A stretch of 64,000 nt of DNA, taken from assembly GCA_028554795.2 (NCBI GenBank), contig CM068830.1:113730214-113794213 (forward strand). The letters run 5' to 3'. Below the pieces are notes generated by a model. The model saw only the letters and a program-made list of their open reading frames with translations. It made no database searches and was not told the origin of the DNA. The position numbers were made by a program, and so were the translations under genes. Source of the stretch: Sinohyriopsis cumingii. Lineage: Eukaryota; Mollusca; Bivalvia; Unionida; Unionidae. This document shows positions 1 through 64,000 of the stretch, piece by piece; positions within the stretch are counted from its first letter, which is position 1; every line of letters begins with the position of its first letter.

Positions 1-1300
1 TTCCAGGAGAAAAATGTTGCTGCTCAGCATGCCCTACAGCTTGAAGTTGAAATGCTTGAAGGGGCTGTTTGCAAAGAACCAAAAGCAAAACCAAAAAAAA
101 AAAAAAAATTTTTTTTATTGTTTGATAAATTTATCCAAGAAGCTATTAATATAATAAAAGGATATCAAAATGGATCTCAAATAGCTACATTTCCGCAGTG
201 AGTTAAAGTTATAGAGAAAGATATTTAAAACCTGAATATGCTAATAAGCTGGTGTCAAAAGAAACCTGGTACAGATGGACATCTTAAATAAAAAAAGGAT
301 GCAAGCAAGCCAGAAATAGTGATCTTGATTATGTTGCATATTTAGATGAGATAGATAAGTATTGTTCAGGGTTACAGCAATATATTAAATCGAAAAGACA
401 AGCTAAACCTACACCTGAACCTAAACCGCCTAAAACAAAAACTGAAGTTGCTCTTGAAGATAAATTTACAGTTAAGGGTTTTAATGCTATCGTGGATGCA
501 AGAGCAGAACAAGTTTATGATATTGCTGCAAAATATGATAAAATGGGAAAATATGTTAGAAATAAACATGCTAAATCTTGGACAAAAGATAATTGGGTTA
601 AGGATGTTTAACTCCTCTTAACTAAACAAAGTTCTGTCAAAGCTGATGACCTTGATTTTCAAAACATTTAAAGATGACGTAAGAAAAAGAGGACAACCTC
701 AACAATCTCAATAACAAATAACTGAAGATGAAGTTAGAAGTAAATTTACACATGAGGCTTTAAACAATTTTAAATATAATTTCTCTCACGAAAAATTAAT
801 AGATCTTGCGATAAATTATGATGAAAGAGAAATATTTAAAAACTGATTTTGTTAGATCTTTGTCAGAAAATGTTTGGATTAACAGTCTAGTTTTCATTAA
901 AACTGGTTTCAGACATGATAAAGATGAAGATATTCAAGCATATTTTAATGTGGCTAAAGATGATATAAGAGAATGAAAACAACAATTACAAGAAGAAGAA
1001 GAAGAAATAATTGCTGAATTGATCAGAGAGACACAAAGCTCCGGTCCAAAACAGGAAGCGGTTAAGGGACTTGTCCTGACAGTGTTCTTGCTGATGTTAA
1101 ATGATTAGAAATTCTGATTGGAAGAAAACGTGCAGGAAATAATTCTCCAGAAATTATTAATGAAATACCTGATATATGCCGAAGATTATTTACAGGTGAT
1201 ATTATGGATCATAATGTTTATCATTCTCACATTAATGAAATTGTCGTGATTATTACATTGATTGAAATTTACTCAATTAATTAATCAACTTATAATTTAA
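1..1300 (+). pseudogene. Decayed virus-like element, left part, unassigned ORF remnants
   Basis: An open frame without a start runs 303-611, encoding a Lys-rich stretch with a Pro-Lys-Thr linker and ending in a Trp-Val-Lys-Asp-Val tail. Further remnants in shifted frames lie at about 720-840 and 1100-1285. They sit just upstream of the capsid-like remnants on the same strand, so they are probably genes of the same element. Frameshifts and stops are frequent. I do not recognise the products. The window edge cuts the region, so the element may continue to the left. Confidence 0.4.
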
Positions 1301-1389
1301 GCAATGCTTTTACACAATGCTCAACGTGGACCTGTAATAGTTAGGGTAGTAGATTTGCAGTTACCAACATACTGTACAAAGTGATTTAC

Positions 1390-1545
1390 AGAGATGGACT
1401 TGGTGATGTTGTTCAAGGTTTATTTAAGAGAATGGCTCCAAAAGCAATACCGATTGCAAAACAATTAGAAATGAAAGCTATTGACGCTATTCACGATAAA
1501 ATGTTGCCGGTAAAGCATTTTCAGCAATCAAAGAAAGATTAGTTT
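1390..1545 (+). pseudogene. Small basic core/minor-capsid-like protein remnant
   Basis: One short open stretch reads Gly-Leu-Gly-Asp followed by an amphipathic Ala/Lys/Ile-rich segment (GLFKRMAPKAIPIAKQL) and stops at about 1542. The pattern resembles the small pVI/pX-like proteins that precede the capsid gene in Polinton-like elements, and the position just before the capsid-like gene fits. It also resembles, in style only, the capsid-adjacent protein of element B at 47909-48316 (RGHGLGDMLKSAFLS). The assignment is by inference. Confidence 0.35.
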
Positions 1546-1761
1546 GATTAGTAAGAAGAAAACCACAGCTAATAAAATTACACAGCAATGAAGTTATTCC
1601 TGCTAATATCAGTTAAATAATAAAGCTGCAAATAAAAAATTAGCAGAGTTGACTGTCATTGAAGACATTCCTACAAAATTGACTAATGAAATTATGCTGG
1701 TAAATACAAGTTTTATTTCAGAAAGTGTTCTTCGTGTTCGACAATAATAATTATAATAAAA

Positions 1762-2924
1762 ATGTTTGAGCATAACTCCGAGCCAGCATTTGATATGGAC
1801 GCACCAGTTCTTAAAGATGAATCTATACGCGATTATCAATATTATTCTTATGATGCACATGTAACAAATCAAAGTGGTCAAATAGAAGTTCAAGATACAA
1901 GCAGATATTTTTTGTCTGCTGAAGCATTTATTGAAGTAAAAGGAGAAATTGTAAAAACAGATAATACTGCTTATGAAGCTAATGTCATAGTTGGTTTTGT
2001 TAACAATGGGGTTGTTTGACAGCACTACGTATATGATTGATGGAAGAAATATTGAAACAATTAAAAAAGAAGTTGATGTTGCTGCAACGATATTAAAGCT
2101 TTCAAGATATTCAGATGATTATATAACATCAGCTGGTCCGTCAGTGATGATTGTTAAAGATAACACTAATCATTCTGATCCCAAACCACATTTAAAAGTA
2201 CAAGTGGCACAAGCTACTGCGACTGATCCACAACCAGCTGGAGCGATAGACAGACCCAGCAATGATTTTGTGATGTTACATAGCATCAACAGCAGTTATA
2301 ACCTAGGATTTGCTGCATGTATTTCAATGCTAAGAGGTGATCATAAAATATTTTCATGTGCAATTCCACTGTCTCATATCTTTGGATTTTGTAAAAATGT
2401 CAGAAAAGATATCTTTGGAGCTAAACGTACAGTTGTACTTGTAAGAAGAGCTACTGATGATGATGCAATCTGGTATGTTGTATTAACTGATCCTGTTGCA
2501 ACTGCAGCACTTCATGGTAAAGTAATATTAACAAAACTTTCACTGTGGGTGGCAGTAATGACTCCATCATTTGCTGAAGAAGAAAGATTAATTAGTGTTA
2601 TGAATTAGGTGGAAAATCATTGCTATCATGGTTGACAATGACCACAGATAGCATTCAGAGCAATGGTGTTGGGCTATTTACATGGCATATTGCATCACAG
2701 CAAGGAGTTTATACACCAAGACATATATTTATCACTTTACAAAATGCTGAACGACTAAACTCACAAACACATAGCCATATGATATTTGACAACCTAGTAG
2801 TTAATGAAGTTTCTTTATGGATAAATGGACATCAAGAACTGTTTGAAGATATATTGTTAAATTTTGACCAAATTCATGTAGCGCGTGCATATCATTGTTT
2901 AATGACGTTTATGGGACATGATTA
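1762..2924 (+). pseudogene. Major-capsid-like protein of a Polinton-like virus, frameshifted
   Basis: Three consecutive same-strand ORFs (1762-2019, about 1991-2608, 2620-2925) read as one broken gene of roughly 390 codons. Segments characteristic of a large family of predicted animal proteins, which I take to be double-jelly-roll capsid proteins, include an early NNGVV block, DGRNIETI, LSHIFGFC, RRATDDDAI and GKVILTKLSLW. Breaks are a frame change near 2005, a stop with frame change near 2608, and decay beyond 2924. The 85-residue N-terminal ORF has a plausible ATG at 1762. It is clearly a different capsid lineage from the one at 46579-47877. Family assignment rests on recognition alone. Confidence 0.55.
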
Positions 2925-3206
2925 AAATATAGATACCGGTTTACAAATATCATTTACATTTTAGAAATCTGTACCCGATCTATTACTTTTTGCTGGAGCA
3001 TATAGAGTTATTTAAACAATCTGTTCTTGATATTCAATTTCAAGCTCGCATGAACCCAGTTGGTGGTGCTATTTCCGAGCAATTGCAGTTATACTCAGCG
3101 ATAAAGCAATGTTACTTGAAGGCATTGGTGGGCAAATGTGTGTTATTGACACACCAATAGAAAAAATGTAACATTTTCAGTTGAAAATATCATATTACTT
3201 ATAAAA

Positions 3207-3661
3207 ATGTCATATTGTCATGTTACTGTTAGTCTGACTCCTGGTCAGATTAAAAAGCTTCACTCAAATACAGCAGAGAACTGTGGAATAAAAATATCAC
3301 TAAAAAAGATCAGATCACAGTTGGTCAAAAAAAACTATAATTGTCAGAATGTCAACTCAGGCGTTTCAATGACACCAAACAATCAGAAACAGGCATTAAA
3401 CTCAATCTTTCTGCTGCTGCACTTAAAGACTCAAGTAAAACAGGTGGTATATTTCCACTTTCTGCAGCTATACCAGCATTAATAGCCGCTGCAGCTCCAG
3501 CTGTTGCAAAAGCAGCTGCATTTGTTGCTGTTGGAACTGCTGCTGGGAAGGCATTAAATAAAGCAATAGGACAAGGATTTAAAAAAGGGGAAGGGGTCTA
3601 AGATTACCAGGAACTCCTTATCGATATGGAAAAGGTCTGAGACTTTCAGGAACACATCGGT
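3207..3661 (+). pseudogene. Minor capsid-like protein with hydrophobic Ala-rich segment, frameshifted
   Basis: The N-terminal ORF (3207 on) has the SLTPGQIKKL type of start. After a frame change near 3300-3340 the sequence continues as SAAALKDSSKTGG, then a long Ala/Pro/Val hydrophobic stretch (about 3460-3560), then a Lys-rich end. After a second frame change near 3595 a Gly-Leu-Arg-Leu repeat tail (GLRLPGTPYRYGKGLRLSG) ends at 3661. This layout is typical of the protein encoded between capsid and protease in this family of elements. The role in the particle, perhaps membrane-active or core, is inferred. Confidence 0.5.
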
Positions 3662-3671
3662 AATCTTTTCA

Positions 3672-3895
3672 ATGTCAGAATTTGATTTACTTGATGCTGC
3701 TAGAAAATTAAATATAAAAAATTTCAGAGGTGTTATTTTGCATGACCAATTACCAAAACAAGTAAACAATATTGAAACTGATACGATTAATCTTAATAAA
3801 AGTTTTGGTCCTGGTACTCATTGGGTTGCATACACGATTGATCCACGTGGAATTATTTATTTTGATTGTAACTCAGTTCTGTCTGTTTCGTCACA
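3672..3895 (+). pseudogene. Adenain-like cysteine protease, N-terminal half only, cut by a LINE
   Basis: An ATG at 3672, 11 nt after the preceding gene, opens a frame encoding an adenovirus-type (C5-like) protease start: FRGVILHDQLP, then GPGTHWVAY with the candidate catalytic His, then YFDCN with the candidate acidic residue. The frame then runs without a stop into a LINE 3' end, so the Cys half is missing. The protease could not be active. Gene order (capsid, minor capsid, protease) supports the identification. Confidence 0.65.
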
Positions 3896-4515
3896 GTATC
3901 TGCTCCAGAAACTTCAAAAAGTTCAAAACCCAGCTGCTCGGAACATACTTAGAGTACCACAATCAGAGCACACCTCCCCACTGTTCTGTACCCTATACTG
4001 GCTATCCATTCGATCAAGAATCGAGCACAAAATTTGTTCTCTGTGCTACGTTTCACTGTCGGACTCTTGTCCAACATACCTATCTGGCCTCACCGATGTG
4101 TACACACCATCAAGATACTTATGCTCCTCTTCTGACAATCGTATACTCATTATTTCCACTATGAAAACAAAGTCATATGGACAGCGTTCTTTTGCATACC
4201 AGGGCCCAGCAACTTGGAATGAATTGCCCACTGAATTTAGACACAAAGACACAGTGATCCCATTGAAGAGTGTTCTCAGAACCCACTTATTTCGACTGCA
4301 AGAACAAACTTAAAGACCTAATAATGTTTTCTACCTTAAATATTCTCAGCATGTTTTTTTTATGTATTCTAATTTCATGGTGTTTGTTTTTGTAATCATA
4401 TCAATATATATATTTTTTATCTTATAGGTGTTGTCTAATGTTGTAAAGTGCTTAGAGCTTCTAAAGATTAGGTGCTATACAAAGTCATTATTATTATTGC
4501 TATTATTATTATTAT
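3896..4515 (+). mobile_element. 5'-truncated non-LTR retrotransposon 3' end
   Basis: The reading frame to 4313 encodes the conserved C-terminal tail of a CR1/L2-type reverse transcriptase: LQKVQNPAAR near the start, then PTYLSGLTDVYTPSR, then SYGQRSFAYQGPATWNELP. It is followed by a 3' UTR ending in GTGCTATACAAAGTCATTAT and an (ATT)n tail at 4488-4515, the usual tail of these elements. The insertion sits inside the protease gene. Confidence 0.75.
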
Positions 4516-6820
4516 GTACCTACTGTCAGAAAGGAAAGAACAAACTTATGACAATTAGTGTTCAGAATTACAGATGAACAAATGTAAAGGTATGAAAATT
4601 AGGATAATCAGTTCACCACATTTTGTTTTACAGCTATGCACTGTTTGTCTAAATATTTGCACAGATAAATGATATTTACAGTAAATATGTACGAATATGG
4701 CTTCCATACTATTATTGGCACTATAAATATCACTCCGTTAATGGCAGAATGTCATATAAAATATGGCTACACCCATTAAAACTAACATAGAAAGGCGTAT
4801 GACACCTATAAATGATCTGTACATGTACCGGGTAAGTCAAATATATGTTTTATGCATCAGTCAATATTGTTTTTACATGTACTGCACTTGTACTCGCACA
4901 TATTAACATATCATTTGCTTCACTAATTGTGTAATGTATAAATGACTTATAAGCCCCATCAAGCATATATCACATATAGGTAAGAATAAGTTATCTCTCT
5001 TAAGGATAAGCTTATGTCATGAAAATCTCAGATGGATTCAATAATGGGTAACGTGCGTGCCATTTGATAATGTATCTAATTGGCAGATTTTATTACTGCT
5101 TTGAAAACCATATATTTTTTCTGAGTTTGATCAGACTTTAAATACTTTCTTGGATGGAGCTGTGAAAATACCAGTCAGTGTTGATACTAAGGATCATTTA
5201 CCCTGGTACCTGATAAACAGAAAATTGTATTAAATATGTACAGATCGGAACTGCTGTTATCATTGGAATGAACGGCATTCAAAAATGTCAATGAGTTGCA
5301 ACCGGACGGTCAGATGGATGGATGGATAAGGAAGGAAGGAAGATAGGAAACTTGACAAAAGAAACCTGTGTAAAATATACTTGTGTTATTGAGTGGAATA
5401 TGTAACAGATAATTTGACAACTTAAAAATTGTTATAATTAAATCCACTAAAATCCGTTTGTATGATAAATCCATCAATTCAGTTATAGGTCACATGGCAG
5501 AATAAATATTGTTTAGAATGATCTGATTCACAATATTCCGTAACTTGTAAATTCTATGCAGCATATAGTTGAACACTTAAGTAAACATTTTTTAAAATTC
5601 ACAGTGTTCTATAAATGTCACTGTCTGATGTCATCTTGTACAAAGTCCAATTATTCAATCTCACTGTATTGTCTGATAAAGTTTTATCATTTTCTAATAA
5701 ATCATCATGCTTTAGTTATCATAAATATCATGCCTGACTTTGTGTTATAAGTTGGTTTTCATGTGATTTGGGAATCATTTATTGAGGGGAGAATGTGTGA
5801 AGTGTGGAAGATGGTTTAAATAGTGTGTGTTCTTACACTGCTATATATGCCTACTTAGAGAAATGGTCAGCCATTAAGTTATGTAAGTTTGTGAGTGATA
5901 TATGCCCACCTGATCCTCATATCAAACCCTGGTATGCTCTGATATACATTTTCGGAGATGGTTTACATATCTTGTGTTCTTATACTGCTGCATTTGCATG
6001 CCGTTTGAAATGGTCAACTGTTAGATAAGCTATTTAATGATATAAGGGCATTTGTTCTATGCCAAAATTGAGCTAGTTACAGGGAAGTTTACTAGTTTAT
6101 CTTTCATGATCAGCCTTCATCTGGAGGCTTGATTAAACTTTTTGTTTTGGTTCTGTACCCTCAAGGTATTTTCAACACAAGGCAGTGGATTTTGACTTGT
6201 TCGTCTTGTAGGTACCACAGGAGATGAAAAAGTTCACAGTCCCTTGTAGTCAGAAATGTTATTAAATAGCAGTCACACTATTTCTGAGGTGACTGTCATT
6301 AAAATGCTAATGCCAATGAACATTACAAAATTCTTTTTGAATTTATTAATCTTCTCTATAAAGTTGGTATTTTAAGAGTTTTTTTTAAAAATTGCATTTG
6401 TACAAATTTTTTTTTACTGTAACAAGCATATACAGGACATTTTACTTAATTGCACATCCTAGACATGTATATTCAATTTCCATTCACTAATTTTTATCTT
6501 AAGATTTATCAGTAACTATGATTGCTTATTTGCACATGTGCGGTATAATCTGCCCGTCCCCTTTTTGGGTAATTAATGATATACATATAGCACACACAAA
6601 TGCAAAAGATAAAGTACTGAAAAGTACAGTTTCAACTACTTTTACAGGCTTTTAGACAAATATGGATGAAGTAAAAAAAAATGTCTAAAATCCTTGAAAA
6701 ATCTGGAAGTAGCTGTTTTCATAATATATACAATCGATGTTATTTGAGAAATTTCAGCAGAAGGTTATAATCCTATTCAATCAGATTTCTTGGCCAATTG
6801 TTCTTATATTTCTTTTTTAG
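4516..6820. other. Non-coding, no recognised feature
   Basis: AT-rich sequence with scattered short ORFs of no recognisable content. A short GGAAGGAAGGAAG-like run occurs near 5330. I see no gene here. Confidence 0.5.
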
Positions 6821-7221
6821 GCAGTTGCCAGAAAGGTGAGGGATTTCAGGCCCACTTGGGCTTCCAGTTTGTTTCAAGATATAATTGTGAACATTATTAT
6901 GTAACCAGATATTAAGTTACTGGTATTTTTTTGGGGTGGGGCTATTTAGACTAACAGAATGACTGTTTCCAACAGTTTGACTTCATAACAAGTAAAGCTT
7001 TTGCAAAATAGAACCAAGTTGAGTATGGGTCCATACATTTAAAACTTGAAGGTTACATTTGATTTTCACTGTTTTTGTACCAAATTTTGTAGAGATATGC
7101 CCCCCTCCAAAACTTTCTACATTGATTGTGTAGTGTTAGCAGTTTTCTCTGTTAATTATTCACTTTTTCTGCAATTCCAGGTAGATGCTTAACTAAGAGT
7201 GAGAAGGATGATGTACAAAAG
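6821..7221 (+). CDS. Two candidate internal exons of a host gene (6821-6835 and 7181-7221)
   Basis: A 15-nt microexon (6821-6835) follows a pyrimidine-rich acceptor (TTTCTTTTTTAG) and ends at a GTGAGG donor. A 41-nt exon (7181-7221) follows CTGCAATTCCAG and ends at a GTAAAC donor. Spliced together they stay open in one frame and enter the next candidate exon (10503) in phase 0. The encoded peptide is Lys/Asp-rich and not recognised. The exons are very short, so chance is possible; the consistent phase is the main support. Confidence 0.35.
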
Positions 7222-8239
7222 GTAAACTTGATGTGTTCAAGCAGTCTGGGAAAAGTATATTATATGTATACATTGGTCTCATCACTGAAACTGACATTGT
7301 GTCTCTCAACAGATCAGTTTCATTGCTCATGGCACCATGAATTCAAGAATGTCAAATTTGTTTGAGATTGTGGACCTGCTCTAAACTGCATATCCTCTAA
7401 ATTTATAACATCATAATTTCCTCTTTACAGTACTCTAAGAAACAGATGTGGGAATTGTATTTTGAAATTCCACAGATCAGCTGAAGTCTGTCCACACTTC
7501 TTACACAGCTGAGGTAACAAAGCGCATAATTGTCTCTCTGACCAGTGATATTTGGCCTTCCACTTTGAGCTGAATTTTCACTATGGCTCTGTTCACCAAA
7601 TCCTTTCATAATTTTCTGAATTATAGACCTGAATATATGTATGTTACTTTATATATATTTCTGCTAGTGGAATTATTCAGATGTAAAGATAATATAGTTC
7701 TACTCATGTGATAGCACTTTGTTGTGTGGTGCCATGCTTCTACACTTGATGCTTGCAGTCTGCATGTAGCACAGAGAGAGATATATAGCACTCCTGTGTC
7801 ATTAATATTCATTATTTTAAAATAGTAAATGTAAACAAATTACCATTGAAAATTTCACAGTCCTGTATGCTGTCATTTTGTACACATATTACAACTGTTC
7901 AATTATGCAGAAATAATAATAATAATAAAGACTTTGTTTAGAGAAGGTTACTCAGTTAGTTACAGAACTAGTCTACCTTGAGGCCTTTTATCTGTTTTGT
8001 ACAATATATACGGTATATACAACATGATGTAAAAAATCTGGCTTGACGCTAAATAATTGATTTTAAAAATCAAATATCAAGCCTGGGACATATGCAAAGG
8101 CAGCTGTGAACACATAAACATATATAAAATATCATCCTGCATTGAAACCTTCATCTGTGAAAATGATGCAAACTTACAGAAAAGCAGGAGGTATTTATTA
8201 TACTAGAACTGTTGATTTGTCTAAAGATTTTATCCATTT

Positions 8240-10330
8240 GAGATATCAATTATGAAAAGAAGAAATACTAGGAGCCTGCCTTTTGTCACTGGCAGTGTTG
8301 TTCCATACCAGTGGACCAGTATATTGTAAACGTTTTTTTAAAAAATTCCTTCTTTGGCCTTGGTATAATGCAACTTTTACTTCATATAAACCTTAAATTT
8401 GGAGTACCATCAGCATTTCTTTGGTGAAAGATATTGCTTAGATAGACAGGAATGTCTTTTCTGGATAATTTATACATCATTTGGCCTTTCTAAGAAATAT
8501 TCTTTCACGTATTGTTAAAAATCTTAATATTATTCATTGCATCCTGGAAATTGTCTATACATTGGTCTAGAATTAAATGGCAAGCCCTCTTTTGGAGTCT
8601 TAAAAGTGTTGTTATGTTTGAATTAGAGGTATTACCAGAAATTACATTACAATAGTCCAGATATGACTGAATATAACTTTTATAAAAGATGACTCTATGC
8701 TAAAGAGAAATGTACTGTTTGATTTTCTTCATTAGTCAAAGATAAGAATTAACCTTTTTTTTAATGTGAATATACCAAGCAAGATTGTTCTCTACGAATA
8801 CACCAAGAATTTTATGATGAGAGGGTCATATTAAGGCTCACATTGTCAAATCGAACCTGGAATATGTCGCTATCAAGCCTTGCTTATTTTTGTTGTGTTG
8901 TTATACTGTTTTCCTTGCACCATACTTGAGGTTTGTTGAGAGCATCTTGTAAGATAATTTCAAGTACCGTTTTGGGTTTACCCATCTCAGACAGTGTAGT
9001 ATCATCTGCATAAAGGTCAAGAAGAAATAGAAGTTTCAATTTTAAAAGGTAAGTCGTTGATAAATAGAATGAATAACAGAGGTCCAAGGATAGAGCCATG
9101 TGGTACTCCAAAATTAATGTTTTTACTTTGAGAAAGTTGACCATTTATATATACTTTTTGCACTTTATCGGTTAAGTAAGAAGTAAACCAGTTTAGAGAG
9201 TTTTCACTGCATTGATATATTTTTAGTTTTTCAAGCAAAATTTCACGGTCTACAAGATCAAGAGTGTTACAAAAATCCACCATATTAGTGCCTACCATTC
9301 TTCCTTGATCTAATGTTTTCAATCGTTTATCAATCAAAGATACAAGGGCAATTTCACAGGAGTGATTCTGTCGAAAGCCAGACTGATTATCATGAATAAG
9401 ATCATCAATGTTCAAATAGTTGAGAAAAGAAACATGTACATGTTTTCTCTAGTAATTGGAGAGGCAAGGAAGGATAGAGATGGGTCTGTAGCTATTTACA
9501 TCATCTTTTGTTCCTGCTTTATGCAGTGGTATAACCTTGGCAGTTTTCCAAGTTTGTGGAAATTTATTAGACCTAATACTTTCATTGTAAGTGAAAGCTA
9601 TACTCTCTACAATTGCAGGTGCAGCTACCTTTAGTAGTCTTGGTTCAATCATATAAAGTCCTGTAGCTTTCCAATCATCCGTTTATTAACATATTTCAAC
9701 TCAAATTCTGGACTCATTTCAGGAATTTTAAACTTTATATTGTTTGGTAATTTTTTAGCACAAAAAAGGTTTGAGTTCCAGATGATGAGATGAAGTTCTG
9801 GATTCTTTAAGTTTTTCAGCATTTTGAACGAAATGTCATTAAATATATTTGAGATGTCAGTTGGATTATCGGTATAAATGCCCACATGATTGAAGGATAC
9901 AATTTCAGTTTTACTCTTACATTTCCATGTGCCAAACTCTGTAAACATTTCCAGATAGCTTTTGGGTTATTTTGGTTTTTATCCAGCACTTTTTTATAGT
10001 GTGCTTGTATGGCTTGATGTATCTTTTTATTGACTTTATTCCTGCAAACTCTATATTCAGATTGATTTCCTACTGATTTTAGTTGGTATCTTTGCTTTAT
10101 TGTTTCTAATATTTTGGGGGAGATCCAGCCTGGCTGGTGGTCTTTCTTTATCATGTGTGTTTTTAAAGGGGCATGCTTGTTCACTATACTGATGAAAAGA
10201 TCTGTCCATGTATATACAACATCATCAGTATTGTCAAAGATTTGGACTATATTCCATGGAACCTGTTTCAGAGCATCCAGGAATTTAACAGTATTAAAAT
10301 GTATACATGTTTCCAAAATAACATGCATAT
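8240..10330 (-). mobile_element. Decayed CR1/Jockey-type non-LTR retrotransposon (reverse transcriptase)
   Basis: Reading leftwards, overlapping minus-strand ORFs (10328-9816, 9652-9449, 9415-9017, 9144-8884) encode successive reverse transcriptase blocks: DVNSYRPISILP, then a degenerate DLVDREIL motif, then GSILGPLLFILFINDLP, then LYADDTTL (the YADD active site). A further C-terminal tail is readable to about 8240. At least four frameshifts or stops are present, and no endonuclease domain is visible upstream of 10330. The element lies antisense within the proposed host intron 7222-10502. Confidence 0.8.
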
Positions 10331-10502
10331 AGGCTACTCACTGATGGCCCATTACTGTAGTTTATAAACTGGTACTTTGTATGTTTTTCTCAACAACATA
10401 CACCTGTGATGCTTAATGATATTTGTATGCTGTTGATTTATATCATGTCCAGAGTAAGTTGCCTTATCAAATGTATGTATTTATTATTTTATGTAAATTC
10501 AG

Positions 10503-10679
10503 GAAGAAGATACAAATTCTGCAACTGGTCCAAAGGCACACTCAGCTATATCAACAGAATCATGTCATTTAGAAGTTAAAGATGGTCCAAAGACAGAACA
10601 TGATCTTTCAGAAGAGGAAGATTTGTCACCTTGTCCATCGACATCGTCAGCCAGTTCAACAGAACCACTTCTTCCATAA
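10503..10679 (+). CDS. Candidate terminal coding exon of a host gene
   Basis: A frame of 58 codons plus TAA follows a good acceptor (TTTTATGTAAATTCAG) at 10502. It encodes an acidic, Ser/Thr/Glu-rich tail (LSEEEDLSPCPSTSSASSTE) ending in Leu-Leu-Pro. It joins in phase with the exon at 7181-7221. The composition suggests a disordered C-terminus. I do not recognise the protein and the 3' UTR end cannot be fixed. Confidence 0.4.
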   Translation, partial: EEDTNSATGPKAHSAISTESCHLEVKDGPKTEHDLSEEEDLSPCPSTSSASSTEPLLP

Positions 10680-11684
10680 AGATCAAAGGAAGTTTTCAGT
10701 CTGACAGCCTAGAATTAAGGAGCATTTTAATGCAAATTGGGTAGCTTTTGCATTAATACTATTTTAAAAATATTCCAGAGTAAAGGTTATGGCTTAGATT
10801 TGGGACCTGTAAAATATCATACCATCCACACTACTGGAACTGGAAAATCATATTGAATTTGACTATTCAATATCCATTGTTGGAGATCAACTTTTTGGTT
10901 AGCAGATGTTTCAGCAAGATTATTTATACAATCATATAGTGTTAAAGACACCAGCAATTTATGGGATTATCATTTTACGGTATATGTTGGGACACCGTAT
11001 TTATTGGAACACCATAAATTTATTTTGAAAATAATCTTTTTATGCACTATGTTCTGGGACACATCATTTTTTCGAGTTGTAAGTTGTGGGACACATTTTA
11101 AATCTTTCAAAAATTACGTCAGAAAATCCACTCAAACATAAATTTTATTAAAGAAAACTTTAAAAAAGAAAAAAACTGAGTGTTATTTGTTTACACTTTT
11201 CTACCTAGATGCAAATTTGCTAAGAAAAAGAGTTCAGGTAAGATGGAGTCATTTGTGTATATGAAAACTGGTTCAGCTTTATCTGTTCTAATGTATACAG
11301 TTTTTTAAAGTTAAATGTCAAGGTTTATTTGCCGTTCGTGCTTGTTACGTGACTTATTTTGGCAAAATAACTATCGAGTTATTTCTCAAGTGGAATAAAG
11401 TCAAAGGATAATTAACGATGACCCCAGTTACCATCATTTTCATTTTCATCAGTAACATTTTCACTACTTTCACTTTCAAAATCCCCTTTACTATTTTCAT
11501 TTTCACTTTTGTCATTGTTATCTGACGTAAACTTGTTCAACTGCCTCACACGCATGTTAATAGTTTTTTTCGTTTCGTATTCCTGAGGTAATCCTAATCT
11601 AATTAATCAATCTAATCAATCACGCTTGAGAGATACAAATTTTTTAACTTCTGTTTCTTTACAGTAGCTAAAGATTGCAATATA

Positions 11685-13687
11685 CAGTGTGACCCCGCTA
11701 TAACATGCTCTGTTAAAATGCAAATTCGGATATAACGCGGTCGTGGCATGGCTCCCGAAATTTCATATACATGTATTTTTCTTGTGCACAAAAAATTTCT
11801 TAAAAAGTAAGAAAAAAACGTAAAAAGTTGCTTATCATTTTGGGATAGAGATCGCGTATGAATAAAAAATGCAAGACGATCTTGGCTTGGCTCCTGAAAT
11901 TTTATATGTATTTTTCTCGTACACAAAAAAGTATTTTTCTCATACACGAAAAGGTACTTTTTTTTCTTCTTAAAAGTAAGAAGAAGAAATAAACGCATAA
12001 AAAGTTTATTCTGGGATCACGTAGGTCTTCGCCAAAGTCGCAAACTTGGATTGTTTTTCCTTATTGGCTGCAAAACATACCATGTGGCTTTTTTCATTTT
12101 TATACAACTATTGGTTTGGAGTGCAGAAATTCAGATTCCCCTTGAAAGGATGCCGCAAACTAGATATAAAATGCACTGAAATTTATCTATTGTTACATAA
12201 ACAAATTCTTTGTCTATACTGACAAACCATTTAAACAGTGCATTGTTTTATCATAATCTGCTTATCCTGACATCTAGCATGAGTTCTGTATGTTGTGAAA
12301 TATCCGCTTTTTTGTTGTTGACATTTCTGGTAACGGAGATCAACTGGACAAGGCATTCTCTTGTAATCTGTCTTTCATTGGATTTTCGGCCGCTCGCTAG
12401 TAATTAATATATTTACAAAGACTGGCATTTGTGTGTGGATGGTAAGTAAAATTCCTCTTCTTTTCACTCAGAATTAAATCCTTCAGAACACTCTTGTTTT
12501 CTTTAATAATCCATGTCATCAGAACACCTGCGTCTCTATCGTCTGTTGACCTTTTGTTAATTTTCAAACGCTTGCGTAGAAGGAAGCATCACGCTGCTAC
12601 CACAAATGTAAAAAAAAAATTTACAAAAAATTCTTATTGGTTTATTCAGTAGGCATGGAGGGGCAGTAACTAGAATAGTCTAAACAACGGCCAATTCCTT
12701 TTAAAAATGTATCCAGATAAAACAGTTTGCTGAAATTTCAAAGGAAACAGATTACCTTTGAAGCACCAACTGTTATGAAAATGTACTCAGCAAATGGAAA
12801 AAATCACAGTCTCAATCATGCAATACAGTTATTTGATGTTGCCACCACAATAAGAAATGGGAATTCGTTTGGTTCTCTAAAGCTGTTCTTTAGCGGCGAC
12901 TTCAAAAGCACATGCACCCTTCATCAAAGAAAGCCGACTCCAATCTTTCATTAACAGCAAAGAAGTTTTCTTCAAAGGAAGTCAGTACCAAACTTAAATA
13001 AAAGTGATGAAATCTGATGGATTTTTGCATTTTCCAATGTGACTGGAACACTTTAACTGTGCTGTGAAAGTTTACTTTTTGTAGGGAAAAAGTTTATGCC
13101 AACGGTGGCTTAAAACGCAAACTAACTTTTACCGACTTCGAACGTACTTCAAAGTAAATGTGCTTCATCATTCATTATGTGATTGTGCTATGTTTTTCCT
13201 CTGAATTCAGACCAATATGACCTGTTACAAAATTAATAAATATTTTAAAGCTGTGTATGCATATTTTCGATGGAATCACTTGTATCGTGGATTCAGTGTA
13301 TATGATGAGGTTTGCAGGTGAGTACACTGCATTGATACTCCGATCATGCTATACATTAGACATTTATTTATAAACAGTATTCACGTATATGTACCGATTC
13401 ATGGTTCTCTAAATAAAGTAAACTATTATATGATGTCTTCTCTCTTTTCACTACAGGTGTATTTCTCATTTAATATGCATTAATTCAAGATAGCAACTGT
13501 GCCGATGAAGCTCGTATTTTACCACCCGCATTTATTACCCCCCCCACACACACACACAATTTTTTTTTTTTATGGTGGGGGGAGAATTTCTTAAGCTAAC
13601 TGACTTGGTTGCATATAACACAGTTCTGTTCATAACACGGTCGGATTCTATGGCTCCCAACTACCGTGTTATAGCGGGCTTCCACTG
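11685..13687. mobile_element. Candidate pogo/Tigger-like non-autonomous DNA transposon
   Basis: The left end starts CAGTGTGACCCCGCTATAAC. The right end, reverse complemented, starts CAGTGGAAGCCCGCTATAAC. Both are preceded by TA, the target duplication of Tc1/mariner-type elements, and both continue with a CGGTCG.. block. The 2.0 kb interior holds no transposase. Similarity of the ends beyond about 20 bp is patchy. Confidence 0.45.
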
Positions 13688-13862
13688 TACACTGTAGGAT
13701 CGGCTTTATAAATTTATATTAATCTGGTATCATATATCTATCTTCAAATTTACGTGCCTGTAATAATTCAAAATCACAAATAATTTTTTCAGGATCCACG
13801 TGAATTTTTATGCCACCTTTTTTATTCCTTGTTCTGCATAAATAATATCATTAATATTTTGT

Positions 13863-13865
<3 letters not shown>

Positions 13866-13960
<95 letters not shown>
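13866..13960. repeat. (TC)n(TA)n microsatellite
   Basis: A CT run followed by a long TA run. Confidence 0.97.
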
Positions 13961-14077
13961 CAGTTGTGTAATATTACGCAAACACAACCTCTAGATTACT
14001 AAATAAATATTTCACTTACCTTTGTTCACTACCGAATATACTTCCAGACTGAATGAGAGAGAGATTCCGTAAGATCC

Positions 14078-14335
14078 CAACAGAAATACTTAGTAACAAG
14101 TTATTTTTGGAAATCGTCATTTTTAGAAAATACGTTGGCAATCCCAAAGCTATACTAGAAAATACGTTTGGAAATTTCCCTACAGAAATGTGTAGTAAAT
14201 GAGTTGCTTTTGGAAATAACTGTAATATCTAGAAAATATGTAGGAAATCCCAAACAGAAATACATAGTAAATGTGTTATTTTTGGAAATCCCCAAGCCAT
14301 TATAGAAAATACATTTGGAAATCCCTCATGATTTT
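14078..14335. repeat. Diverged short tandem repeat
   Basis: A unit beginning near CAGAAATAC and ending TTTTTGGAAAT recurs about three times (near 14079, 14181 and 14255), interleaved with AGAAAATACRTTTGGAAAT-like segments. No coding content. Confidence 0.5.
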
Positions 14336-14575
14336 GTGTCGGCGACTGTTCCAGAAAATCACATAGATATATTTTTGAAAATCACGTGATTTTCTTGAAT
14401 ATTCTGTGTGGGTGTATTCATGACTATAAAAGACACTGAATCCCTCTATCTAAGTCAGTCTGGAAGTGCATTCTGGAGTGAACAGAGGCAAGATAAACAT
14501 TTTCTGCTAATTATCACACAGATGGTTAAATTGTATATTTGTATATAATTAGTTTGTGACAAAAAGAAAATAAAT

Positions 14576-14745
14576 TAGTAATAAGCAAGGTAACTACTTA
14601 ATTAGTCTGCCGGTGAGAGATTTAGCATGACAGAGTTAATTCCCTTCAACAATAGAAGTCTCAAAAAGGATAAATAACCATTCATTCATGACATCTTACC
14701 CAGCATAAAAAAACACCTCACATGATTTATGACTGGCAAAGTGCA

Positions 14746-14822
<77 letters not shown>

Positions 14823-15030
14823 CCAGTACTTTCACCACCAACGAAATGAAGTCTCAGAATGAATAAATAATTGTTCCATCAATAATATTTTAACATTGAG
14901 TATAATGACACAAAAATTAAATAGTAATACAATATTAGTAGCAACAAGCTAGGTAGCTACTTCATTACTCTACCGGAAATATCAGCTTGACAAAGTTATA
15001 TCACTTCAACAATAACGAAATAGTATCTTT
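14576..15030. repeat. Direct repeat pair around a (TA)n microsatellite
   Basis: Segments 14576-14680 and 14938-15030 share a diverged sequence (AAGCAAGGTAACTACTTAAT against AAGCTAGGTAGCTACTTCAT, then CTTCAACAATA). A TA run of about 70 bp lies between them at 14748-14819. They may be remnants of one repeated element. Confidence 0.5.
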
Positions 15031-16614
15031 TGTTTATATTTCTTAGAGTATGCTGATTTGGTTATATTGTTTGCGACAAGGTATATTGAATACCTGTAAA
15101 TGTCAAAATATTTGCCAGCTGCATATGTGAAATTCTATTTCTTTTGTGTGCCTGTCTCTACATTTGTAGATACAACGGCTTTGGCTCTCTCATCATTTCA
15201 GACAGTCTTATGAAATTTACGATTCTTGCTTTGTGTAATTACTTATAAATTCTATAATGAGTTATCGAGATTTTGTCCATCAATATGATCAATCACAAGA
15301 CTGTATTTGATTACCCCTTGCAAACATTCGTACATGAATTTATGACAAAGATATATTTTATTTCCCCTGGTATTGAATATAAGATACCCAGTATTAGTGA
15401 CAGCGCAGACTGGGTTTTCTTTAGTCGAGAGTGCCTGATTGCACTATCATTGGATGCTTCATAATTGTTGATGATAGGTTGTTTCACAAATTCTTTTTGC
15501 TCCATTTATATATAATATTATTTGTCTAAATGATTATTTGAAAATCAAGCAATATAATCTGCATTTCTTATGACCTTGTCATTATTATCAGTATTAATTT
15601 TTTTGTCATATCTTTTCAGCTCTCAGTATTTTTTACCACCACATTGTACACACAACTGTTTTTCCTCTAAGCACAAACACCACATTTTAAACAAGGTTTA
15701 GATCCAAAACTCTCTCTCCGTACACTTTGTCCTGGATCTTGACACTACTGGTCCCTGCTGGTTACTTGGGTCTATAGAGGTTACTGTCTTGGGTCATCAG
15801 TTACACTTAGTTTACAGTTAGAGCCAAAAAGGATGGGATGCACAGTTTGGAACTTAGAGTGTGGTTAAGCATCCATATTAGAACTCCTGCAGTTATAATG
15901 GATAGTTCTGACCTGTCAGTCAAACTGGGCACATTGACCAGTCAAAAGTAGGTATCGATTTCACTGCGTACTTACTCGTTGCTATCCACCATATTTGCTC
16001 AGAAACATGAGACTACGCTTGATTACTTTTGTATTACATTGCAAAGGAATGTGAAATATTACACAGAAGAGCACTGAAAATTTATCAGATTAATGGTTTA
16101 CCGTTGTACATGGGGCACATGAGATGCAGACTGTCATTATTATGAAAGGATTCGAGAGGGATTTAAAAAAAAAAAATTCTCAAACCAAACACCAACATGA
16201 AATATATATGTGTTGGAAGTGATGCATTATTTATAATCATGTTTAATATATAAATACACAAAACTGTTTGTAAATAATGATAGTATTTGTTGTACTTGTG
16301 AAAATGTTGAATAAAATTTTATGCTAATTATATGGTTAAATTAAAATTTTATATCTTATTGAATCCATAATATTACATCCAGTACAGAAGCTTTGTGTAC
16401 ACGTGTTGTTTATGTTTGTACTTTTATTGCCTCGGTTTATTTTTCTTTTAACAATTGTTTAGAATATTGGAATCCTGCATCATGTTTCATTAGTGCTGAT
16501 TTGATTAAAATTTTCAAACTTGGGCATTGATATGTAACTAGTGTCAAGTCAACAAAACACCACCCTAAACTTTAAATTCTGGATTGTCCCTAATCCTATT
16601 CATATATGTGTATG

Positions 16615-16635
16615 TCTCTCTCTCTCTCTCTCTCT

Positions 16636-16684
<49 letters not shown>

Positions 16685-16700
16685 CATGTATATATATATA
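16615..16700. repeat. (TC)n(TA)n microsatellite
   Basis: CT repeat followed by TA and TACATA repeats. Confidence 0.95.
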
Positions 16701-16964
16701 ATTATGAAGTTGGATTTTGAAATCAGTTATCTCAAAATTTAAATTTAATTATTTTGAATACTTTTTTCATTATGCAAGGTTTTCCAGAAATATTTTAAAT
16801 TTATGAAGAGGTGAAATAGCAATAAAACATGTATTTTTTCTTTAATAGGCTGGGACAATATCCTCTCATTGATATATAGTTTGTCCTTTTGACTTTAAAT
16901 AACACTAATCTCTTACAAATTACTGATAAACACCTGCAATATGTTATAACATCAATGACAATGA

Positions 16965-17285
16965 CTGCTCCGGTGGCCTAGTGGTTAGAGCGTCCGCCTC
17001 AGATGTGGGAGGTCGTAGGTTCGATCCTCGGCCAAGTCATACTAATGACTTACAAAAGTGGTACTAACAGCTTGGCGCTCAGCATTAAGAGGTTAGTGTT
17101 AGGACTGGTCAGTCTGGTGTCAGAATAATGTGACTGGGTGGGACATCATACTACATGTCTGTGGCATGATGCCCCAGTGCTAGATATCACTATAAACTGT
17201 CACACTGCAGAAATCGTAGCAATATGACTGAAAAATTGTTAAAGCGACATTAAAAGTCTAAAACTCACATCACATCACATATAAC
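16965..17285 (+). mobile_element. tRNA-derived SINE
   Basis: The head has an A box (TGGCCTAGTGGTTAGAGCG) at about 16975-16993 and a B box (GGTTCGATCC) at about 17019-17028, spaced as in a tRNA. There is no proper acceptor stem or CCA end. A body of about 230 bp follows, ending with a GCGACATTAAAAGTC-type tail and a short CACAT repeat. This is the structure of an RNA polymerase III-driven SINE rather than a tRNA gene. Confidence 0.75.
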
Positions 17286-17289
17286 ATCA

Positions 17290-18880
17290 ATGTAGTAAAT
17301 TAAACAAATCACACTAACTAGCGAACAAAGGTCGAAGCAGATGCAAATATATCCCGTCAACATGGTTTCACTTATTTCTTTGTGTCTTTATTATTTCCTT
17401 CTTTTTAAAGACATTATGATAAATGATCATTGTACATGGATCAGATATAATTTAAATTTACTGGTTTATCAATGATACCCTTAGGAATGTTTCATCTTTG
17501 CATCTGAGGAGACATGTTACCGCGGCGTAAAGAAGTACATTTCCTTCATTTATTCAGGCAACTTGCTATAAAGTGTTTGTTTATTTATTTAACTTTATTA
17601 TCTGTTTAACTAAACATAATTAAATTATTAATTATAGATATCAAAATACATGTTTTCATCTTGTATGCGAGTTATATATTATGATATAAATGTAATGGGT
17701 ACATAACAAAAGCTTTATTATAATTTTTTAAACGTACTAAGGCCATACTTGAAAATCTGATAAGTAATAAGTATGCATAACTTGGCAAGAACAGAAACAT
17801 TTTGATAATTTGTCCTATTCTAGAACAATTTTATCTTCTAGTTTATCATGGTGATCTTTCTTGCACATAGATCACCACCAACATGTTGTAACTCATGACT
17901 TGAATTTCGCCATCAAAAATACTATTTTCATCAATATATCTTTGTGTGTAGTAATGCAGGCTTTTCTTTAATGCACGATCTGAAAGAATCTTGCAGTCGG
18001 GTAAGAATGTCTCAGAAATATTGTCAAAAATATTTTTGAATAAATCTGTTGCTGATGCTACTGGATCTGCCGTTTTAGCTTGTGAGCCACAGCAACAGTA
18101 ATTAACTGGGTGGAGCTTAACATTAAAAATCAGAACTGTCCATCATGTTTGATGTCAACGATCATGCCTCTCTTTCATAAATATTTTCGATTGATGTTCT
18201 TCTTTACAGATAAATGAAGTTAGATGCAAGGATTTTTAGAATTGTCCAGTTTGCTTCATGTATTATCAGTTAATGGGCAGACAGGTTAACTGTGCAGCAG
18301 ACAGACTGTTTATTGACAATGTGCTATATTAATGTTGGTGCTTAGTCTGCTCTCATTGGCTGTATTTTGTTCACTTTCAAGTGTCATCACATGTGACCAG
18401 TTACTGACAAGTATTTAAAAACTAGAAATCATAAATGTGTGTAAGATGGTGTGGTTGGGGTTATACTACCATTAATACTTGCAATGAGCAAAAGTAACTG
18501 AACAAATATGAGGGCTGTAGTTACAAGCATGGTTCTAGTACGGTCAAGACATATTTAACAATTAGCATAATCCCAGTGCAATAATTCCCAAACCATAGTA
18601 CGAGATTGATTTTGTAAAAGTTTGGAGAATATTATTTCAGTTTCTGTTCTTGCAATACTAGAATGAATGCTGCATAGTGCAATGGCCAACTGTTCTTTAA
18701 GCCAGATGAATAATTTTGACTATTTGTTTATGCGTTTTTACATTTCATTTACGTCACAGTTTCATGCCATATTTCTCCTGGACTAATTTTCTTTTATTTT
18801 TTAATATAGTTTTGTTATTATGTTAATTTTTCATCATCTGTGGCTGTCTCCTCTATGTATTAAGAGGCAACTAATGAATG
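17290..18880. other. Non-coding, no recognised feature
   Basis: AT-rich sequence without a convincing ORF, repeat structure or RNA gene. Confidence 0.5.
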
Positions 18881-18884
18881 CAGG

Positions 18885-19060
18885 AGCTGCAGTGGATTAA
18901 TGGTTAATGTGCTAGACTCTGATCAAAATGGTGTGTTCAGATCCTGTTGTCAGATCAATCTGGGTTGGCTAATGTAGTTTACCCTTGCCTTGGGCAAGGT
19001 ACATTACTCCAATTCAATAATCAACTGGTGTTGCTGTGCCATGAAAAACATCCCAGTCCA
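18885..19060 (+). mobile_element. Candidate tRNA-derived SINE fragment
   Basis: An A-box-like TGGATTAATGGTTAATGTG and a B-box-like GTTCAGATCC are followed by CCTTGCCTTGGGCAAGGTAC, a hairpin-bearing body found in many animal SINEs. The 3' end is not defined. Confidence 0.5.
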
Positions 19061-20102
19061 TATTGATTTTACCTATTTTACTGACAAAAATAATTCTGCC
19101 AATAAAGCATGATTGGTATGTGAAGTTCTTGCATGTAATCAAACTCTTCCAAGATCTTAATGATATGAAACTATTGACCATTTGTTTAAATTCAAATTCA
19201 CATGAAAAATTAGTTTTTGTTCATTATCAAATACATTCAACATTTTGATCACATAAGCATTTCTGCTAAATTAGATCAAAATATTATTTTCCTCAGCAAT
19301 AGAGTCCATATAGTATTTGCAAGGTTAGCCACTCAGCTGTAGAATTTGAGAATTACTTTGCATGAATATTGCTCACAAAATTCTCCTGTCATATCTTGGT
19401 GAGATAAACCTATTACCAAGTTTGAACAAATTCATGAAAAATAGTTTTAAGAGCAGTCGCAAGCATGGCCATTGAGATGTAGGATCACCGCATGATGTGC
19501 AGAAGTTTTGCTTATAGCACTGTCATATAGCATGTTGATGGCTTAAGTATACAATTCAACAAGTCAGATCTCAATTGAATCAGAAACACAGTTGTGCAAG
19601 TCATAATCAACTCTGCAAGGTCACTCAGTGGAGATCGATTATATAATCCCAATGACTATGTTTGATCAAAATCGAATCAGTAATACAGTTTCATGTGGTT
19701 AGAACCTTATGCAGTTCAAAGCATAATCACCTATTTAATCTAGCTCTCATTGATAAAAGCTTTTATTCCATGTTTAGTCAAACTGCATGACATGTATACA
19801 GATTGCATACGTTGTGGTAACATGCTGAATCGGGTGGAAGATCACCTCATTATTATACATGGATAACACTCATCAAACTTGTATGAGCTCTTAATGATAT
19901 TAGTCTATATTGTGGAAATATGGCTCTGAGACTGGTCAATCTGATGAAAGTAGTACATGAAATGGGGGTTCTGGCTCACCTAGCTCACTGCATGGTTTAG
20001 GTCGGTGAGTATCCCATTCAAACCTACTACTATGTTATGTGGTTTCTGGCTCACTGCATGTTCCAATTCTTCTGTGGTTTTGGCTCACTTGTTCCCTGCA
20101 AA

Positions 20103-21845
20103 CTATTTTGTGCGATAATGTCCATGTGCGAGTGTGTGAATACCATCGTTGGAATAGCATTTATCGTCGAAGGAGCATAGTCCTTTTTTGTTGATGAGCA
20201 TGGTGGTGAGATGATGTCATTGTAGTCAGAAAGTGAAGGTCTGTAATGATTGATGGTGGCAATGCAACTGATGACAGGTTTTGTTTTACTCTGGCTTTTT
20301 TCTTGATAGTATTATTTTCAAGCATGATTCAACACATTTTGGATCGAAGTTCTATGAATTCTGTGATAGGTATTCCAGAAGTTTCATCTTTGAACATTCC
20401 CAGTTTCTATTTATTTTATTTGCAGTGAAATGGGTGTGTTTCTGGATAATCTCTAAGATCAAATAGATCTCAGTGTTGATAGAGATATGCTTAGATGTTG
20501 CCAGAGTGAATTTCATAAAAGAAGCGAATCTGTATCCATCATGAGTAGCCTGGTTTTATCTCCATAGTGTCATTTGATGAAGTCGTAATGAAACTCAAGC
20601 ATGAGCATTTTGGACAGATCAAGAATGGCTGGACTGACTTAGATGGCTTGATTGAGCAAGAGATGTGTTTTTCTGGATTCAATAGCGAAAAGTTCTTCGT
20701 CAAAGATTTTCATGCTGATGAAGGCATTGTTGACCACCAGCTTATCTTGTCGTCGTTGGTTATTGACAATTTCGATTTTCTTTGTGCTTCTGATGTTTTT
20801 CATGGTTTTTCCGAAGACTTATTCATGAGTTTAACAAAATTCTCACCGAAGTCCGTAGTGGCTTTGGCTCATTGGGTATTGAAGTCGATGTAGGATTGTA
20901 TCCATGGGGATTTTTCCAGCTTGAGAGCTCGATGAACTTGTTTAGGAAGGATTCCATGCTGAAGAGCTTGTTCAAGCAGTCGATGATGTATTTTGTAGTG
21001 GGTTTTATGATGGATATTGGGTATGAGTTTTTTATATATTGGCATCTCCGATCTGAATTTGGTTTTTTATTGGAGTTGTGGAGAAAGCTTGGAGAGTGCC
21101 ATGAGAAGTGGGTCAGCACAGAAGGGATAATCGTTATGATCATCATGGAGATTTGGATGCTTCAGATCAATTTCCACGAAATGGCCCCAGTCATTCTGAT
21201 ATCCTGGTTGTCTTTCCTGGAGGAACTGTTCTCTGGTGCTCCAGTGAAAATCACCTGTGGAAAAAGATTGTAACATGGCGTAATCATAGAGATTATTTGA
21301 AGAAAAATAGAGGATGTATGAGGAGGAATGCGTGCGATAATAGTTTTTCATGTCTTTGCTGTTGGTTACGGCATGTTTTTAGCGGATGGTGCAGGTGCCT
21401 CCTCTAATCATACACTCCGTGAACATCAACATGTCTGGATCTTTGAAGAGCTCAAGCTATACGCTTGACTTCCTTGGGAAGGACATCCCAGGAGAGACCG
21501 GGTGATGAGAAATACCAGAGTACATCGAGTTGATAATGATTTGGACACATGTGTCTGAAATTTTCATCCATGAGTAGAAGTAAGTCCGTTTTCAGGTACA
21601 GGTCGTGATAGTCGCTGAGAGTGTGACACCCTTGTTCGTTCCATATCTTGTTCGGATACTGATACTCTTCTTCAATGATATGGAAGAGATGTAAGCGAGA
21701 ACAGGATGTATCAAAAGCAGGTAATGAGGCTTAAACGAATCTGGACCACCCGTCGATGTACTAGTAGAGAACAACTCCTTTTCACTGTAGGAGAAGAGCA
21801 TGAGGTCCAAATTCCTTTTCAAGATTCTTGAACTTAGGGCATGTT
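20103..21845 (-). pseudogene. Protein-primed family B DNA polymerase (DNA_pol_B_2 type), C-terminal part, decayed
   Basis: Minus-strand frames give, in order, a palm-upstream block with DYHDLYLKTDLLLL (about 21590), then SSNNLYDYAMLQ and a His-Asn-Asp-Tyr-Pro block (about 21290-21140), then a HHRLLEQALQHGILPKQVHR-type block (about 20975), and a C-terminal tail ending DGIHTLAHGHY at a stop at 20103. These are recognisable blocks of the polymerase family used by many Polinton-like elements and linear plasmids. Several frameshifts and stops make it a pseudogene. The N-terminal part, with the exonuclease, is missing at the junction with a gypsy fragment near 21845. It is distinct from the polymerase at 52859-56894. 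Confidence 0.75.
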
Positions 21846-23500
21846 TTAGCGAGGTTATCAAAAAACTAGCTGTGAGATTACCCATGCGAAGTCTTATCAA
21901 ACATCAATTAATACTCAAACATGTTCTTGCCATGTATACGTACAGACGAAGATATAATCTACGAAGCTGTCAACATTTTCCATACCATTTCACAGCTTAC
22001 GCACAAGACAAACGCACAACGCATCGGCGTTGAATAAACCGAAAGGCATGGTTTTAGATTCATATAGACCTTTAGGAGTCGCGAATGCAGTTAATATGAA
22101 CGTATTATCAGCGATTGGTTCCTGCCAGTATCCTTTTGTAAGATCCAATTTCGAAATGTATAGGTGTCCTGCTAGTTTCGAGAATAAGTTCTCCATGTAA
22201 ATGCAAAAACGGTTTGTCCCGTCTTTCTTTCCGACTAATACAACGGGAACGAATATGCGGAACTGGAAGGTGCGATCACTCCTTTGATCTAACATTTTCT
22301 CCACTTCGTTGATCGTCTCCCTCGCATTAAATGGTATTGGATATCCTTTAATTCTGATGGACTCGGATGTGTTTGACTTTATCCTGTATTGAATTAATCC
22401 AGTAAGGCCTGGTCCGTCCCTAAACACATTAGGATATTTAGACAAAACCGCCATAATCTGTGTACGCTGACCCTCGTGTAAATCCGGGCACACACTAATC
22501 TGGGGGTGTTACGAAACACCCAAATCCACACCAAATCCACCCAAATCCACACCCTAGTGCAATCTTTCGACTTTAATCTCAAAATATCAATCCGTGTTGT
22601 TGAAAGGTTGAGCGTGACCTTAGAATAGATATTTTGTTGAACATGTGGCTCTGATTTTTGTATAGAAATAGAACAGTGAAGAATTAAAGCATATAATTAA
22701 AACTATACAACAGTATATAATATGTGTATGTATCTTATTAAGTACGTCTTCATGCCTGCCTATACGAACGTCTTCCATACTGGCAAATATGTCATATCAA
22801 TATTAAACAACCACCGAATTTGACAAATATGATACCAATTTATAGGTTTCTCGTCAGTCTAAATAGACCTAACCCAATAGAACTATGTAAAACTGCACAA
22901 TAAAAAAATAATTCGATTTGTGGAAAAAGATTTGTTTTTTAAAAAAAAATTTAAAACATGGGGGGAGGGGAGGTACCGTTGCAATTTAGAGATGAGACGA
23001 AAGACAAAATGCGATTTGGTGTGGATTTGGTGCGGATTTGGGTGTTTCGTAACACCGCTAATCTGGCCAGACCTTCTTTTCGTACGTCGATTGGGTATTC
23101 AAGGGCCATTTCAGTACTAAACACAAATTCTGGTTCGTCACACGATTGATCTAATATGACCGCAGTACATTCTACATTAAGGACCCATTTATAAACTGTT
23201 TGAACATGTCTTTCTATGTAAAGTTTCAGCATATTGGCGTTAAAGTATTGGACCTACCTTCCATGGCAATGATGTAGTCCATTTCGCCCTTAACCTGTTT
23301 GACTTCGTACAGTCCTCTCCATTGGACTAACAGCTTGTTTTTATTTGTAGGGAGAAGCACCAAGACGAGATCGCCTACATCAGATTTCTTACTTCGCGTA
23401 CCGCGGTCATAATACTTCGCCTACTTGCGGTTAAATTTCGCGAGCTTGTCTCGTGTCATCTGACACGTATTATGCCTTTCCAGCCAGTATACCACGTAAT
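21846..23500 (-). mobile_element. Gmr1-like Ty3/gypsy fragment: integrase C-terminus then reverse transcriptase
   Basis: Reading leftwards from 23500, a segment with KYYDRGTRSKKSDVGDLVLV and an NKNKLLVQWRGLYEV block (about 23460-23265) matches the C-terminal part of a gypsy integrase. It is followed by reverse transcriptase blocks (ISKLDLTKGYWQEPI and TMPFGLFNA at about 22190-22045; VDSFVD about 21970). Integrase before reverse transcriptase is the unusual order known for Gmr1-type Ty3/gypsy elements. The copy has frameshifts, is split by a MITE (22504-23057) and has no visible LTR. Confidence 0.65.
22504..23057. mobile_element. MITE with terminal inverted repeats and 9-bp target duplication
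   Basis: The ends GGGTGTTACGAAACACCCAA (left) and CGGTGTTACGAAACACCCAA (right, complement) form an inverted repeat that extends into ATCCRCACCAAATCCAC. The 9-bp sequence CTAATCTGG flanks both sides (22495-22503 and 23058-23066), and removing the insert restores continuity of the interrupted gypsy reading frame. No transposase inside. The superfamily is uncertain; 8-9 bp duplications suit hAT or Mutator-like elements. Confidence 0.75.
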
Positions 23501-23566
23501 GGCTGTGGTAGTGGAATTAGTGGTAGTATTAGTGTTCTGCCTTCAGGCTCTACCTCACACTGAGGT

Positions 23567-23745
23567 CTAATCATGAGGTAAGGTAGGATCCTTTATTTCT
23601 TCTTTTCCATCTCTTCTTTCTCTTGCCTCTTCTTCAAATCCGGCTTCCCCCTGGATAGCCAACTCATTCAGCAGCATCCTGGCATTCCCCAGGTGCATTT
23701 GGAGTTCTAAACGTTTGTTAATATACTCGTGTTGATAGGTCAACG
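23567..23745 (-). pseudogene. Element A: small charged protein, homologue of 43995-44300
   Basis: The frame encodes an Asn-Lys-Arg-Leu..HLGNARMLLNELA segment matching the N-terminal helix of the element B gene (LEYARRVVNELAAEA), then a Glu/Arg-rich tail, and stops at 23567. The initiating Met seen in B is not present. Immediately upstream lie a TATA-like GGTTATAAAG and the shared promoter motif (23789-23813). Confidence 0.5.
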
Positions 23746-23767
23746 TTGGGTAGCCAGACTGACGGAC

Positions 23768-23880
23768 GCTACACTTTATAACCCTGAAGCACGGACGTGA
23801 AGGAAAACACCCTTTTACACAAATACAAACAATACCCACACTACAATCCAAAACATGGAACGCGCGGACCTAAAAGAAAC
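23768..23880 (-). promoter_or_regulatory. Element A promoter: TATA box plus paired upstream motif
   Basis: On the minus strand GTGTTTTCCTTCACGTCC (23789-23813) precedes a TATA-like GTTATAAAGT (about 23773-23782). A second, degenerate GGTCCGCGCG motif lies at 23861-23880. The same arrangement occurs in front of the small genes of element B. Confidence 0.6.
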
Positions 23881-24048
23881 ATGTTCACTGTTTTCTTACT
23901 AACACAATTTATTACCATCGAGACACACAACCCTAAAACAAACAAAGACACTGACTATCTTACAAAGTCGGGTAAACAAAAGGTTTATAGGCACAATTTT
24001 TTACCTACAGACAAGCGCAAATAAACAAATGTTTGGCAATTTGACTAT

Positions 24049-24086
24049 ATCTTTTCTAGATTTTTGAGGTAGAACTGAAAAGGTCT
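24049..24086 (-). terminator. Degenerate histone-type 3' stem-loop (element A)
   Basis: On the minus strand AGACCTTTTCAGTTCT (24071-24086) keeps the loop and surrounding spacing of the stem-loop at 44758-44773, with two stem mismatches. The downstream TCTAGAAAAGAT element (24049-24060) is retained. It follows the remnant of the matching small gene. Confidence 0.5.
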
Positions 24087-24099
24087 GTTTTGTTTGGGG

Positions 24100-24462
24100 T
24101 TGTGGAAATCTCTTATCGTATAAGATTGTGACGCCGTCTGTCTGCAACCTTTCCGACAGGATTGGGTATACTTCTTCGGAAAGAGAAGGAGAATTCTTTA
24201 GTGTCCACACGGCAGTCTAAAACGTCCGTGCCTGGTTTCTGTTCTTGTTGCTGCTATTCTCTTGCTGTTTCTGAAGTCTGTACTTCTCGGTTCATTCTTC
24301 TTGATCCTTTTGTATTTCTTCTTGAAAAACCTCTTCTATCAGGCCTTGTGCCACTTTCAACATCCCGACATTTTCAATCTCTTCAGGCTTTGGCATCAGG
24401 TTTTGTATGACATGATGCAAATCTAAATGTGCTTCGTTAACCTCTGCTAGTCTTGAAGACAT
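24100..24462 (-). pseudogene. Element A: homologue of the poly-Gln protein 44802-45155
   Basis: A Met at 24462 starts a frame with RLAEVNEAHLDLHHVIQNL, then PKPEEIENVGMLK and LIEEVFQEEIQKDQEE, closely matching the element B protein. The remainder continues in shifted frames to about 24100. Upstream, at 24529-24556, the promoter motif (CGTCCGCG and ATATTTTCTATC) is present but mutated. Confidence 0.6.
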
Positions 24463-24739
24463 CTTCACAGGTTGACGCATTAACAATTGATGGTCAGACT
24501 GGAAACCACCTCGCTTTATATGTCTCAAACGCGGACGGGATAGAAAATATCTCTACAATTTTGTGGTAGAAACGCTATAGCTCATCTCATGGTGAGGGAT
24601 AGAAAGAAGTCAAGCAGCAAAGATAGTGATAACAACTTTTTAAAACAAACCATCGACAATCCTTTCTTTATAACATTTTTATTCAACCAACAAACCATTA
24701 GCAAACAAAAACATCAACACATTTTTTTCAGATAACAAA

Positions 24740-25230
24740 TCTTTGACAAGGTTGGAGGTCATTTGGCAATTGATGTACACTACGTTTCCTCGGTAAAAAC
24801 AAGAGATATCCATAATGGTCACAAAACCGCCTAACGAGTTTTTCATCGTTTCTAGAAGAGTCACGATCAAACTAAGTCACTAAATGTTCTAAGGGATAGC
24901 CAAGATTGCGTTGATCAAGAAATGCACACAATATTGTCCATACGCTAGGAAATCTGTTCCTTGTAATTTAACATTATAGAAGCGAGGCGTCTGGTCATTT
25001 ATTCTCATAAAGGCGATGATTTCGTCTTCTAAAGGCGGCAATCCATACGAATCAAAATATTCCACACAGGCATCGTCGTTAAAGTAGAAGTCTTCCCATT
25101 GGGTTTCTGGGAGATGACTGTCGTCCGTGTTGATAACATAAGCTTGATGGTCTTTAATTTTGTGATGAGCAAGTTCATCCTTAGCGCACATGATAGGATT
25201 CTAACAAGCGGTGTACGAACTGTTTTTCAA
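24740..25230 (-). pseudogene. Element A: adenain-like protease, inactive
   Basis: Minus frames match the element B protease: VINTDDSHLP, EYFDSYGLPPLEDEI, VKLQGTDFLAYGQYC. The candidate catalytic His is lost (GTHW of B reads ETQW here), while the acidic residue and Cys remain. The C-terminal part (about 24750-24880) is in another frame. Confidence 0.8.
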
Positions 25231-25309
25231 AAGACAATACAGTTCCCAGGTATCTATTTTGTTTTGCTTTTTCTTGTTTCACAGGTAATGATAAGTTACG
25301 AATTCAATC

Positions 25310-25715
25310 CTTAAATTTTATTGAAAATCTATGTCAAGTAAGCGTCTCTTTGCTTCGTCTCCGTACCCTGTGCCAAGAGAGATTCAATGCGATGGATCTC
25401 TAGAGCATTCATTGGAGAGGAGGAAAGATCACGCAAGTCTTTATACCACTGATGCAATACGGCTTCTTACGAGATGGGGTCCCATGTGTTATCCAGATAC
25501 TTGTCCAATTTTTCTTCTTGATTCATCATCAGACATGTATCGTGTTTAATTTGACTGAGATGATCGTCTTGGTCAACCCAGTAATTTTTTCTGCCAGGTG
25601 TTTGGCAAAACAGGAGATTTAATCTTGTTCTTTTTCTGATCATCTGAAAATTACCAACACCTCTTGGTCTATCATTTGGTTCTGCTTCCACGATATCCTC
25701 CTATTCCATTTCCAA
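25310..25715 (-). pseudogene. Element A: homologue of zinc-binding-like protein 46074-46529
   Basis: The stretch with QDDHLSQIKHDTCLMMNQEE and KLDKYLDNTWDPIS parallels the element B protein. Parts of the N- and C-terminal regions are in other frames. No independent function is visible. Confidence 0.6.
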
Positions 25716-25753
25716 ACAGGCCCCACCATTTAAAGAGGGATAATAATCTTCCA

Positions 25754-26560
25754 TAGCTTCTAATAGTCTAGAGTAACTGCTCTTAAGCTGTTGATTTCTA
25801 TTGTATTGTCGAATTCGGCATACAGGATGAAGTTCCTCATCTCGGGTAGAGCTGTAGCAAACTGAAGTTCCACATGAAGCTGACCAGATTTTATAATGTG
25901 GAAATGTCCCTCGTCGCTGCCTTGGTCTGAAGTAAAATCAAAAGCCCACAAAGTGTAACCTCCTGCCTAATCTTCGAACGAAATACCGTGACTACTGTTG
26001 GTCCCAAGCTGTCAGGTAGCTTCGTACAGGGACAAGTACGACCTCATGTAATTCTTCTTGTCAAAGTCAGGTTCTATGGGTCTGGTACACAATGTCTTGC
26101 CATCTCAACTGAATTCAACTTTGGACACATTGTAATGCTCAAACTCGAAAGGAGTTTGATCGGAGCGTTGAGAGCTACATTGCTAATTACATCAGTGATC
26201 AAACGTTTGGGTAACTGTCCTAGGAACAGATGATCTTCGCTCTTGGATCGGAGTCTAGCGGCAATGGTGAAAGTTGTCACTTCCACTCATAGTATTGGAT
26301 ACTTGCAGTCGTTCTGCTCAAAGTGTGACTGATCTCGTTTCCCAATGTAGGTAATACTTCCACGCGTTGCACGTCGTGTCTGGCTTCTTCGATGACTGTT
26401 TTATAATTGGCAGCATCATCCATCAAATGGAAAGCGGGACTGCTTCGGTTCAGTCTTAATCGGACACCCACTAGGCTCAGCAGACACATCTCTTGCAACC
26501 GCATGTCCAAAGGCAAACGATCTCTCAGTTCTGAACTCTGCCCATTCTTGATTTTATTTA
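25754..26560 (-). pseudogene. Element A: major capsid protein, C-terminal half
   Basis: Frames 26516-26277, 26286-26074 and 25951-25760 match successive parts of the element B capsid: RLRLNRSSPAFHLMDDA, then VEVLPTLGNEISHTLSRTTA, then ending FDNTIEINSLRAVTLDY. The N-terminal half is deleted: upstream of about 26560 the sequence passes within 100 bp into the capsid-adjacent gene. Confidence 0.8.
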
Positions 26561-26639
26561 GTGAGTAGCTGTCGTTTGGCTCTATTTTGTAATCAAATCG
26601 GTGTCTTTGAATTTGCCTACCGTATCAGGTTTCGTGTCA

Positions 26640-26765
26640 TCATCGGTTTTAAAGTGGGGGCCATCGAGCGAAACGCAGATTTCAAAATATCTCCTAAACC
26701 ATATCCTCGCTGTTGAGGGACACCTCGGTACACTGCATACACGAATCACAAATCGTTAGAGAATC
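26640..26765 (-). pseudogene. Element A: capsid-adjacent protein, N-terminal piece
   Basis: The frame with QQRGYGLGDILKSAF and MAPTLKPMMTRNL matches the first 40 residues of the element B gene 47909-48316. The rest is removed by the deletion that also took the capsid N-terminus. Confidence 0.65.
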
Positions 26766-28070
26766 GTTCTTGAAAATGGAGTTTCAGTGTGACTTTCCCT
26801 ATGGTGAATGGAATATTTTCTCCCAGATGTCTTATGATATCAATCTTGACAGTGTCGACATACGTAATATATTGACGGATATATAATGAGCATGTACAAA
26901 TTTGCGATGAAAGTGAATCGTGTTTCCACCTTCCTTGTCATTGATCTTGGCGAAATTCGCTTTGAAAGGAATGACTCGCAGTAACGTTGCAGATGCGTGT
27001 CCCACGACGTTGTACTTCACCACATCAGAATACACAAAGATCAAATTGAATTCTTGGTTCAGTTCTACAGAAATTCAAAAAAAAAAAAAAAAAAATATAA
27101 AAAAAAATTCGCAAAATTCAAGTTGTTGGTGATGGGTGACATGAGGAGTGGATCTTGACCATCTTGAGGTCTCCGTTCAAAATGTAAAACACTTCAGGGC
27201 AAAATGTAGTGGACAACGTTTTGGCATCCAAAAATTTAATCACTAGGCGACGACCCACTTTATGATAGTTGAGGGTGACACTGTTTCGTTTTGTCCAAGG
27301 TTTTGCCAAACAGCGCATTGAATTTGGAAGCAGTCGTGTCCACCAGATGCCGACCACTAAAATAATAGTCTGCGGAATATTCCTCAAATATATATTTCGT
27401 GGAGTAAGGGGTGGGGGGCACTAATCGCTTCAAAGAGGCATTCAAGTATTGTTGCACTTGGTTGTTCAGAACTTCAAACTCAAACGTGTTCTGATTTTCA
27501 GTGATGTTTTCGAATTTGTGTAGGATGAATCTTTTCGACCAAAACAAATTCCAATGGACGTCATGTTTCTTTTTGGATGGCCTGAGGTAATTTTGCCGTA
27601 AAACAGTAAAAGGTATTGTAGGGAAATATATCCATGGAACTGTCAATGGGTAAAGTAAAATTGATTATTCTTAATTCCAGAGTTCTGCTGTCCGAGGGGT
27701 CAATGGAGGTCAGAAGACTGTCTAAAAGAGGATTGTTGTTGTTGTGATTGCTGGGTAAGTGACTGACTTTGGTCGCAATACTCCAGTTTATACCGTTAGA
27801 GTATTTCAGGGACGGATTGGGGAGAAGGTAACCGATGCACCTACTCAGTAAAATGGTCCACAATTGTTTGTCTCCATGTTGCAAACTCAAATTGGCGGCA
27901 GCACCGATGGCACGATACACCACCAACATTTGGCAGAAAAAGACGATTTGTATTTTAGGGACACAGTCTCCACACCCCACCCGAAATAGTTGCTTTTGTA
28001 GATTTTGCAGAGAAGAACTCGGTGAAGGATGTTGTCACTGTGGTGGCTGAGGCTGTGTTGAACGGCATGA
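26766..28070 (-). pseudogene. Element A: penton/minor capsid protein remnant
   Basis: A broken gene of about 430 codons lies between the capsid-adjacent gene and the integrase, the usual place of the Polinton penton (single-jelly-roll) gene. Readable pieces include MDIFPYNTFYCFTAK, LVPPTPYSTKYIFEEYSADY and a C-terminal GKVTLKLHFQERFSND just before the capsid-adjacent gene. There are several frameshifts and a poly-A insertion near 27080. The identity rests on position and length; the fold cannot be judged by eye. Element B keeps only the last 16 or so codons of this gene. Confidence 0.55.
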
Positions 28071-28286
28071 TGTTAACTTCCTTTTATAATTGATGACTTC
28101 CGAAGGGTCGTTCCAAGAGCCAAAACTCGGCTGATATCTTTTCCAATGTACATTGACTTCTTTCACACGACGTTTTCCCACTTTTCGTGTTCTTTAATCG
28201 AGATTACTTTTGATGTCATACATTTCGTCATCTTATTTGCTCACTCGTTGTAATTTGAGCAAGAAAAAAGTTTCTTTTAACACTTC

Positions 28287-29200
28287 CTAGTTCATGGCTT
28301 CCAATTTATATACGACAGGATGACGGCCACGCACTCGTCCAGGGACACGAAACAAATCGGTTGTCCATTTTGATAAGTAAACTTTGTCGAAAGTGCGTTT
28401 GGTTTTGCCAGTGTGCACCCAATCTCCCGTCGTCAATACATCACCTTTCTTGGGGACAGTTACAACCGGGAATGTACCAAACAAGCACTATAAGACGGTC
28501 ACTTCGTTGTTAGGAGTCGCTTCTTGGAGGGGGAGGGCACATCCTATGCTCCAATGGTAAGATTGGTTGTACACTTTGACCAGGTGCGGTAATATGTCCA
28601 AGTATTTGATAACGTGTTAATGTTTAAAATATTTCCGCATGCGTTCTTTCAAGGTGCGTTGAAAACATTCCACAATGCTGACTATGGTTTCGGGATTCTC
28701 GGTGGTAAACAAAATGAATGTCTCGTTTCTTTAATTCTTTTTGGAAAGCTAGGTTCAGAAATTCGGTGCCTCTGTCGGTTAGCCTTCGAAGAGGGTGATG
28801 ACCAATTTGTTTCAACATCAGTTTTAGGGCTCACACTTACTCCATACTCGATTTGGAAGTCAATGGCACGACCCAGGCAAATTTGGAAAAGACGTCGATG
28901 AGACAAAACAAATATTTGTAGCCCCGATTATAGGTAGCCAAATGAGAGAAATCAACTTGCCATTGATGATCGATGCCCTCCACTTGGGTGTGATTTCTGG
29001 AATTTTTTCGGCGAATGGGTTTGTGTTAAGGTGTCCGTGGCTTGTTCGTATAACCATCGTTGCACTTCAGGTAAACGGACAATTCTGAGTCGGTTTGGCA
29101 GCACGATACAATTTCTGAACTCCGAATCCCGCATGATGGGCTGGATAGTAGTTAGTGCTGGCTAACAAATTCTCCATCATTACTTTTTTTTAAAATAAGT
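28287..29200 (-). pseudogene. Element A: retroviral-type (DDE) integrase of Polinton
   Basis: Minus frames include GIDHQWQVDFSHLATYNRGY (first catalytic Asp), YLFCLIDVFSKFAWVVPL, RRLTDRGTEFLNLAFQ (second Asp) and a C-terminal domain with YLSKWTTDLFRVPGRV and HPVVYKLEAMN ending at 28287. This is the rve-type integrase that Polintons use to insert with 6-bp duplications. Frameshifts and stops make it inactive. A Pro/Lys-rich segment upstream (29200-29390) may be its N-terminal extension. Element B has no counterpart. Confidence 0.8.
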
Positions 29201-29860
29201 CATCCACTCTTCACTAATGCTACTCTGGAAGGGGTGAGGTTGTGGTTTGGAAACGGCTTTACGTATCCGATTAGTAGAAGTTGATAGTAGTGGTGGTGGT
29301 AGCGGTTGCAATGGGATAGCTTCTTTTTTCTCTTCTGGTTTCCTTCTATCTTTTTTCATTTCTATCGAAGAAGGAATGGACATCATCATTTAACCCAATC
29401 TTTGAGTTCTTCTCGTTGGGGTGTTGGGAACGGGGTCGACATGGACAATGCAATCTAACTTAGGATGGGTTGCTGTTGACGGTGTTTAAAAGACTTATCG
29501 CGACTCTTCTTACTTGGACATCCGTGAATTGCGTCTGTATTGTTAACTGCGAGTGGTGCTGGTGGTGGCGATGCTGTACGTTTCATCGGGGTCTTAAAAT
29601 CTTTTAGAGTCGGTCGAGCTGTTTCGTCTATAGCTTTCTTCTGTTGAAAGAGTTGAAATCATTTTAACACTTGCTATTACGGTGGAGATTTTTCCGTTTC
29701 TGGCAAATCACTGCGGTCCATCATCGATTGCAATCCTTGTTGTAACTGGGGCATCTTGGTCAAATGAGGATTGGGAGGGAAATGTGGGGTGCATTGTTCT
29801 TACCAACGATGGAATTCCATCCATCGTTTTGTACGGCTCTAAAGTCAGTTTTCTTCCTTC
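29200..29860 (-). pseudogene. Element A: low-complexity Pro/Lys/Ser-rich remnant
   Basis: Minus frames are rich in Pro, Lys and Thr (PLQPLPPPLLSTSTN; KRTASPPPAPLAV) with stops. They lie between the integrase and the Cys-rich small gene and are absent from element B. They could be the integrase N-terminus or a separate basic protein. Not recognised further. Confidence 0.35.
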
Positions 29861-29862
29861 CA

Positions 29863-30350
29863 TCAGATTCCAAAGGTAACGTCTGAGATCTTTTGACCCC
29901 AGAGTACCATTTTATTTTCTTGATCCTTTTTTGTCTTTGACATATGCCTTGTGAAGCAGCAGCTTCCATGAGTCCTGTGGTCAGCGGTCCCAATTCTCTT
30001 TTTGGCAATGGGTTTTAACAACAGGTGAAAACATCCACCGCGTTGCTCTAACATCTTTTTCTTTCGACGGATGGGTGTTTTCTTTTGGACCATTTGGCGA
30101 GGAAAGTGTCCATGCTTGGCTAAGTATTCTTTCTGATGTTGAGACAAATGTATCGTTCCTCTCAGGACTATCAGGCAACATTCGCACACGCAATCGACAA
30201 CGTCTTTTAAGGAGGTTTGAATGAGTTGTTTTCGCATGGGTGGAAGGGTTTTGGACAAGACGGACAACATATCCCAATGTTTGGCTAATCGAGGAAGAAG
30301 TACTTTCCTTTTCTTTCTGCGGGGTAGAAAAGAGATGGCTTCTGGGAGGT
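29863..30350 (-). pseudogene. Element A: full-length form of the VCECC protein
   Basis: The frame has KHWDMLSVLSKTLPPMRKQL, then VVDCVCECCLIVLRGTIHLS, then a basic region with KKKMLEQRGGCFHLL. This is a widespread Polinton-associated small protein whose usual layout is the Cys-containing helix, a basic segment and a Gly-Gly-Phe-like end. Its function is unknown to me; the basic character suggests a core or packaging role. Element B has only its first 70 or so residues. Confidence 0.55.
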
Positions 30351-30759
30351 AACACCTGTGTTTGTTCCAGAGCACACACAAAAAACACACTGACGTCAAT
30401 GACTTGGCAAACACCATTTTATCTTATTTTTAAGTAGTATTTTAGGAAGTGTTGGTAGAGTGTGTGACCGGTCAATTGTCGACTTCTTTGACTATCGCAT
30501 CATCGACATCAAGAGAAAATCCTCCCCTTTGGTTGCTCCTCTTTGTCTTTGGACGATGGTGTCTTGTTGAGGTAGACATCGATGCTTGGATGCCGGGTAA
30601 ACGACGAGACTGTCTTTTTATTTTCCTTTTCAAGTTAGGATGGGAGAACATTGATGGCGGTTGTGTGCACTTATAGTAGGTGACATCTTTGTGCGTTCAG
30701 GAACACAAACACACTGATACCCATCGTATACCCATTTTTTTTTAAAATAGTGAAATGCA

Positions 30760-31010
30760 TCCCCACTGATTGTCGGTCCATCGTATAGTTTTCATGGCAG
30801 GCATCACTCGATCTTGTGGGGTTCGCAACGCACTAAATCGGGACAGTTCTTGCTTGGATAAATCCAGTAAACTCAGTAGCACTCCTGATCTCTCTTGGAC
30901 TTTGATTTTGGGAGAGAGTACATTATTTGCAGCTTCCGCAACCGCTAAAGAGGGAAGGGCAGTACTGATGGAGGAGAAGTTCCTGGAGACACGGGTTTCT
31001 AGTTTTCATC
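30760..31010 (-). pseudogene. Element A: basic core-like protein, C-terminal piece
   Basis: Encodes SPKIKVQERSGVLLSLLDLS and SKQELSRFSALRTP, matching the C-terminus of the element B protein 48651-49598. The N-terminal two thirds are missing; ATPase sequence begins soon after 31060. Confidence 0.65.
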
Positions 31011-31059
31011 AAATTAAGAAAGACACGTGCGTGTCAAATTGGGTTTGCCTGGCATCACA

Positions 31060-31815
31060 AGCAACGGAGAAGTAGATGAACCCGAGGCTACTAGATACGC
31101 GGTCACCATTGCTGAGACAGGCCCTTCGTATTGGCACCAGTGGTGAAACCGATCGGTAGGAAATCTCAAATAATCTGGGGTGGTGGGTTTTAAATTCACG
31201 AGTAAAAAGGCATGTGTGGCTTGAGTGGCATCGTCGTACGCATGAGTCAGCCAAGGTGTTCTTAACTGTTTGGTCAACACTTGCACTTGCGATTTATATC
31301 TAAGGCTTTTAAACAAGACCACGTAATGAGCATTGGGACTAAAGGTGTGATGGGCTTTACTTTGTTAAAACAAGTTTTGAGTAATCTAAATGACACGGGC
31401 ATTACGATGATGCCCTTTGCACGTAAACCACAGTTTAATCTCTTCGTCTTCTCCTAACATGTCGGCAAATCTGACCAAATGGGTTTGACTGTGGTCAGAT
31501 ATGATCTCGTCGTCTTCGGCAGAAATGCCTTCCATAAACACAATAAGATCGCCTTGACTTTCTCGCAATAGGTTGTACTCCGATTGCCACTCTTTGTAAC
31601 ACTACACGATACGTTGAGGTGAACGATTGATTAAATGATTTTTATGTTCTATCAAACCTTTCACAAATTCGGTTTTCCTTTAACCGCTCGGTCCAGCAAT
31701 TAACATGTCAGAGGGATAATGAAGATAAATGCCATCCCAACTAGCACAATCTAAGTTTTCGTCGATGACTTTGAAAGTGGAGGAATAGGGATCAGAGACA
31801 GCAGATCTAGCCATA
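31060..31815 (-). pseudogene. Element A: packaging ATPase, inactive
   Basis: Frames match the element B ATPase (VLTKQLRTPWLTHAYDDATQ; LIVFMEGISAEDDEIISDHS; MLIAGPSG). The P-loop is interrupted by a stop between its Gly and Lys-Thr, and other frameshifts follow. AATAAA at 31884-31889 (minus) lies just upstream of the gene, as in B. Confidence 0.75.
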
Positions 31816-31959
31816 GTGAAGGGAATGTCACTTTTAAAACAAAGACAGACAAACAATAGTTTTTAAAAAAATTTCATGACACATTTATTTAAAAAAAATA
31901 AAATTGAACATGTAATACAAAGTACAAAAAAATACATCGACAAAATATACATCAAAACA

Positions 31960-32620
31960 TTTTTTGGGACAAAGGTGTGGTGTCCAAAGGACAGTTTGAG
32001 ATGTTCTTAGAGTCTCTACACTGGGCACAGTCACACAGGGGTTCTCTCAAAATGGCCTTTTTGGGGTGTTCATGTCAATGACGGTCCTGTCCTGAATGGA
32101 GTGGTTTTCTTGGTGTCGGTTTCTTCTTCTGACACTGTTGCTACGACAGGTTTGTTGGTTACTTTATTCACTGGTCGCTTGATTTTATGATCACAATTCT
32201 TTAGCATAGTTTGTCACTTAATTTGTCCAAGAATCAAAATGAAGACTTTTCCAGTCACTTACATATTGACAGTGAGGGTGTGCGTCACAAGCTATACACA
32301 CATCTTCGTAAACATCATCAGTGGCTAATAGTTGATGAAACTTTTTTTCCGTACCGGTTGAGAACTATCGAGATGAAAGCGCAAATCTTTTAACAGAATG
32401 AGTTTCTCATGTACAATTATAGATACCACCCCAATGTTTTTGGTGGTACTGTGAAATTCAGAACGTAAAGAGCCCACAAGGAACCGGTTGATAAACACAG
32501 TTCACAGTAAAAGGTGTTAGTAATCCGCCATAGTGTCGTTGCTTTCCTTGCACCGGAATTGTTGTATCACTAATGATAAAGCTCGTGGTGGCATGGTAGC
32601 AAGTTTTTATACCTCTTTTT
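31960..32620 (-). pseudogene. Element A: homologue of the overlapping gene pair 50657-51195
   Basis: Scattered minus frames match the element B pair, including a Val-Ala-Thr-Val-Ser-Glu-Glu-Glu tail and a His-rich stretch near 32290. Stops occur throughout. Confidence 0.5.
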
Positions 32621-32819
32621 GTCAGAGGAAATAAGTGTACTTTCTGTACAGAGCTTATCTTACTCCAGTGGCGAATCTAAATTATTTAGACACTAACTTG
32701 CACATCACACATAGTACAGAAGTTTCCTCTTAAACCAAGCTTAGACTGTAAAATATTTTGGTTTCCCTCTAACCCTTTCTCTGGAATTCATTGCATTAAG
32801 TCTACCTTGTATTAAATAT

Positions 32820-33020
32820 AATCATTAGAAAACCAATCCTTCTGTCATCGAGTAGTTGATCAAATGTCTGATCACCGGAACGCTTTCATCAAAATCAGTC
32901 CCCTTATAGCTTTTAGGTACCAGTGGTATAAACATTGGTGACGTAACGAATGCAATTGTTCTTTGTGTTCTCTCAACTTCACACGCAAACCACGAATGCT
33001 CTCTTGGAAAATATCCATGA
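32820..33020 (-). pseudogene. Element A: homologue of the 97-residue protein 51365-51658
   Basis: Starts at a Met with MDIFQESIRGLRVKLRE, matching MDTLHENIRSLPVELRE of element B, then HWYLKAIRGLI. Decays after about 32870. Its conserved Met supports the start chosen for the B gene. Confidence 0.6.
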
Positions 33021-33054
33021 AGATATTACTGATGTCGTCCCACTAAAGGTAGGT

Positions 33055-33640
33055 AGTGACAGTGTGGAGACCATCGAGTGTGTTCTAGGTAAACTTAATC
33101 TTTCTGCTTCCACTGGTGAAGTGATACACCGCAACTGACGCACTTGACTTTATCACCTTCGCCCAAGTAGGTGCATCTGGCTCTGGCTAATTCTTCGGGT
33201 ATATGTCCTCCCAGATATTTAGGCCACTTTCCTTGGAAGGTTTGGAAACAACTTTCAAAGTCTTAGTATTCAGACAAACGCACAGCGAACGAATATTCTT
33301 CTTTCACAGGTTCATTTCGATGAGGGTACGGTGAAATTCGCAGTAGTTTACTCAGGCATGGATGACACCCATAGGGTGGTAGTTGCATGGTTTCAGGTTG
33401 AGGATGACATTGTGCATGAAAACCAGTAAAAATTCAACGATAACGAGTGGCATGGCTTTCGCATCCGCAAGTTTGACACGTATATCGTCATTTTCCATGT
33501 TTTTTATTGTCATAGCTAAGTTCGCATGATGTGTAGAATTGCTGAGGTAACGTACGACATCACTGCAATCGCAAGGCACAGCATATAACTCCACTTGAGA
33601 ATCACTGAGCTTGAATTCTGTCTGTTTAAAAGGATTCATC
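33055..33640 (-). pseudogene. Element A: BIR-domain (IAP-like) protein
   Basis: N-terminal frame MNPFKQTEFKLSDSQVELY (33640) matches the start of the element B BIR protein. The BIR zinc core is readable at about 33150-33060 (VKCVSCGVSLH ... HTRWSPHCHY), with the Cys, Cys, His, Cys ligands kept but a stop between them. It sits directly next to the polymerase; there is no second BIR gene as in B. Confidence 0.7.
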
Positions 33641-33689
33641 TTTCGCGCTTGGCAATTTTAGTCACAATGAACTATCGGTCTTGAACGTT

Positions 33690-36662
33690 TTCCCTTTTTA
33701 TATGCTGACCAATAACAGCGCGTCAGTACGGTAACGTGAAGTGGTTAGGAAGCTGCATTCGGTTGGGATACACGATCTTATACAGTTTTTCCAAAGGACG
33801 ACTGATAATTTTTTGTGAGGCTAAACGTATAATCTTGTGAGGTTCGTATGTGGTCACTTTAAAATGTTGATTCTCTCCAGACTCCTAGGCTTCTTTCAAG
33901 ACCCCAAAGTTCACAACTAGACTGGTGCGATAATTGAGACTCAATCCTTTCACTTTACACTCGATGTGCACTTCTCCTGGGGGGTCTCGGTATTTGTAGC
34001 TGTACCTGTTAGGACCACTACTAGCAAAACTTAGAATCTTGTCGTCCGGGTGCTCGTCCGTCCAGGTTTCAAAACGGTCTCCTTCGATGTCCGTGTCAAA
34101 ATACAGCACACGATCTCCTAACTGTTGTAAGGTTTCGTACAATGTTAAACGAGCATGGGCTGTCATGTAGGCTGCAATGATGACATTTCCAAACTCGTCG
34201 GGTTGTACAGACTCCAGTTCTTCTTCGTAATTGACTAAGATCAAGTCTTCACGAAGGACGCCCACGTGTTTCATGTATTTGGTTTTGTCGTGAATCATCT
34301 GGAAGTAGCGGGAAGGTTCTGTCAAATACTCCGTCAAGGGTAAACACAGTTGTTGTGCCATTTTGCCACACACAAATTCAAAATCACTTTGGCAAACGAT
34401 CATCGACCTTCATTTGGTCTAAAGCGATTGCTTCCTGTTTCAAGTATTTCATTTTGAATTTCTTTTGGTCTTCTGATGTGTGGCATCAGGAAGGATAGTC
34501 GCTAAAATTTTATTTCAGTTTCAAAAAGGCATCCACGTAGTCTGCGGAAATGCCTTTCTGATTTGGTAGCTCTTGTCGTATTGTTCTGTCTTGGGAAAGT
34601 GGCAAATTTCGTGCACTTCTAACAACTTATATCCCAGATCGAGAGATTTGAACAGTTCCATGCTGTCCCATATTCCTGTCAAGGTGCGTTCGTCCTGGGT
34701 GTGCTGAAAAGGCTGGTCTTGGTTGCACATTTCGGCACAAGTACGCCACAAGGGAAACATCAGTTTTGTCTTGGCAATGGTGAGGTAAAACGAGTTTTTT
34801 ACAAGTCTGTGGGAGGCCAGACTTTACATTTAATCAATCCTTCTTATTTTCAAATGTTGTCCACGTCGATGTGTTCCGTCAGCAGTTGTGGGTGCCCTGC
34901 GGAAAAGTGACAATACTTGTACACGTACGGATACAGCGAACGCACGTCCAAACATTTTGATTTCTACTCCTTTATCATCGTCAGCGTACTACAGTAAACA
35001 GTTGGCATTCGTTCGTACTCCATACAAACTGTTCAGCGGGTTCAGAAGTCTACCAGCTTGTAACTTTAATCGGTCTTCAAACGGTGATCGTACTCGTGTT
35101 CTCATATTTCCACGACTTGGTATCCTTGCTCTTCTAACTTTAAGCGTAGCTGACATGTGGCCTCGTACAAGTCTACCATGGTACGTTGTAAAACTTGACT
35201 TTAGTGTACGGTTGAGGGTAGCAGATGGGACATCCGTGAAATAAACAACCGTTAAACTCGTACACGATCTTGTAGTTTTCTATGTCCCAACTATCCACCG
35301 TATATGTTCCGAAGTTCTTTTCACCTCCTCCGTTTCGGGCGTGTCGATTCCATTTGCCTTCCTTGTCGCACATATAATGTTTATTAGCGTAGAACTTTGG
35401 CCGAATATTGACGTTTTACAAAGTTCGTCGTCTGAGGACGTATGACAGCCAGGGTATTCTCGGTTATGAATCGTATTCGGTACACAAAGGAAAAAGCTGT
35501 GACAATTGTGCAGGAAGTTTTCGTAGGATTGATCCCTTAGTGCAAGATGAACAATCATCGAAATTTTCTACAGCATCTCCGTAAAATCTTTATATCGGAA
35601 CGAAAATACATTAACACTTCTTCGCCAAACATCACTCACATTTCGATCCACAATGCTTGTTTTGCTCTCGATTGCTATAACCTTGTTACATTTCTCACAG
35701 TAATAACCGTATCCGAAGATACTGGTAATGGCATCGAAATGTTCGTCGTGATGATAAATGTGAATTTATTTTTTGAAATTTTTGCCTAAAAAATGTCCGC
35801 GCACTTCTTAAGGGTGTACTTTCAAGGTGTATCAAGAAGATAAGACGTCTTCAGGGTGTGTCTTTAGACAGGCTAGCTTGCTGTAGCAGTAGTTCTACTT
35901 CTCTTTGTTGTTTGGCTCGGTTCGATTTTTGAATAGTTTGCGAGGCTCTTTTATATACTGCTGTGTAGTTTTTGTCATCATGCATTCGTCCCACCATGAT
36001 GGCACAGGCTAAACATATCTGGTCTTTAGGGTTGTTAATTCGAACAATGCTGCAAAGGTCATCCACTAATAACACTTGTATGCGTTGTCCGGTCCCTTTG
36101 GGAAGAAAAACATGGGTCATGTACAGTGTCGCTTTTCGATCGGTGATGTGAAACTTGTCGTTGAATTGCTGAATGAGTTGACTCATGTCGATGAGTTTGG
36201 AAGGTGTCAGTTCTGCTGGACTGCTAAACTCGATCCAAACAGGAGATAAATATTGTGATAAATGGAAAGTCTCAAGCTATCGTCTTCTTTCGCTTCACAT
36301 TGTCGTTTCAGTGTGTTTAACAAAGAATCCCATACATTGGTGATGGACTCTTCTGCTTTCGCTAGCGGTAAGTCTGACTTGAAATCTTTAAACGTCACTG
36401 TGTCCGTGTTGGCTGTGGTTATAAATTTTCTAGATGGGCATTTATCCGTCTCTCCATTGTGGTAGTAGGTTTGAGTTGTTACTGTTGTTGGACTTTGGTT
36501 TGATATAGAATATCTAGGTCTGGATTCTAGTTCAGTCATGTCATCTTCGAAATTGCTGGCATGGATTTGAGCCAAGACTTCAGCTACTGTGCGAGGTGAT
36601 AGATCACGTTTCTGCCTCTTACCTTCTTTTCCTCTCTTCGCGAAATGAGGATATCTTTTCAT
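33690..36662 (-). pseudogene. Element A: protein-primed family B DNA polymerase, decayed
   Basis: Start Met at 36662 (a Lys/Arg-rich opening like B). Pieces along the way match the element B polymerase (KIVYEFNGCLFHGCPICYP near 35240; LYFDTDIEGDRFETWTDE near 34080). The exonuclease region (about 35250-35800) and other parts are deleted or shifted, and the tail of the YFDTD motif is altered by a deletion. Not functional. Confidence 0.85.
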
Positions 36663-36801
36663 CTAAATTGCAAAATGTGAAATGACTACATTTTAAACGC
36701 CATGGTCCCGTATATATCAATGAAAGGTCAGTGTCTTCCATACATAAAGAGTCAATGTCTTCCCTCAAAGCATTAATTTCACTATCAATCCATGCAGAAA
36801 A

Positions 36802-37240
36802 ATGGAAGAGCTAACACAGATGGAACGTCTAATCAGAGCTTATGCGAGGTGTCATACGAAGGTTCTCAGTAGAGAAGCCGACGGACTACCTCCCCTGCGA
36901 GATAAAAGTCAAGATACTTGCTATATCTGACAGGGCGTTGGTCTTTTGAATGTCCACAGCTAAGATAGGCATTAAAATAAATATTGGTAAAGATACCTGC
37001 TATCATTGTCAAGAGAAAGGACATTGATCTTACGACTGCCCTATGAAGCAACAGGAACAGGGGGAGAGGGGTTCTGAACAAGAAGAAGTGGTACTCTCCG
37101 AAAAGGAACAACCCAGACACGTCCAGAAAGAGAAGAAAAGAAGACGAGAAGAAAGTGAGGGAGAAGATGAAAAAAGCTGAAAGTGAAGAAGTGAGAAAAA
37201 AAATTGGAGAGAGTGAAAAAACAAAGAAGAAGAGAAATTA
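36802..37240 (+). pseudogene. Element A: CCHC zinc-knuckle protein
   Basis: ATG at 36802 opens with MEELTQMERLIRAYARC, like the element B protein. The first knuckle is lost to a stop (Cys-Tyr-Ile then stop). The second is readable in another frame near 36995-37035, and a Glu/Lys/Arg-rich tail follows to about 37230. Confidence 0.7.
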
Positions 37241-37426
37241 ACTTTTTAAAGTAATGTGTTGTGAAATCTTATTGTAGTTTGTACCAGAGAACATACCAGA
37301 AAGAAAAATGTGTCTCTTGGTTTTGATTTCATAATCATACGGACCTACACTCACGCACTCACAAACGTACATCATGGGGAAAAAAGGTATTTGAGTTTTA
37401 TTTGATTTTGATAAACACTGAATAGT

Positions 37427-37456
37427 CTCTTTTCGAGAGATATGCGTGGCATAAAA
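37427..37456 (-). terminator. Decayed histone-type 3' signal (element A)
   Basis: On the minus strand, TCCTTTTATGCCACGC followed by CTCTCGAAAAGAGAC. The purine-rich downstream element is intact; the stem is largely lost. The position matches 57728-57743 in element B. Confidence 0.4.
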
Positions 37457-37529
37457 GGACAGTTGGATGGTGTTTTTGTGTCTTGATTTTTTTATTAAAA
37501 TAAAAACTCAGGAACGGGAAGCAATGAGC

Positions 37530-38150
37530 TTTACCTGCCTTATGCCTTTGCCTGCCACGGCCAAGGCATACTTCTGGGCCTGCTACTGTCGATGATGTAG
37601 TAGAAATCACTAGTGTTGGTATCTCAGGCTTAGTAGGTGTGTTGACGGGGTTGGACTGTTTGACTCGGGAAGGTCTTTTACTCTTGGGTCGTATTAAAGA
37701 AGTCTGATAAATTTGTTTCAGATCTGATAAATTTGTTTCAGATTCCTTAACTCTGCCAAATTAAGAGCACCGTCACCTTTTGACTTTCACTGTCCTCCTT
37801 CTCTCCTAGCCCTTGGTTTCCCTCTGCTTCTTCTTCTACTTGTCGTTTTCTTCTCGCCTCTTCTTCTTCTATTGATGTTGAATTTAAAAGCTTGTTCTGT
37901 TTCTTTCTGCTGTTGTACAATTTTCTACAATTCTTCTTTCTGCCTCTGTTTGAAATCTTTGACGTACGGTAAGGAAGAAGACAACAGAGAAGGTACTTGT
38001 ACCGGAAAAAAATTCTTGTGAAGAGAGAAAATCCGCTAAATCCCAATTAAAATTAAAATCGCTCTTTTCTGGAAGTAGAACTGTGGTTGTTTTAGTAGCC
38101 GCTAATATGCAATCACCCCTCGTCTCCACGACCGGTCCATCCCAAGGCAT
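37530..38150 (-). pseudogene. Element A: homologue of the Gln/Glu-rich protein 57769-58330
   Basis: The Met at 38150 (MPWDGPVVETRG) and WDLADFLSSQEFF match the element B protein. A Glu/Arg-rich coiled-coil-like middle continues in a second frame to VTVLL, then the Pro/Lys-rich C-terminal part in a third frame. No long homopolymer occurs at the place where the B copy is shifted. Confidence 0.6.
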
Positions 38151-38390
38151 TGTCTTTGTAGTTTACGTCATGTTTTAACTCTGTCGCATTGATGCACTGC
38201 ACACAGACACTAGCGCATCTATTTAGGGAATCTCACAGGTCGCTCTCTTCGGATTGGACTGAATTTTGTAACGCATGTTAGGATTGGTGAAAGAATTCAA
38301 TCCATTTCGATCCACTCTTCCACTATAAATAACCGCGGTTCACCTCACTCCGTTCACCTGTTCTCGTCACAAGGTGTGGACTAACGTAGA

Positions 38391-38594
38391 ATGGTCTACC
38401 CTCCAATCGTCGATGCTGTTCCACCCGGACTCTCCAATGTATGTCAAATTACCAAGATGACTGATACAGTCCTTTGGAAACGAAGAATCTATGTGGAGAG
38501 GCAAGGTTGTCTGAAGAGAGTCTTAATTTACGGTCCAGGGGTCAGACTAGGTTTGAAGAAGAGTAAAAGATCCGTACGATGCACTCTATATTAA
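38391..38594 (+). CDS. Element A: small basic protein, homologue of 58550-58780
   Basis: A 67-codon ORF, still open. The C-terminal half (LWKRRIYVERQGCLKR then LIYGPGVR) matches the element B protein; the N-terminus differs. TATA box CTATAAATA about 65 nt upstream. A degenerate histone-type stem-loop follows 28 nt after the stop. It is the only element A gene that still looks open over its full length, although the short length makes that weak evidence of function. Confidence 0.55.
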   Translation: MVYPPIVDAVPPGLSNVCQITKMTDTVLWKRRIYVERQGCLKRVLIYGPGVRLGLKKSKRSVRCTLY

Positions 38595-38622
38595 CTTAAT
38601 GGTGTTAGCAATAAAACCCAAA

Positions 38623-38662
38623 GGCCTTTTTCAGGACCCCTCCATTGTCTCGAAAAGATGCA
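38623..38662 (+). terminator. Near-intact histone-type 3' stem-loop (element A right end)
   Basis: CCCAAAGGCCTTTTTCAGGA begins at 38618; the 16-nt core 38623-38638 has one stem mismatch against the element B version and is followed by CCCTCC, then GTCTCGAAAAGATG (downstream element). Confidence 0.6.
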
Positions 38663-39089
38663 TATTTTCTCTTGCCTAATTTTTTTTTAAAGTTGTTTGT
38701 GTGATAGATTTATGTCCATCAATCTATGTATGTCTATATCTCTAAACCTGTCTCTAGCCCTGTCTATTATATGTCTCTATTTGTCCCTAGTGTAGCGCGT
38801 ATTCAGGTCAACCCCTTGCCACAATGTTCCGCCCGATTTAGGTCGGCCACTTGCAACATTGTTGCCATTGTTTCCCCGGTGTCCAGTACCGTGTCGTTAC
38901 CCTTGTTCAATTCCTATTGTTCGTATATAGTCACACCCATGTTATATTTCCCTTGTCCGCATATCTTTACACCCATGTTAAGTTTCCCTTGTCCCCCCCT
39001 CCCCATGTTAATTTCACTTGTCCGTATATTCCAGACATTCTTTGCAACATTAAAGTCCCATTGTCCGTATATCGTCCCCTTTCGCTACT
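38640..39089. repeat. Element A right terminal repeat region
   Basis: Contains repeated CCCATGTTA..TTTCCCTTGTCC units, diverged from the subrepeats in the element B terminal repeats, and ends TCCCCTTTCGCTACT at 39089. No second copy is present at the truncated left end. Confidence 0.55.
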
Positions 39090-39105
39090 AACATACCATA
39101 ACGGT

Positions 39106-39720
39106 GATCTTGCACCTGAATGGGTGAACGTGTGACCACTCAAGAGGCTGTAATTCTAATCTGATATTGATCTTACTTGGACAATACACATTTATCATTA
39201 AATCATTGACAATTTCAATAATGAGCGAGATTTTGACATGCTAATCATTGTGAACCTGATTGGATTAAATGTTACTACTTTGGAAGCCGTGTCCCTGCTT
39301 AACTTTGAACAAACTTGAAATATGAACTTATTATAACGAAACTTGGAATATATGCTTATTTCCTCAAGATCCCGAACATGAGCTAAATCCAGTTATACTA
39401 ATATGGTGATCTTGTATCCGATTTGCTGTGGTTGTTGCCACTCTGGAAGCTGTAGTTCTGATGAAATTTATATAACATTTGTTGAACTTAAACCAGTTTG
39501 ATAATCAGAATGAGATGATCTTCCATCTGATTGGCTGAGATAATTGCGAATACGAAGGCCATATTTCAGAACCAGTTGTTTCAAACTTTCATATAGGCTC
39601 CTATCTTCAAGATCTTGAATGGGTTCGATGGTCGAAAATCACGCATATCAAGGATGCAATCTTGCGGCTGATTAGGTGAGCTTGTTACCTCTCTGTAACA
39701 TACATTTTATGTTTCTGGAA
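39106..39720. repeat. Diverged tandem repeat, units about 110-150 bp
   Basis: Segments starting near 39108, 39240, 39403, 39511 and 39649 share a GGTGATCTTG..CTGATTGG..GTTACCACTYTGGAAGC-like pattern. Similarity is low. 39720-41100 shows nothing recognisable apart from a G-run at 40395. Confidence 0.35.
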
Positions 39721-41099
39721 TAAATTTAGAATTCATGTTTACCTAACACAAACAATCTCTTATTATTTATGCATTGAGTATGTGTTACCAATGACACAAA
39801 CTACATGCAATTAACAGTTTTGCAAGGTCACGTATAACAATAGAGTGACAAAATAAATATCTCTTAAGAGGATTTACTTATAATAAAGGACATCCCGTTT
39901 CCGTTGATATACTATAAGCAGAGTACTTGGAATTCTGTTAGTTTCTACATTGAAATGATACATGACTACACAAGTGCATACTTGTGAATGTAAAACTACT
40001 GCCTTTGTGCGGTAGTTATAATTAATTACTCTAAATCACTAGAATCAATCTTTCACTTCACCATACTTATTATTACCATCACCATATTAGTATAAAAAAC
40101 AATCATCATCTTTCTCATTGTTAATATCTTTTCTCCTCCTTTTTATGTTGCTCTTCCTCATATCCCCTTTTCTTTTATTCTTATAAGTCATGCCTTTCAA
40201 CGCCATAACCCACCACTTCTTGATGCTACTATATTCTCATAGAATACCAGAACTTGAGCTGATAAGAACTTTACCATTTTACACGCCGAACCATCGTTAG
40301 TTGCATTATTTAATGCCCCTACTAAACAATAAAATGAATGCACACGTCGACCGCTAGAAGAGGATTTTATGGCTCATCTAGTCTAAAGCAAAGGGGGGGG
40401 GGAGGTGCAAATTAGGGCCCGAGGACCCGATCTTGCCCGAGACCTTATCCAACAAGTTCCCCGAAGAAAGTTGTCCATGCCTACTCTAAAGGGACTTATT
40501 CATGCTTTCTAACGTTACTTAATTGCAGCTGGATCAAATGACACTAGATGTTATTTCCCTAAACATGTGCACAGCCCCTTCATCCTCTTCAGCATCGTTT
40601 GCACGCTTTCCACGTTTTAGTGCAAGAGATCCGAATAATGTATAGTCGACAAATAACAACCACGTAACAGCTTGACTTGTAATTATGCATGTATGTATGT
40701 ATGACCACTGCCAATATAACATTATATGATTCGCACTGACTGATTTGAAGAAAGACACAATTGGATGACAACAATATGTTTGTCTAGAGGTCGAAATAGA
40801 CTGAATATAATTCCTATCATTACTTTTGCCTAGTCATTAACTTCTATAATAATGGTAATTGTGAGTATTAGGCAGCTTATTAGAAAATAATTCATCAGAA
40901 TTTTGGCTAACACTATATGGAAAAGGACATGGCTTATTTCTAGTTATTCATAAAGTACTAATGTAAACATGTGACACATGTTGTGATATTCAGCCATTAC
41001 CCCCACCCCGACTCCACTCTCTTTCGTCTAAAAATCAACCCAGATCAGCAAAGGACACTGCAGTCGAACGTTCGCACTGCATTAGAAAAGAAAACTGCT

Positions 41100-41100
<1 letters not shown>

Positions 41101-41170
<70 letters not shown>
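41101..41170. repeat. (TA)n microsatellite
   Basis: Pure TA repeat at the 3' side of the adjacent LINE, followed by CTTCTTCTTCTTCTT. Confidence 0.97.
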
Positions 41171-42570
<1,400 letters not shown>

Positions 42571-42937
42571 AGTAGTGAATGGGGACACCCTAGGGACTAG
42601 GGGAGTTCCATGTTAAAAAGGCAATATCCACTCTGGGGACTATGGAAAATTTAACATGGGAGAAAAAAATATCCACTCTGGGGACAAGGGAATTTAACAT
42701 GGGAGAATAAAATATCCATTCTAGGGACAAGTGGAATTGAACATGGGAGAAAAAATATCCATTCTAGGGACAAGGGGAATTGAACATGGGAGAAAAAATA
42801 TCTATTCTAGGTACAAGGGGAAATTAACATGGGATATGTTTTTTTTTTTGTTTTTTTTTTTTAAAAAGAGGGTTTGCAATTGAAAGTCAATCTCTTTTCG
42901 AGACCTATGAGTGGCCCTGAAAAGGGCCTTTGGGTTT
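42571..42937 (+). repeat. Element B left terminal inverted repeat
   Basis: Matches the reverse complement of 58795-59163 nearly throughout. It holds about five diverged subrepeats of roughly 44 bp (AATTTAACATGGGAGAAAAA.. with TATCCAYTCT.GGGACA), then a T-rich stretch, then a histone-type stem-loop and downstream element. Confidence 0.95.
42891..42928 (-). terminator. Histone-type 3' stem-loop inside the left TIR
   Basis: On the minus strand, AAAGGCCCTTTTCAGGGCC (core 42913-42928) forms a 6-bp stem with TTTC loop, followed by ACTCA and, about 10 nt on, CTCGAAAAGAGA (42891-42902). These are the core, flank and purine-rich downstream element of metazoan histone mRNA 3' ends. It lies 27 nt after the stop of the minus-strand gene 42956-43534. 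Confidence 0.8.
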
Positions 42938-42955
42938 CTTCTTCTTCTTGTTCTT

Positions 42956-43534
42956 CTAACTCCTCAACTTCTTTATCCATCCTCTTATTTTTTCCATCAT
43001 TCCTTTCTTCTTCTTTTCTGTTTCCGGTATCCAGTCCGGATGACCCATGGCTCGGAACTTCTGTTGGATTTTTATCCAGTTAGCGTTCAGTTTCTCTAGT
43101 TCTTCCTTTTTCTTTCTATTTTCTTCTTCTTTTCTATCTTTTGCCCACCTGTCCTTTATTTTCTCCACTTCTTCATCTATCACCTTTCTCATCTTTTCTT
43201 CCCCTTTTTTCAATCTTTCAACACTCCTTTTGACAAAGGGCCACTCTGACCTTTTTTCTATCTCTTCCAAAAACCTTCTTACTTCTTCTACCTTCTCCAG
43301 GGCCTCTTTTAATGTTCACACTCTGACATAAGGGGGATTTATTAGCCCTCTCAGTCTCTTCACTTCTTCTTCAATTAATCCTTATATCATCTCCCTGGCT
43401 AATTTTAGTTCGTTCACATAGTGCACACTGGTTCTTAACCTCCAATCTCTTTCAATCCTTTCAACTCCATATTCACCATCCACCATCCAAAAATAAACAT
43501 GCCTTAAATCATTGAACAGTTGGGACACTTCCAT
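42956..43534 (-). pseudogene. Highly charged coiled-coil-like small protein, two in-frame stops
   Basis: An ATG at 43534 opens a frame of about 192 codons that is interrupted by TAA near 43390 and TGA near 43317 but otherwise stays in one frame to the stop at 42956. The product is rich in Lys, Glu and Arg with heptad-like spacing (VERLKKGEEKMRKVIDEEVE) and ends in a basic tail. It is the outermost left gene, transcribed towards the TIR, and its 3' signal is inside the TIR. The downstream 104 codons could be translated alone from an internal Met. Function unknown; the charge suggests a DNA- or capsid-associated role. Confidence 0.6.
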
Positions 43535-43584
43535 CTTCTTTATTTATTCTTTATAGAATGGTTTCAACGACGAATACTGTGGGT

Positions 43585-43692
43585 TCTTATAGTGAAAGCG
43601 CGGACGTGATGGAAAACATCCCCCTAAGACATAAAATTGATATTACCTAGATCATGACCAAACAACGCGCGGACGTGAAGGAAAACATCCCC
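43585..43692 (-). promoter_or_regulatory. Promoter with paired upstream motif, gene 42956-43534
   Basis: On the minus strand two copies of GATGTTTTCCWTCACGTCCG (43599-43624 and 43667-43692, 68 bp apart) precede a TATA-like CACTATAAGA (43585-43594). The arrangement recurs before the neighbouring small genes. Confidence 0.7.
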
Positions 43693-43928
43693 TACTTTTC
43701 TCATTTCATATGATCTACTATCCACATACGTGAACCAGCAATAAACAAACCCAAATCTACTATTTACACATGCAAATCATTAAAACGAAATCCATAATCT
43801 ACTATTCACAAAAACGTACGTGAGCGCTTACAAACACAAACACAAACACATACCCTCACACTAGAAAAAAAGAGTCAGTGTTTATATTCACACTACTCTA
43901 CATACACACATTGGCAAATCGATTGTTA

Positions 43929-43966
43929 TTTCTTTTCTAGAGTATTGGGTAGCCCTGAAAAGGGCT
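43929..43966 (-). terminator. Histone-type 3' stem-loop, gene 43995-44300
   Basis: Minus strand AGCCCTTTTCAGGGCT (43951-43966) followed by ACCCA, then CTAGAAAAGAAA (43929-43940). Perfect stem. It lies 28 nt after the stop codon at 43995. Confidence 0.8.
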
Positions 43967-43994
43967 GTTTGTTTTTGAACTCCATGACACATGG

Positions 43995-44300
43995 TTAATG
44001 ATGGCACCTTCCAGGCCTGGCACCACACACACATCTTCTTCCCCAGTCTCTTTTCACTCGTTTTGGGGGAAGAGCAGAGGCGGGATAAGTGGCTTCAGAA
44101 TCCCAATTTTCTGTCTCTGGGATTCTGAAATTTCCTCTCTCCTCTTCGTTTCTTCTCTCTCCCTCTTCTTTGTTTCTTCTCTCCTCCTCTTTCATCCTTC
44201 CCTCTTCTACTAGGGCCTCTGCAGCCAGCTCATTCACTACACGCCTGGCATATTCCAGGTGTGCATGAAGTTCAAGCAGTTTTGCTAGTCTGGTATTCAT
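43995..44300 (-). CDS. Small charged protein with N-terminal helix and basic end
   Basis: 101 codons. The ATG at 44300 is chosen because the longer frame has only a TTG further upstream. The N-terminus is a helix (KLLELHAHLEYARRVVNEL), the middle is Glu/Arg/Lys repeats, and the C-terminus is basic with Cys/Gly (CVCGARPGRC). A TATA box (AGTATAAATT, about 44347-44356) lies some 50 nt upstream, followed further upstream by the paired promoter motif, and a histone-type stem-loop comes 28 nt downstream. A homologue is present in element A. Related in pattern to 44802-45155. Function unknown. Confidence 0.7.
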   Translation of the reverse strand: MNTRLAKLLELHAHLEYARRVVNELAAEALVEEGRMKEEERRNKEEGERRNEEERGNFRIPETENWDSEATYPASALPPKRVKRDWGRRCVCGARPGRCHH

Positions 44301-44344
44301 TCTCTTGATCAATCAACAAGGGTAGCTAGACTGCCGAACGAGTT

Positions 44345-44450
44345 TCAATTTATACTGAAACCGCGGACGTGATGGAAAACATCCCCCTAAAACATAAAAT
44401 TGATATTACCTAGATCATGACCAAACAACGCGCGGACCTAAAAGAAACAC
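44345..44450 (-). promoter_or_regulatory. Promoter with upstream motif, gene 43995-44300
   Basis: TATA box AGTATAAATT, then on its upstream side GGATGTTTTCCATCACGTCC (44361-44387) and a degenerate second copy (44431-44450) about 70 bp further. Confidence 0.72.
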
Positions 44451-44734
44451 TCACTCACTTTTTATACTATCCATTACTAATTTAAAAATTTTCATTAATC
44501 ACTTCAATATACTATCCACATACGCAAAGCAATCAAACCCCAAATCTACTCTCCCCACACGTCAAACAGCAAAAAAACAAAAAACCATGATCTTAATCTA
44601 CTATCCACATCAACGTACGTGAGCACTTACAAACACACAATCCTAAACACAAACACATACCCTCACACTAGAAAGAAAGAGTTAGTGTTTATATTCACAC
44701 TACTCTACATACACACATTGGCAAATCGATTGTT

Positions 44735-44773
44735 ATTTCTTTTCTACAGTTTGGGGTAGCCCTGAAAAGGGCT
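44735..44773 (-). terminator. Histone-type 3' stem-loop, gene 44802-45155
   Basis: Minus strand AGCCCTTTTCAGGGCT (44758-44773) then ACCCC and TGTAGAAAAGAAA (44735-44747). It lies 28 nt after the stop codon at 44802. Confidence 0.8.
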
Positions 44774-44801
44774 GGTTTTTTTTGTTTGCTATGGCAATCT
44801 T

Positions 44802-45155
44802 TTAGGTTCTAAGAATGCGACATCCTCTGAGGATAGACTTTCTGACGATAGGTCTGCTTCTTCGGAAAGAGAAGAAGAACTCTTTGGTGTCGATACGACA
44901 ATCGACAAAGCCTCTGTCAGGTTCAGGTTGCTGCTGCTGCTGCTGCTGTTGTTGTTGCTGTTGCTGCTGTCTCTGAAGTCTGTACTTCTCTGTCCATTCT
45001 TCTTTCTCCCTGTTCACTTCTTCTCTGAAGAGCTCTTCTATCAGGTCTTTTAACATTCTCACATTCTCTATCTCTTCAGCTTTCGGTATCAGACTGTGTC
45101 TGACCCTATGCAAATTCACGTAGGCTTCGTTTAGCTTAGCTAGTTTGGAGCACAT
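44802..45155 (-). CDS. Small charged protein with poly-Gln tract
   Basis: 117 codons from the ATG at 45155. The open frame extends further upstream, but that part translates the promoter motif itself, and the element A homologue starts at the matching Met. Order: helix (KLAKLNEAYVNLHRVRHSL), KAEEIENVRML, Glu/Arg-rich stretch, a run of about 16 Gln encoded by CAG/CAA, then a C-terminus with FRRSRPIVRKSILRG. Flanked by the promoter motif and histone-type stem-loop. Function unknown; related in layout to its neighbour 43995-44300. Confidence 0.72.
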   Translation of the reverse strand: MCSKLAKLNEAYVNLHRVRHSLIPKAEEIENVRMLKDLIEELFREEVNREKEEWTEKYRLQRQQQQQQQQQQQQQQPEPDRGFVDCRIDTKEFFFSFRRSRPIVRKSILRGCRILRT

Positions 45156-45220
45156 CTTCGTAGGAGGATGAGTCGACAATGGATGGTTTGACTGGAAACT
45201 GCCCCGGTTCTTAAAGTCAA

Positions 45221-45249
45221 AGCGCGGACGTGAAGGAAAACATCCCTCT
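45221..45249 (-). promoter_or_regulatory. Upstream promoter motif, gene 44802-45155
   Basis: Minus strand GGGATGTTTTCCTTCACGTC then CGCGC, followed downstream by a weak TATA-like GACTTTAAGA. Third intact occurrence of the motif in element B. Confidence 0.65.
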
Positions 45250-45375
45250 ACGGTTTTCGAGCCGGAACGTTCAATGAGTGTCATGAGAGATATAGAGAGA
45301 AGTCAAAGAGCATGAATCAACATTCTTATAGCCAAACAAAAGACAAAGGCATTTTTTTCAAAACACAACATTTTT

Positions 45376-45381
45376 TTATTC
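45376..45381 (-). terminator. Poly(A) signal AATAAA for the protease/capsid gene block
   Basis: AATAAA on the minus strand about 110 nt after the protease stop, in an A/T-rich 3' region without a stem-loop. The structural genes thus appear to use ordinary polyadenylation. Confidence 0.6.
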
Positions 45382-45489
45382 AAAAATCACTTAACACTAA
45401 CCAACAACTCTAACATTTTTTAACAATAATCCAACAATATAACATCAAACATTTTTTTCAAATCACAAACATTTTTTTCAATTCATACT

Positions 45490-46050
45490 CTACTTTAAAT
45501 AGGGCTGACAACGTTGTGAATGAAATTGTGATTTCCACTGTTGGAAGTCATTAGGCCATTGATGGACACTACGTTTCCTAGCTTGAGACAAAAGATAAGC
45601 ATAATGGTCACAAAACCATCGATCTACTTTCACATCATTTCTAGAAGAAGAACGAGGATCAAAATGAGTCACTAAATGTTCTAAGGAATAGCCCAGGCTG
45701 CGATGATGCAGAAAATACACGCAATATTGTCCACACACCAAAGAATCTGTGCCTTGTAATTTCACATTATTGAATCGGGTGGTCTGAGCATTTCTTCTCA
45801 TAAAGTCGATGATATCGTCTTCCAAAGGGGGCAATCCGTACGAATCGAAATATTCCACACATCCTTCTTGAGGAAAGTAAACGGCTACCCAATGGGTTCC
45901 TGGGAGATGACTGTCGTCCCTGTTGATCACATAAGCTAGATGGTCTTGAGGTTTGCGATGAGGGAGTTCATCTTTAGCACAGACGACAGGATTCCAAAAA
46001 GCCGTATACGAACTGTGGTTCAAAAGGTAATAAAGTTCCCAAGTTTCCAT
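45490..46050 (-). CDS. Adenain-like cysteine protease
   Basis: 186 residues. The ATG at 46050 is used; the frame further upstream has no ATG. Catalytic residues visible: His53 in GTHWVAVYF, Asp69 in EYFDSYGLPP and Cys110 in CGQYCVYFL, in the His-Asp/Glu-Cys order of the adenovirus protease (C5) family found in Polintons and adintoviruses. By analogy it matures capsid and core proteins in the particle. It lies directly after the gene at 46074-46529, as in element A. No lesion seen. Confidence 0.92.
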   Translation of the reverse strand: METWELYYLLNHSSYTAFWNPVVCAKDELPHRKPQDHLAYVINRDDSHLPGTHWVAVYFPQEGCVEYFDSYGLPPLEDDIIDFMRRNAQTTRFNNVKLQGTDSLVCGQYCVYFLHHRSLGYSLEHLVTHFDPRSSSRNDVKVDRWFCDHYAYLLSQARKRSVHQWPNDFQQWKSQFHSQRCQPYLK

Positions 46051-46073
46051 TTTTTGTGTGGTTTTTTTCTTCT

Positions 46074-46529
46074 TCACAGGTAATAATAAGTCATCAATTC
46101 GATTCTGACTTTTTGCTTGAAAATGTCTGACAAATAACCGTTTCTTCGTATCGTCTCCTCACTCTGATTCAGGAGAGCTTCGATACGATGGATCTCTTGA
46201 GTGGTTAATGGTGGACAAGAATGTTCACGCAAGTCTTTATACCACTGATGCAACACTACTTCGTCCGAGATGAGACTCCAAGCTTCGTCCAGATACTCGT
46301 CCAATTTTTCTTCTTGACTCAGCATCAGGCATTTATCGTGTTGAATTTGACTGGGATGATCGTTTTGACATCCATAGCACTCTTTTTTGATCAATTCCGT
46401 CATTTTTTCGACCAAGTGTTTGGCAAAACAGGAGACTAAATGTGATTCTTGTTCTGACCATCTAAACTTCATCATAACTTCGTCGTCTTTGTCTTGAGAT
46501 TCTTTTTCCACGGTCTCCTCACATTCCAT
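46074..46529 (-). CDS. Putative zinc-binding acidic protein next to protease
   Basis: 151 residues from the ATG at 46529 (the frame upstream offers only TTG). An acidic N-terminus is followed by a Cys/His cluster (CYGCQNDHPSQIQHDKC: Cys-x2-Cys-x4-His-x6-His-x2-Cys) that could hold zinc, then KLDEYLDEAWSLIS and a helical C-terminus. Conserved with element A at the same place between capsid and protease. I do not know its function. Confidence 0.75.
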   Translation of the reverse strand: MECEETVEKESQDKDDEVMMKFRWSEQESHLVSCFAKHLVEKMTELIKKECYGCQNDHPSQIQHDKCLMLSQEEKLDEYLDEAWSLISDEVVLHQWYKDLREHSCPPLTTQEIHRIEALLNQSEETIRRNGYLSDIFKQKVRIELMTYYYL

Positions 46530-46578
46530 CTCCAAAGTTTCTCACTAGGTAAAGAGGGATAACAGTCTTCCATAGCTT

Positions 46579-47877
46579 CTAATAGTCTAGAATGACTTCT
46601 CTCAAACTGTTGATTTCTATGGTATTATCGAATTCTGCATACAGGATGACGTTCACTGTCTCGTCCAGTGGCTTTGCAAACTGAAGTTCCACACGAATCT
46701 GGCCAGATTTTATAGGGTGGAAATATCCCTCGTCGCTGCCTTGGTCTGGAGTGAAATCGAAAGCCCACAAAGCATAGCCTCCTGCGCAATCGTCGTACGT
46801 AATGTCGTGACTGGTGTAGGTCCCTAATTGTCCGGTGGCTTCGTACAGGGACAAGTACGATCTCAAGTAATTCATCTTTGTGTCACCAAAGTCAGGTTCG
46901 AAAGGACGGGTACACAAGGTCTTGCCATCGCGACTGACTTCGATTTTCTTGACGTCGAAGTGTTGAAAGTAGAAAGGATTTTCAGCGAAGGCTCCGTTGA
47001 AGGCTGAATTCAAGACCATACCAAGGATTAAACGCTTCGGTAACTGTCCTTGAAACAGATGATCTTCGATCATGGAATGATGGTTACGGGGAATGGTGAA
47101 CGTTTTCACTTCCACGCGTCGGATGGGATACTTGGCGGTCGTTCTGCTCAACGTTTGACTGACGTCGTTTCCCACTTTAGGTAACACTTCCACGCGTCGT
47201 ACGTATAGTTTGTCCTCCTCGATTTTGCTTTTGACAGTACTATCAGCCAACAAATGGAAAGCGGTACTGCTACGATTCAGTCTCAAGCGAACATTTACCC
47301 CGTTCAGCAAATATTTCTCTTGCAACCACATGTCCAAATGCAAACGATCCATCAGTTCTAAACTCTTCTTATTTAAGATTTTGCTTCGTCTTTCCACAAA
47401 GCCATCATTGCTTTTATTTAATGTGTTAAACTCCTTCGCTTCGTCAGGTTCCCATAGCACACAGGCATTGAGATGAGTATTCTTGGCATCTATTCCGTAC
47501 GTCAAGAGATTTTCCAGGTAGGGACGGTAAGGGTAAGTATCCATGCTGCTGCTGACCAGTTTGTTATTCAAGTACAAGTCCACTGAGCTGAACAAGGAAT
47601 GCATGAAATTGTTGACAGGAGCTATATTCTCAGTGTCCTCTATTCCACCATCATCCTTATCTAGAACTTTGACTTTCAAGTACAAGTAACTGCTATTCAG
47701 ATCGATGTAATCTTCGGGCTGTCCTTTGATTTCAAACTCGACGGGAGCGGAATCTGTCAATGAGGAGACGGGGTGAAATTCCACCCATTGGGATTCTTGC
47801 ATCGTCATCATGGTAGGTGGCATGGCAAACAGATCCACTTCCGACCTGGAACAGGCGCAAGACTCTCGGTGCATCAT
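46579..47877 (-). CDS. Major capsid protein (double jelly-roll, hexon-like)
   Basis: 432 residues from ATG 47877; the open frame continues upstream to 48042 but that part overlaps the preceding gene in another frame. Landmarks: PVEFEIKGQPEDYIDL at about 45-60, NNFMHSLFSSVDLYLNNKLV, VRLRLNRSSTAFHLL, VEVLPKVGNDVSQTLSRTTA, and a conserved end FDNTIEINSLREVILDY. This is the Polinton/adintovirus capsid family that is often annotated in animal genomes as a conserved protein of unknown function. By family it forms the trimeric capsomers of an icosahedral particle. Frame fully open. Confidence 0.92.
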   Translation of the reverse strand: MMHRESCACSRSEVDLFAMPPTMMTMQESQWVEFHPVSSLTDSAPVEFEIKGQPEDYIDLNSSYLYLKVKVLDKDDGGIEDTENIAPVNNFMHSLFSSVDLYLNNKLVSSSMDTYPYRPYLENLLTYGIDAKNTHLNACVLWEPDEAKEFNTLNKSNDGFVERRSKILNKKSLELMDRLHLDMWLQEKYLLNGVNVRLRLNRSSTAFHLLADSTVKSKIEEDKLYVRRVEVLPKVGNDVSQTLSRTTAKYPIRRVEVKTFTIPRNHHSMIEDHLFQGQLPKRLILGMVLNSAFNGAFAENPFYFQHFDVKKIEVSRDGKTLCTRPFEPDFGDTKMNYLRSYLSLYEATGQLGTYTSHDITYDDCAGGYALWAFDFTPDQGSDEGYFHPIKSGQIRVELQFAKPLDETVNVILYAEFDNTIEINSLREVILDY

Positions 47878-47908
47878 TTGTTTCTGTGTCTCAATAATCG
47901 AAAACGTC

Positions 47909-48316
47909 TCAGTCTCGAACGGTTTTTCTTTTCTTTGTCTTTCTAGCTTTAGACGTGTGAAGTCTGGTGAAAGGGTATTTTCTTCGTCGTCTCTTTCTGC
48001 CTTGTCCTTGCTGAATGCCTGACTCGGTAGCGTGCAGGGCATTTATAGGTGTTTGTCGTCGGCCCAAAAGGTCTTTACCCATTTGCAGCAAGACATTTTT
48101 GCCTGCCCTCATGAAAGCTTCTTTGGGGTTTTGTTTGTCGATGATGACATTTTGGAGAAATTCTTTGCCTTGTGTCAGTGCCGCATCTTTCAAGGCGTGC
48201 AATCCGCGTGTCACCATCGGTTTCAACACCGGAGCCACCGAAAGAAAGGCCGATTTCAACATATCTCCTAAACCGTGTCCTCGCTGTCGAGCAACCCCTC
48301 GGTACTCTGGATACAT
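47909..48316 (-). CDS. Capsid-adjacent core/minor capsid protein (pVI/pX-like)
   Basis: 135 residues, ATG 48316. After a short N-terminus, RGHGLGDMLKSAFLS and LKPMVTRGLHALKDAALTQG form amphipathic helices; the C-terminus is strongly basic (GQGRKRRRRKYPF, KARKTKKRKT). Gene order and this layout match small proteins encoded just before the capsid gene in Polintons, thought to be adenovirus pVI/pX-like. DNA or inner-capsid binding is inferred. Confidence 0.7.
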   Translation of the reverse strand: MYPEYRGVARQRGHGLGDMLKSAFLSVAPVLKPMVTRGLHALKDAALTQGKEFLQNVIIDKQNPKEAFMRAGKNVLLQMGKDLLGRRQTPINALHATESGIQQGQGRKRRRRKYPFTRLHTSKARKTKKRKTVRD

Positions 48317-48319
48317 GAC

Positions 48320-48595
48320 TTACGAGTCGTGAGAGAACCGTTTTCGAAAATGGAGTTTCACCGTGACTTTTCCTTTGGACAAAGGGATCGTGCCTTTCAA
48401 GACATTCAAACAACATTCGCACACGGTATCGATGACCTCTTTGGAGGCTGATTGAATGAGTTTTTTTCGTAGAGGTGGAGAAGCTTTGGACAGGACAGAT
48501 AACATGTCCCCATGTTTGACTAAACGTGGAGGCAGTCCTTTTCTTTTCTTTCCTTGGGGCTGTTTAGAAGATGGATGTTTTCTGGAGGGTGACAT
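48320..48595 (-). CDS. Deletion-fusion ORF: VCECC protein start joined to penton end
   Basis: 91 codons, ATG 48595; TATA box (TATAAAAA, 48648-48655). Residues to about 72 (KHGDMLSVLSKASPPLRKK, DTVCECCLNVLKGTIPLS) match the element A protein at 29863-30350. The final 18 (KGKVTVKLHFRKRFSHDS) match the C-terminus of the element A penton remnant (near 26770), and like it are followed immediately by the capsid-adjacent gene. In A these two segments lie about 3.4 kb apart with penton and integrase between. The simplest reading is one internal deletion that removed both genes. Whether the fusion protein works is unknown. Confidence 0.75.
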   Translation of the reverse strand: MSPSRKHPSSKQPQGKKRKGLPPRLVKHGDMLSVLSKASPPLRKKLIQSASKEVIDTVCECCLNVLKGTIPLSKGKVTVKLHFRKRFSHDS

Positions 48596-48650
48596 CTTTG
48601 AGTCTTCAGCACCAAAAACACTGATACCCCGACTTGGTCACAGGCCTTTT

Positions 48651-49598
48651 TTATACTTGAACGCGTCGCCACTGATTGTCTTTACGTCGTATCAGTTTGA
48701 GGACAGACATGACACGTCGTGCAGGGGTACGCAACGGACTAAATCGAGCCAGTTCTTGCTTGGACAAATCCAGTAAACTTTGTAACATGCCCGATCTTTC
48801 TTGGACTTTGATTTTGGGAGAAGGTACTTTGTGAGCAGCAGCCACTGCCACTAAATTGGAGGGTCCTGCCACTGGGGAAGTTCTTGGGGTCATCAACGGA
48901 GAAGTTCTTGGTGTGATCAACGTCTCCAAGTACTCTTCAGTTCTTGGTGTCATCAACGGAGAAGTGGATGAACGTGAGGCTGCCGGAGACGCAGTCACCG
49001 CCGTGGCAGGTCGTGGTTTGCGAGTGTAAGGTTGCGTCCTGGCAGAAGAAGTGCCTCTCTTGCGACTAGTTTTCTTCTGTAGACTTTTCTTTTTCTGGGG
49101 ACTTTTTCTCTGTTTCCTTTTCCGGGGGCTTCTTTTCCTTTTCCGGGGTGGTGTCTGGTAAGAGGAGTGTCCCGCCACTGGAGAAGTTCTCCTTGGGGAC
49201 CTGGTCTTTTTCTTCTTCTTGGGGCTTCGTTTGACTTTTCTCTTGGGGAGAAGTTTGGGGGCATTAGGATCCCATCTTAAGAGAGAGCGAATGATGACCC
49301 CTCCTAGAGTACCGCTCCCTCCAGGTTTCAAAATGATTTGTTTTTTGGTTTGAGTGTCGATGCGGGGATCGGCCAGTTGGGTCAAAGCGACTTTGTTTCG
49401 ATCAAAAAAGCGTTTGGTTTGATGAGGAATTTGAATGATCCCTTGGATTAATTGACGTGCCGTCACCGTGAACCATCGTAAGACTTCTTTGAGACTAGCT
49501 TCTAAGACACGAGCTCGTATTTGTGGATTTTTTTCTCGACTGATGCCATACAAGGCACGAATCAATTTGACGGGAAGATGCGACTGAAGGGACGTCAT
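48651..49598 (-). CDS. Large basic core-like protein
   Basis: 315 residues from ATG 49598; TATA box (TATAAAAA) at 49638-49645. The N-terminal 120 residues are a helical domain (VKLIRALYGISREKNPQIRA; a GGSGTLGGVIIRSLL end). The middle 110 residues are Lys/Arg/Ser/Pro repeats (KRSPRKRKQRKSPQKKKS). Next come repeated TSPLMTPRT units, and the C-terminus is conserved with element A (PSPKIKVQERSGMLQSLLDL). The basic repeats suggest a genome-condensing core protein like adenovirus pV/pVII; the N-terminal domain looks distantly like the VCECC protein family. Function inferred. Confidence 0.7.
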   Translation of the reverse strand: MTSLQSHLPVKLIRALYGISREKNPQIRARVLEASLKEVLRWFTVTARQLIQGIIQIPHQTKRFFDRNKVALTQLADPRIDTQTKKQIILKPGGSGTLGGVIIRSLLRWDPNAPKLLPKRKVKRSPKKKKKTRSPRRTSPVAGHSSYQTPPRKRKRSPRKRKQRKSPQKKKSLQKKTSRKRGTSSARTQPYTRKPRPATAVTASPAASRSSTSPLMTPRTEEYLETLITPRTSPLMTPRTSPVAGPSNLVAVAAAHKVPSPKIKVQERSGMLQSLLDLSKQELARFSPLRTPARRVMSVLKLIRRKDNQWRRVQV

Positions 49599-49665
49599 GT
49601 TCAAAATGTGTGTGAAACAGACGAAAAGTGTCTGAGGTTTTTATAGATTTTTTTGTGGAATGAAC

Positions 49666-50391
49666 TTAAGTCGAGGACGGAGACGTGTACAGGACAGGCC
49701 CTCCGTCTTGGCACCAGTGGTGAAACAAGTGGGTACGAAATCGCAAATCCTCGGGGGTCGTAGGTTTCAAATCGACGAGTAAATAGGCGTGTGGCGTTTG
49801 AGTGGCATCGTCATACGCCTGAGTCAGCCAAGGCGTTCCTAACTGTTTGGCTAAGACTTGCACTTGCGATTTATCTCGAGGGCTTTTAAACAAGACCACG
49901 TAATGCGCATTGAGACTGATGGTGCGATGGGCTTTACTTTGTTGAAACCAATTTTGGGCGATGTAAACGACACTGGCATTACAGTGATGCCCTTTGCGCG
50001 TGAACCACAGTTTAATTTCTTCTTCGTCTTCTCCTAACATGTCGTCAAAAATGACCAAATGGGTTAGACGGGAGTCAGAGACGATGCCGTCGTCTTCTTT
50101 AGGAATGCCTTCCACAAACACGATGGAATCGCCTTGACTTTCTCGCAAGAGGCTGTACGCCGATTGCCACTCTTTGTAACACCACACGATCCGTTGAGGT
50201 GGCCGATCGATCAAATGATGTTTATGTTCGATCAAACGTGTGACGAATTCGGTTTTGCCTGAACTGCTAGGTCCTGCAATGAGCATGTTAAGGGGATGGC
50301 GAGGATACAAAGCCTCCCAACTGGCACGAACTGGTTCGTGGATGACTTTGACAGTAGAGGAAGAGGGAGCAGAGACAGCAGAGGTAGCCAT
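49666..50391 (-). CDS. Genome-packaging ATPase (FtsK/HerA, A32-like)
   Basis: 241 residues, ATG 50391, TATA box (TATATAAA) at 50438-50445. Walker A GPSSSGKT at 40-47, Walker B LVIFDD at 112-117, and a YIAQNWFQ sensor segment near 143-150. This is the packaging ATPase of Polintons and related double-jelly-roll viruses, which drives DNA into preformed capsids. Length is typical and the frame is open. Confidence 0.92.
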   Translation of the reverse strand: MATSAVSAPSSSTVKVIHEPVRASWEALYPRHPLNMLIAGPSSSGKTEFVTRLIEHKHHLIDRPPQRIVWCYKEWQSAYSLLRESQGDSIVFVEGIPKEDDGIVSDSRLTHLVIFDDMLGEDEEEIKLWFTRKGHHCNASVVYIAQNWFQQSKAHRTISLNAHYVVLFKSPRDKSQVQVLAKQLGTPWLTQAYDDATQTPHAYLLVDLKPTTPEDLRFRTHLFHHWCQDGGPVLYTSPSST

Positions 50392-50462
50392 AGTGTCAGG
50401 AATGTCACTTGTGACACGAAAACAAACAAGACGAGAGTTTATATACTTTTTTTTAGAACACG

Positions 50463-50468
50463 TTTATT
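50463..50468 (-). terminator. Poly(A) signal AATAAA for genes 50657-51195
   Basis: Minus-strand AATAAA downstream of the overlapping gene pair and just upstream of the ATPase TATA box; the same arrangement exists in element A at 31884-31889. Confidence 0.6.
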
Positions 50469-50580
50469 GAATGTTTTAAACATGAATACGAAAGACAAAA
50501 ATACATAAAAGCCAAAGGCTTAAGTACAAGGATAAAAGGCACATGATAACCATTAACGTGGAATAAAAACAAGTGTCTGT

Positions 50581-50980
50581 TCAACATGTTTTGGGTAAAG
50601 TTCTGACCAGTTCTATAGGGGGTAAGGTCACACAAGTGTCCTCCGGAAAGGGTCTTTCAGGCCTGTCTACGACAGTCCTGTCCTGGGTAACGGGTTCTTC
50701 TGGTACCGTCACTAACACAGGTTGAAAAGTGACTTTTTTCCTTGAACAACTCTCGTGCATACTGGGCCACTTCTTGGGTCCAAGCCTCAAAATCCCATTC
50801 TTTCCAGGCACGGACATCTGTCCAATGGGGATGTAAGTCGCAAGCTACACACACATCGTCATACACGTCTTGGGTAGCTAAAAGTTGACGAATCTTTTTT
50901 TCCCGTAGAGGTCGAGAAGTATCCAGATGAAAACGCAAGGCTTTGAGCAAAAGGAGTTTTTCGTGACCATTTAAGGCCAT
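50581..50980 (-). CDS. Unrecognised protein, probably frameshifted near its end
   Basis: ATG at 50980, whose frame runs to 50657 (107 codons). Includes GHEKLLLLKALRFHLDTSRP, a YDDVCVACDLHPHW Cys/His segment and WDFEAWTQEVAQYARELF. At a run of T residues (about 50730) the conserved tail, recognisable from element A (PVLVTVPEEPVTQDRTVVDR), continues in another frame to 50581, so either a frameshift mutation or an assembly error is likely. The ATG overlaps the stop of the upstream gene within ATGGCCTTAA. Function not recognised. Confidence 0.55.
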
Positions 50981-51195
50981 GGAGGTGGTAAGTACTGATC
51001 GTAAAGAGTCCACAAAGAATCGGCTGGTAAACGAAATCCCAGAAAACAAGTCACTAAGACACACACCACTTGTCGACCCAAATTGAATGGATACAGTTCT
51101 TGTAATAATCGATGGCAATGATCCACGGTTTGAATATGGTCATTGAGTTCCTTCCACGGAATCTGTTGGATTACATGCGATAAAAGTCGTGGCAT
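50971..51195 (-). CDS. Unrecognised 74-residue protein
   Basis: ATG 51195; TATA box (TATAAAAA) at 51205-51212 only 10 nt upstream, so the real start could be later or the transcript very short-leadered. Encodes IPWKELNDHIQTVDHCHRLL, then a hydrophobic VVCVLVTCFLGFRL segment that could be a buried helix or membrane segment, ending LWTLYDQYLPPPWP. The stop overlaps the next ATG, suggesting coupled translation. No family recognised; a death-fold resemblance was considered but is not convincing. Confidence 0.5.
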   Translation of the reverse strand: MPRLLSHVIQQIPWKELNDHIQTVDHCHRLLQELYPFNLGRQVVCVLVTCFLGFRLPADSLWTLYDQYLPPPWP

Positions 51196-51364
51196 GGCAG
51201 CCTGTTTTTATAGTCTCTTTGTTTCGGAAACAATACACGTACTTTCTAGCCAGAGATCTTCGTTCTCCAGTGGGGAATTTAAATGTTGCATACTGTAACA
51301 GAAACGTCAGACTTCGTTTAGAAGTTTCCTCTTCCGCTAAGTAGATTCCACGTAAAATATGTCT

Positions 51365-51658
51365 TTAATCCTTTACCTTGTCTTCCTCAATGTGTTGTAC
51401 TAGGTGAATCTCGAAGTAACCAAAATGATCAAGACGTGGATCATCGGGGGCCTGGAAGTATTGAACAAGGTCTGACCACTGAAACAATTTCTGACGAATC
51501 AGTTCTCTTATACCATTCAGGTACCAGTGGTTAAAGATCTGGTAACGTAACGGATGCAACTGTTCTTTACGTTTGACTTGTATTTTGACCAGCTCTCGGT
51601 AAATGCGTTCTCTCAACTCCACAGGCAAAGAACGAATGTTCTCGTGTAAAGTATCCAT
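51365..51658 (-). CDS. Unrecognised 97-residue helical protein downstream of the BIR gene
   Basis: The frame is open to 51799, but the Met at 51658 is chosen because it matches the element A start (MDIFQESIRG) and lies 17 nt after the BIR stop. Encodes VELRERIYRELVKIQVKRKE, FNHWYLNGIRELIRQKLF and an acidic end. An alternative Met at 51730 would overlap the BIR gene. Function unknown. Confidence 0.55.
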   Translation of the reverse strand: MDTLHENIRSLPVELRERIYRELVKIQVKRKEQLHPLRYQIFNHWYLNGIRELIRQKLFQWSDLVQYFQAPDDPRLDHFGYFEIHLVQHIEEDKVKD

Positions 51659-51675
51659 GAACAGATTATGGTAAG

Positions 51676-52317
51676 TTACTTCAATGTCTCGGTCCCACCT
51701 AAGGGTAAGTAATGACAATTCGGTGACCATCGAGCATGTTCTACGTAGGCCGAATCTTGCGGTTCCCAGTGGTGAAGTGACACACCGCAACTGAAGCACT
51801 TGACTTTATCTCCTTCCCCCAAGTAGAAAAATCCGGCTCTGGCTAATTCTTCCGGGGTCGGGCCTCCCAGATACTTAGGACATTTTCCTTTGAACGATTG
51901 AAGACGATTTTCAAAGTCGCAGTATTCCGACAAACGCACAGGAAACGTATATTCGTCTTTCACAGGTTCGTTTCGATGAGGGTTGAGTGACATGGGCAGG
52001 AGTTTACTCAGAGCTGGATGACATCCGTAGGGGGGTAGACGTGAAGGTGAACATTCCCCTTTAAAACGAAACCCAGTAAAATGTCCAAGAGGACGAGCGG
52101 CATCGCTTTCGCATCCCTCAGGTTTGACACGCACAGCATCACTTTCCATGATAGGGGTAGTGAGAACAAAGTTCCCACGATGCTTTACGGCATCGCTAAG
52201 GTCACAACGTACAGCATTGTACCCATCGCAAGGCTCACAATCGCATTCCACTTCCGAAGCCCCACACTTGAATTGTGCCTGTCTAAACTTGTTTTGTGCT
52301 TCTCTGAAAGTATTCAT
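51676..52317 (-). CDS. IAP-like protein with one BIR domain
   Basis: 213 residues, ATG 52317, TATA box (TATAAAAA) at 52373-52380. The N-terminal 110 residues are Cys-rich and unrecognised. The BIR domain spans about 122-206 with zinc ligands C174, C177, H194 and C201 (Cys-x2-Cys-x16-His-x6-Cys) and the usual ARAGFFYLGEGDKVKCFSC core. No RING or CARD follows. BIR proteins inhibit caspases or regulate signalling in animals, and DNA viruses of invertebrates carry them to block host cell death; an anti-apoptotic role here is inferred. A homologue is in element A, so it is an old component of this family. Confidence 0.9.
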   Translation of the reverse strand: MNTFREAQNKFRQAQFKCGASEVECDCEPCDGYNAVRCDLSDAVKHRGNFVLTTPIMESDAVRVKPEGCESDAARPLGHFTGFRFKGECSPSRLPPYGCHPALSKLLPMSLNPHRNEPVKDEYTFPVRLSEYCDFENRLQSFKGKCPKYLGGPTPEELARAGFFYLGEGDKVKCFSCGVSLHHWEPQDSAYVEHARWSPNCHYLPLGGTETLK

Positions 52318-52421
52318 GTTGTTCGTTCGGTCTTGGTAGTCTCAATGAACTATCGATCTTGACCGTAGCCCCTTTTTATACTAGTCCCAATGCAGGCTCA
52401 AGCTTGTACATCGTTCCTTTT

Positions 52422-52835
52422 TTATGTTTTTTTATGTCTTGTTTTGGAAGGTACCGTCTCTAAGGTACCGTCATCATTGTACCGTAATGTCATGGGTGGA
52501 AAGGCCATAGAAAGGTAAGGGCAGTGCGGAGACCATCGAGTTTGTTCGAGAATAGCTGAATCTTTATAGATACATAGATCCATTCGTAACTTCAGGCCAC
52601 AAGCGAAACACTGTACTTCATGTCCCAATCCTGACTCACGTCCCAAGTAGACAAATCCTGTTCTAGCTAAAATATGCGAAGAAGGTAATCCTTTCCTATC
52701 CGTAGGCCATGCTTGAAACGTGTCCAATCGACGGGCACAATTACAATATTCAGGCAAGAAAACCGGAAAAGGGTAGGGTTTGAACTTGGAGTTCTCATCG
52801 GGTTTCTCACTCGATTCTTGCTGTGGCGAAGTCAT
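52422..52835 (-). CDS. Second BIR-like protein with an altered zinc site
   Basis: 137 residues, ATG 52835, only 23 nt after the polymerase stop and 104 nt before the first BIR gene. The BIR-like region at about 20-110 has LARTGFVYLGRE and C76, C79 and C105, but the canonical His is Gln98 (EQTRW instead of EHARW), and the spacing is two residues longer. A neighbouring His104 might substitute. No counterpart in element A, so it was gained by B (perhaps by duplication) or lost from A. Binding ability is uncertain. Confidence 0.8.
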   Translation of the reverse strand: MTSPQQESSEKPDENSKFKPYPFPVFLPEYCNCARRLDTFQAWPTDRKGLPSSHILARTGFVYLGRESGLGHEVQCFACGLKLRMDLCIYKDSAILEQTRWSPHCPYLSMAFPPMTLRYNDDGTLETVPSKTRHKKT

Positions 52836-52858
52836 CCTTCTGGTGGATGGCTATCCGC

Positions 52859-55800
52859 TTACAACCAAAGTTTTATACCATCATGTCCATACGGCAAAGA
52901 TAAATGATTGGGAAGTCGCACTCGCTTCTGGTACACGATTTGATAGACTTTTTCCAAGGGTCGACTGACGATGTGGTGAGTGGGTAAACGTACATTCTTG
53001 TTCGGTTGATAGGTGGTCACTTTAAAGTGTTCATCCTCTCCTGATTGCAAGGCTTCTTTCAATACCCCAAAGTTGACCACACGACTGGTACGATAATTCA
53101 GAGTCAATCCTTTCACTTTGCACGTCGTGTGCACTTCTCCTTGTGGGTCCCGGTATTCGTAGCCGTAATTTTTGGGACCGCCACTGACGAAACTTAGAAT
53201 CTTGACGTCGGGATGCTCGTCTGTCCAGGCTCCTAAACGGTCTCCTTCGATGTCAGGGTGCTGTTGACTCGGGTGATGGATGTAAATGCAACTGTCCGTG
53301 TCAAAGTACAGGACGCGTTCCCCTAACAGTTCTAAAGCTTCGTACAATTTTAAGCGAGCATGAGCTGTCACGTAAGCCGCAATGATGACATTTCCAAAAG
53401 GGTCGTCTTGTACAAAGTCCAGATCTTCTTCGTAATTGACCAACATCAAATCCTCGCGAACGACGTCAACGTGTTTCATGAATTTGGTTTTGTCGTGAAT
53501 CATCTGGAAGTAGCGGGAAGGTTCTATCAAATATTCCGTCTTGGGTAAACACGGGCGTTGTGCCATTTTACCCCACAAGCAATTTAACATCACTTTGGCA
53601 AACGATCGCCTGCCTTCGTTTTTCTCGATGTGGTCTAAAGAGATGCCTTCGTGTTCATAGTATTTCTCTTTGAATGTCTTTTCGTCTTCGGGAGTGTGAC
53701 ACCAGGACGGATAGCCACTGGCTTCTTGCTTCAGTTTCAAAAAGGCATCTACGTAGTCGGCGAAAATGCCTTTCTGCGTGGGGTCACCCTTGTGGTATTG
53801 TTGTGTCTTGGGAAAGTGGCAAATTTCGTACACTTCTAACAGTTGGTATCCCATGTCCAGAGCTTTGAACAATTCCACGCTAACCCACGTTCCCGTCAAG
53901 GCACGTTCTTCCTGGGTGTGCTGACAAGGATGATCTTGGTTGCACGTTTCGGCACAAGTACGGCACAAAGGAAACATCAGTTTGCCTTGGCAATGGTGAG
54001 GTAGCACGGGATGATACAAGTCCGTGGGAGGCAAGACTTTGCACTTGATCAGACCTTCGTATTGTCGAATGTTTTTCAGGTCGATGTGTTCCGTCAACAA
54101 TTGTGGGTGCCCTACAGGAAAGCGACAATATTTGCACACGTAGGGATACAGCGAACACACGTCCAAGTATTTGATTTCTTCTCCTTTCTCTTCGTCGGCT
54201 TGGTACAGCAAACAGGTGGCATTGGTCCTTCCTCCGTACAAACTATTCCTCGGGTTCAGGGGGTCCATCAGCTTGTAACTTTCCACGACACTTTTAAACT
54301 CGGGATCGATTTTCAAACGGTGATCGTATTCGTGTTCCCACATTTCCACCACTTGGTATCCTTCCTGTTCTAACTTGAAGCTTCGCTCACAAGTGTCCTG
54401 GCACAGGTCTTCCATGGTCCGTTGTAAAAACTGATTTTTAGTGTCACGGTCAGGGTAACAGACGGGACATCCGTGAAATAAGCAACCGTTAAACTCGTAC
54501 ACGATCTTGGGGTTTCTAAGTCTCAGCCATCGACCGAATGCGTTCCGATGGTCTTTTCGCCCCTTCCGTTGCGGGCATGCTGAATCCATTTGTCTTCCTT
54601 GTCGCACAAGTAATGTAACCAGCGTAGGGCTTTGACCGAGTATTGACGTTTGACATAGTTGGTCGTTTGAGGGCTGATGACAGCCACGGTTTTTTCAGGC
54701 ATGAATCATTGTCGATACACTACGGAACACGCTTTGGCAATGGTGCAAGCTTCCTTCAAAGGATCGACCCTCCGTGTTCCATGAACAGTTCTCAAAATTT
54801 TCCACAGCAACGCCGTAAAGTGTCCACGTCGGAACGACAATACTTTAGCATTTCTTCCTGAAAGTCGAAAGGGTCCGAGGCGTGAGCCTGGTACCAAGCG
54901 TAGAAAGCTTCTCGTTGTTCGGTACGCATGTTGTCGGGGTCGTAATAATGAGCCTCAGGCAAATGGGGTAGAACGGCATATTGATTGGCTTCCGTATTGA
55001 AAAAGTGAGGAAAATAACCTTTAGCCATTTCTGTCATTCCAAACTTTTTAGGCATTCGACTCAAAGGCATGGCCAAGTAACTCATCGAATCTTTAAACTG
55101 CACTTGTCCCACTTGCATGAAAATGATTTTGGCTCCGTTCAAAGTCACTTTAGGACGTTTGGTGCCATGTTCCGTATAGTATCTGAGAAGAAACTGTCCA
55201 TCGTATCTGGAGAAATTGTGAGCCATCACTGTGGCATGACGATGACAATCTCCGTAACGTTCGATGTCCTCTTGGCTCCACGTCTTGTCGATGGGGTCTA
55301 AGACCCATTGGGCAAAATCGGCTAACGTGTTCGGTCCCCGAAAGATTTTTTCACGTCCTCCAGGAATCTTGCTGCAGTGAGGGCAATGACTGAAGATAGA
55401 TTTTTGAATGCACTTCTCGCACGCTCGATGAGCTACGCAGAAATTAGGAATGTGAATGCCAGTCTCTTGCATGCATTCGAAATCGAAAAAGATGAAGTTG
55501 CCTTTCTTCTTGTGTCCATCCTCTTTCTCTGGTGGGGGTTGGTATTTTTGCACGTAGCATTGGTATTCCAAGTCCACGATGTGGTGACAAATGTGACATT
55601 TTTTCTTTCCTGAACATACGTGTGCCTTGGCACTATTGGTACGTATGCCTTGTCCACACGTAGGGCACAATCTCAGGAGTTGACAAGCACATTTCTGCTG
55701 TGAACCTTGTGTCTTCAGATGTTGTTGGTAACAGGCAGGGCTGACAAACGTGCGCAGGCAAGTTGAACAATGCACTGGTCCTTCGCTCAGACAGGGTGGA

Positions 55801-56894
55801 GAGGCCAAACATCCTGAGCATTTCAATCCACAATGTTTGTGTTGCTCTCGATTATTATGACCATGGTCACATTTCTCACAGTAATATTTGTATCCTAGGA
55901 ATCCGGTGATACTGGTAATGGTATCGAAATAGTCATCGTGATAATAGACATGAATGTATTTTCCATCCTTAAAGTCTTTCCCTCGAAACAACAGAGGCCC
56001 GCGCATTTCTTGAGGGTACACTTTCAAGGTGTATCGTGGAGCTAGGGCATCTTGCAATTTTTGCATCTCAGGAATGCCACAGGGTGTGTCTTTGGACAGT
56101 CCGGCTTGTTGTAACAGGAGTTCTGCTTCATTTCGTTGTTTGGCTCGGTTCGATTTTCGAATGTTCTCCCAGGTTCTTTTCCATTCTACCGTGTCGTTCT
56201 TGTTGGCATGGGTTCGTCCCACCACGATAGCCCTGGCTAAACACATCTGGTCTTGAGGGTTGTGAATTCGGACGAGGCTTGTTTTGGTGATGCGAAGGTC
56301 GTTCACCAATAACACCTTTTTGCGGCCAGTCCCTTGAGGAGGAGAGACGTGGGTCATGTCCAGTGTGACTTTTCCATCGGTGATGTTAAACTGATCATTG
56401 GATTGTTGTACGTGTTGAATTTTGTCCATGACTTTGGAAGCAGTCAATTCTGCAGGGGTGCTAAACTCGATCCAAACAGGGGATTTCAAACCGTCGTGTT
56501 GTATGGAAAGTCTCAAGCGATCGTCTTCTTTGGGTTGACATTGTCGCTTGAGTGTGGTGAGCAAAGAATCCCACACCCCGGTGATGAACCCTTCTGCTTT
56601 CTCTAACGGTACTACAGCCTTGAAATCTTTAAACTTCACCGTGTATTTGTAAACCGTGGTTCTAAATTTTCTAGAGGAGCGCTTTTCCGTCTCTCGAGTG
56701 GAATAGTACTTTTCAGGGTTGACTAAGGGTGGTGACCTTTGTTTAGAGGGTTCGGATTCTGGTTCACTCATGTCCTCTTCAAAATCACTGGCATGAATTT
56801 GTGCCAAGACTTCAGTCCTGGTACGAGGCGACAGATCACGTTTCTGCCTCTTACTTTCTTCTTCTTTCTTCTCAAATGAATTGGATCGTTTCAT
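52859..56894 (-). pseudogene. Protein-primed family B DNA polymerase, broken in a short central stretch
   Basis: Two long minus frames (56894-54792 and 54607-52859) make one gene of about 1,340 codons. N-terminal part: ATG 56894, basic start, unrecognised domain, Cys/His-rich region about 339-440, then exonuclease motifs (FFDFE at 469-473, AHNFSRYDGQF with Asn560 and Asp565, YCRSDVDTL near 690). C-terminal frame: motif A DVCSLYP, motif B FAKVMLNCLWGKMAQ, motif C YFDTDS. Between 54530 and 54800 there are two frameshifts and two TGA codons (one CGA to TGA, one TGG to TGA, judged against element A). All polymerase motifs themselves are intact. It would replicate the linear genome by protein priming. 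Confidence 0.93.
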
Positions 56895-57026
56895 CTTGAG
56901 TGCAAAACGTCAAATGACTCAAGTTTAAACACCATGGACTAATTTATAGTCATGGCAGACCAGCGTATATAAAGGGATGTGTCTTGTCCTTTCACTATTC
57001 ATTTCACTCTCAGACCGAGCACAACG
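56895..57026. promoter_or_regulatory. Divergent promoter between polymerase and zinc-knuckle genes
   Basis: TATA box TATATAAA at 56966-56973 faces the plus-strand gene and ATAAAT (56942-56948, minus strand CTATAAATT) faces the polymerase. The 130-bp region is the only spacer between the two genes; a similar arrangement exists in element A (about 36660-36800). Confidence 0.7.
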
Positions 57027-57452
57027 ATGGAAGAGACTAGCCAGATCGAACGTTTCATCAGAGCTTTGCGAGGGGTCATTAGAAAATTCTCTTCAGACCA
57101 GCCGACGGACTACTCTCCTTCCTTTCAAGATAAAAGTCAAGATACTTGCTATATCTGTCAAAAGAAAGGGCATTGGTCTTCAGAGTGTCCAAACCGTCAA
57201 AAAAAAAAAACAAAAAAAAAACCAGGGGCTAGAAAAGACAAAAGTCAAGATACCTGTTATTATTGTCAAGAAAAAGGACATTGGTCTCCAGATTGCCCAA
57301 AAAAGAAACAAGAGGAGTCAGAAGAAAAGAGGGATTCTTCAGAAGAAGAGAGGGATTCTTCAGAGGAAGAAAGCAGCCAGGTGAAGAAAAAAAACAGGAG
57401 AAGAAAAGAAGAAGGGAAGAAAGTGAGGAGGAAGAAGAGGAAAAGACTGTGA
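57027..57452 (+). CDS. CCHC zinc-knuckle nucleic-acid-binding protein
   Basis: 141 residues from ATG 57027 (upstream frame has only GTG). Two knuckles: C41, C44, H49, C54 and C77, C80, H85, C90 (Cys-x2-Cys-x4-His-x4-Cys), each in a repeated DKSQDTCYxC..KGHWS context, joined by a Lys-rich linker. The C-terminal 50 residues are Glu/Ser then Lys/Arg repeats. Retroviral nucleocapsid-type knuckles bind single-stranded nucleic acid; the role in this element, possibly replication or RNA binding, is inferred. Ordinary AATAAA follows at 57566-57571. Confidence 0.88.
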   Translation: MEETSQIERFIRALRGVIRKFSSDQPTDYSPSFQDKSQDTCYICQKKGHWSSECPNRQKKKTKKKPGARKDKSQDTCYYCQEKGHWSPDCPKKKQEESEEKRDSSEEERDSSEEESSQVKKKNRRRKEEGKKVRRKKRKRL

Positions 57453-57565
57453 CGGTGAAGAAATTTAAAAACAAGAGAGACTAAACAATGAGACAGAAGA
57501 AGTGTATGAACTTTTTAAAGTGTTATGTTGTGAATTGTGAATTGGATTGTAACTATTGATAAAAC

Positions 57566-57571
57566 AATAAA
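57566..57571 (+). terminator. Poly(A) signal AATAAA, zinc-knuckle gene
   Basis: AATAAA about 110 nt after the stop of the zinc-knuckle gene; no stem-loop of the histone type on this strand here. Confidence 0.6.
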
Positions 57572-57704
57572 TTAATTATATAAGGTAAGTGTCTTTGGGT
57601 TTTGATTTTAAAATAAGAACGTAGACTCACGCACTCATACACAGACACGTACTATATGGGTCAAATGTTTTTTTTTTTTTGAGTTATTGGCAAATTCAAA
57701 GTGC

Positions 57705-57743
57705 ATCTCTTTTCGAGGGACGTGGGTGGCACTGAAAAGGGCC
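57705..57743 (-). terminator. Histone-type 3' stem-loop with one stem mismatch
   Basis: Minus strand AAAGGCCCTTTTCAGTGCC (core 57728-57743) followed by ACCCACG and CCTCGAAAAGAGAT. One mismatched pair in the stem; flanks and downstream element fit well. It lies 25 nt after the stop at 57769. Confidence 0.72.
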
Positions 57744-57768
57744 TTTGGTTTTTAGTGTAGGGGTGAGT

Positions 57769-58330
57769 TTAAGCAATCAACTTTAACTGTCTTGAGCCTT
57801 TGCCACGGCCAAGGCCTACTTCTGGACTACGTACTGTTGATGATGATTTGGTTGAAATCACTAAGGGTGGTACGGTAGGCTTAGTCACAGGGTTGACGTG
57901 TTTAGCTCGGGAAGGTTGTATTCTCTTCGGTCGTAATAAAGAAGTCTGATACATTTGTTTCAGACTTGTTAACTCCGCTAAAATGTCCAACAGTACCGTG
58001 ACCGTTTGATTTTCACCCTCTTGTTTCTTTGCTGCTACTTCTTCTTGTTGTTTTTTTTCTTACCTCTTCTTCTTGCTGCTGTTGCTGTAGGAGAAAAGCT
58101 TGTTCCGCTTCCTTTTGTCGTTGTATAAATTTCTCCAATTCTTCTTTCTGTCTCTGTCTAAAATTCTCAAATTGCGGTAATGATGGTGACGAAAGTTCCG
58201 GAACAAATTCTTGCGAGGTAAGAAAATCCACAAAATCCCAATTAACCTCTTCTGAAAGTAAGTCCGGGTTCCCTTGGGCGGTCTCCACTACTGGTGCACC
58301 CCAATGGATCGTTTTCTGAGTTTCCGTCAT
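57769..58330 (-). pseudogene. Gln/Glu/Lys-rich protein, frameshifted at an A8 run
   Basis: ATG 58330. The first frame (to 58013) encodes WDFVDFLTSQEFVPELSS and a Gln/Glu/Lys coiled-coil-like region. At an eight-A run near 58050 the frame shifts, and the conserved second half (VTVLLDILAELTSLKQMYQT, then a Pro/Arg-rich basic tail with GLGRGKGS) continues in another frame to 57769. Element A shows the same two halves joined without that homopolymer. Mutation, assembly error or translational slippage could explain it. Function unknown. Confidence 0.6.
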
Positions 58331-58549
58331 GTTGAATCACTGTCGCATAGATTGACTGCACACAGGCGCTAGCGAATCTATATAGACCACGTGACGTCAC
58401 AGACTGCTCTCTTCGGATTGGATGCGGTCTGACTGAATTTTGTAACGCGTGTTTGGATTTGTCAACAAACTCAATCCGTTTCAATCCTACCTCTACCTAT
58501 AAATAAGTGCAGTTCACTGCATTGATTCACCTGTTCTCGGTGCCTCAAG
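58331..58549. promoter_or_regulatory. Divergent promoter with CRE-like and CCAAT-like sites
   Basis: TATA-like TATATAG (58378-58385) serves the minus-strand gene and TATAAATA (58498-58505) the plus-strand gene. Between them lie a perfect palindromic TGACGTCA (58392-58399) next to CACGTG, and ATTGG (CCAAT on the minus strand) near 58415. The CCAAT and TATA boxes are conserved in element A; the CRE is not evident there. Confidence 0.65.
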
Positions 58550-58780
58550 ATGTGGACCGATGAGCAATCTTCTACGCTTGTGCCTTCAATGATGTTTAGG
58601 ACGGACATGCTAATGTATGTCCGATCCAAGTGGACCGTTGTCCACAAGTCAGACACCAGTCTGTGGATACGAAGAGTGTACGTGGAAAGACAAGGTTGCC
58701 TCAAGAGGACACTGATTTATGGCCCTCGAGTAAGACGCAGCTTGAGGACAAGAAGATGCCGCAGATGCCCTTTATGTTAA
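58550..58780 (+). CDS. Small Arg-rich basic protein at the right end
   Basis: 76 residues, ATG 58550. The C-terminal half is strongly basic (RRVYVERQGCLKR, GPRVRRSLRTRRCRRC) and conserved in element A; the N-terminus is variable. Size and charge suggest a protamine-like or adenovirus pX-like DNA-condensing peptide, but no family is recognised. It is transcribed outwards, and its 3' stem-loop lies 23 nt after the stop, inside the right TIR. Confidence 0.7.
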   Translation: MWTDEQSSTLVPSMMFRTDMLMYVRSKWTVVHKSDTSLWIRRVYVERQGCLKRTLIYGPRVRRSLRTRRCRRCPLC

Positions 58781-58794
58781 GGGCATATTAACAT

Positions 58795-59163
58795 AAACCC
58801 AAAGGCCCTTTTCAGGGCCACTCATAGGTCTCGAAAAGAGATTGACTTTCAATTGCAAACCCTCTTTTTTTTAAAAAAAAATAAAAAACAAAAAAACAAA
58901 TCCCATGTTAATTTCCCCTTGTCCCTAGAATAGATACTTTTTTCTCCCATGTTCAATTCCCCTTGTCCTAGGATGTATATTTTTTCTCCCATATTCAATT
59001 CCCCTTGTCCCTAGAATGGATATTTTTTCTCCCATGTTAAATTCCCTTGTCCCCAGAGTGGATATTTTTTTCTCCCATGTTAAATTTTCCATAGTCCCCA
59101 GAGTGGATATTGCCTTTTTAACATGGAACTCCCCTAGTCCATAGGGTGTCCCCATTCACTACT
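58795..59163 (-). repeat. Element B right terminal inverted repeat
   Basis: Complement of 42571-42937 with few differences, ending CCCCATTCACTACT at 59163. Holds the stem-loop, T/A-rich stretch and about five 44-bp subrepeats. Confidence 0.95.
58801..58841 (+). terminator. Histone-type 3' stem-loop inside the right TIR
   Basis: AAAGGCCCTTTTCAGGGCC with core 58804-58819 (perfect 6-bp stem, TTTC loop), then ACTCA and, about 10 nt on, TCTCGAAAAGAGA (58829-58841). Confidence 0.82.
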
Positions 59164-59169
59164 GATAGA
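59164..59169. repeat. Right 6-bp target-site duplication of element B
   Basis: GATAGA directly after the terminal CT, matching 42565-42570. Confidence 0.65.
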
Positions 59170-59834
59170 TATATACTTAAGTGTGAAATAAAAATACTTT
59201 TGTATTGTCGAAATAATTTTCATATTTATTCATTCCATGATTTTCAGATGTTAAAAATATTTCGTTATATTATTTTTACATGTGAAAAGACAAGATTTCT
59301 TATCATGCCATATGGCACTTCATTGTGTGTACCTACAAGATGTGTACCTGAAACAACAAAAGGAGTACTTTGCGAACTAGACAAATAAATAGAAACTGCC
59401 CTGCCTTTCATACATGGAAATTAATGTTTGATAAATTAAATTGTCCAGACACCTCTCTCTAAAGACTTCCCCTTACTTCCGTGACAACATCAACTAAACT
59501 GTGATGCTTTGCTGAATCAGAATTTTTCAGATAGGGTAAATTATTTACAAAAGGACCACACAACAACAACAAAATGTAATTTACTGCGACACACATGTCA
59601 ACCCAATCCCACAGGTTTCTTAAGTCACGTATGTTTTTTTGATCAGGCTATGAAATTGATGTGAATTCAGGCGAATGAGGTGGGGTGAATGTGTAGTACC
59701 TAAAAATGAGTTTACTCCTCTAAACTCGATACTGGATCAAGTTTGTTATATAAAAAAATAACATTTTCTTTTCCTACATTAATACCGGAGGTACCAAACG
59801 CTATAAAGTTTAACTCCTGGCTTCGCCAATCGTT

Positions 59835-59904
<70 letters not shown>

Positions 59905-59968
59905 CCACACACGACGAAATAAATTCGATATTAACGTCGGAAATGATAATATTCCTTCTCTCTCTCTC

Positions 59969-60033
<65 letters not shown>

Positions 60034-62599
60034 ATAATAATTATAGTAATAATTTTCAGACTGGAATGAACGTAAAGTGCTCATGGTACATTTGAAGGTC
60101 AAGTGGTTTAATTCAGCATACCCATTCTGATAAGCAGAGTAAGCAGGCCGATAAAACTAAAGATCCCTTTTATTTGAATCAATCATGTATTTAACTTCAA
60201 TTTTTCATTTTTAATTAACTATACTGTCATAAACTGATACTGTACCAATGTCTCGTGAGGCTCCTTATCGGAGATTGGTGGACTAGTAGCTCACAGCGAG
60301 GAAGATTAAATCGCTAGCAAATGCAGTCTCGGAGTTTGACTATATTATCGAAAAACAACACCGGCTTTTATGTGTCAATGGGGGCGACAGAAGAACATTC
60401 TGACGGTTTGAAAATGGCAACTTAAAGTGAAAGAGAACGCGACATGAGACTTCTGAGGGAATGACTGACATTATGTACGGCAGTTGAAACATATCTCGAT
60501 AGTGTATTAAAGTAGATGAGCTGACCGGACACTTGGCATCCTTGTGTCTGTCCAATCCAATATAAAGGAATGCAACGCTGACACCACGAATAGGAGGTAA
60601 TAAAAAATGGTAACATTTCTTTACAATTGATATCAGTCATTATTACAAATTAGTTTATTGCAATGAATCACATTTATCCCTGATTTTTCTCTCTTTGTAC
60701 CTTGCTTTAACTGTCCGATTTACAATGATAGGTCTTGATAGATCGATTGATTGAGAGAATGAGAGATATATATATTCAGTCTCTGCGTCCAGATGTTGTG
60801 ATTTAGTCAGTTAAAGAAACATTTTTGTTGCTTTGTACAATTTAATTTATATCCTTGTGAGTAAAGCAACTATATAGCTGCTGAAGCTCTGGCCGGCCAT
60901 TTAAGATCAGATCGCGGGCGGCGGGTTGGGCAGCACTGCATTGCAGGATCCGTTTCTCTCTCGTGTTTATACAGTATCAATATACTTTGGGAACTTATTC
61001 TTGGTGAATCAAGTATAAAATTCTTTACATTTGTATTAAAGCTTAATTCAACAATTTTCTCTCTTATGATAAAATCATGAACTTAAATGAATTCATTGTT
61101 ATTGCCTTCCTCGTTTACATAATTGGCCATTATATTGGAATTTATTGCATCGTACATAAGACAAATAGTTTCTAGCTATTAACCGTCGCTGCACATTATG
61201 ATCACTTCAGATGCTTTTCCTTGTATAAAGCTTAATTTACGGGAAAGAACAAAGGATTACTAAGGACAATAAGTTAATCATACTAGCTAATGTGTGCATT
61301 AGCCAATCGCGATCTAAACGTTCTCAACTGTTTATAACTTGTCTCTGACTCTAATATTTATTCTGTCACAAATTCTTGTATCCATAAATATTTAAAGACC
61401 ATGAATATGTTGCAATCATTCAGCTTAGAAATATCCTCCCTTTCTTAAGCAATAACTATGTCACTAATACAAGATATTACAAGATTGTGAACAACTTTAT
61501 TGTCAGTAAAAACTACATAGAAAACAATGGAAAATACAATAACAATTTACATTCAAGAAAGTATCCTCCAAATTAGCCACTTGCATCTGTCTTCCAGGTT
61601 TCGTACTACTCGGATTATATGTAATATAATGATGTGTTGGGTTAAGATGTTTAATAGCATCTATACCTTTTTTCTGCTTGAGGGTGGTTGTATGTTTTCT
61701 ACATTTGTATTAATATGCAACAAATGTAAGTGAGAAAAACTGTGATGTCATAACATTCTTACACGAGAGAAGGACAAATATTATAGAGTGAGATGTGAAA
61801 AGATTCTAGTTCCAAAAGTGGGCATAAATCATTTGAGCTCTAACCACTGTTATAACTGCAATAATCTAATACGCATGATTTATCTGTTTATTAGAAAGTT
61901 TGAACTAATCATTAAGTTATCTAGGTTTATCAAACTCAACTCTGATTGAGTGGAATAACAAGGAGAACAATCCCAATGTGTGTGTGTATATATACATATA
62001 TATATATAACCTGAGTAACTAAGCACTGCTATCTTAATCCCTCCTTAAAGTTGAACTCATCTGTTTCTGCTTTATTCATCATATGATATGACCATGGCAT
62101 ACTCTGTCATCATTTGCACGATTTAGTTTAAATAATTAAAAGAGAACATATTGCTCCTCCTGCAATCAGAATTTATCTTGTCATCTTATCACATTATTTA
62201 ATGGCAATACATGTTTACATTGTATCTAATATCCAAAGTTAATATCACAATTATATTTAACTCATCTAATTGTAACTACATATATATTGTTTTATTGTAT
62301 CGTGCAATACCGTTTAAAATAAAGTTTTATTTAATGATTGGTGATTAGTAATGAAGACGTATATTATTTAACCACTAATCTTAAAAAGTCTTCATAAGCT
62401 TCAACATTAAAGTGAATATATAAAACAGATTTCTTTATGTCAACGACATATTAATTCGTGAAGCATATTGTGTGTAGCTTACACTCAACAAAATGTGATG
62501 AAACATAGCTAAATACATAATTAGTACATACCGTTTTTGGTCCAACATTATCATTAAATTAACAAAACAAGACGCTTAAATCTCTTTAATCTATATAAA

Positions 62600-62636
<37 letters not shown>

Positions 62637-64000
62637 GATAACCTACAAAGTTAAAAAAACAACATGCTTTCAAGTAATTCATCTTCTAAATCCAATAACC
62701 CTTTTGTTAGAATTTTATCAGTATTCACCTTGTTTTTAGTTTTATCAGCTGCAGTATTTAATACAATACTCATATACAAAGTTTTATGTTTAATTCAGTT
62801 TTGAATATATCTGGATCTCAAGGAATTTCTGCTTCTTGTATCAATTATTTCACTTTATGCTAAAGTTTTGACCTCTTTCTTTTAAATTTCATCTGCAATT
62901 GCATACTTTTGTGTTTATAAGATTTGTCCAATATCATCAAAGTCGTTTCTAAATGGCTAACGAAGGTGTCAAGTTAATCAATACTGTTGTGCGTCGATTA
63001 AGTAAAGCGAGCTTTTCATGTGAATAAACTTTACTATATGTTAAGACTTATTCACCGTTTTCTACTTTCGCACATGTTTACTAAATATTGATATCTTAAA
63101 TTTGTTATAATATAGCTTAATTCAGCTTTTGATAAATTGTAGGTCTCTTTCATAGTTCTGATCATAAATTCGATAATTTTCTGCGTAATATTTATTATAC
63201 TTTTTTAATCCATCTTTATTGTATATTTCTGCTAAGTCACATTTTTATGAACAAGTAAACTTTTTCTATCACATTTTCCTTCGTAATCTACCAAAACTAT
63301 TTACTATACAGGCTTTCTTCATCTTTATTGCTTACAATGTTGTAATAACTAATTCATCAATATGTAACGATACTATATAATTTGCGTTCTCTGTTATCAT
63401 TTTGGATTTGACAAATTTATACATAGAATTTTTTTTTCTACTTTCATCTCGATTATAAGAAAGCTTCCATTTGAGTAACGCAAATTAAAATAGCCATACA
63501 GATTTTCCTTTTTTGTGTTATCGTCTATATGGTAAAATCTTTGTTGTTGCATAGCTTTGCTTCTCTCACATGCATCACTAATCTATTCAATATCATTAAA
63601 TACACTTGCGAGAGACCCAACGTTCTGTTTTAGAGTTCTGGCGTTCTATTTTATTGTTATTTTCATCTTTTCCCCTGACATACTATACAATAATTGTCCA
63701 ACTTTTCAAAGCTTTGGCTTTCTTTGATACCAACCACTTTCCTGACTGATTATGTATATGTTTGCATATGTTTTACTCTTTAGCTCTTACATTACATTCA
63801 AAATCTCTTATTGCTTTGGTCGCCGTTTCATTAATAATGTTCAACATGGAGCAGATGTTATAATATCAACGGGTGTTAAATACGTGTTTATATACTAGAT
63901 TTCATTTACAAGTTATTGTACCAATGTCTAGCAAACTTGCACCCGATGTATATTAAATATTCCTCCATCTTCTAGAAGGTGCGACGCACATTCCACCGAA
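59170..64000. other. AT-rich flank without recognised genes
   Basis: Holds (TA)n microsatellites at 59837-59900, 59972-60030 and 62602-62632 and only short ORFs without recognisable content. A GC-richer patch lies near 60900-60950 (GGCCGGCC, GCGGGCGGCGGG) but shows no supporting gene structure. Confidence 0.6.

Follow-up and report, generated by a model that had tools for sequence, protein, structure and literature searches.

Histone-type 3′ ends and promoter motifs on small genes of a Polinton/adintovirus-type element in the genome of the mussel Sinohyriopsis cumingii

Animal Polintons and adintoviruses carry a capsid-type protein, a type B DNA polymerase and an A32-type ATPase, between terminal inverted repeats flanked by a 6-bp target duplication. 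The 3′ ends of metazoan replication-dependent histone genes (Rfam family RF00032, Histone3) are composed of a hairpin with its loop, an AC(C/T)C flank and a purine element 13–14 nt on, positioned after the stop codon and served by SLBP and U7 snRNP. SLBP abundance is tied to the cell cycle in the animals covered by one review (PMC3771687). A Histone3 match in a virus has been reported for SARS-CoV-2, where it scores 14.7 bits and lies inside a coding region (PMC7786107).

The element described in this work, named element B, was found in a window of 64,000 nucleotides of contig CM068830.1, and combines features of these systems. It shares with animal Polintons and adintoviruses the gene set and the termini, but differs from them in its histone-type 3′ ends and promoter motifs; no integrase was seen among 20 ORFs scanned with Pfam. 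Its gene ends have the hairpin, loop, flank, purine element and post-stop position of replication-dependent histone genes, although the genes are non-histone, reside in a mobile virus-like element, and their processing is predicted. As in the SARS-CoV-2 case, the Histone3 match is in a virus-type genome; however, the 14.7 bits there are below the curated cut-off of 34 bits, whereas copies of the element reach up to 45.6 bits, at gene ends and with flanks that match those of the host.

Element B covers 16,593 bp (42571–59163, unstranded), as delimited by inverted-repeat, end and gene-content analysis, and is present in very many copies in the host genome. Its terminal inverted repeats begin with AGTAGTGAATGGGG and are bordered by the target-site duplication GATAGA (42565–42570 and 59164–59169, plus strand); since the left flank is a GATA microsatellite, this match is weaker evidence than usual. 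Pfam identified a type B DNA polymerase (DNA_pol_B_2; 52859–56894, minus), split in two pieces in the window copy, a packaging ATPase (Pox_A32, barely over the cut-off; 49666–50391, minus) and two BIR (inhibitor-of-apoptosis) proteins (51676–52835, minus). The product of 46579–48042 (minus), which we take to be the major capsid protein from its motifs, has no Pfam match; it has 778 relatives, the 120 listed being unnamed or 'uncharacterized', and its double jelly-roll capsid fold is putative. A putative protease (45490–46077) was named by eye and has no Pfam match. The Pfam scan for a retroviral-type integrase covered 20 ORFs, a subset of the frames of a partly broken copy. Searches of IMG/VR with the capsid protein, a capsid alignment, the polymerase and the 57.7-kb protein returned no relatives.

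The five stem-loops that the first-pass annotation had reported in element B are all present, on the sense strand of the gene that precedes each one. On the minus strand, the left terminal-repeat copy (42913–42928) follows the stop at 42956 of a lysine/glutamate-rich gene (42956–43534) adjoining the repeat; the stem-loop at 43951–43966 follows the stop at 43995 of a 101-aa gene (43995–44300) whose product ends in RRCVCGARPGRCHH; its duplicate at 44758–44773 follows the stop at 44802 of a glutamine-rich gene (44802–45155, with the start at 45155 predicted by hand); and that at 57728–57743 follows the stop at 57769 of a gene (57769–58330) encoding about 183–195 aa in unbroken copies, with the C-terminus GRGKGLRQLKLIA. 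On the plus strand, the right terminal-repeat copy (58804–58819) follows the stop at 58780 of a strongly basic 76-aa gene (58550–58780; net charge +12, pI 11.1). Other copies have longer frames in front of the 42.9-kb and 57.7-kb sites, so both frames are taken as broken in the window copy. The distances from stop codon to stem are, in the same order, 27, 28, 28, 25 and 23 nt, in agreement with the 23–28 nt first noted. The purine element described in that annotation is also found, as GAAAAGA starting 13 nt past the stem at all five sites (42893–42899, 43931–43937, 44738–44744 and 57708–57714, minus; 58833–58839, plus). The 6-bp stem with a 4-nt loop holds with full pairing at four sites, but the window copy of 57728–57743 has one mismatch and pairs in 5 of 6 positions; its predicted fold has −4.2 kcal/mol (z −0.86).

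All five sites were matched by the Rfam histone 3′ stem-loop model, the search proposed with the first annotation, with fold prediction as further evidence at the four fully paired ones. The two terminal-repeat sites (42888–42933, minus; 58799–58844, plus) scored 37.5 bits each, over the cut-off, and the others scored below it: 31.5 bits for 43926–43971, and 27.6 bits for both 57704–57748 and 44733–44778 (all minus). For these three, E-values were 1.4e-5 to 4e-4 in a 22-kb search with 4,227 families and 4.1e-5 to 1.2e-3 when all 64 kb were searched. The window contains GCNCTTTTCAGNGC five times, where shuffles predict 0.02 occurrences. A stem of at least five pairs with AC and AAAAGA was observed six times, and not once in any of 200 simulated windows; the additional place most likely corresponds to 24071–24086, in element A of the same window. 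Since the outer two sites are terminal-repeat twins, and 43951 and 44758 are tandem duplicates (within a 148-bp duplication of 93% identity), the five stem-loops count as three independent signals. A chance origin was also considered, and is ruled out by the Rfam E-values, the shuffles and the comparison with the host.

In the host, all five replication-dependent histone types (H1, H2A, H2B, H3 and H4) have the hairpin form of the element with a GAAAAG core 13–14 nt on, so that the layout of histone pre-mRNA 3′ ends claimed for the element is borne out in hairpin, core and spacing. The second stem pair is G-C in 40 of 40 distinct rows. Element and host histone ends also have in common a distal TTTCAATTTGCC block, TTTCAATT(T)GCC, 3′ of GAAAAG. 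A host U7 snRNA was searched for with RF00066, with no match among the 65 scored of 801,960 candidates and likewise none in control genomes; a pattern search gave 14 places (5 in the reversed control), and the eight examined had no Rfam match and none was U7-like.

Genome-wide, 37,428 exact hairpin-plus-purine signals were counted, and none in the reversed control. A Histone3 search of the genome scored 75 of 589,472 first-look candidates, all with at least 34.5 bits; the best 30 loci were fetched, and every one was an element copy, none of them with a histone gene. Mean pairwise mismatch was calculated from 25 sites other than the one by which each locus was fetched, 12 of the 43.9-kb type and 13 of the 57.7-kb type. 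For these types, respectively, it was 0.062 and 0.038 in the hairpin, 0.189 and 0.177 in the spacer from hairpin to GAAAAGA, 0.024 and 0.000 in GAAAAGA, and 0.181 and 0.149 in the 20 nt that follow. The stem-loop is thus conserved across copies, with less variation in hairpin and GAAAAGA than in the spacer that separates them, although the compared copies lean to the well-kept ones because each was fetched by one good signal. The hairpin window ranks in the lowest 12% of windows in the 43.9-kb type and in the lowest 25% in the 57.7-kb type, where its 0.038 is no better than upstream coding sequence (0.038 and 0.054). Stem cells were paired in 96.3%, and 15 cells were changed on both sides; none of 500 shuffles reached either value, whereas 65 and 37 of 500 reached two coarser measures. 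Purifying selection acts on the genes next to the signals, with dN/dS of 0.12 (the 76-aa gene, 16 sequences), 0.20 and 0.50, the weakest being in the 57.7-kb gene.

Motifs of the host H2B, H1 and H4 promoters were found on three of the five hairpin genes, all on the minus strand. A histone-type motif lies at 43599–43622, where 24 nt (43597–43620) are identical to the host H2B promoter, with a second copy bearing one change at 43668–43691; the motif is repeated upstream of the 44300 gene (44362–44385), accompanied at 44427–44447 by TTTCTTTTAGGTCCGCGCGTT, which the host H4 promoter also has, and upstream of the 45155 gene (45223–45246). These three promoters score 45–48 against host histone promoters, versus at most 30 in 300 shuffles and at most 25 in 13 genes that have no hairpin, and the two right-hand genes have no match to the histone promoter motif (P 0.54 and 0.90). 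Promoter blocks differ between copies by 0.027–0.073 and other blocks by 0.041–0.190, and each of the 17 first-listed places of the motif has a hairpin on the same strand no more than 1.7 kb away (mean for random places 0.39). The motif, TTTTC(A/C)ATCACGTCCGCG, resembles in sequence the vertebrate histone H4 Site II/HiNF-P element, TTTTCAATCTGGTCCG. No paper linking HiNF-P to NPAT, histone H4 and Site II came up in a literature search.

We propose, with a probability of about 0.86, that element B runs the small genes near both its ends in imitation of the replication-dependent histone genes of the host. The observations are of sequence and position, of predicted structure, of signals identical to those of the host and of their conservation in copies, and from them we infer SLBP/U7 cleavage, a lack of poly(A) and S-phase timing of the element mRNAs. 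The hairpin on each transcript would be bound by SLBP, and GAAAAGA 13 nt on would be read by the host U7 snRNP. Cleavage between the two would yield short mRNAs with a hairpin end instead of poly(A), which may be stable and well translated while SLBP is abundant, i.e. during DNA replication. The messages would be cut by SLBP and U7, probably in S phase, and the conservation in copies and the promoter motifs on three of five genes support the link to S phase. With those motifs in addition to the hairpin ends, both start and end of the message would be under histone-type control, which suggests that element B borrows the gene programme of host DNA replication.

Other explanations share part of this evidence. 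That the hairpin is a DNA-level feature, such as a terminal-repeat, replication or integration site, whose likeness to the histone hairpin is due to chance or descent, would suit the two sites that border the terminal inverted repeats on the inside; it is highly improbable, since the other three sites are internal, each of the five comes directly after a stop codon on the sense strand, stem pairing is kept through changes, and a DNA hairpin would have no need of the flanks, GAAAAG core and 13-nt spacing of host histone ends. Scarcely more probable is that an ancestor acquired pieces of host histone genes that now persist without function. The long stretches identical to the H2B and H4 promoters of the host, the shared distal block, which fits capture of a histone repeat, and the 57.7-kb hairpin, no better kept than its upstream neighbourhood, agree with such a relic; but the intervening spacer is more variable than hairpin and GAAAAGA, promoter blocks vary less than most surroundings, signals are correctly placed at both ends of three different genes, and purifying selection is seen on the neighbouring genes, albeit weakest in the 57.7-kb gene.

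A less remote, still unlikely alternative accepts cleavage at the hairpin but outside S phase, with timing set by the element and the histone 3′ end serving as a short end free of poly(A). Two of the five genes have no histone promoter motif, and terminal repeats would leave little space for ordinary 3′ ends; against it, three genes do have such motifs, and the SLBP level is bound to the cell cycle in the animals treated in the review cited above (PMC3771687).

If the mimicry of histone genes holds, histone ends together with promoter motifs would give a DNA virus a new means of keeping in step with DNA replication in its host, and the very many copies would be a natural experiment on the requirements of the histone 3′ end and promoter. 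We give about even odds to the wider proposal that a DNA virus lineage assembled a histone-type regulon, with histone promoter motifs and 3′ ends on non-histone genes, that would give viral messages transcription in or near the histone locus body, together with SLBP/U7 processing and stability in S phase. As the genome has tens of thousands of copies of the signal, the lineage may also draw SLBP, U7 or the promoter-binding factor away from host histone genes.

Among other Polintons, the signal was not seen in six distant contigs from bacterial genome bins, and for this reason it looks specific to the element B lineage. RF00032 had no match in five of these contigs, and the best score of a purpose-built model on all six was 15.7 bits (E 0.85). 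A hairpin pattern found 17 loci in IMG/VR, none with histone flanks and 13 with one common sequence context, and a second pattern that included the flanks found none. Among the matches listed in a search mostly of literature outside subscription, there was no earlier report of histone-type ends on such elements.

The description of the gene products as DNA-binding proteins is retained in part: that of 58550–58780 is strongly basic and those at 42.9 and 44.8 kb are basic, but those at 43.9 and 57.7 kb are near neutral (pI 5.7–8.9). No homologue of the 76-aa protein was found. A point against the proposal is that the right-hand terminal-repeat gene also has an AATAAA 99 nt beyond its stop. Element A contains three decayed stem-loop sites, none detected by Rfam; they were found by the purpose-built model, which was trained on two of them and gave the untrained third 21.7 bits (E 0.025). 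A point in favour of the proposal is a relative with 65–70% protein identity, whose C-terminal tail looks like the translation of a hairpin followed by GAAAAGA.

Element B, a Polinton/adintovirus-type element, occupies 42571-59163. It has terminal inverted repeats and is flanked on both sides by GATAGA, the left copy lying within a GATA repeat. Inside the terminal repeats, at 42603-42819 and 58938-59113, there are tandem units of about 43 bp. Its products include a type B polymerase (split in two here), an A32-type ATPase, a capsid-type protein and two BIR (inhibitor-of-apoptosis) domain proteins (51676-52317 and 52422-52835). The capsid-type protein has 778 relatives, and among the 120 listed those with animal names are from one gastropod and otherwise from bivalves, which makes a mollusc the probable host. 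Despite the 6-bp target duplication, the 20 ORFs scanned gave no integrase. A small protein encoded at 56979-57452 (plus strand) has a highly charged tail, and two CCHC zinc-knuckle motifs were recognised in it by eye; a 94-bp repeat lies within its coding region.

The first-pass annotation had described five histone-type stem-loops in this element, and all are present, at 42913-42928, 43951-43966, 44758-44773 and 57728-57743 on the minus strand and at 58804-58819 on the plus strand. As it had also described, each lies on the sense strand just after the stop codon of a small gene (stop-to-stem gap 23-28 nt) and has a purine-rich downstream element. At every site this element contains GAAAAGA, 13 nt past the stem. 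The covariance model Histone3 (RF00032) of Rfam matched all five sites at 27.6-37.5 bits, two above the curated cut-off and three below it, the latter with E-values of 1.4e-5 to 4e-4 over 4,227 families and 4.1e-5 to 1.2e-3 when the whole window was searched. The hairpin structure at these sites is a predicted one; the paired stem holds at four of them, while that at 57728-57743 has one mismatch in this copy and a weak fold. The five represent three independent signals, since one pair belongs to the two terminal repeats and another pair arose by tandem duplication. For unbroken frames only, dN/dS was 0.12 in the 76-aa gene (58550..58780, plus strand; 16 sequences), 0.20 in the 43.9-kb gene (43995..44300, minus strand; 6 sequences) and 0.50 in the 57.7-kb gene (57769..58330, minus strand; 9 sequences).

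The host genome (2.9 Gb, 1,138 contigs) gave 114 matches to H4, almost all of which belong to tandem arrays. Two array stretches read present the same hairpin form at H1, H2A, H2B, H3 and H4, and in the one stretch measured GAAAAG lies 13-14 nt past the hairpin. Host histone signals reach 35.0-39.4 bits by Rfam, and element copies up to 45.6 bits. In the element, GAAAAG is succeeded by another block, TTTCAATT(T)GCC. With a version of this block chosen from element copies as the reference, the five host histone genes jointly beat all 20,000 random draws, via H2A, H2B and H4; H1 and H3, each alone, were not unusual against the draws. In several genes of the host histone repeat (L084), the block shared with the element reads approximately TCAATTTTGCC and lies about 14-16 nt past the GAAAAG start.

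The likeness at promoters is an addition to the first-pass annotation. The three left-hand hairpin genes are preceded by a recurring motif that has 24 nt identical to the host H2B promoter and is nearly identical to the H1 promoter; the 44.3-kb gene (start 44300, minus strand) has the host H4 promoter block in addition. The motif presumably resembles the vertebrate H4 Site II/HiNF-P element. When 18 element genes, with starts partly set by hand, were scored against host histone promoters, three of the five hairpin genes reached 45-48 and the remaining pair 18 and 20, and the 13 non-hairpin genes ranged from 18 to 25. The maximum of 300 shuffles was 30 (95% point 24), and the highest non-hairpin score of 25 (P 0.037) is therefore unremarkable among 13 genes. 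Among copies, the motif blocks vary by 0.027 and 0.028 in the 44.3-kb gene (6 of 12 loci usable) and by 0.045 and 0.073 in the 43.5-kb gene (start 43534, minus strand; 11 of 12 usable), and the remaining blocks by 0.041-0.190. The host genome contains 6,754 instances of the motif (reversed control 0). All 17 places listed below 6.26 Mb of host contig C1 have a hairpin signal on the same strand no more than 1.7 kb away; random placement gives a mean of 0.39. Five genes of element B match host histone genes at the 3' end and three at both ends; the position, conservation and abundance of the signal are likewise observed.

A Histone3 search of the host genome scored 75 of 589,472 first-look candidates, all above the cut-off; one of 14 control genomes gave a match, below it. 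The best 30 loci were fetched; every one aligns to element B, the main alignment having 73-92% identity, and in none was a histone gene detected. The exact pattern GCCCTTTTCAGGGCNAC-(8-14)-AAAAGA, which by inspection the host histone hairpins of the two array stretches do not fit, occurs 37,428 times in the host genome (reversed control 0); we infer that the remaining places are element copies, as verified only for the 30 fetched loci. A 601-base right-end probe gave 1,901 first-look candidates, and the 40 scored have 96-100% identity, so part of the element family is recent.

Conservation was tested only at sites other than the one through which a locus was fetched. After exclusion of locus-centre sites, of those with fewer than 200 aligned bases and of those where no hairpin was located, the set comprised 12 sites of the 43.9-kb type and 13 of the 57.7-kb type, together with 4 right-end sites, 1 left-end site and none of the 44.8-kb type. 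Mean pairwise mismatch in the 43.9- and 57.7-kb types, respectively, was 0.062 and 0.038 in the hairpin, 0.189 and 0.177 in the spacer, 0.024 and 0.000 in GAAAAGA, and 0.181 and 0.149 in the following 20 nt. A hairpin and a downstream core that are both retained, with a freely varying spacer between them, form the pattern that recognition by SLBP, the hairpin-binding protein, plus the U7 snRNA would produce. On the other hand, the 57.7-kb type hairpin alone is no better conserved than the preceding coding sequence, the mismatch in its ACCC flank is 0.112, and the compared copies were fetched through one good signal each. Covariation was assessed in 42 aligned sites (40 distinct), comprising 5 from the window, 5 host histones, 2 decayed sites of element A and 30 copies. 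Stem cells were 96.3% paired and 15 were changed on both sides, each beyond 500 shuffles; the number of pairs changed on both sides was reached by 65 of the 500 and that of further pair types by 37. In 13 of the 15 cells the change is the same outer G-C to A-U replacement, which may have arisen only once.

AATAAA follows the stop codon by 109 nt in the protease-like gene, 188 nt in the 50.7-kb gene and 113 nt in the zinc-knuckle gene, and is absent from 10 of the 13 other element genes listed. Of the five hairpin genes, just one carries it within 250 nt of the stop, at 99 nt; because those 10 genes also lack it, the difference is no more than suggestive. The established histone pathway (PMC3771687; PMC5706932) is the basis for reading the element signals, and histone hairpins of bivalves are treated in PMC6210712. 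By analogy with this pathway, SLBP would bind the hairpin transcripts of element B, U7 would guide their cutting, the mRNAs would be without poly(A), and the hairpin genes would be expressed in S phase. The host U7 was not found among the 65 of 801,960 candidates of the host genome scored by RF00066, a model that gave no match in the control genomes either, nor among the 8 places read of 14 from a pattern search (reversed control 5).

For the 57.7-kb protein, 19 relatives were found at 56-91% identity; their contigs measure 0.9-2.3 kb. One of them, P0129 (65% identical by BLASTP, 70% in alignment), has a longer C-terminal end whose tail, WPISGPPTSLEKR, at the protein level only, is the one-frame translation expected of hairpin plus GAAAAGA with few changes. 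Against any frame at the exact hairpins of the 30 loci its best alignment was 77, and 2,000 shuffles of the same peptide gave 39 or less. No histone-type signal was found in six distant Polinton contigs (L018-L023), an absence that is weak evidence because the stretches span only 3.6-21 kb. These contigs, which encode relatives of the Polinton capsid protein, are filed under bacterial genome bins, several from animal symbionts, and are probably host contamination. Element A (35963-38698, 24044-24092 and 37422-37467) is an older relative of element B, with an end that matches element copies at about 64-72%. Its decayed histone-type sites are located at 38617-38664, 24044-24092 and, weakly, 37422-37467.
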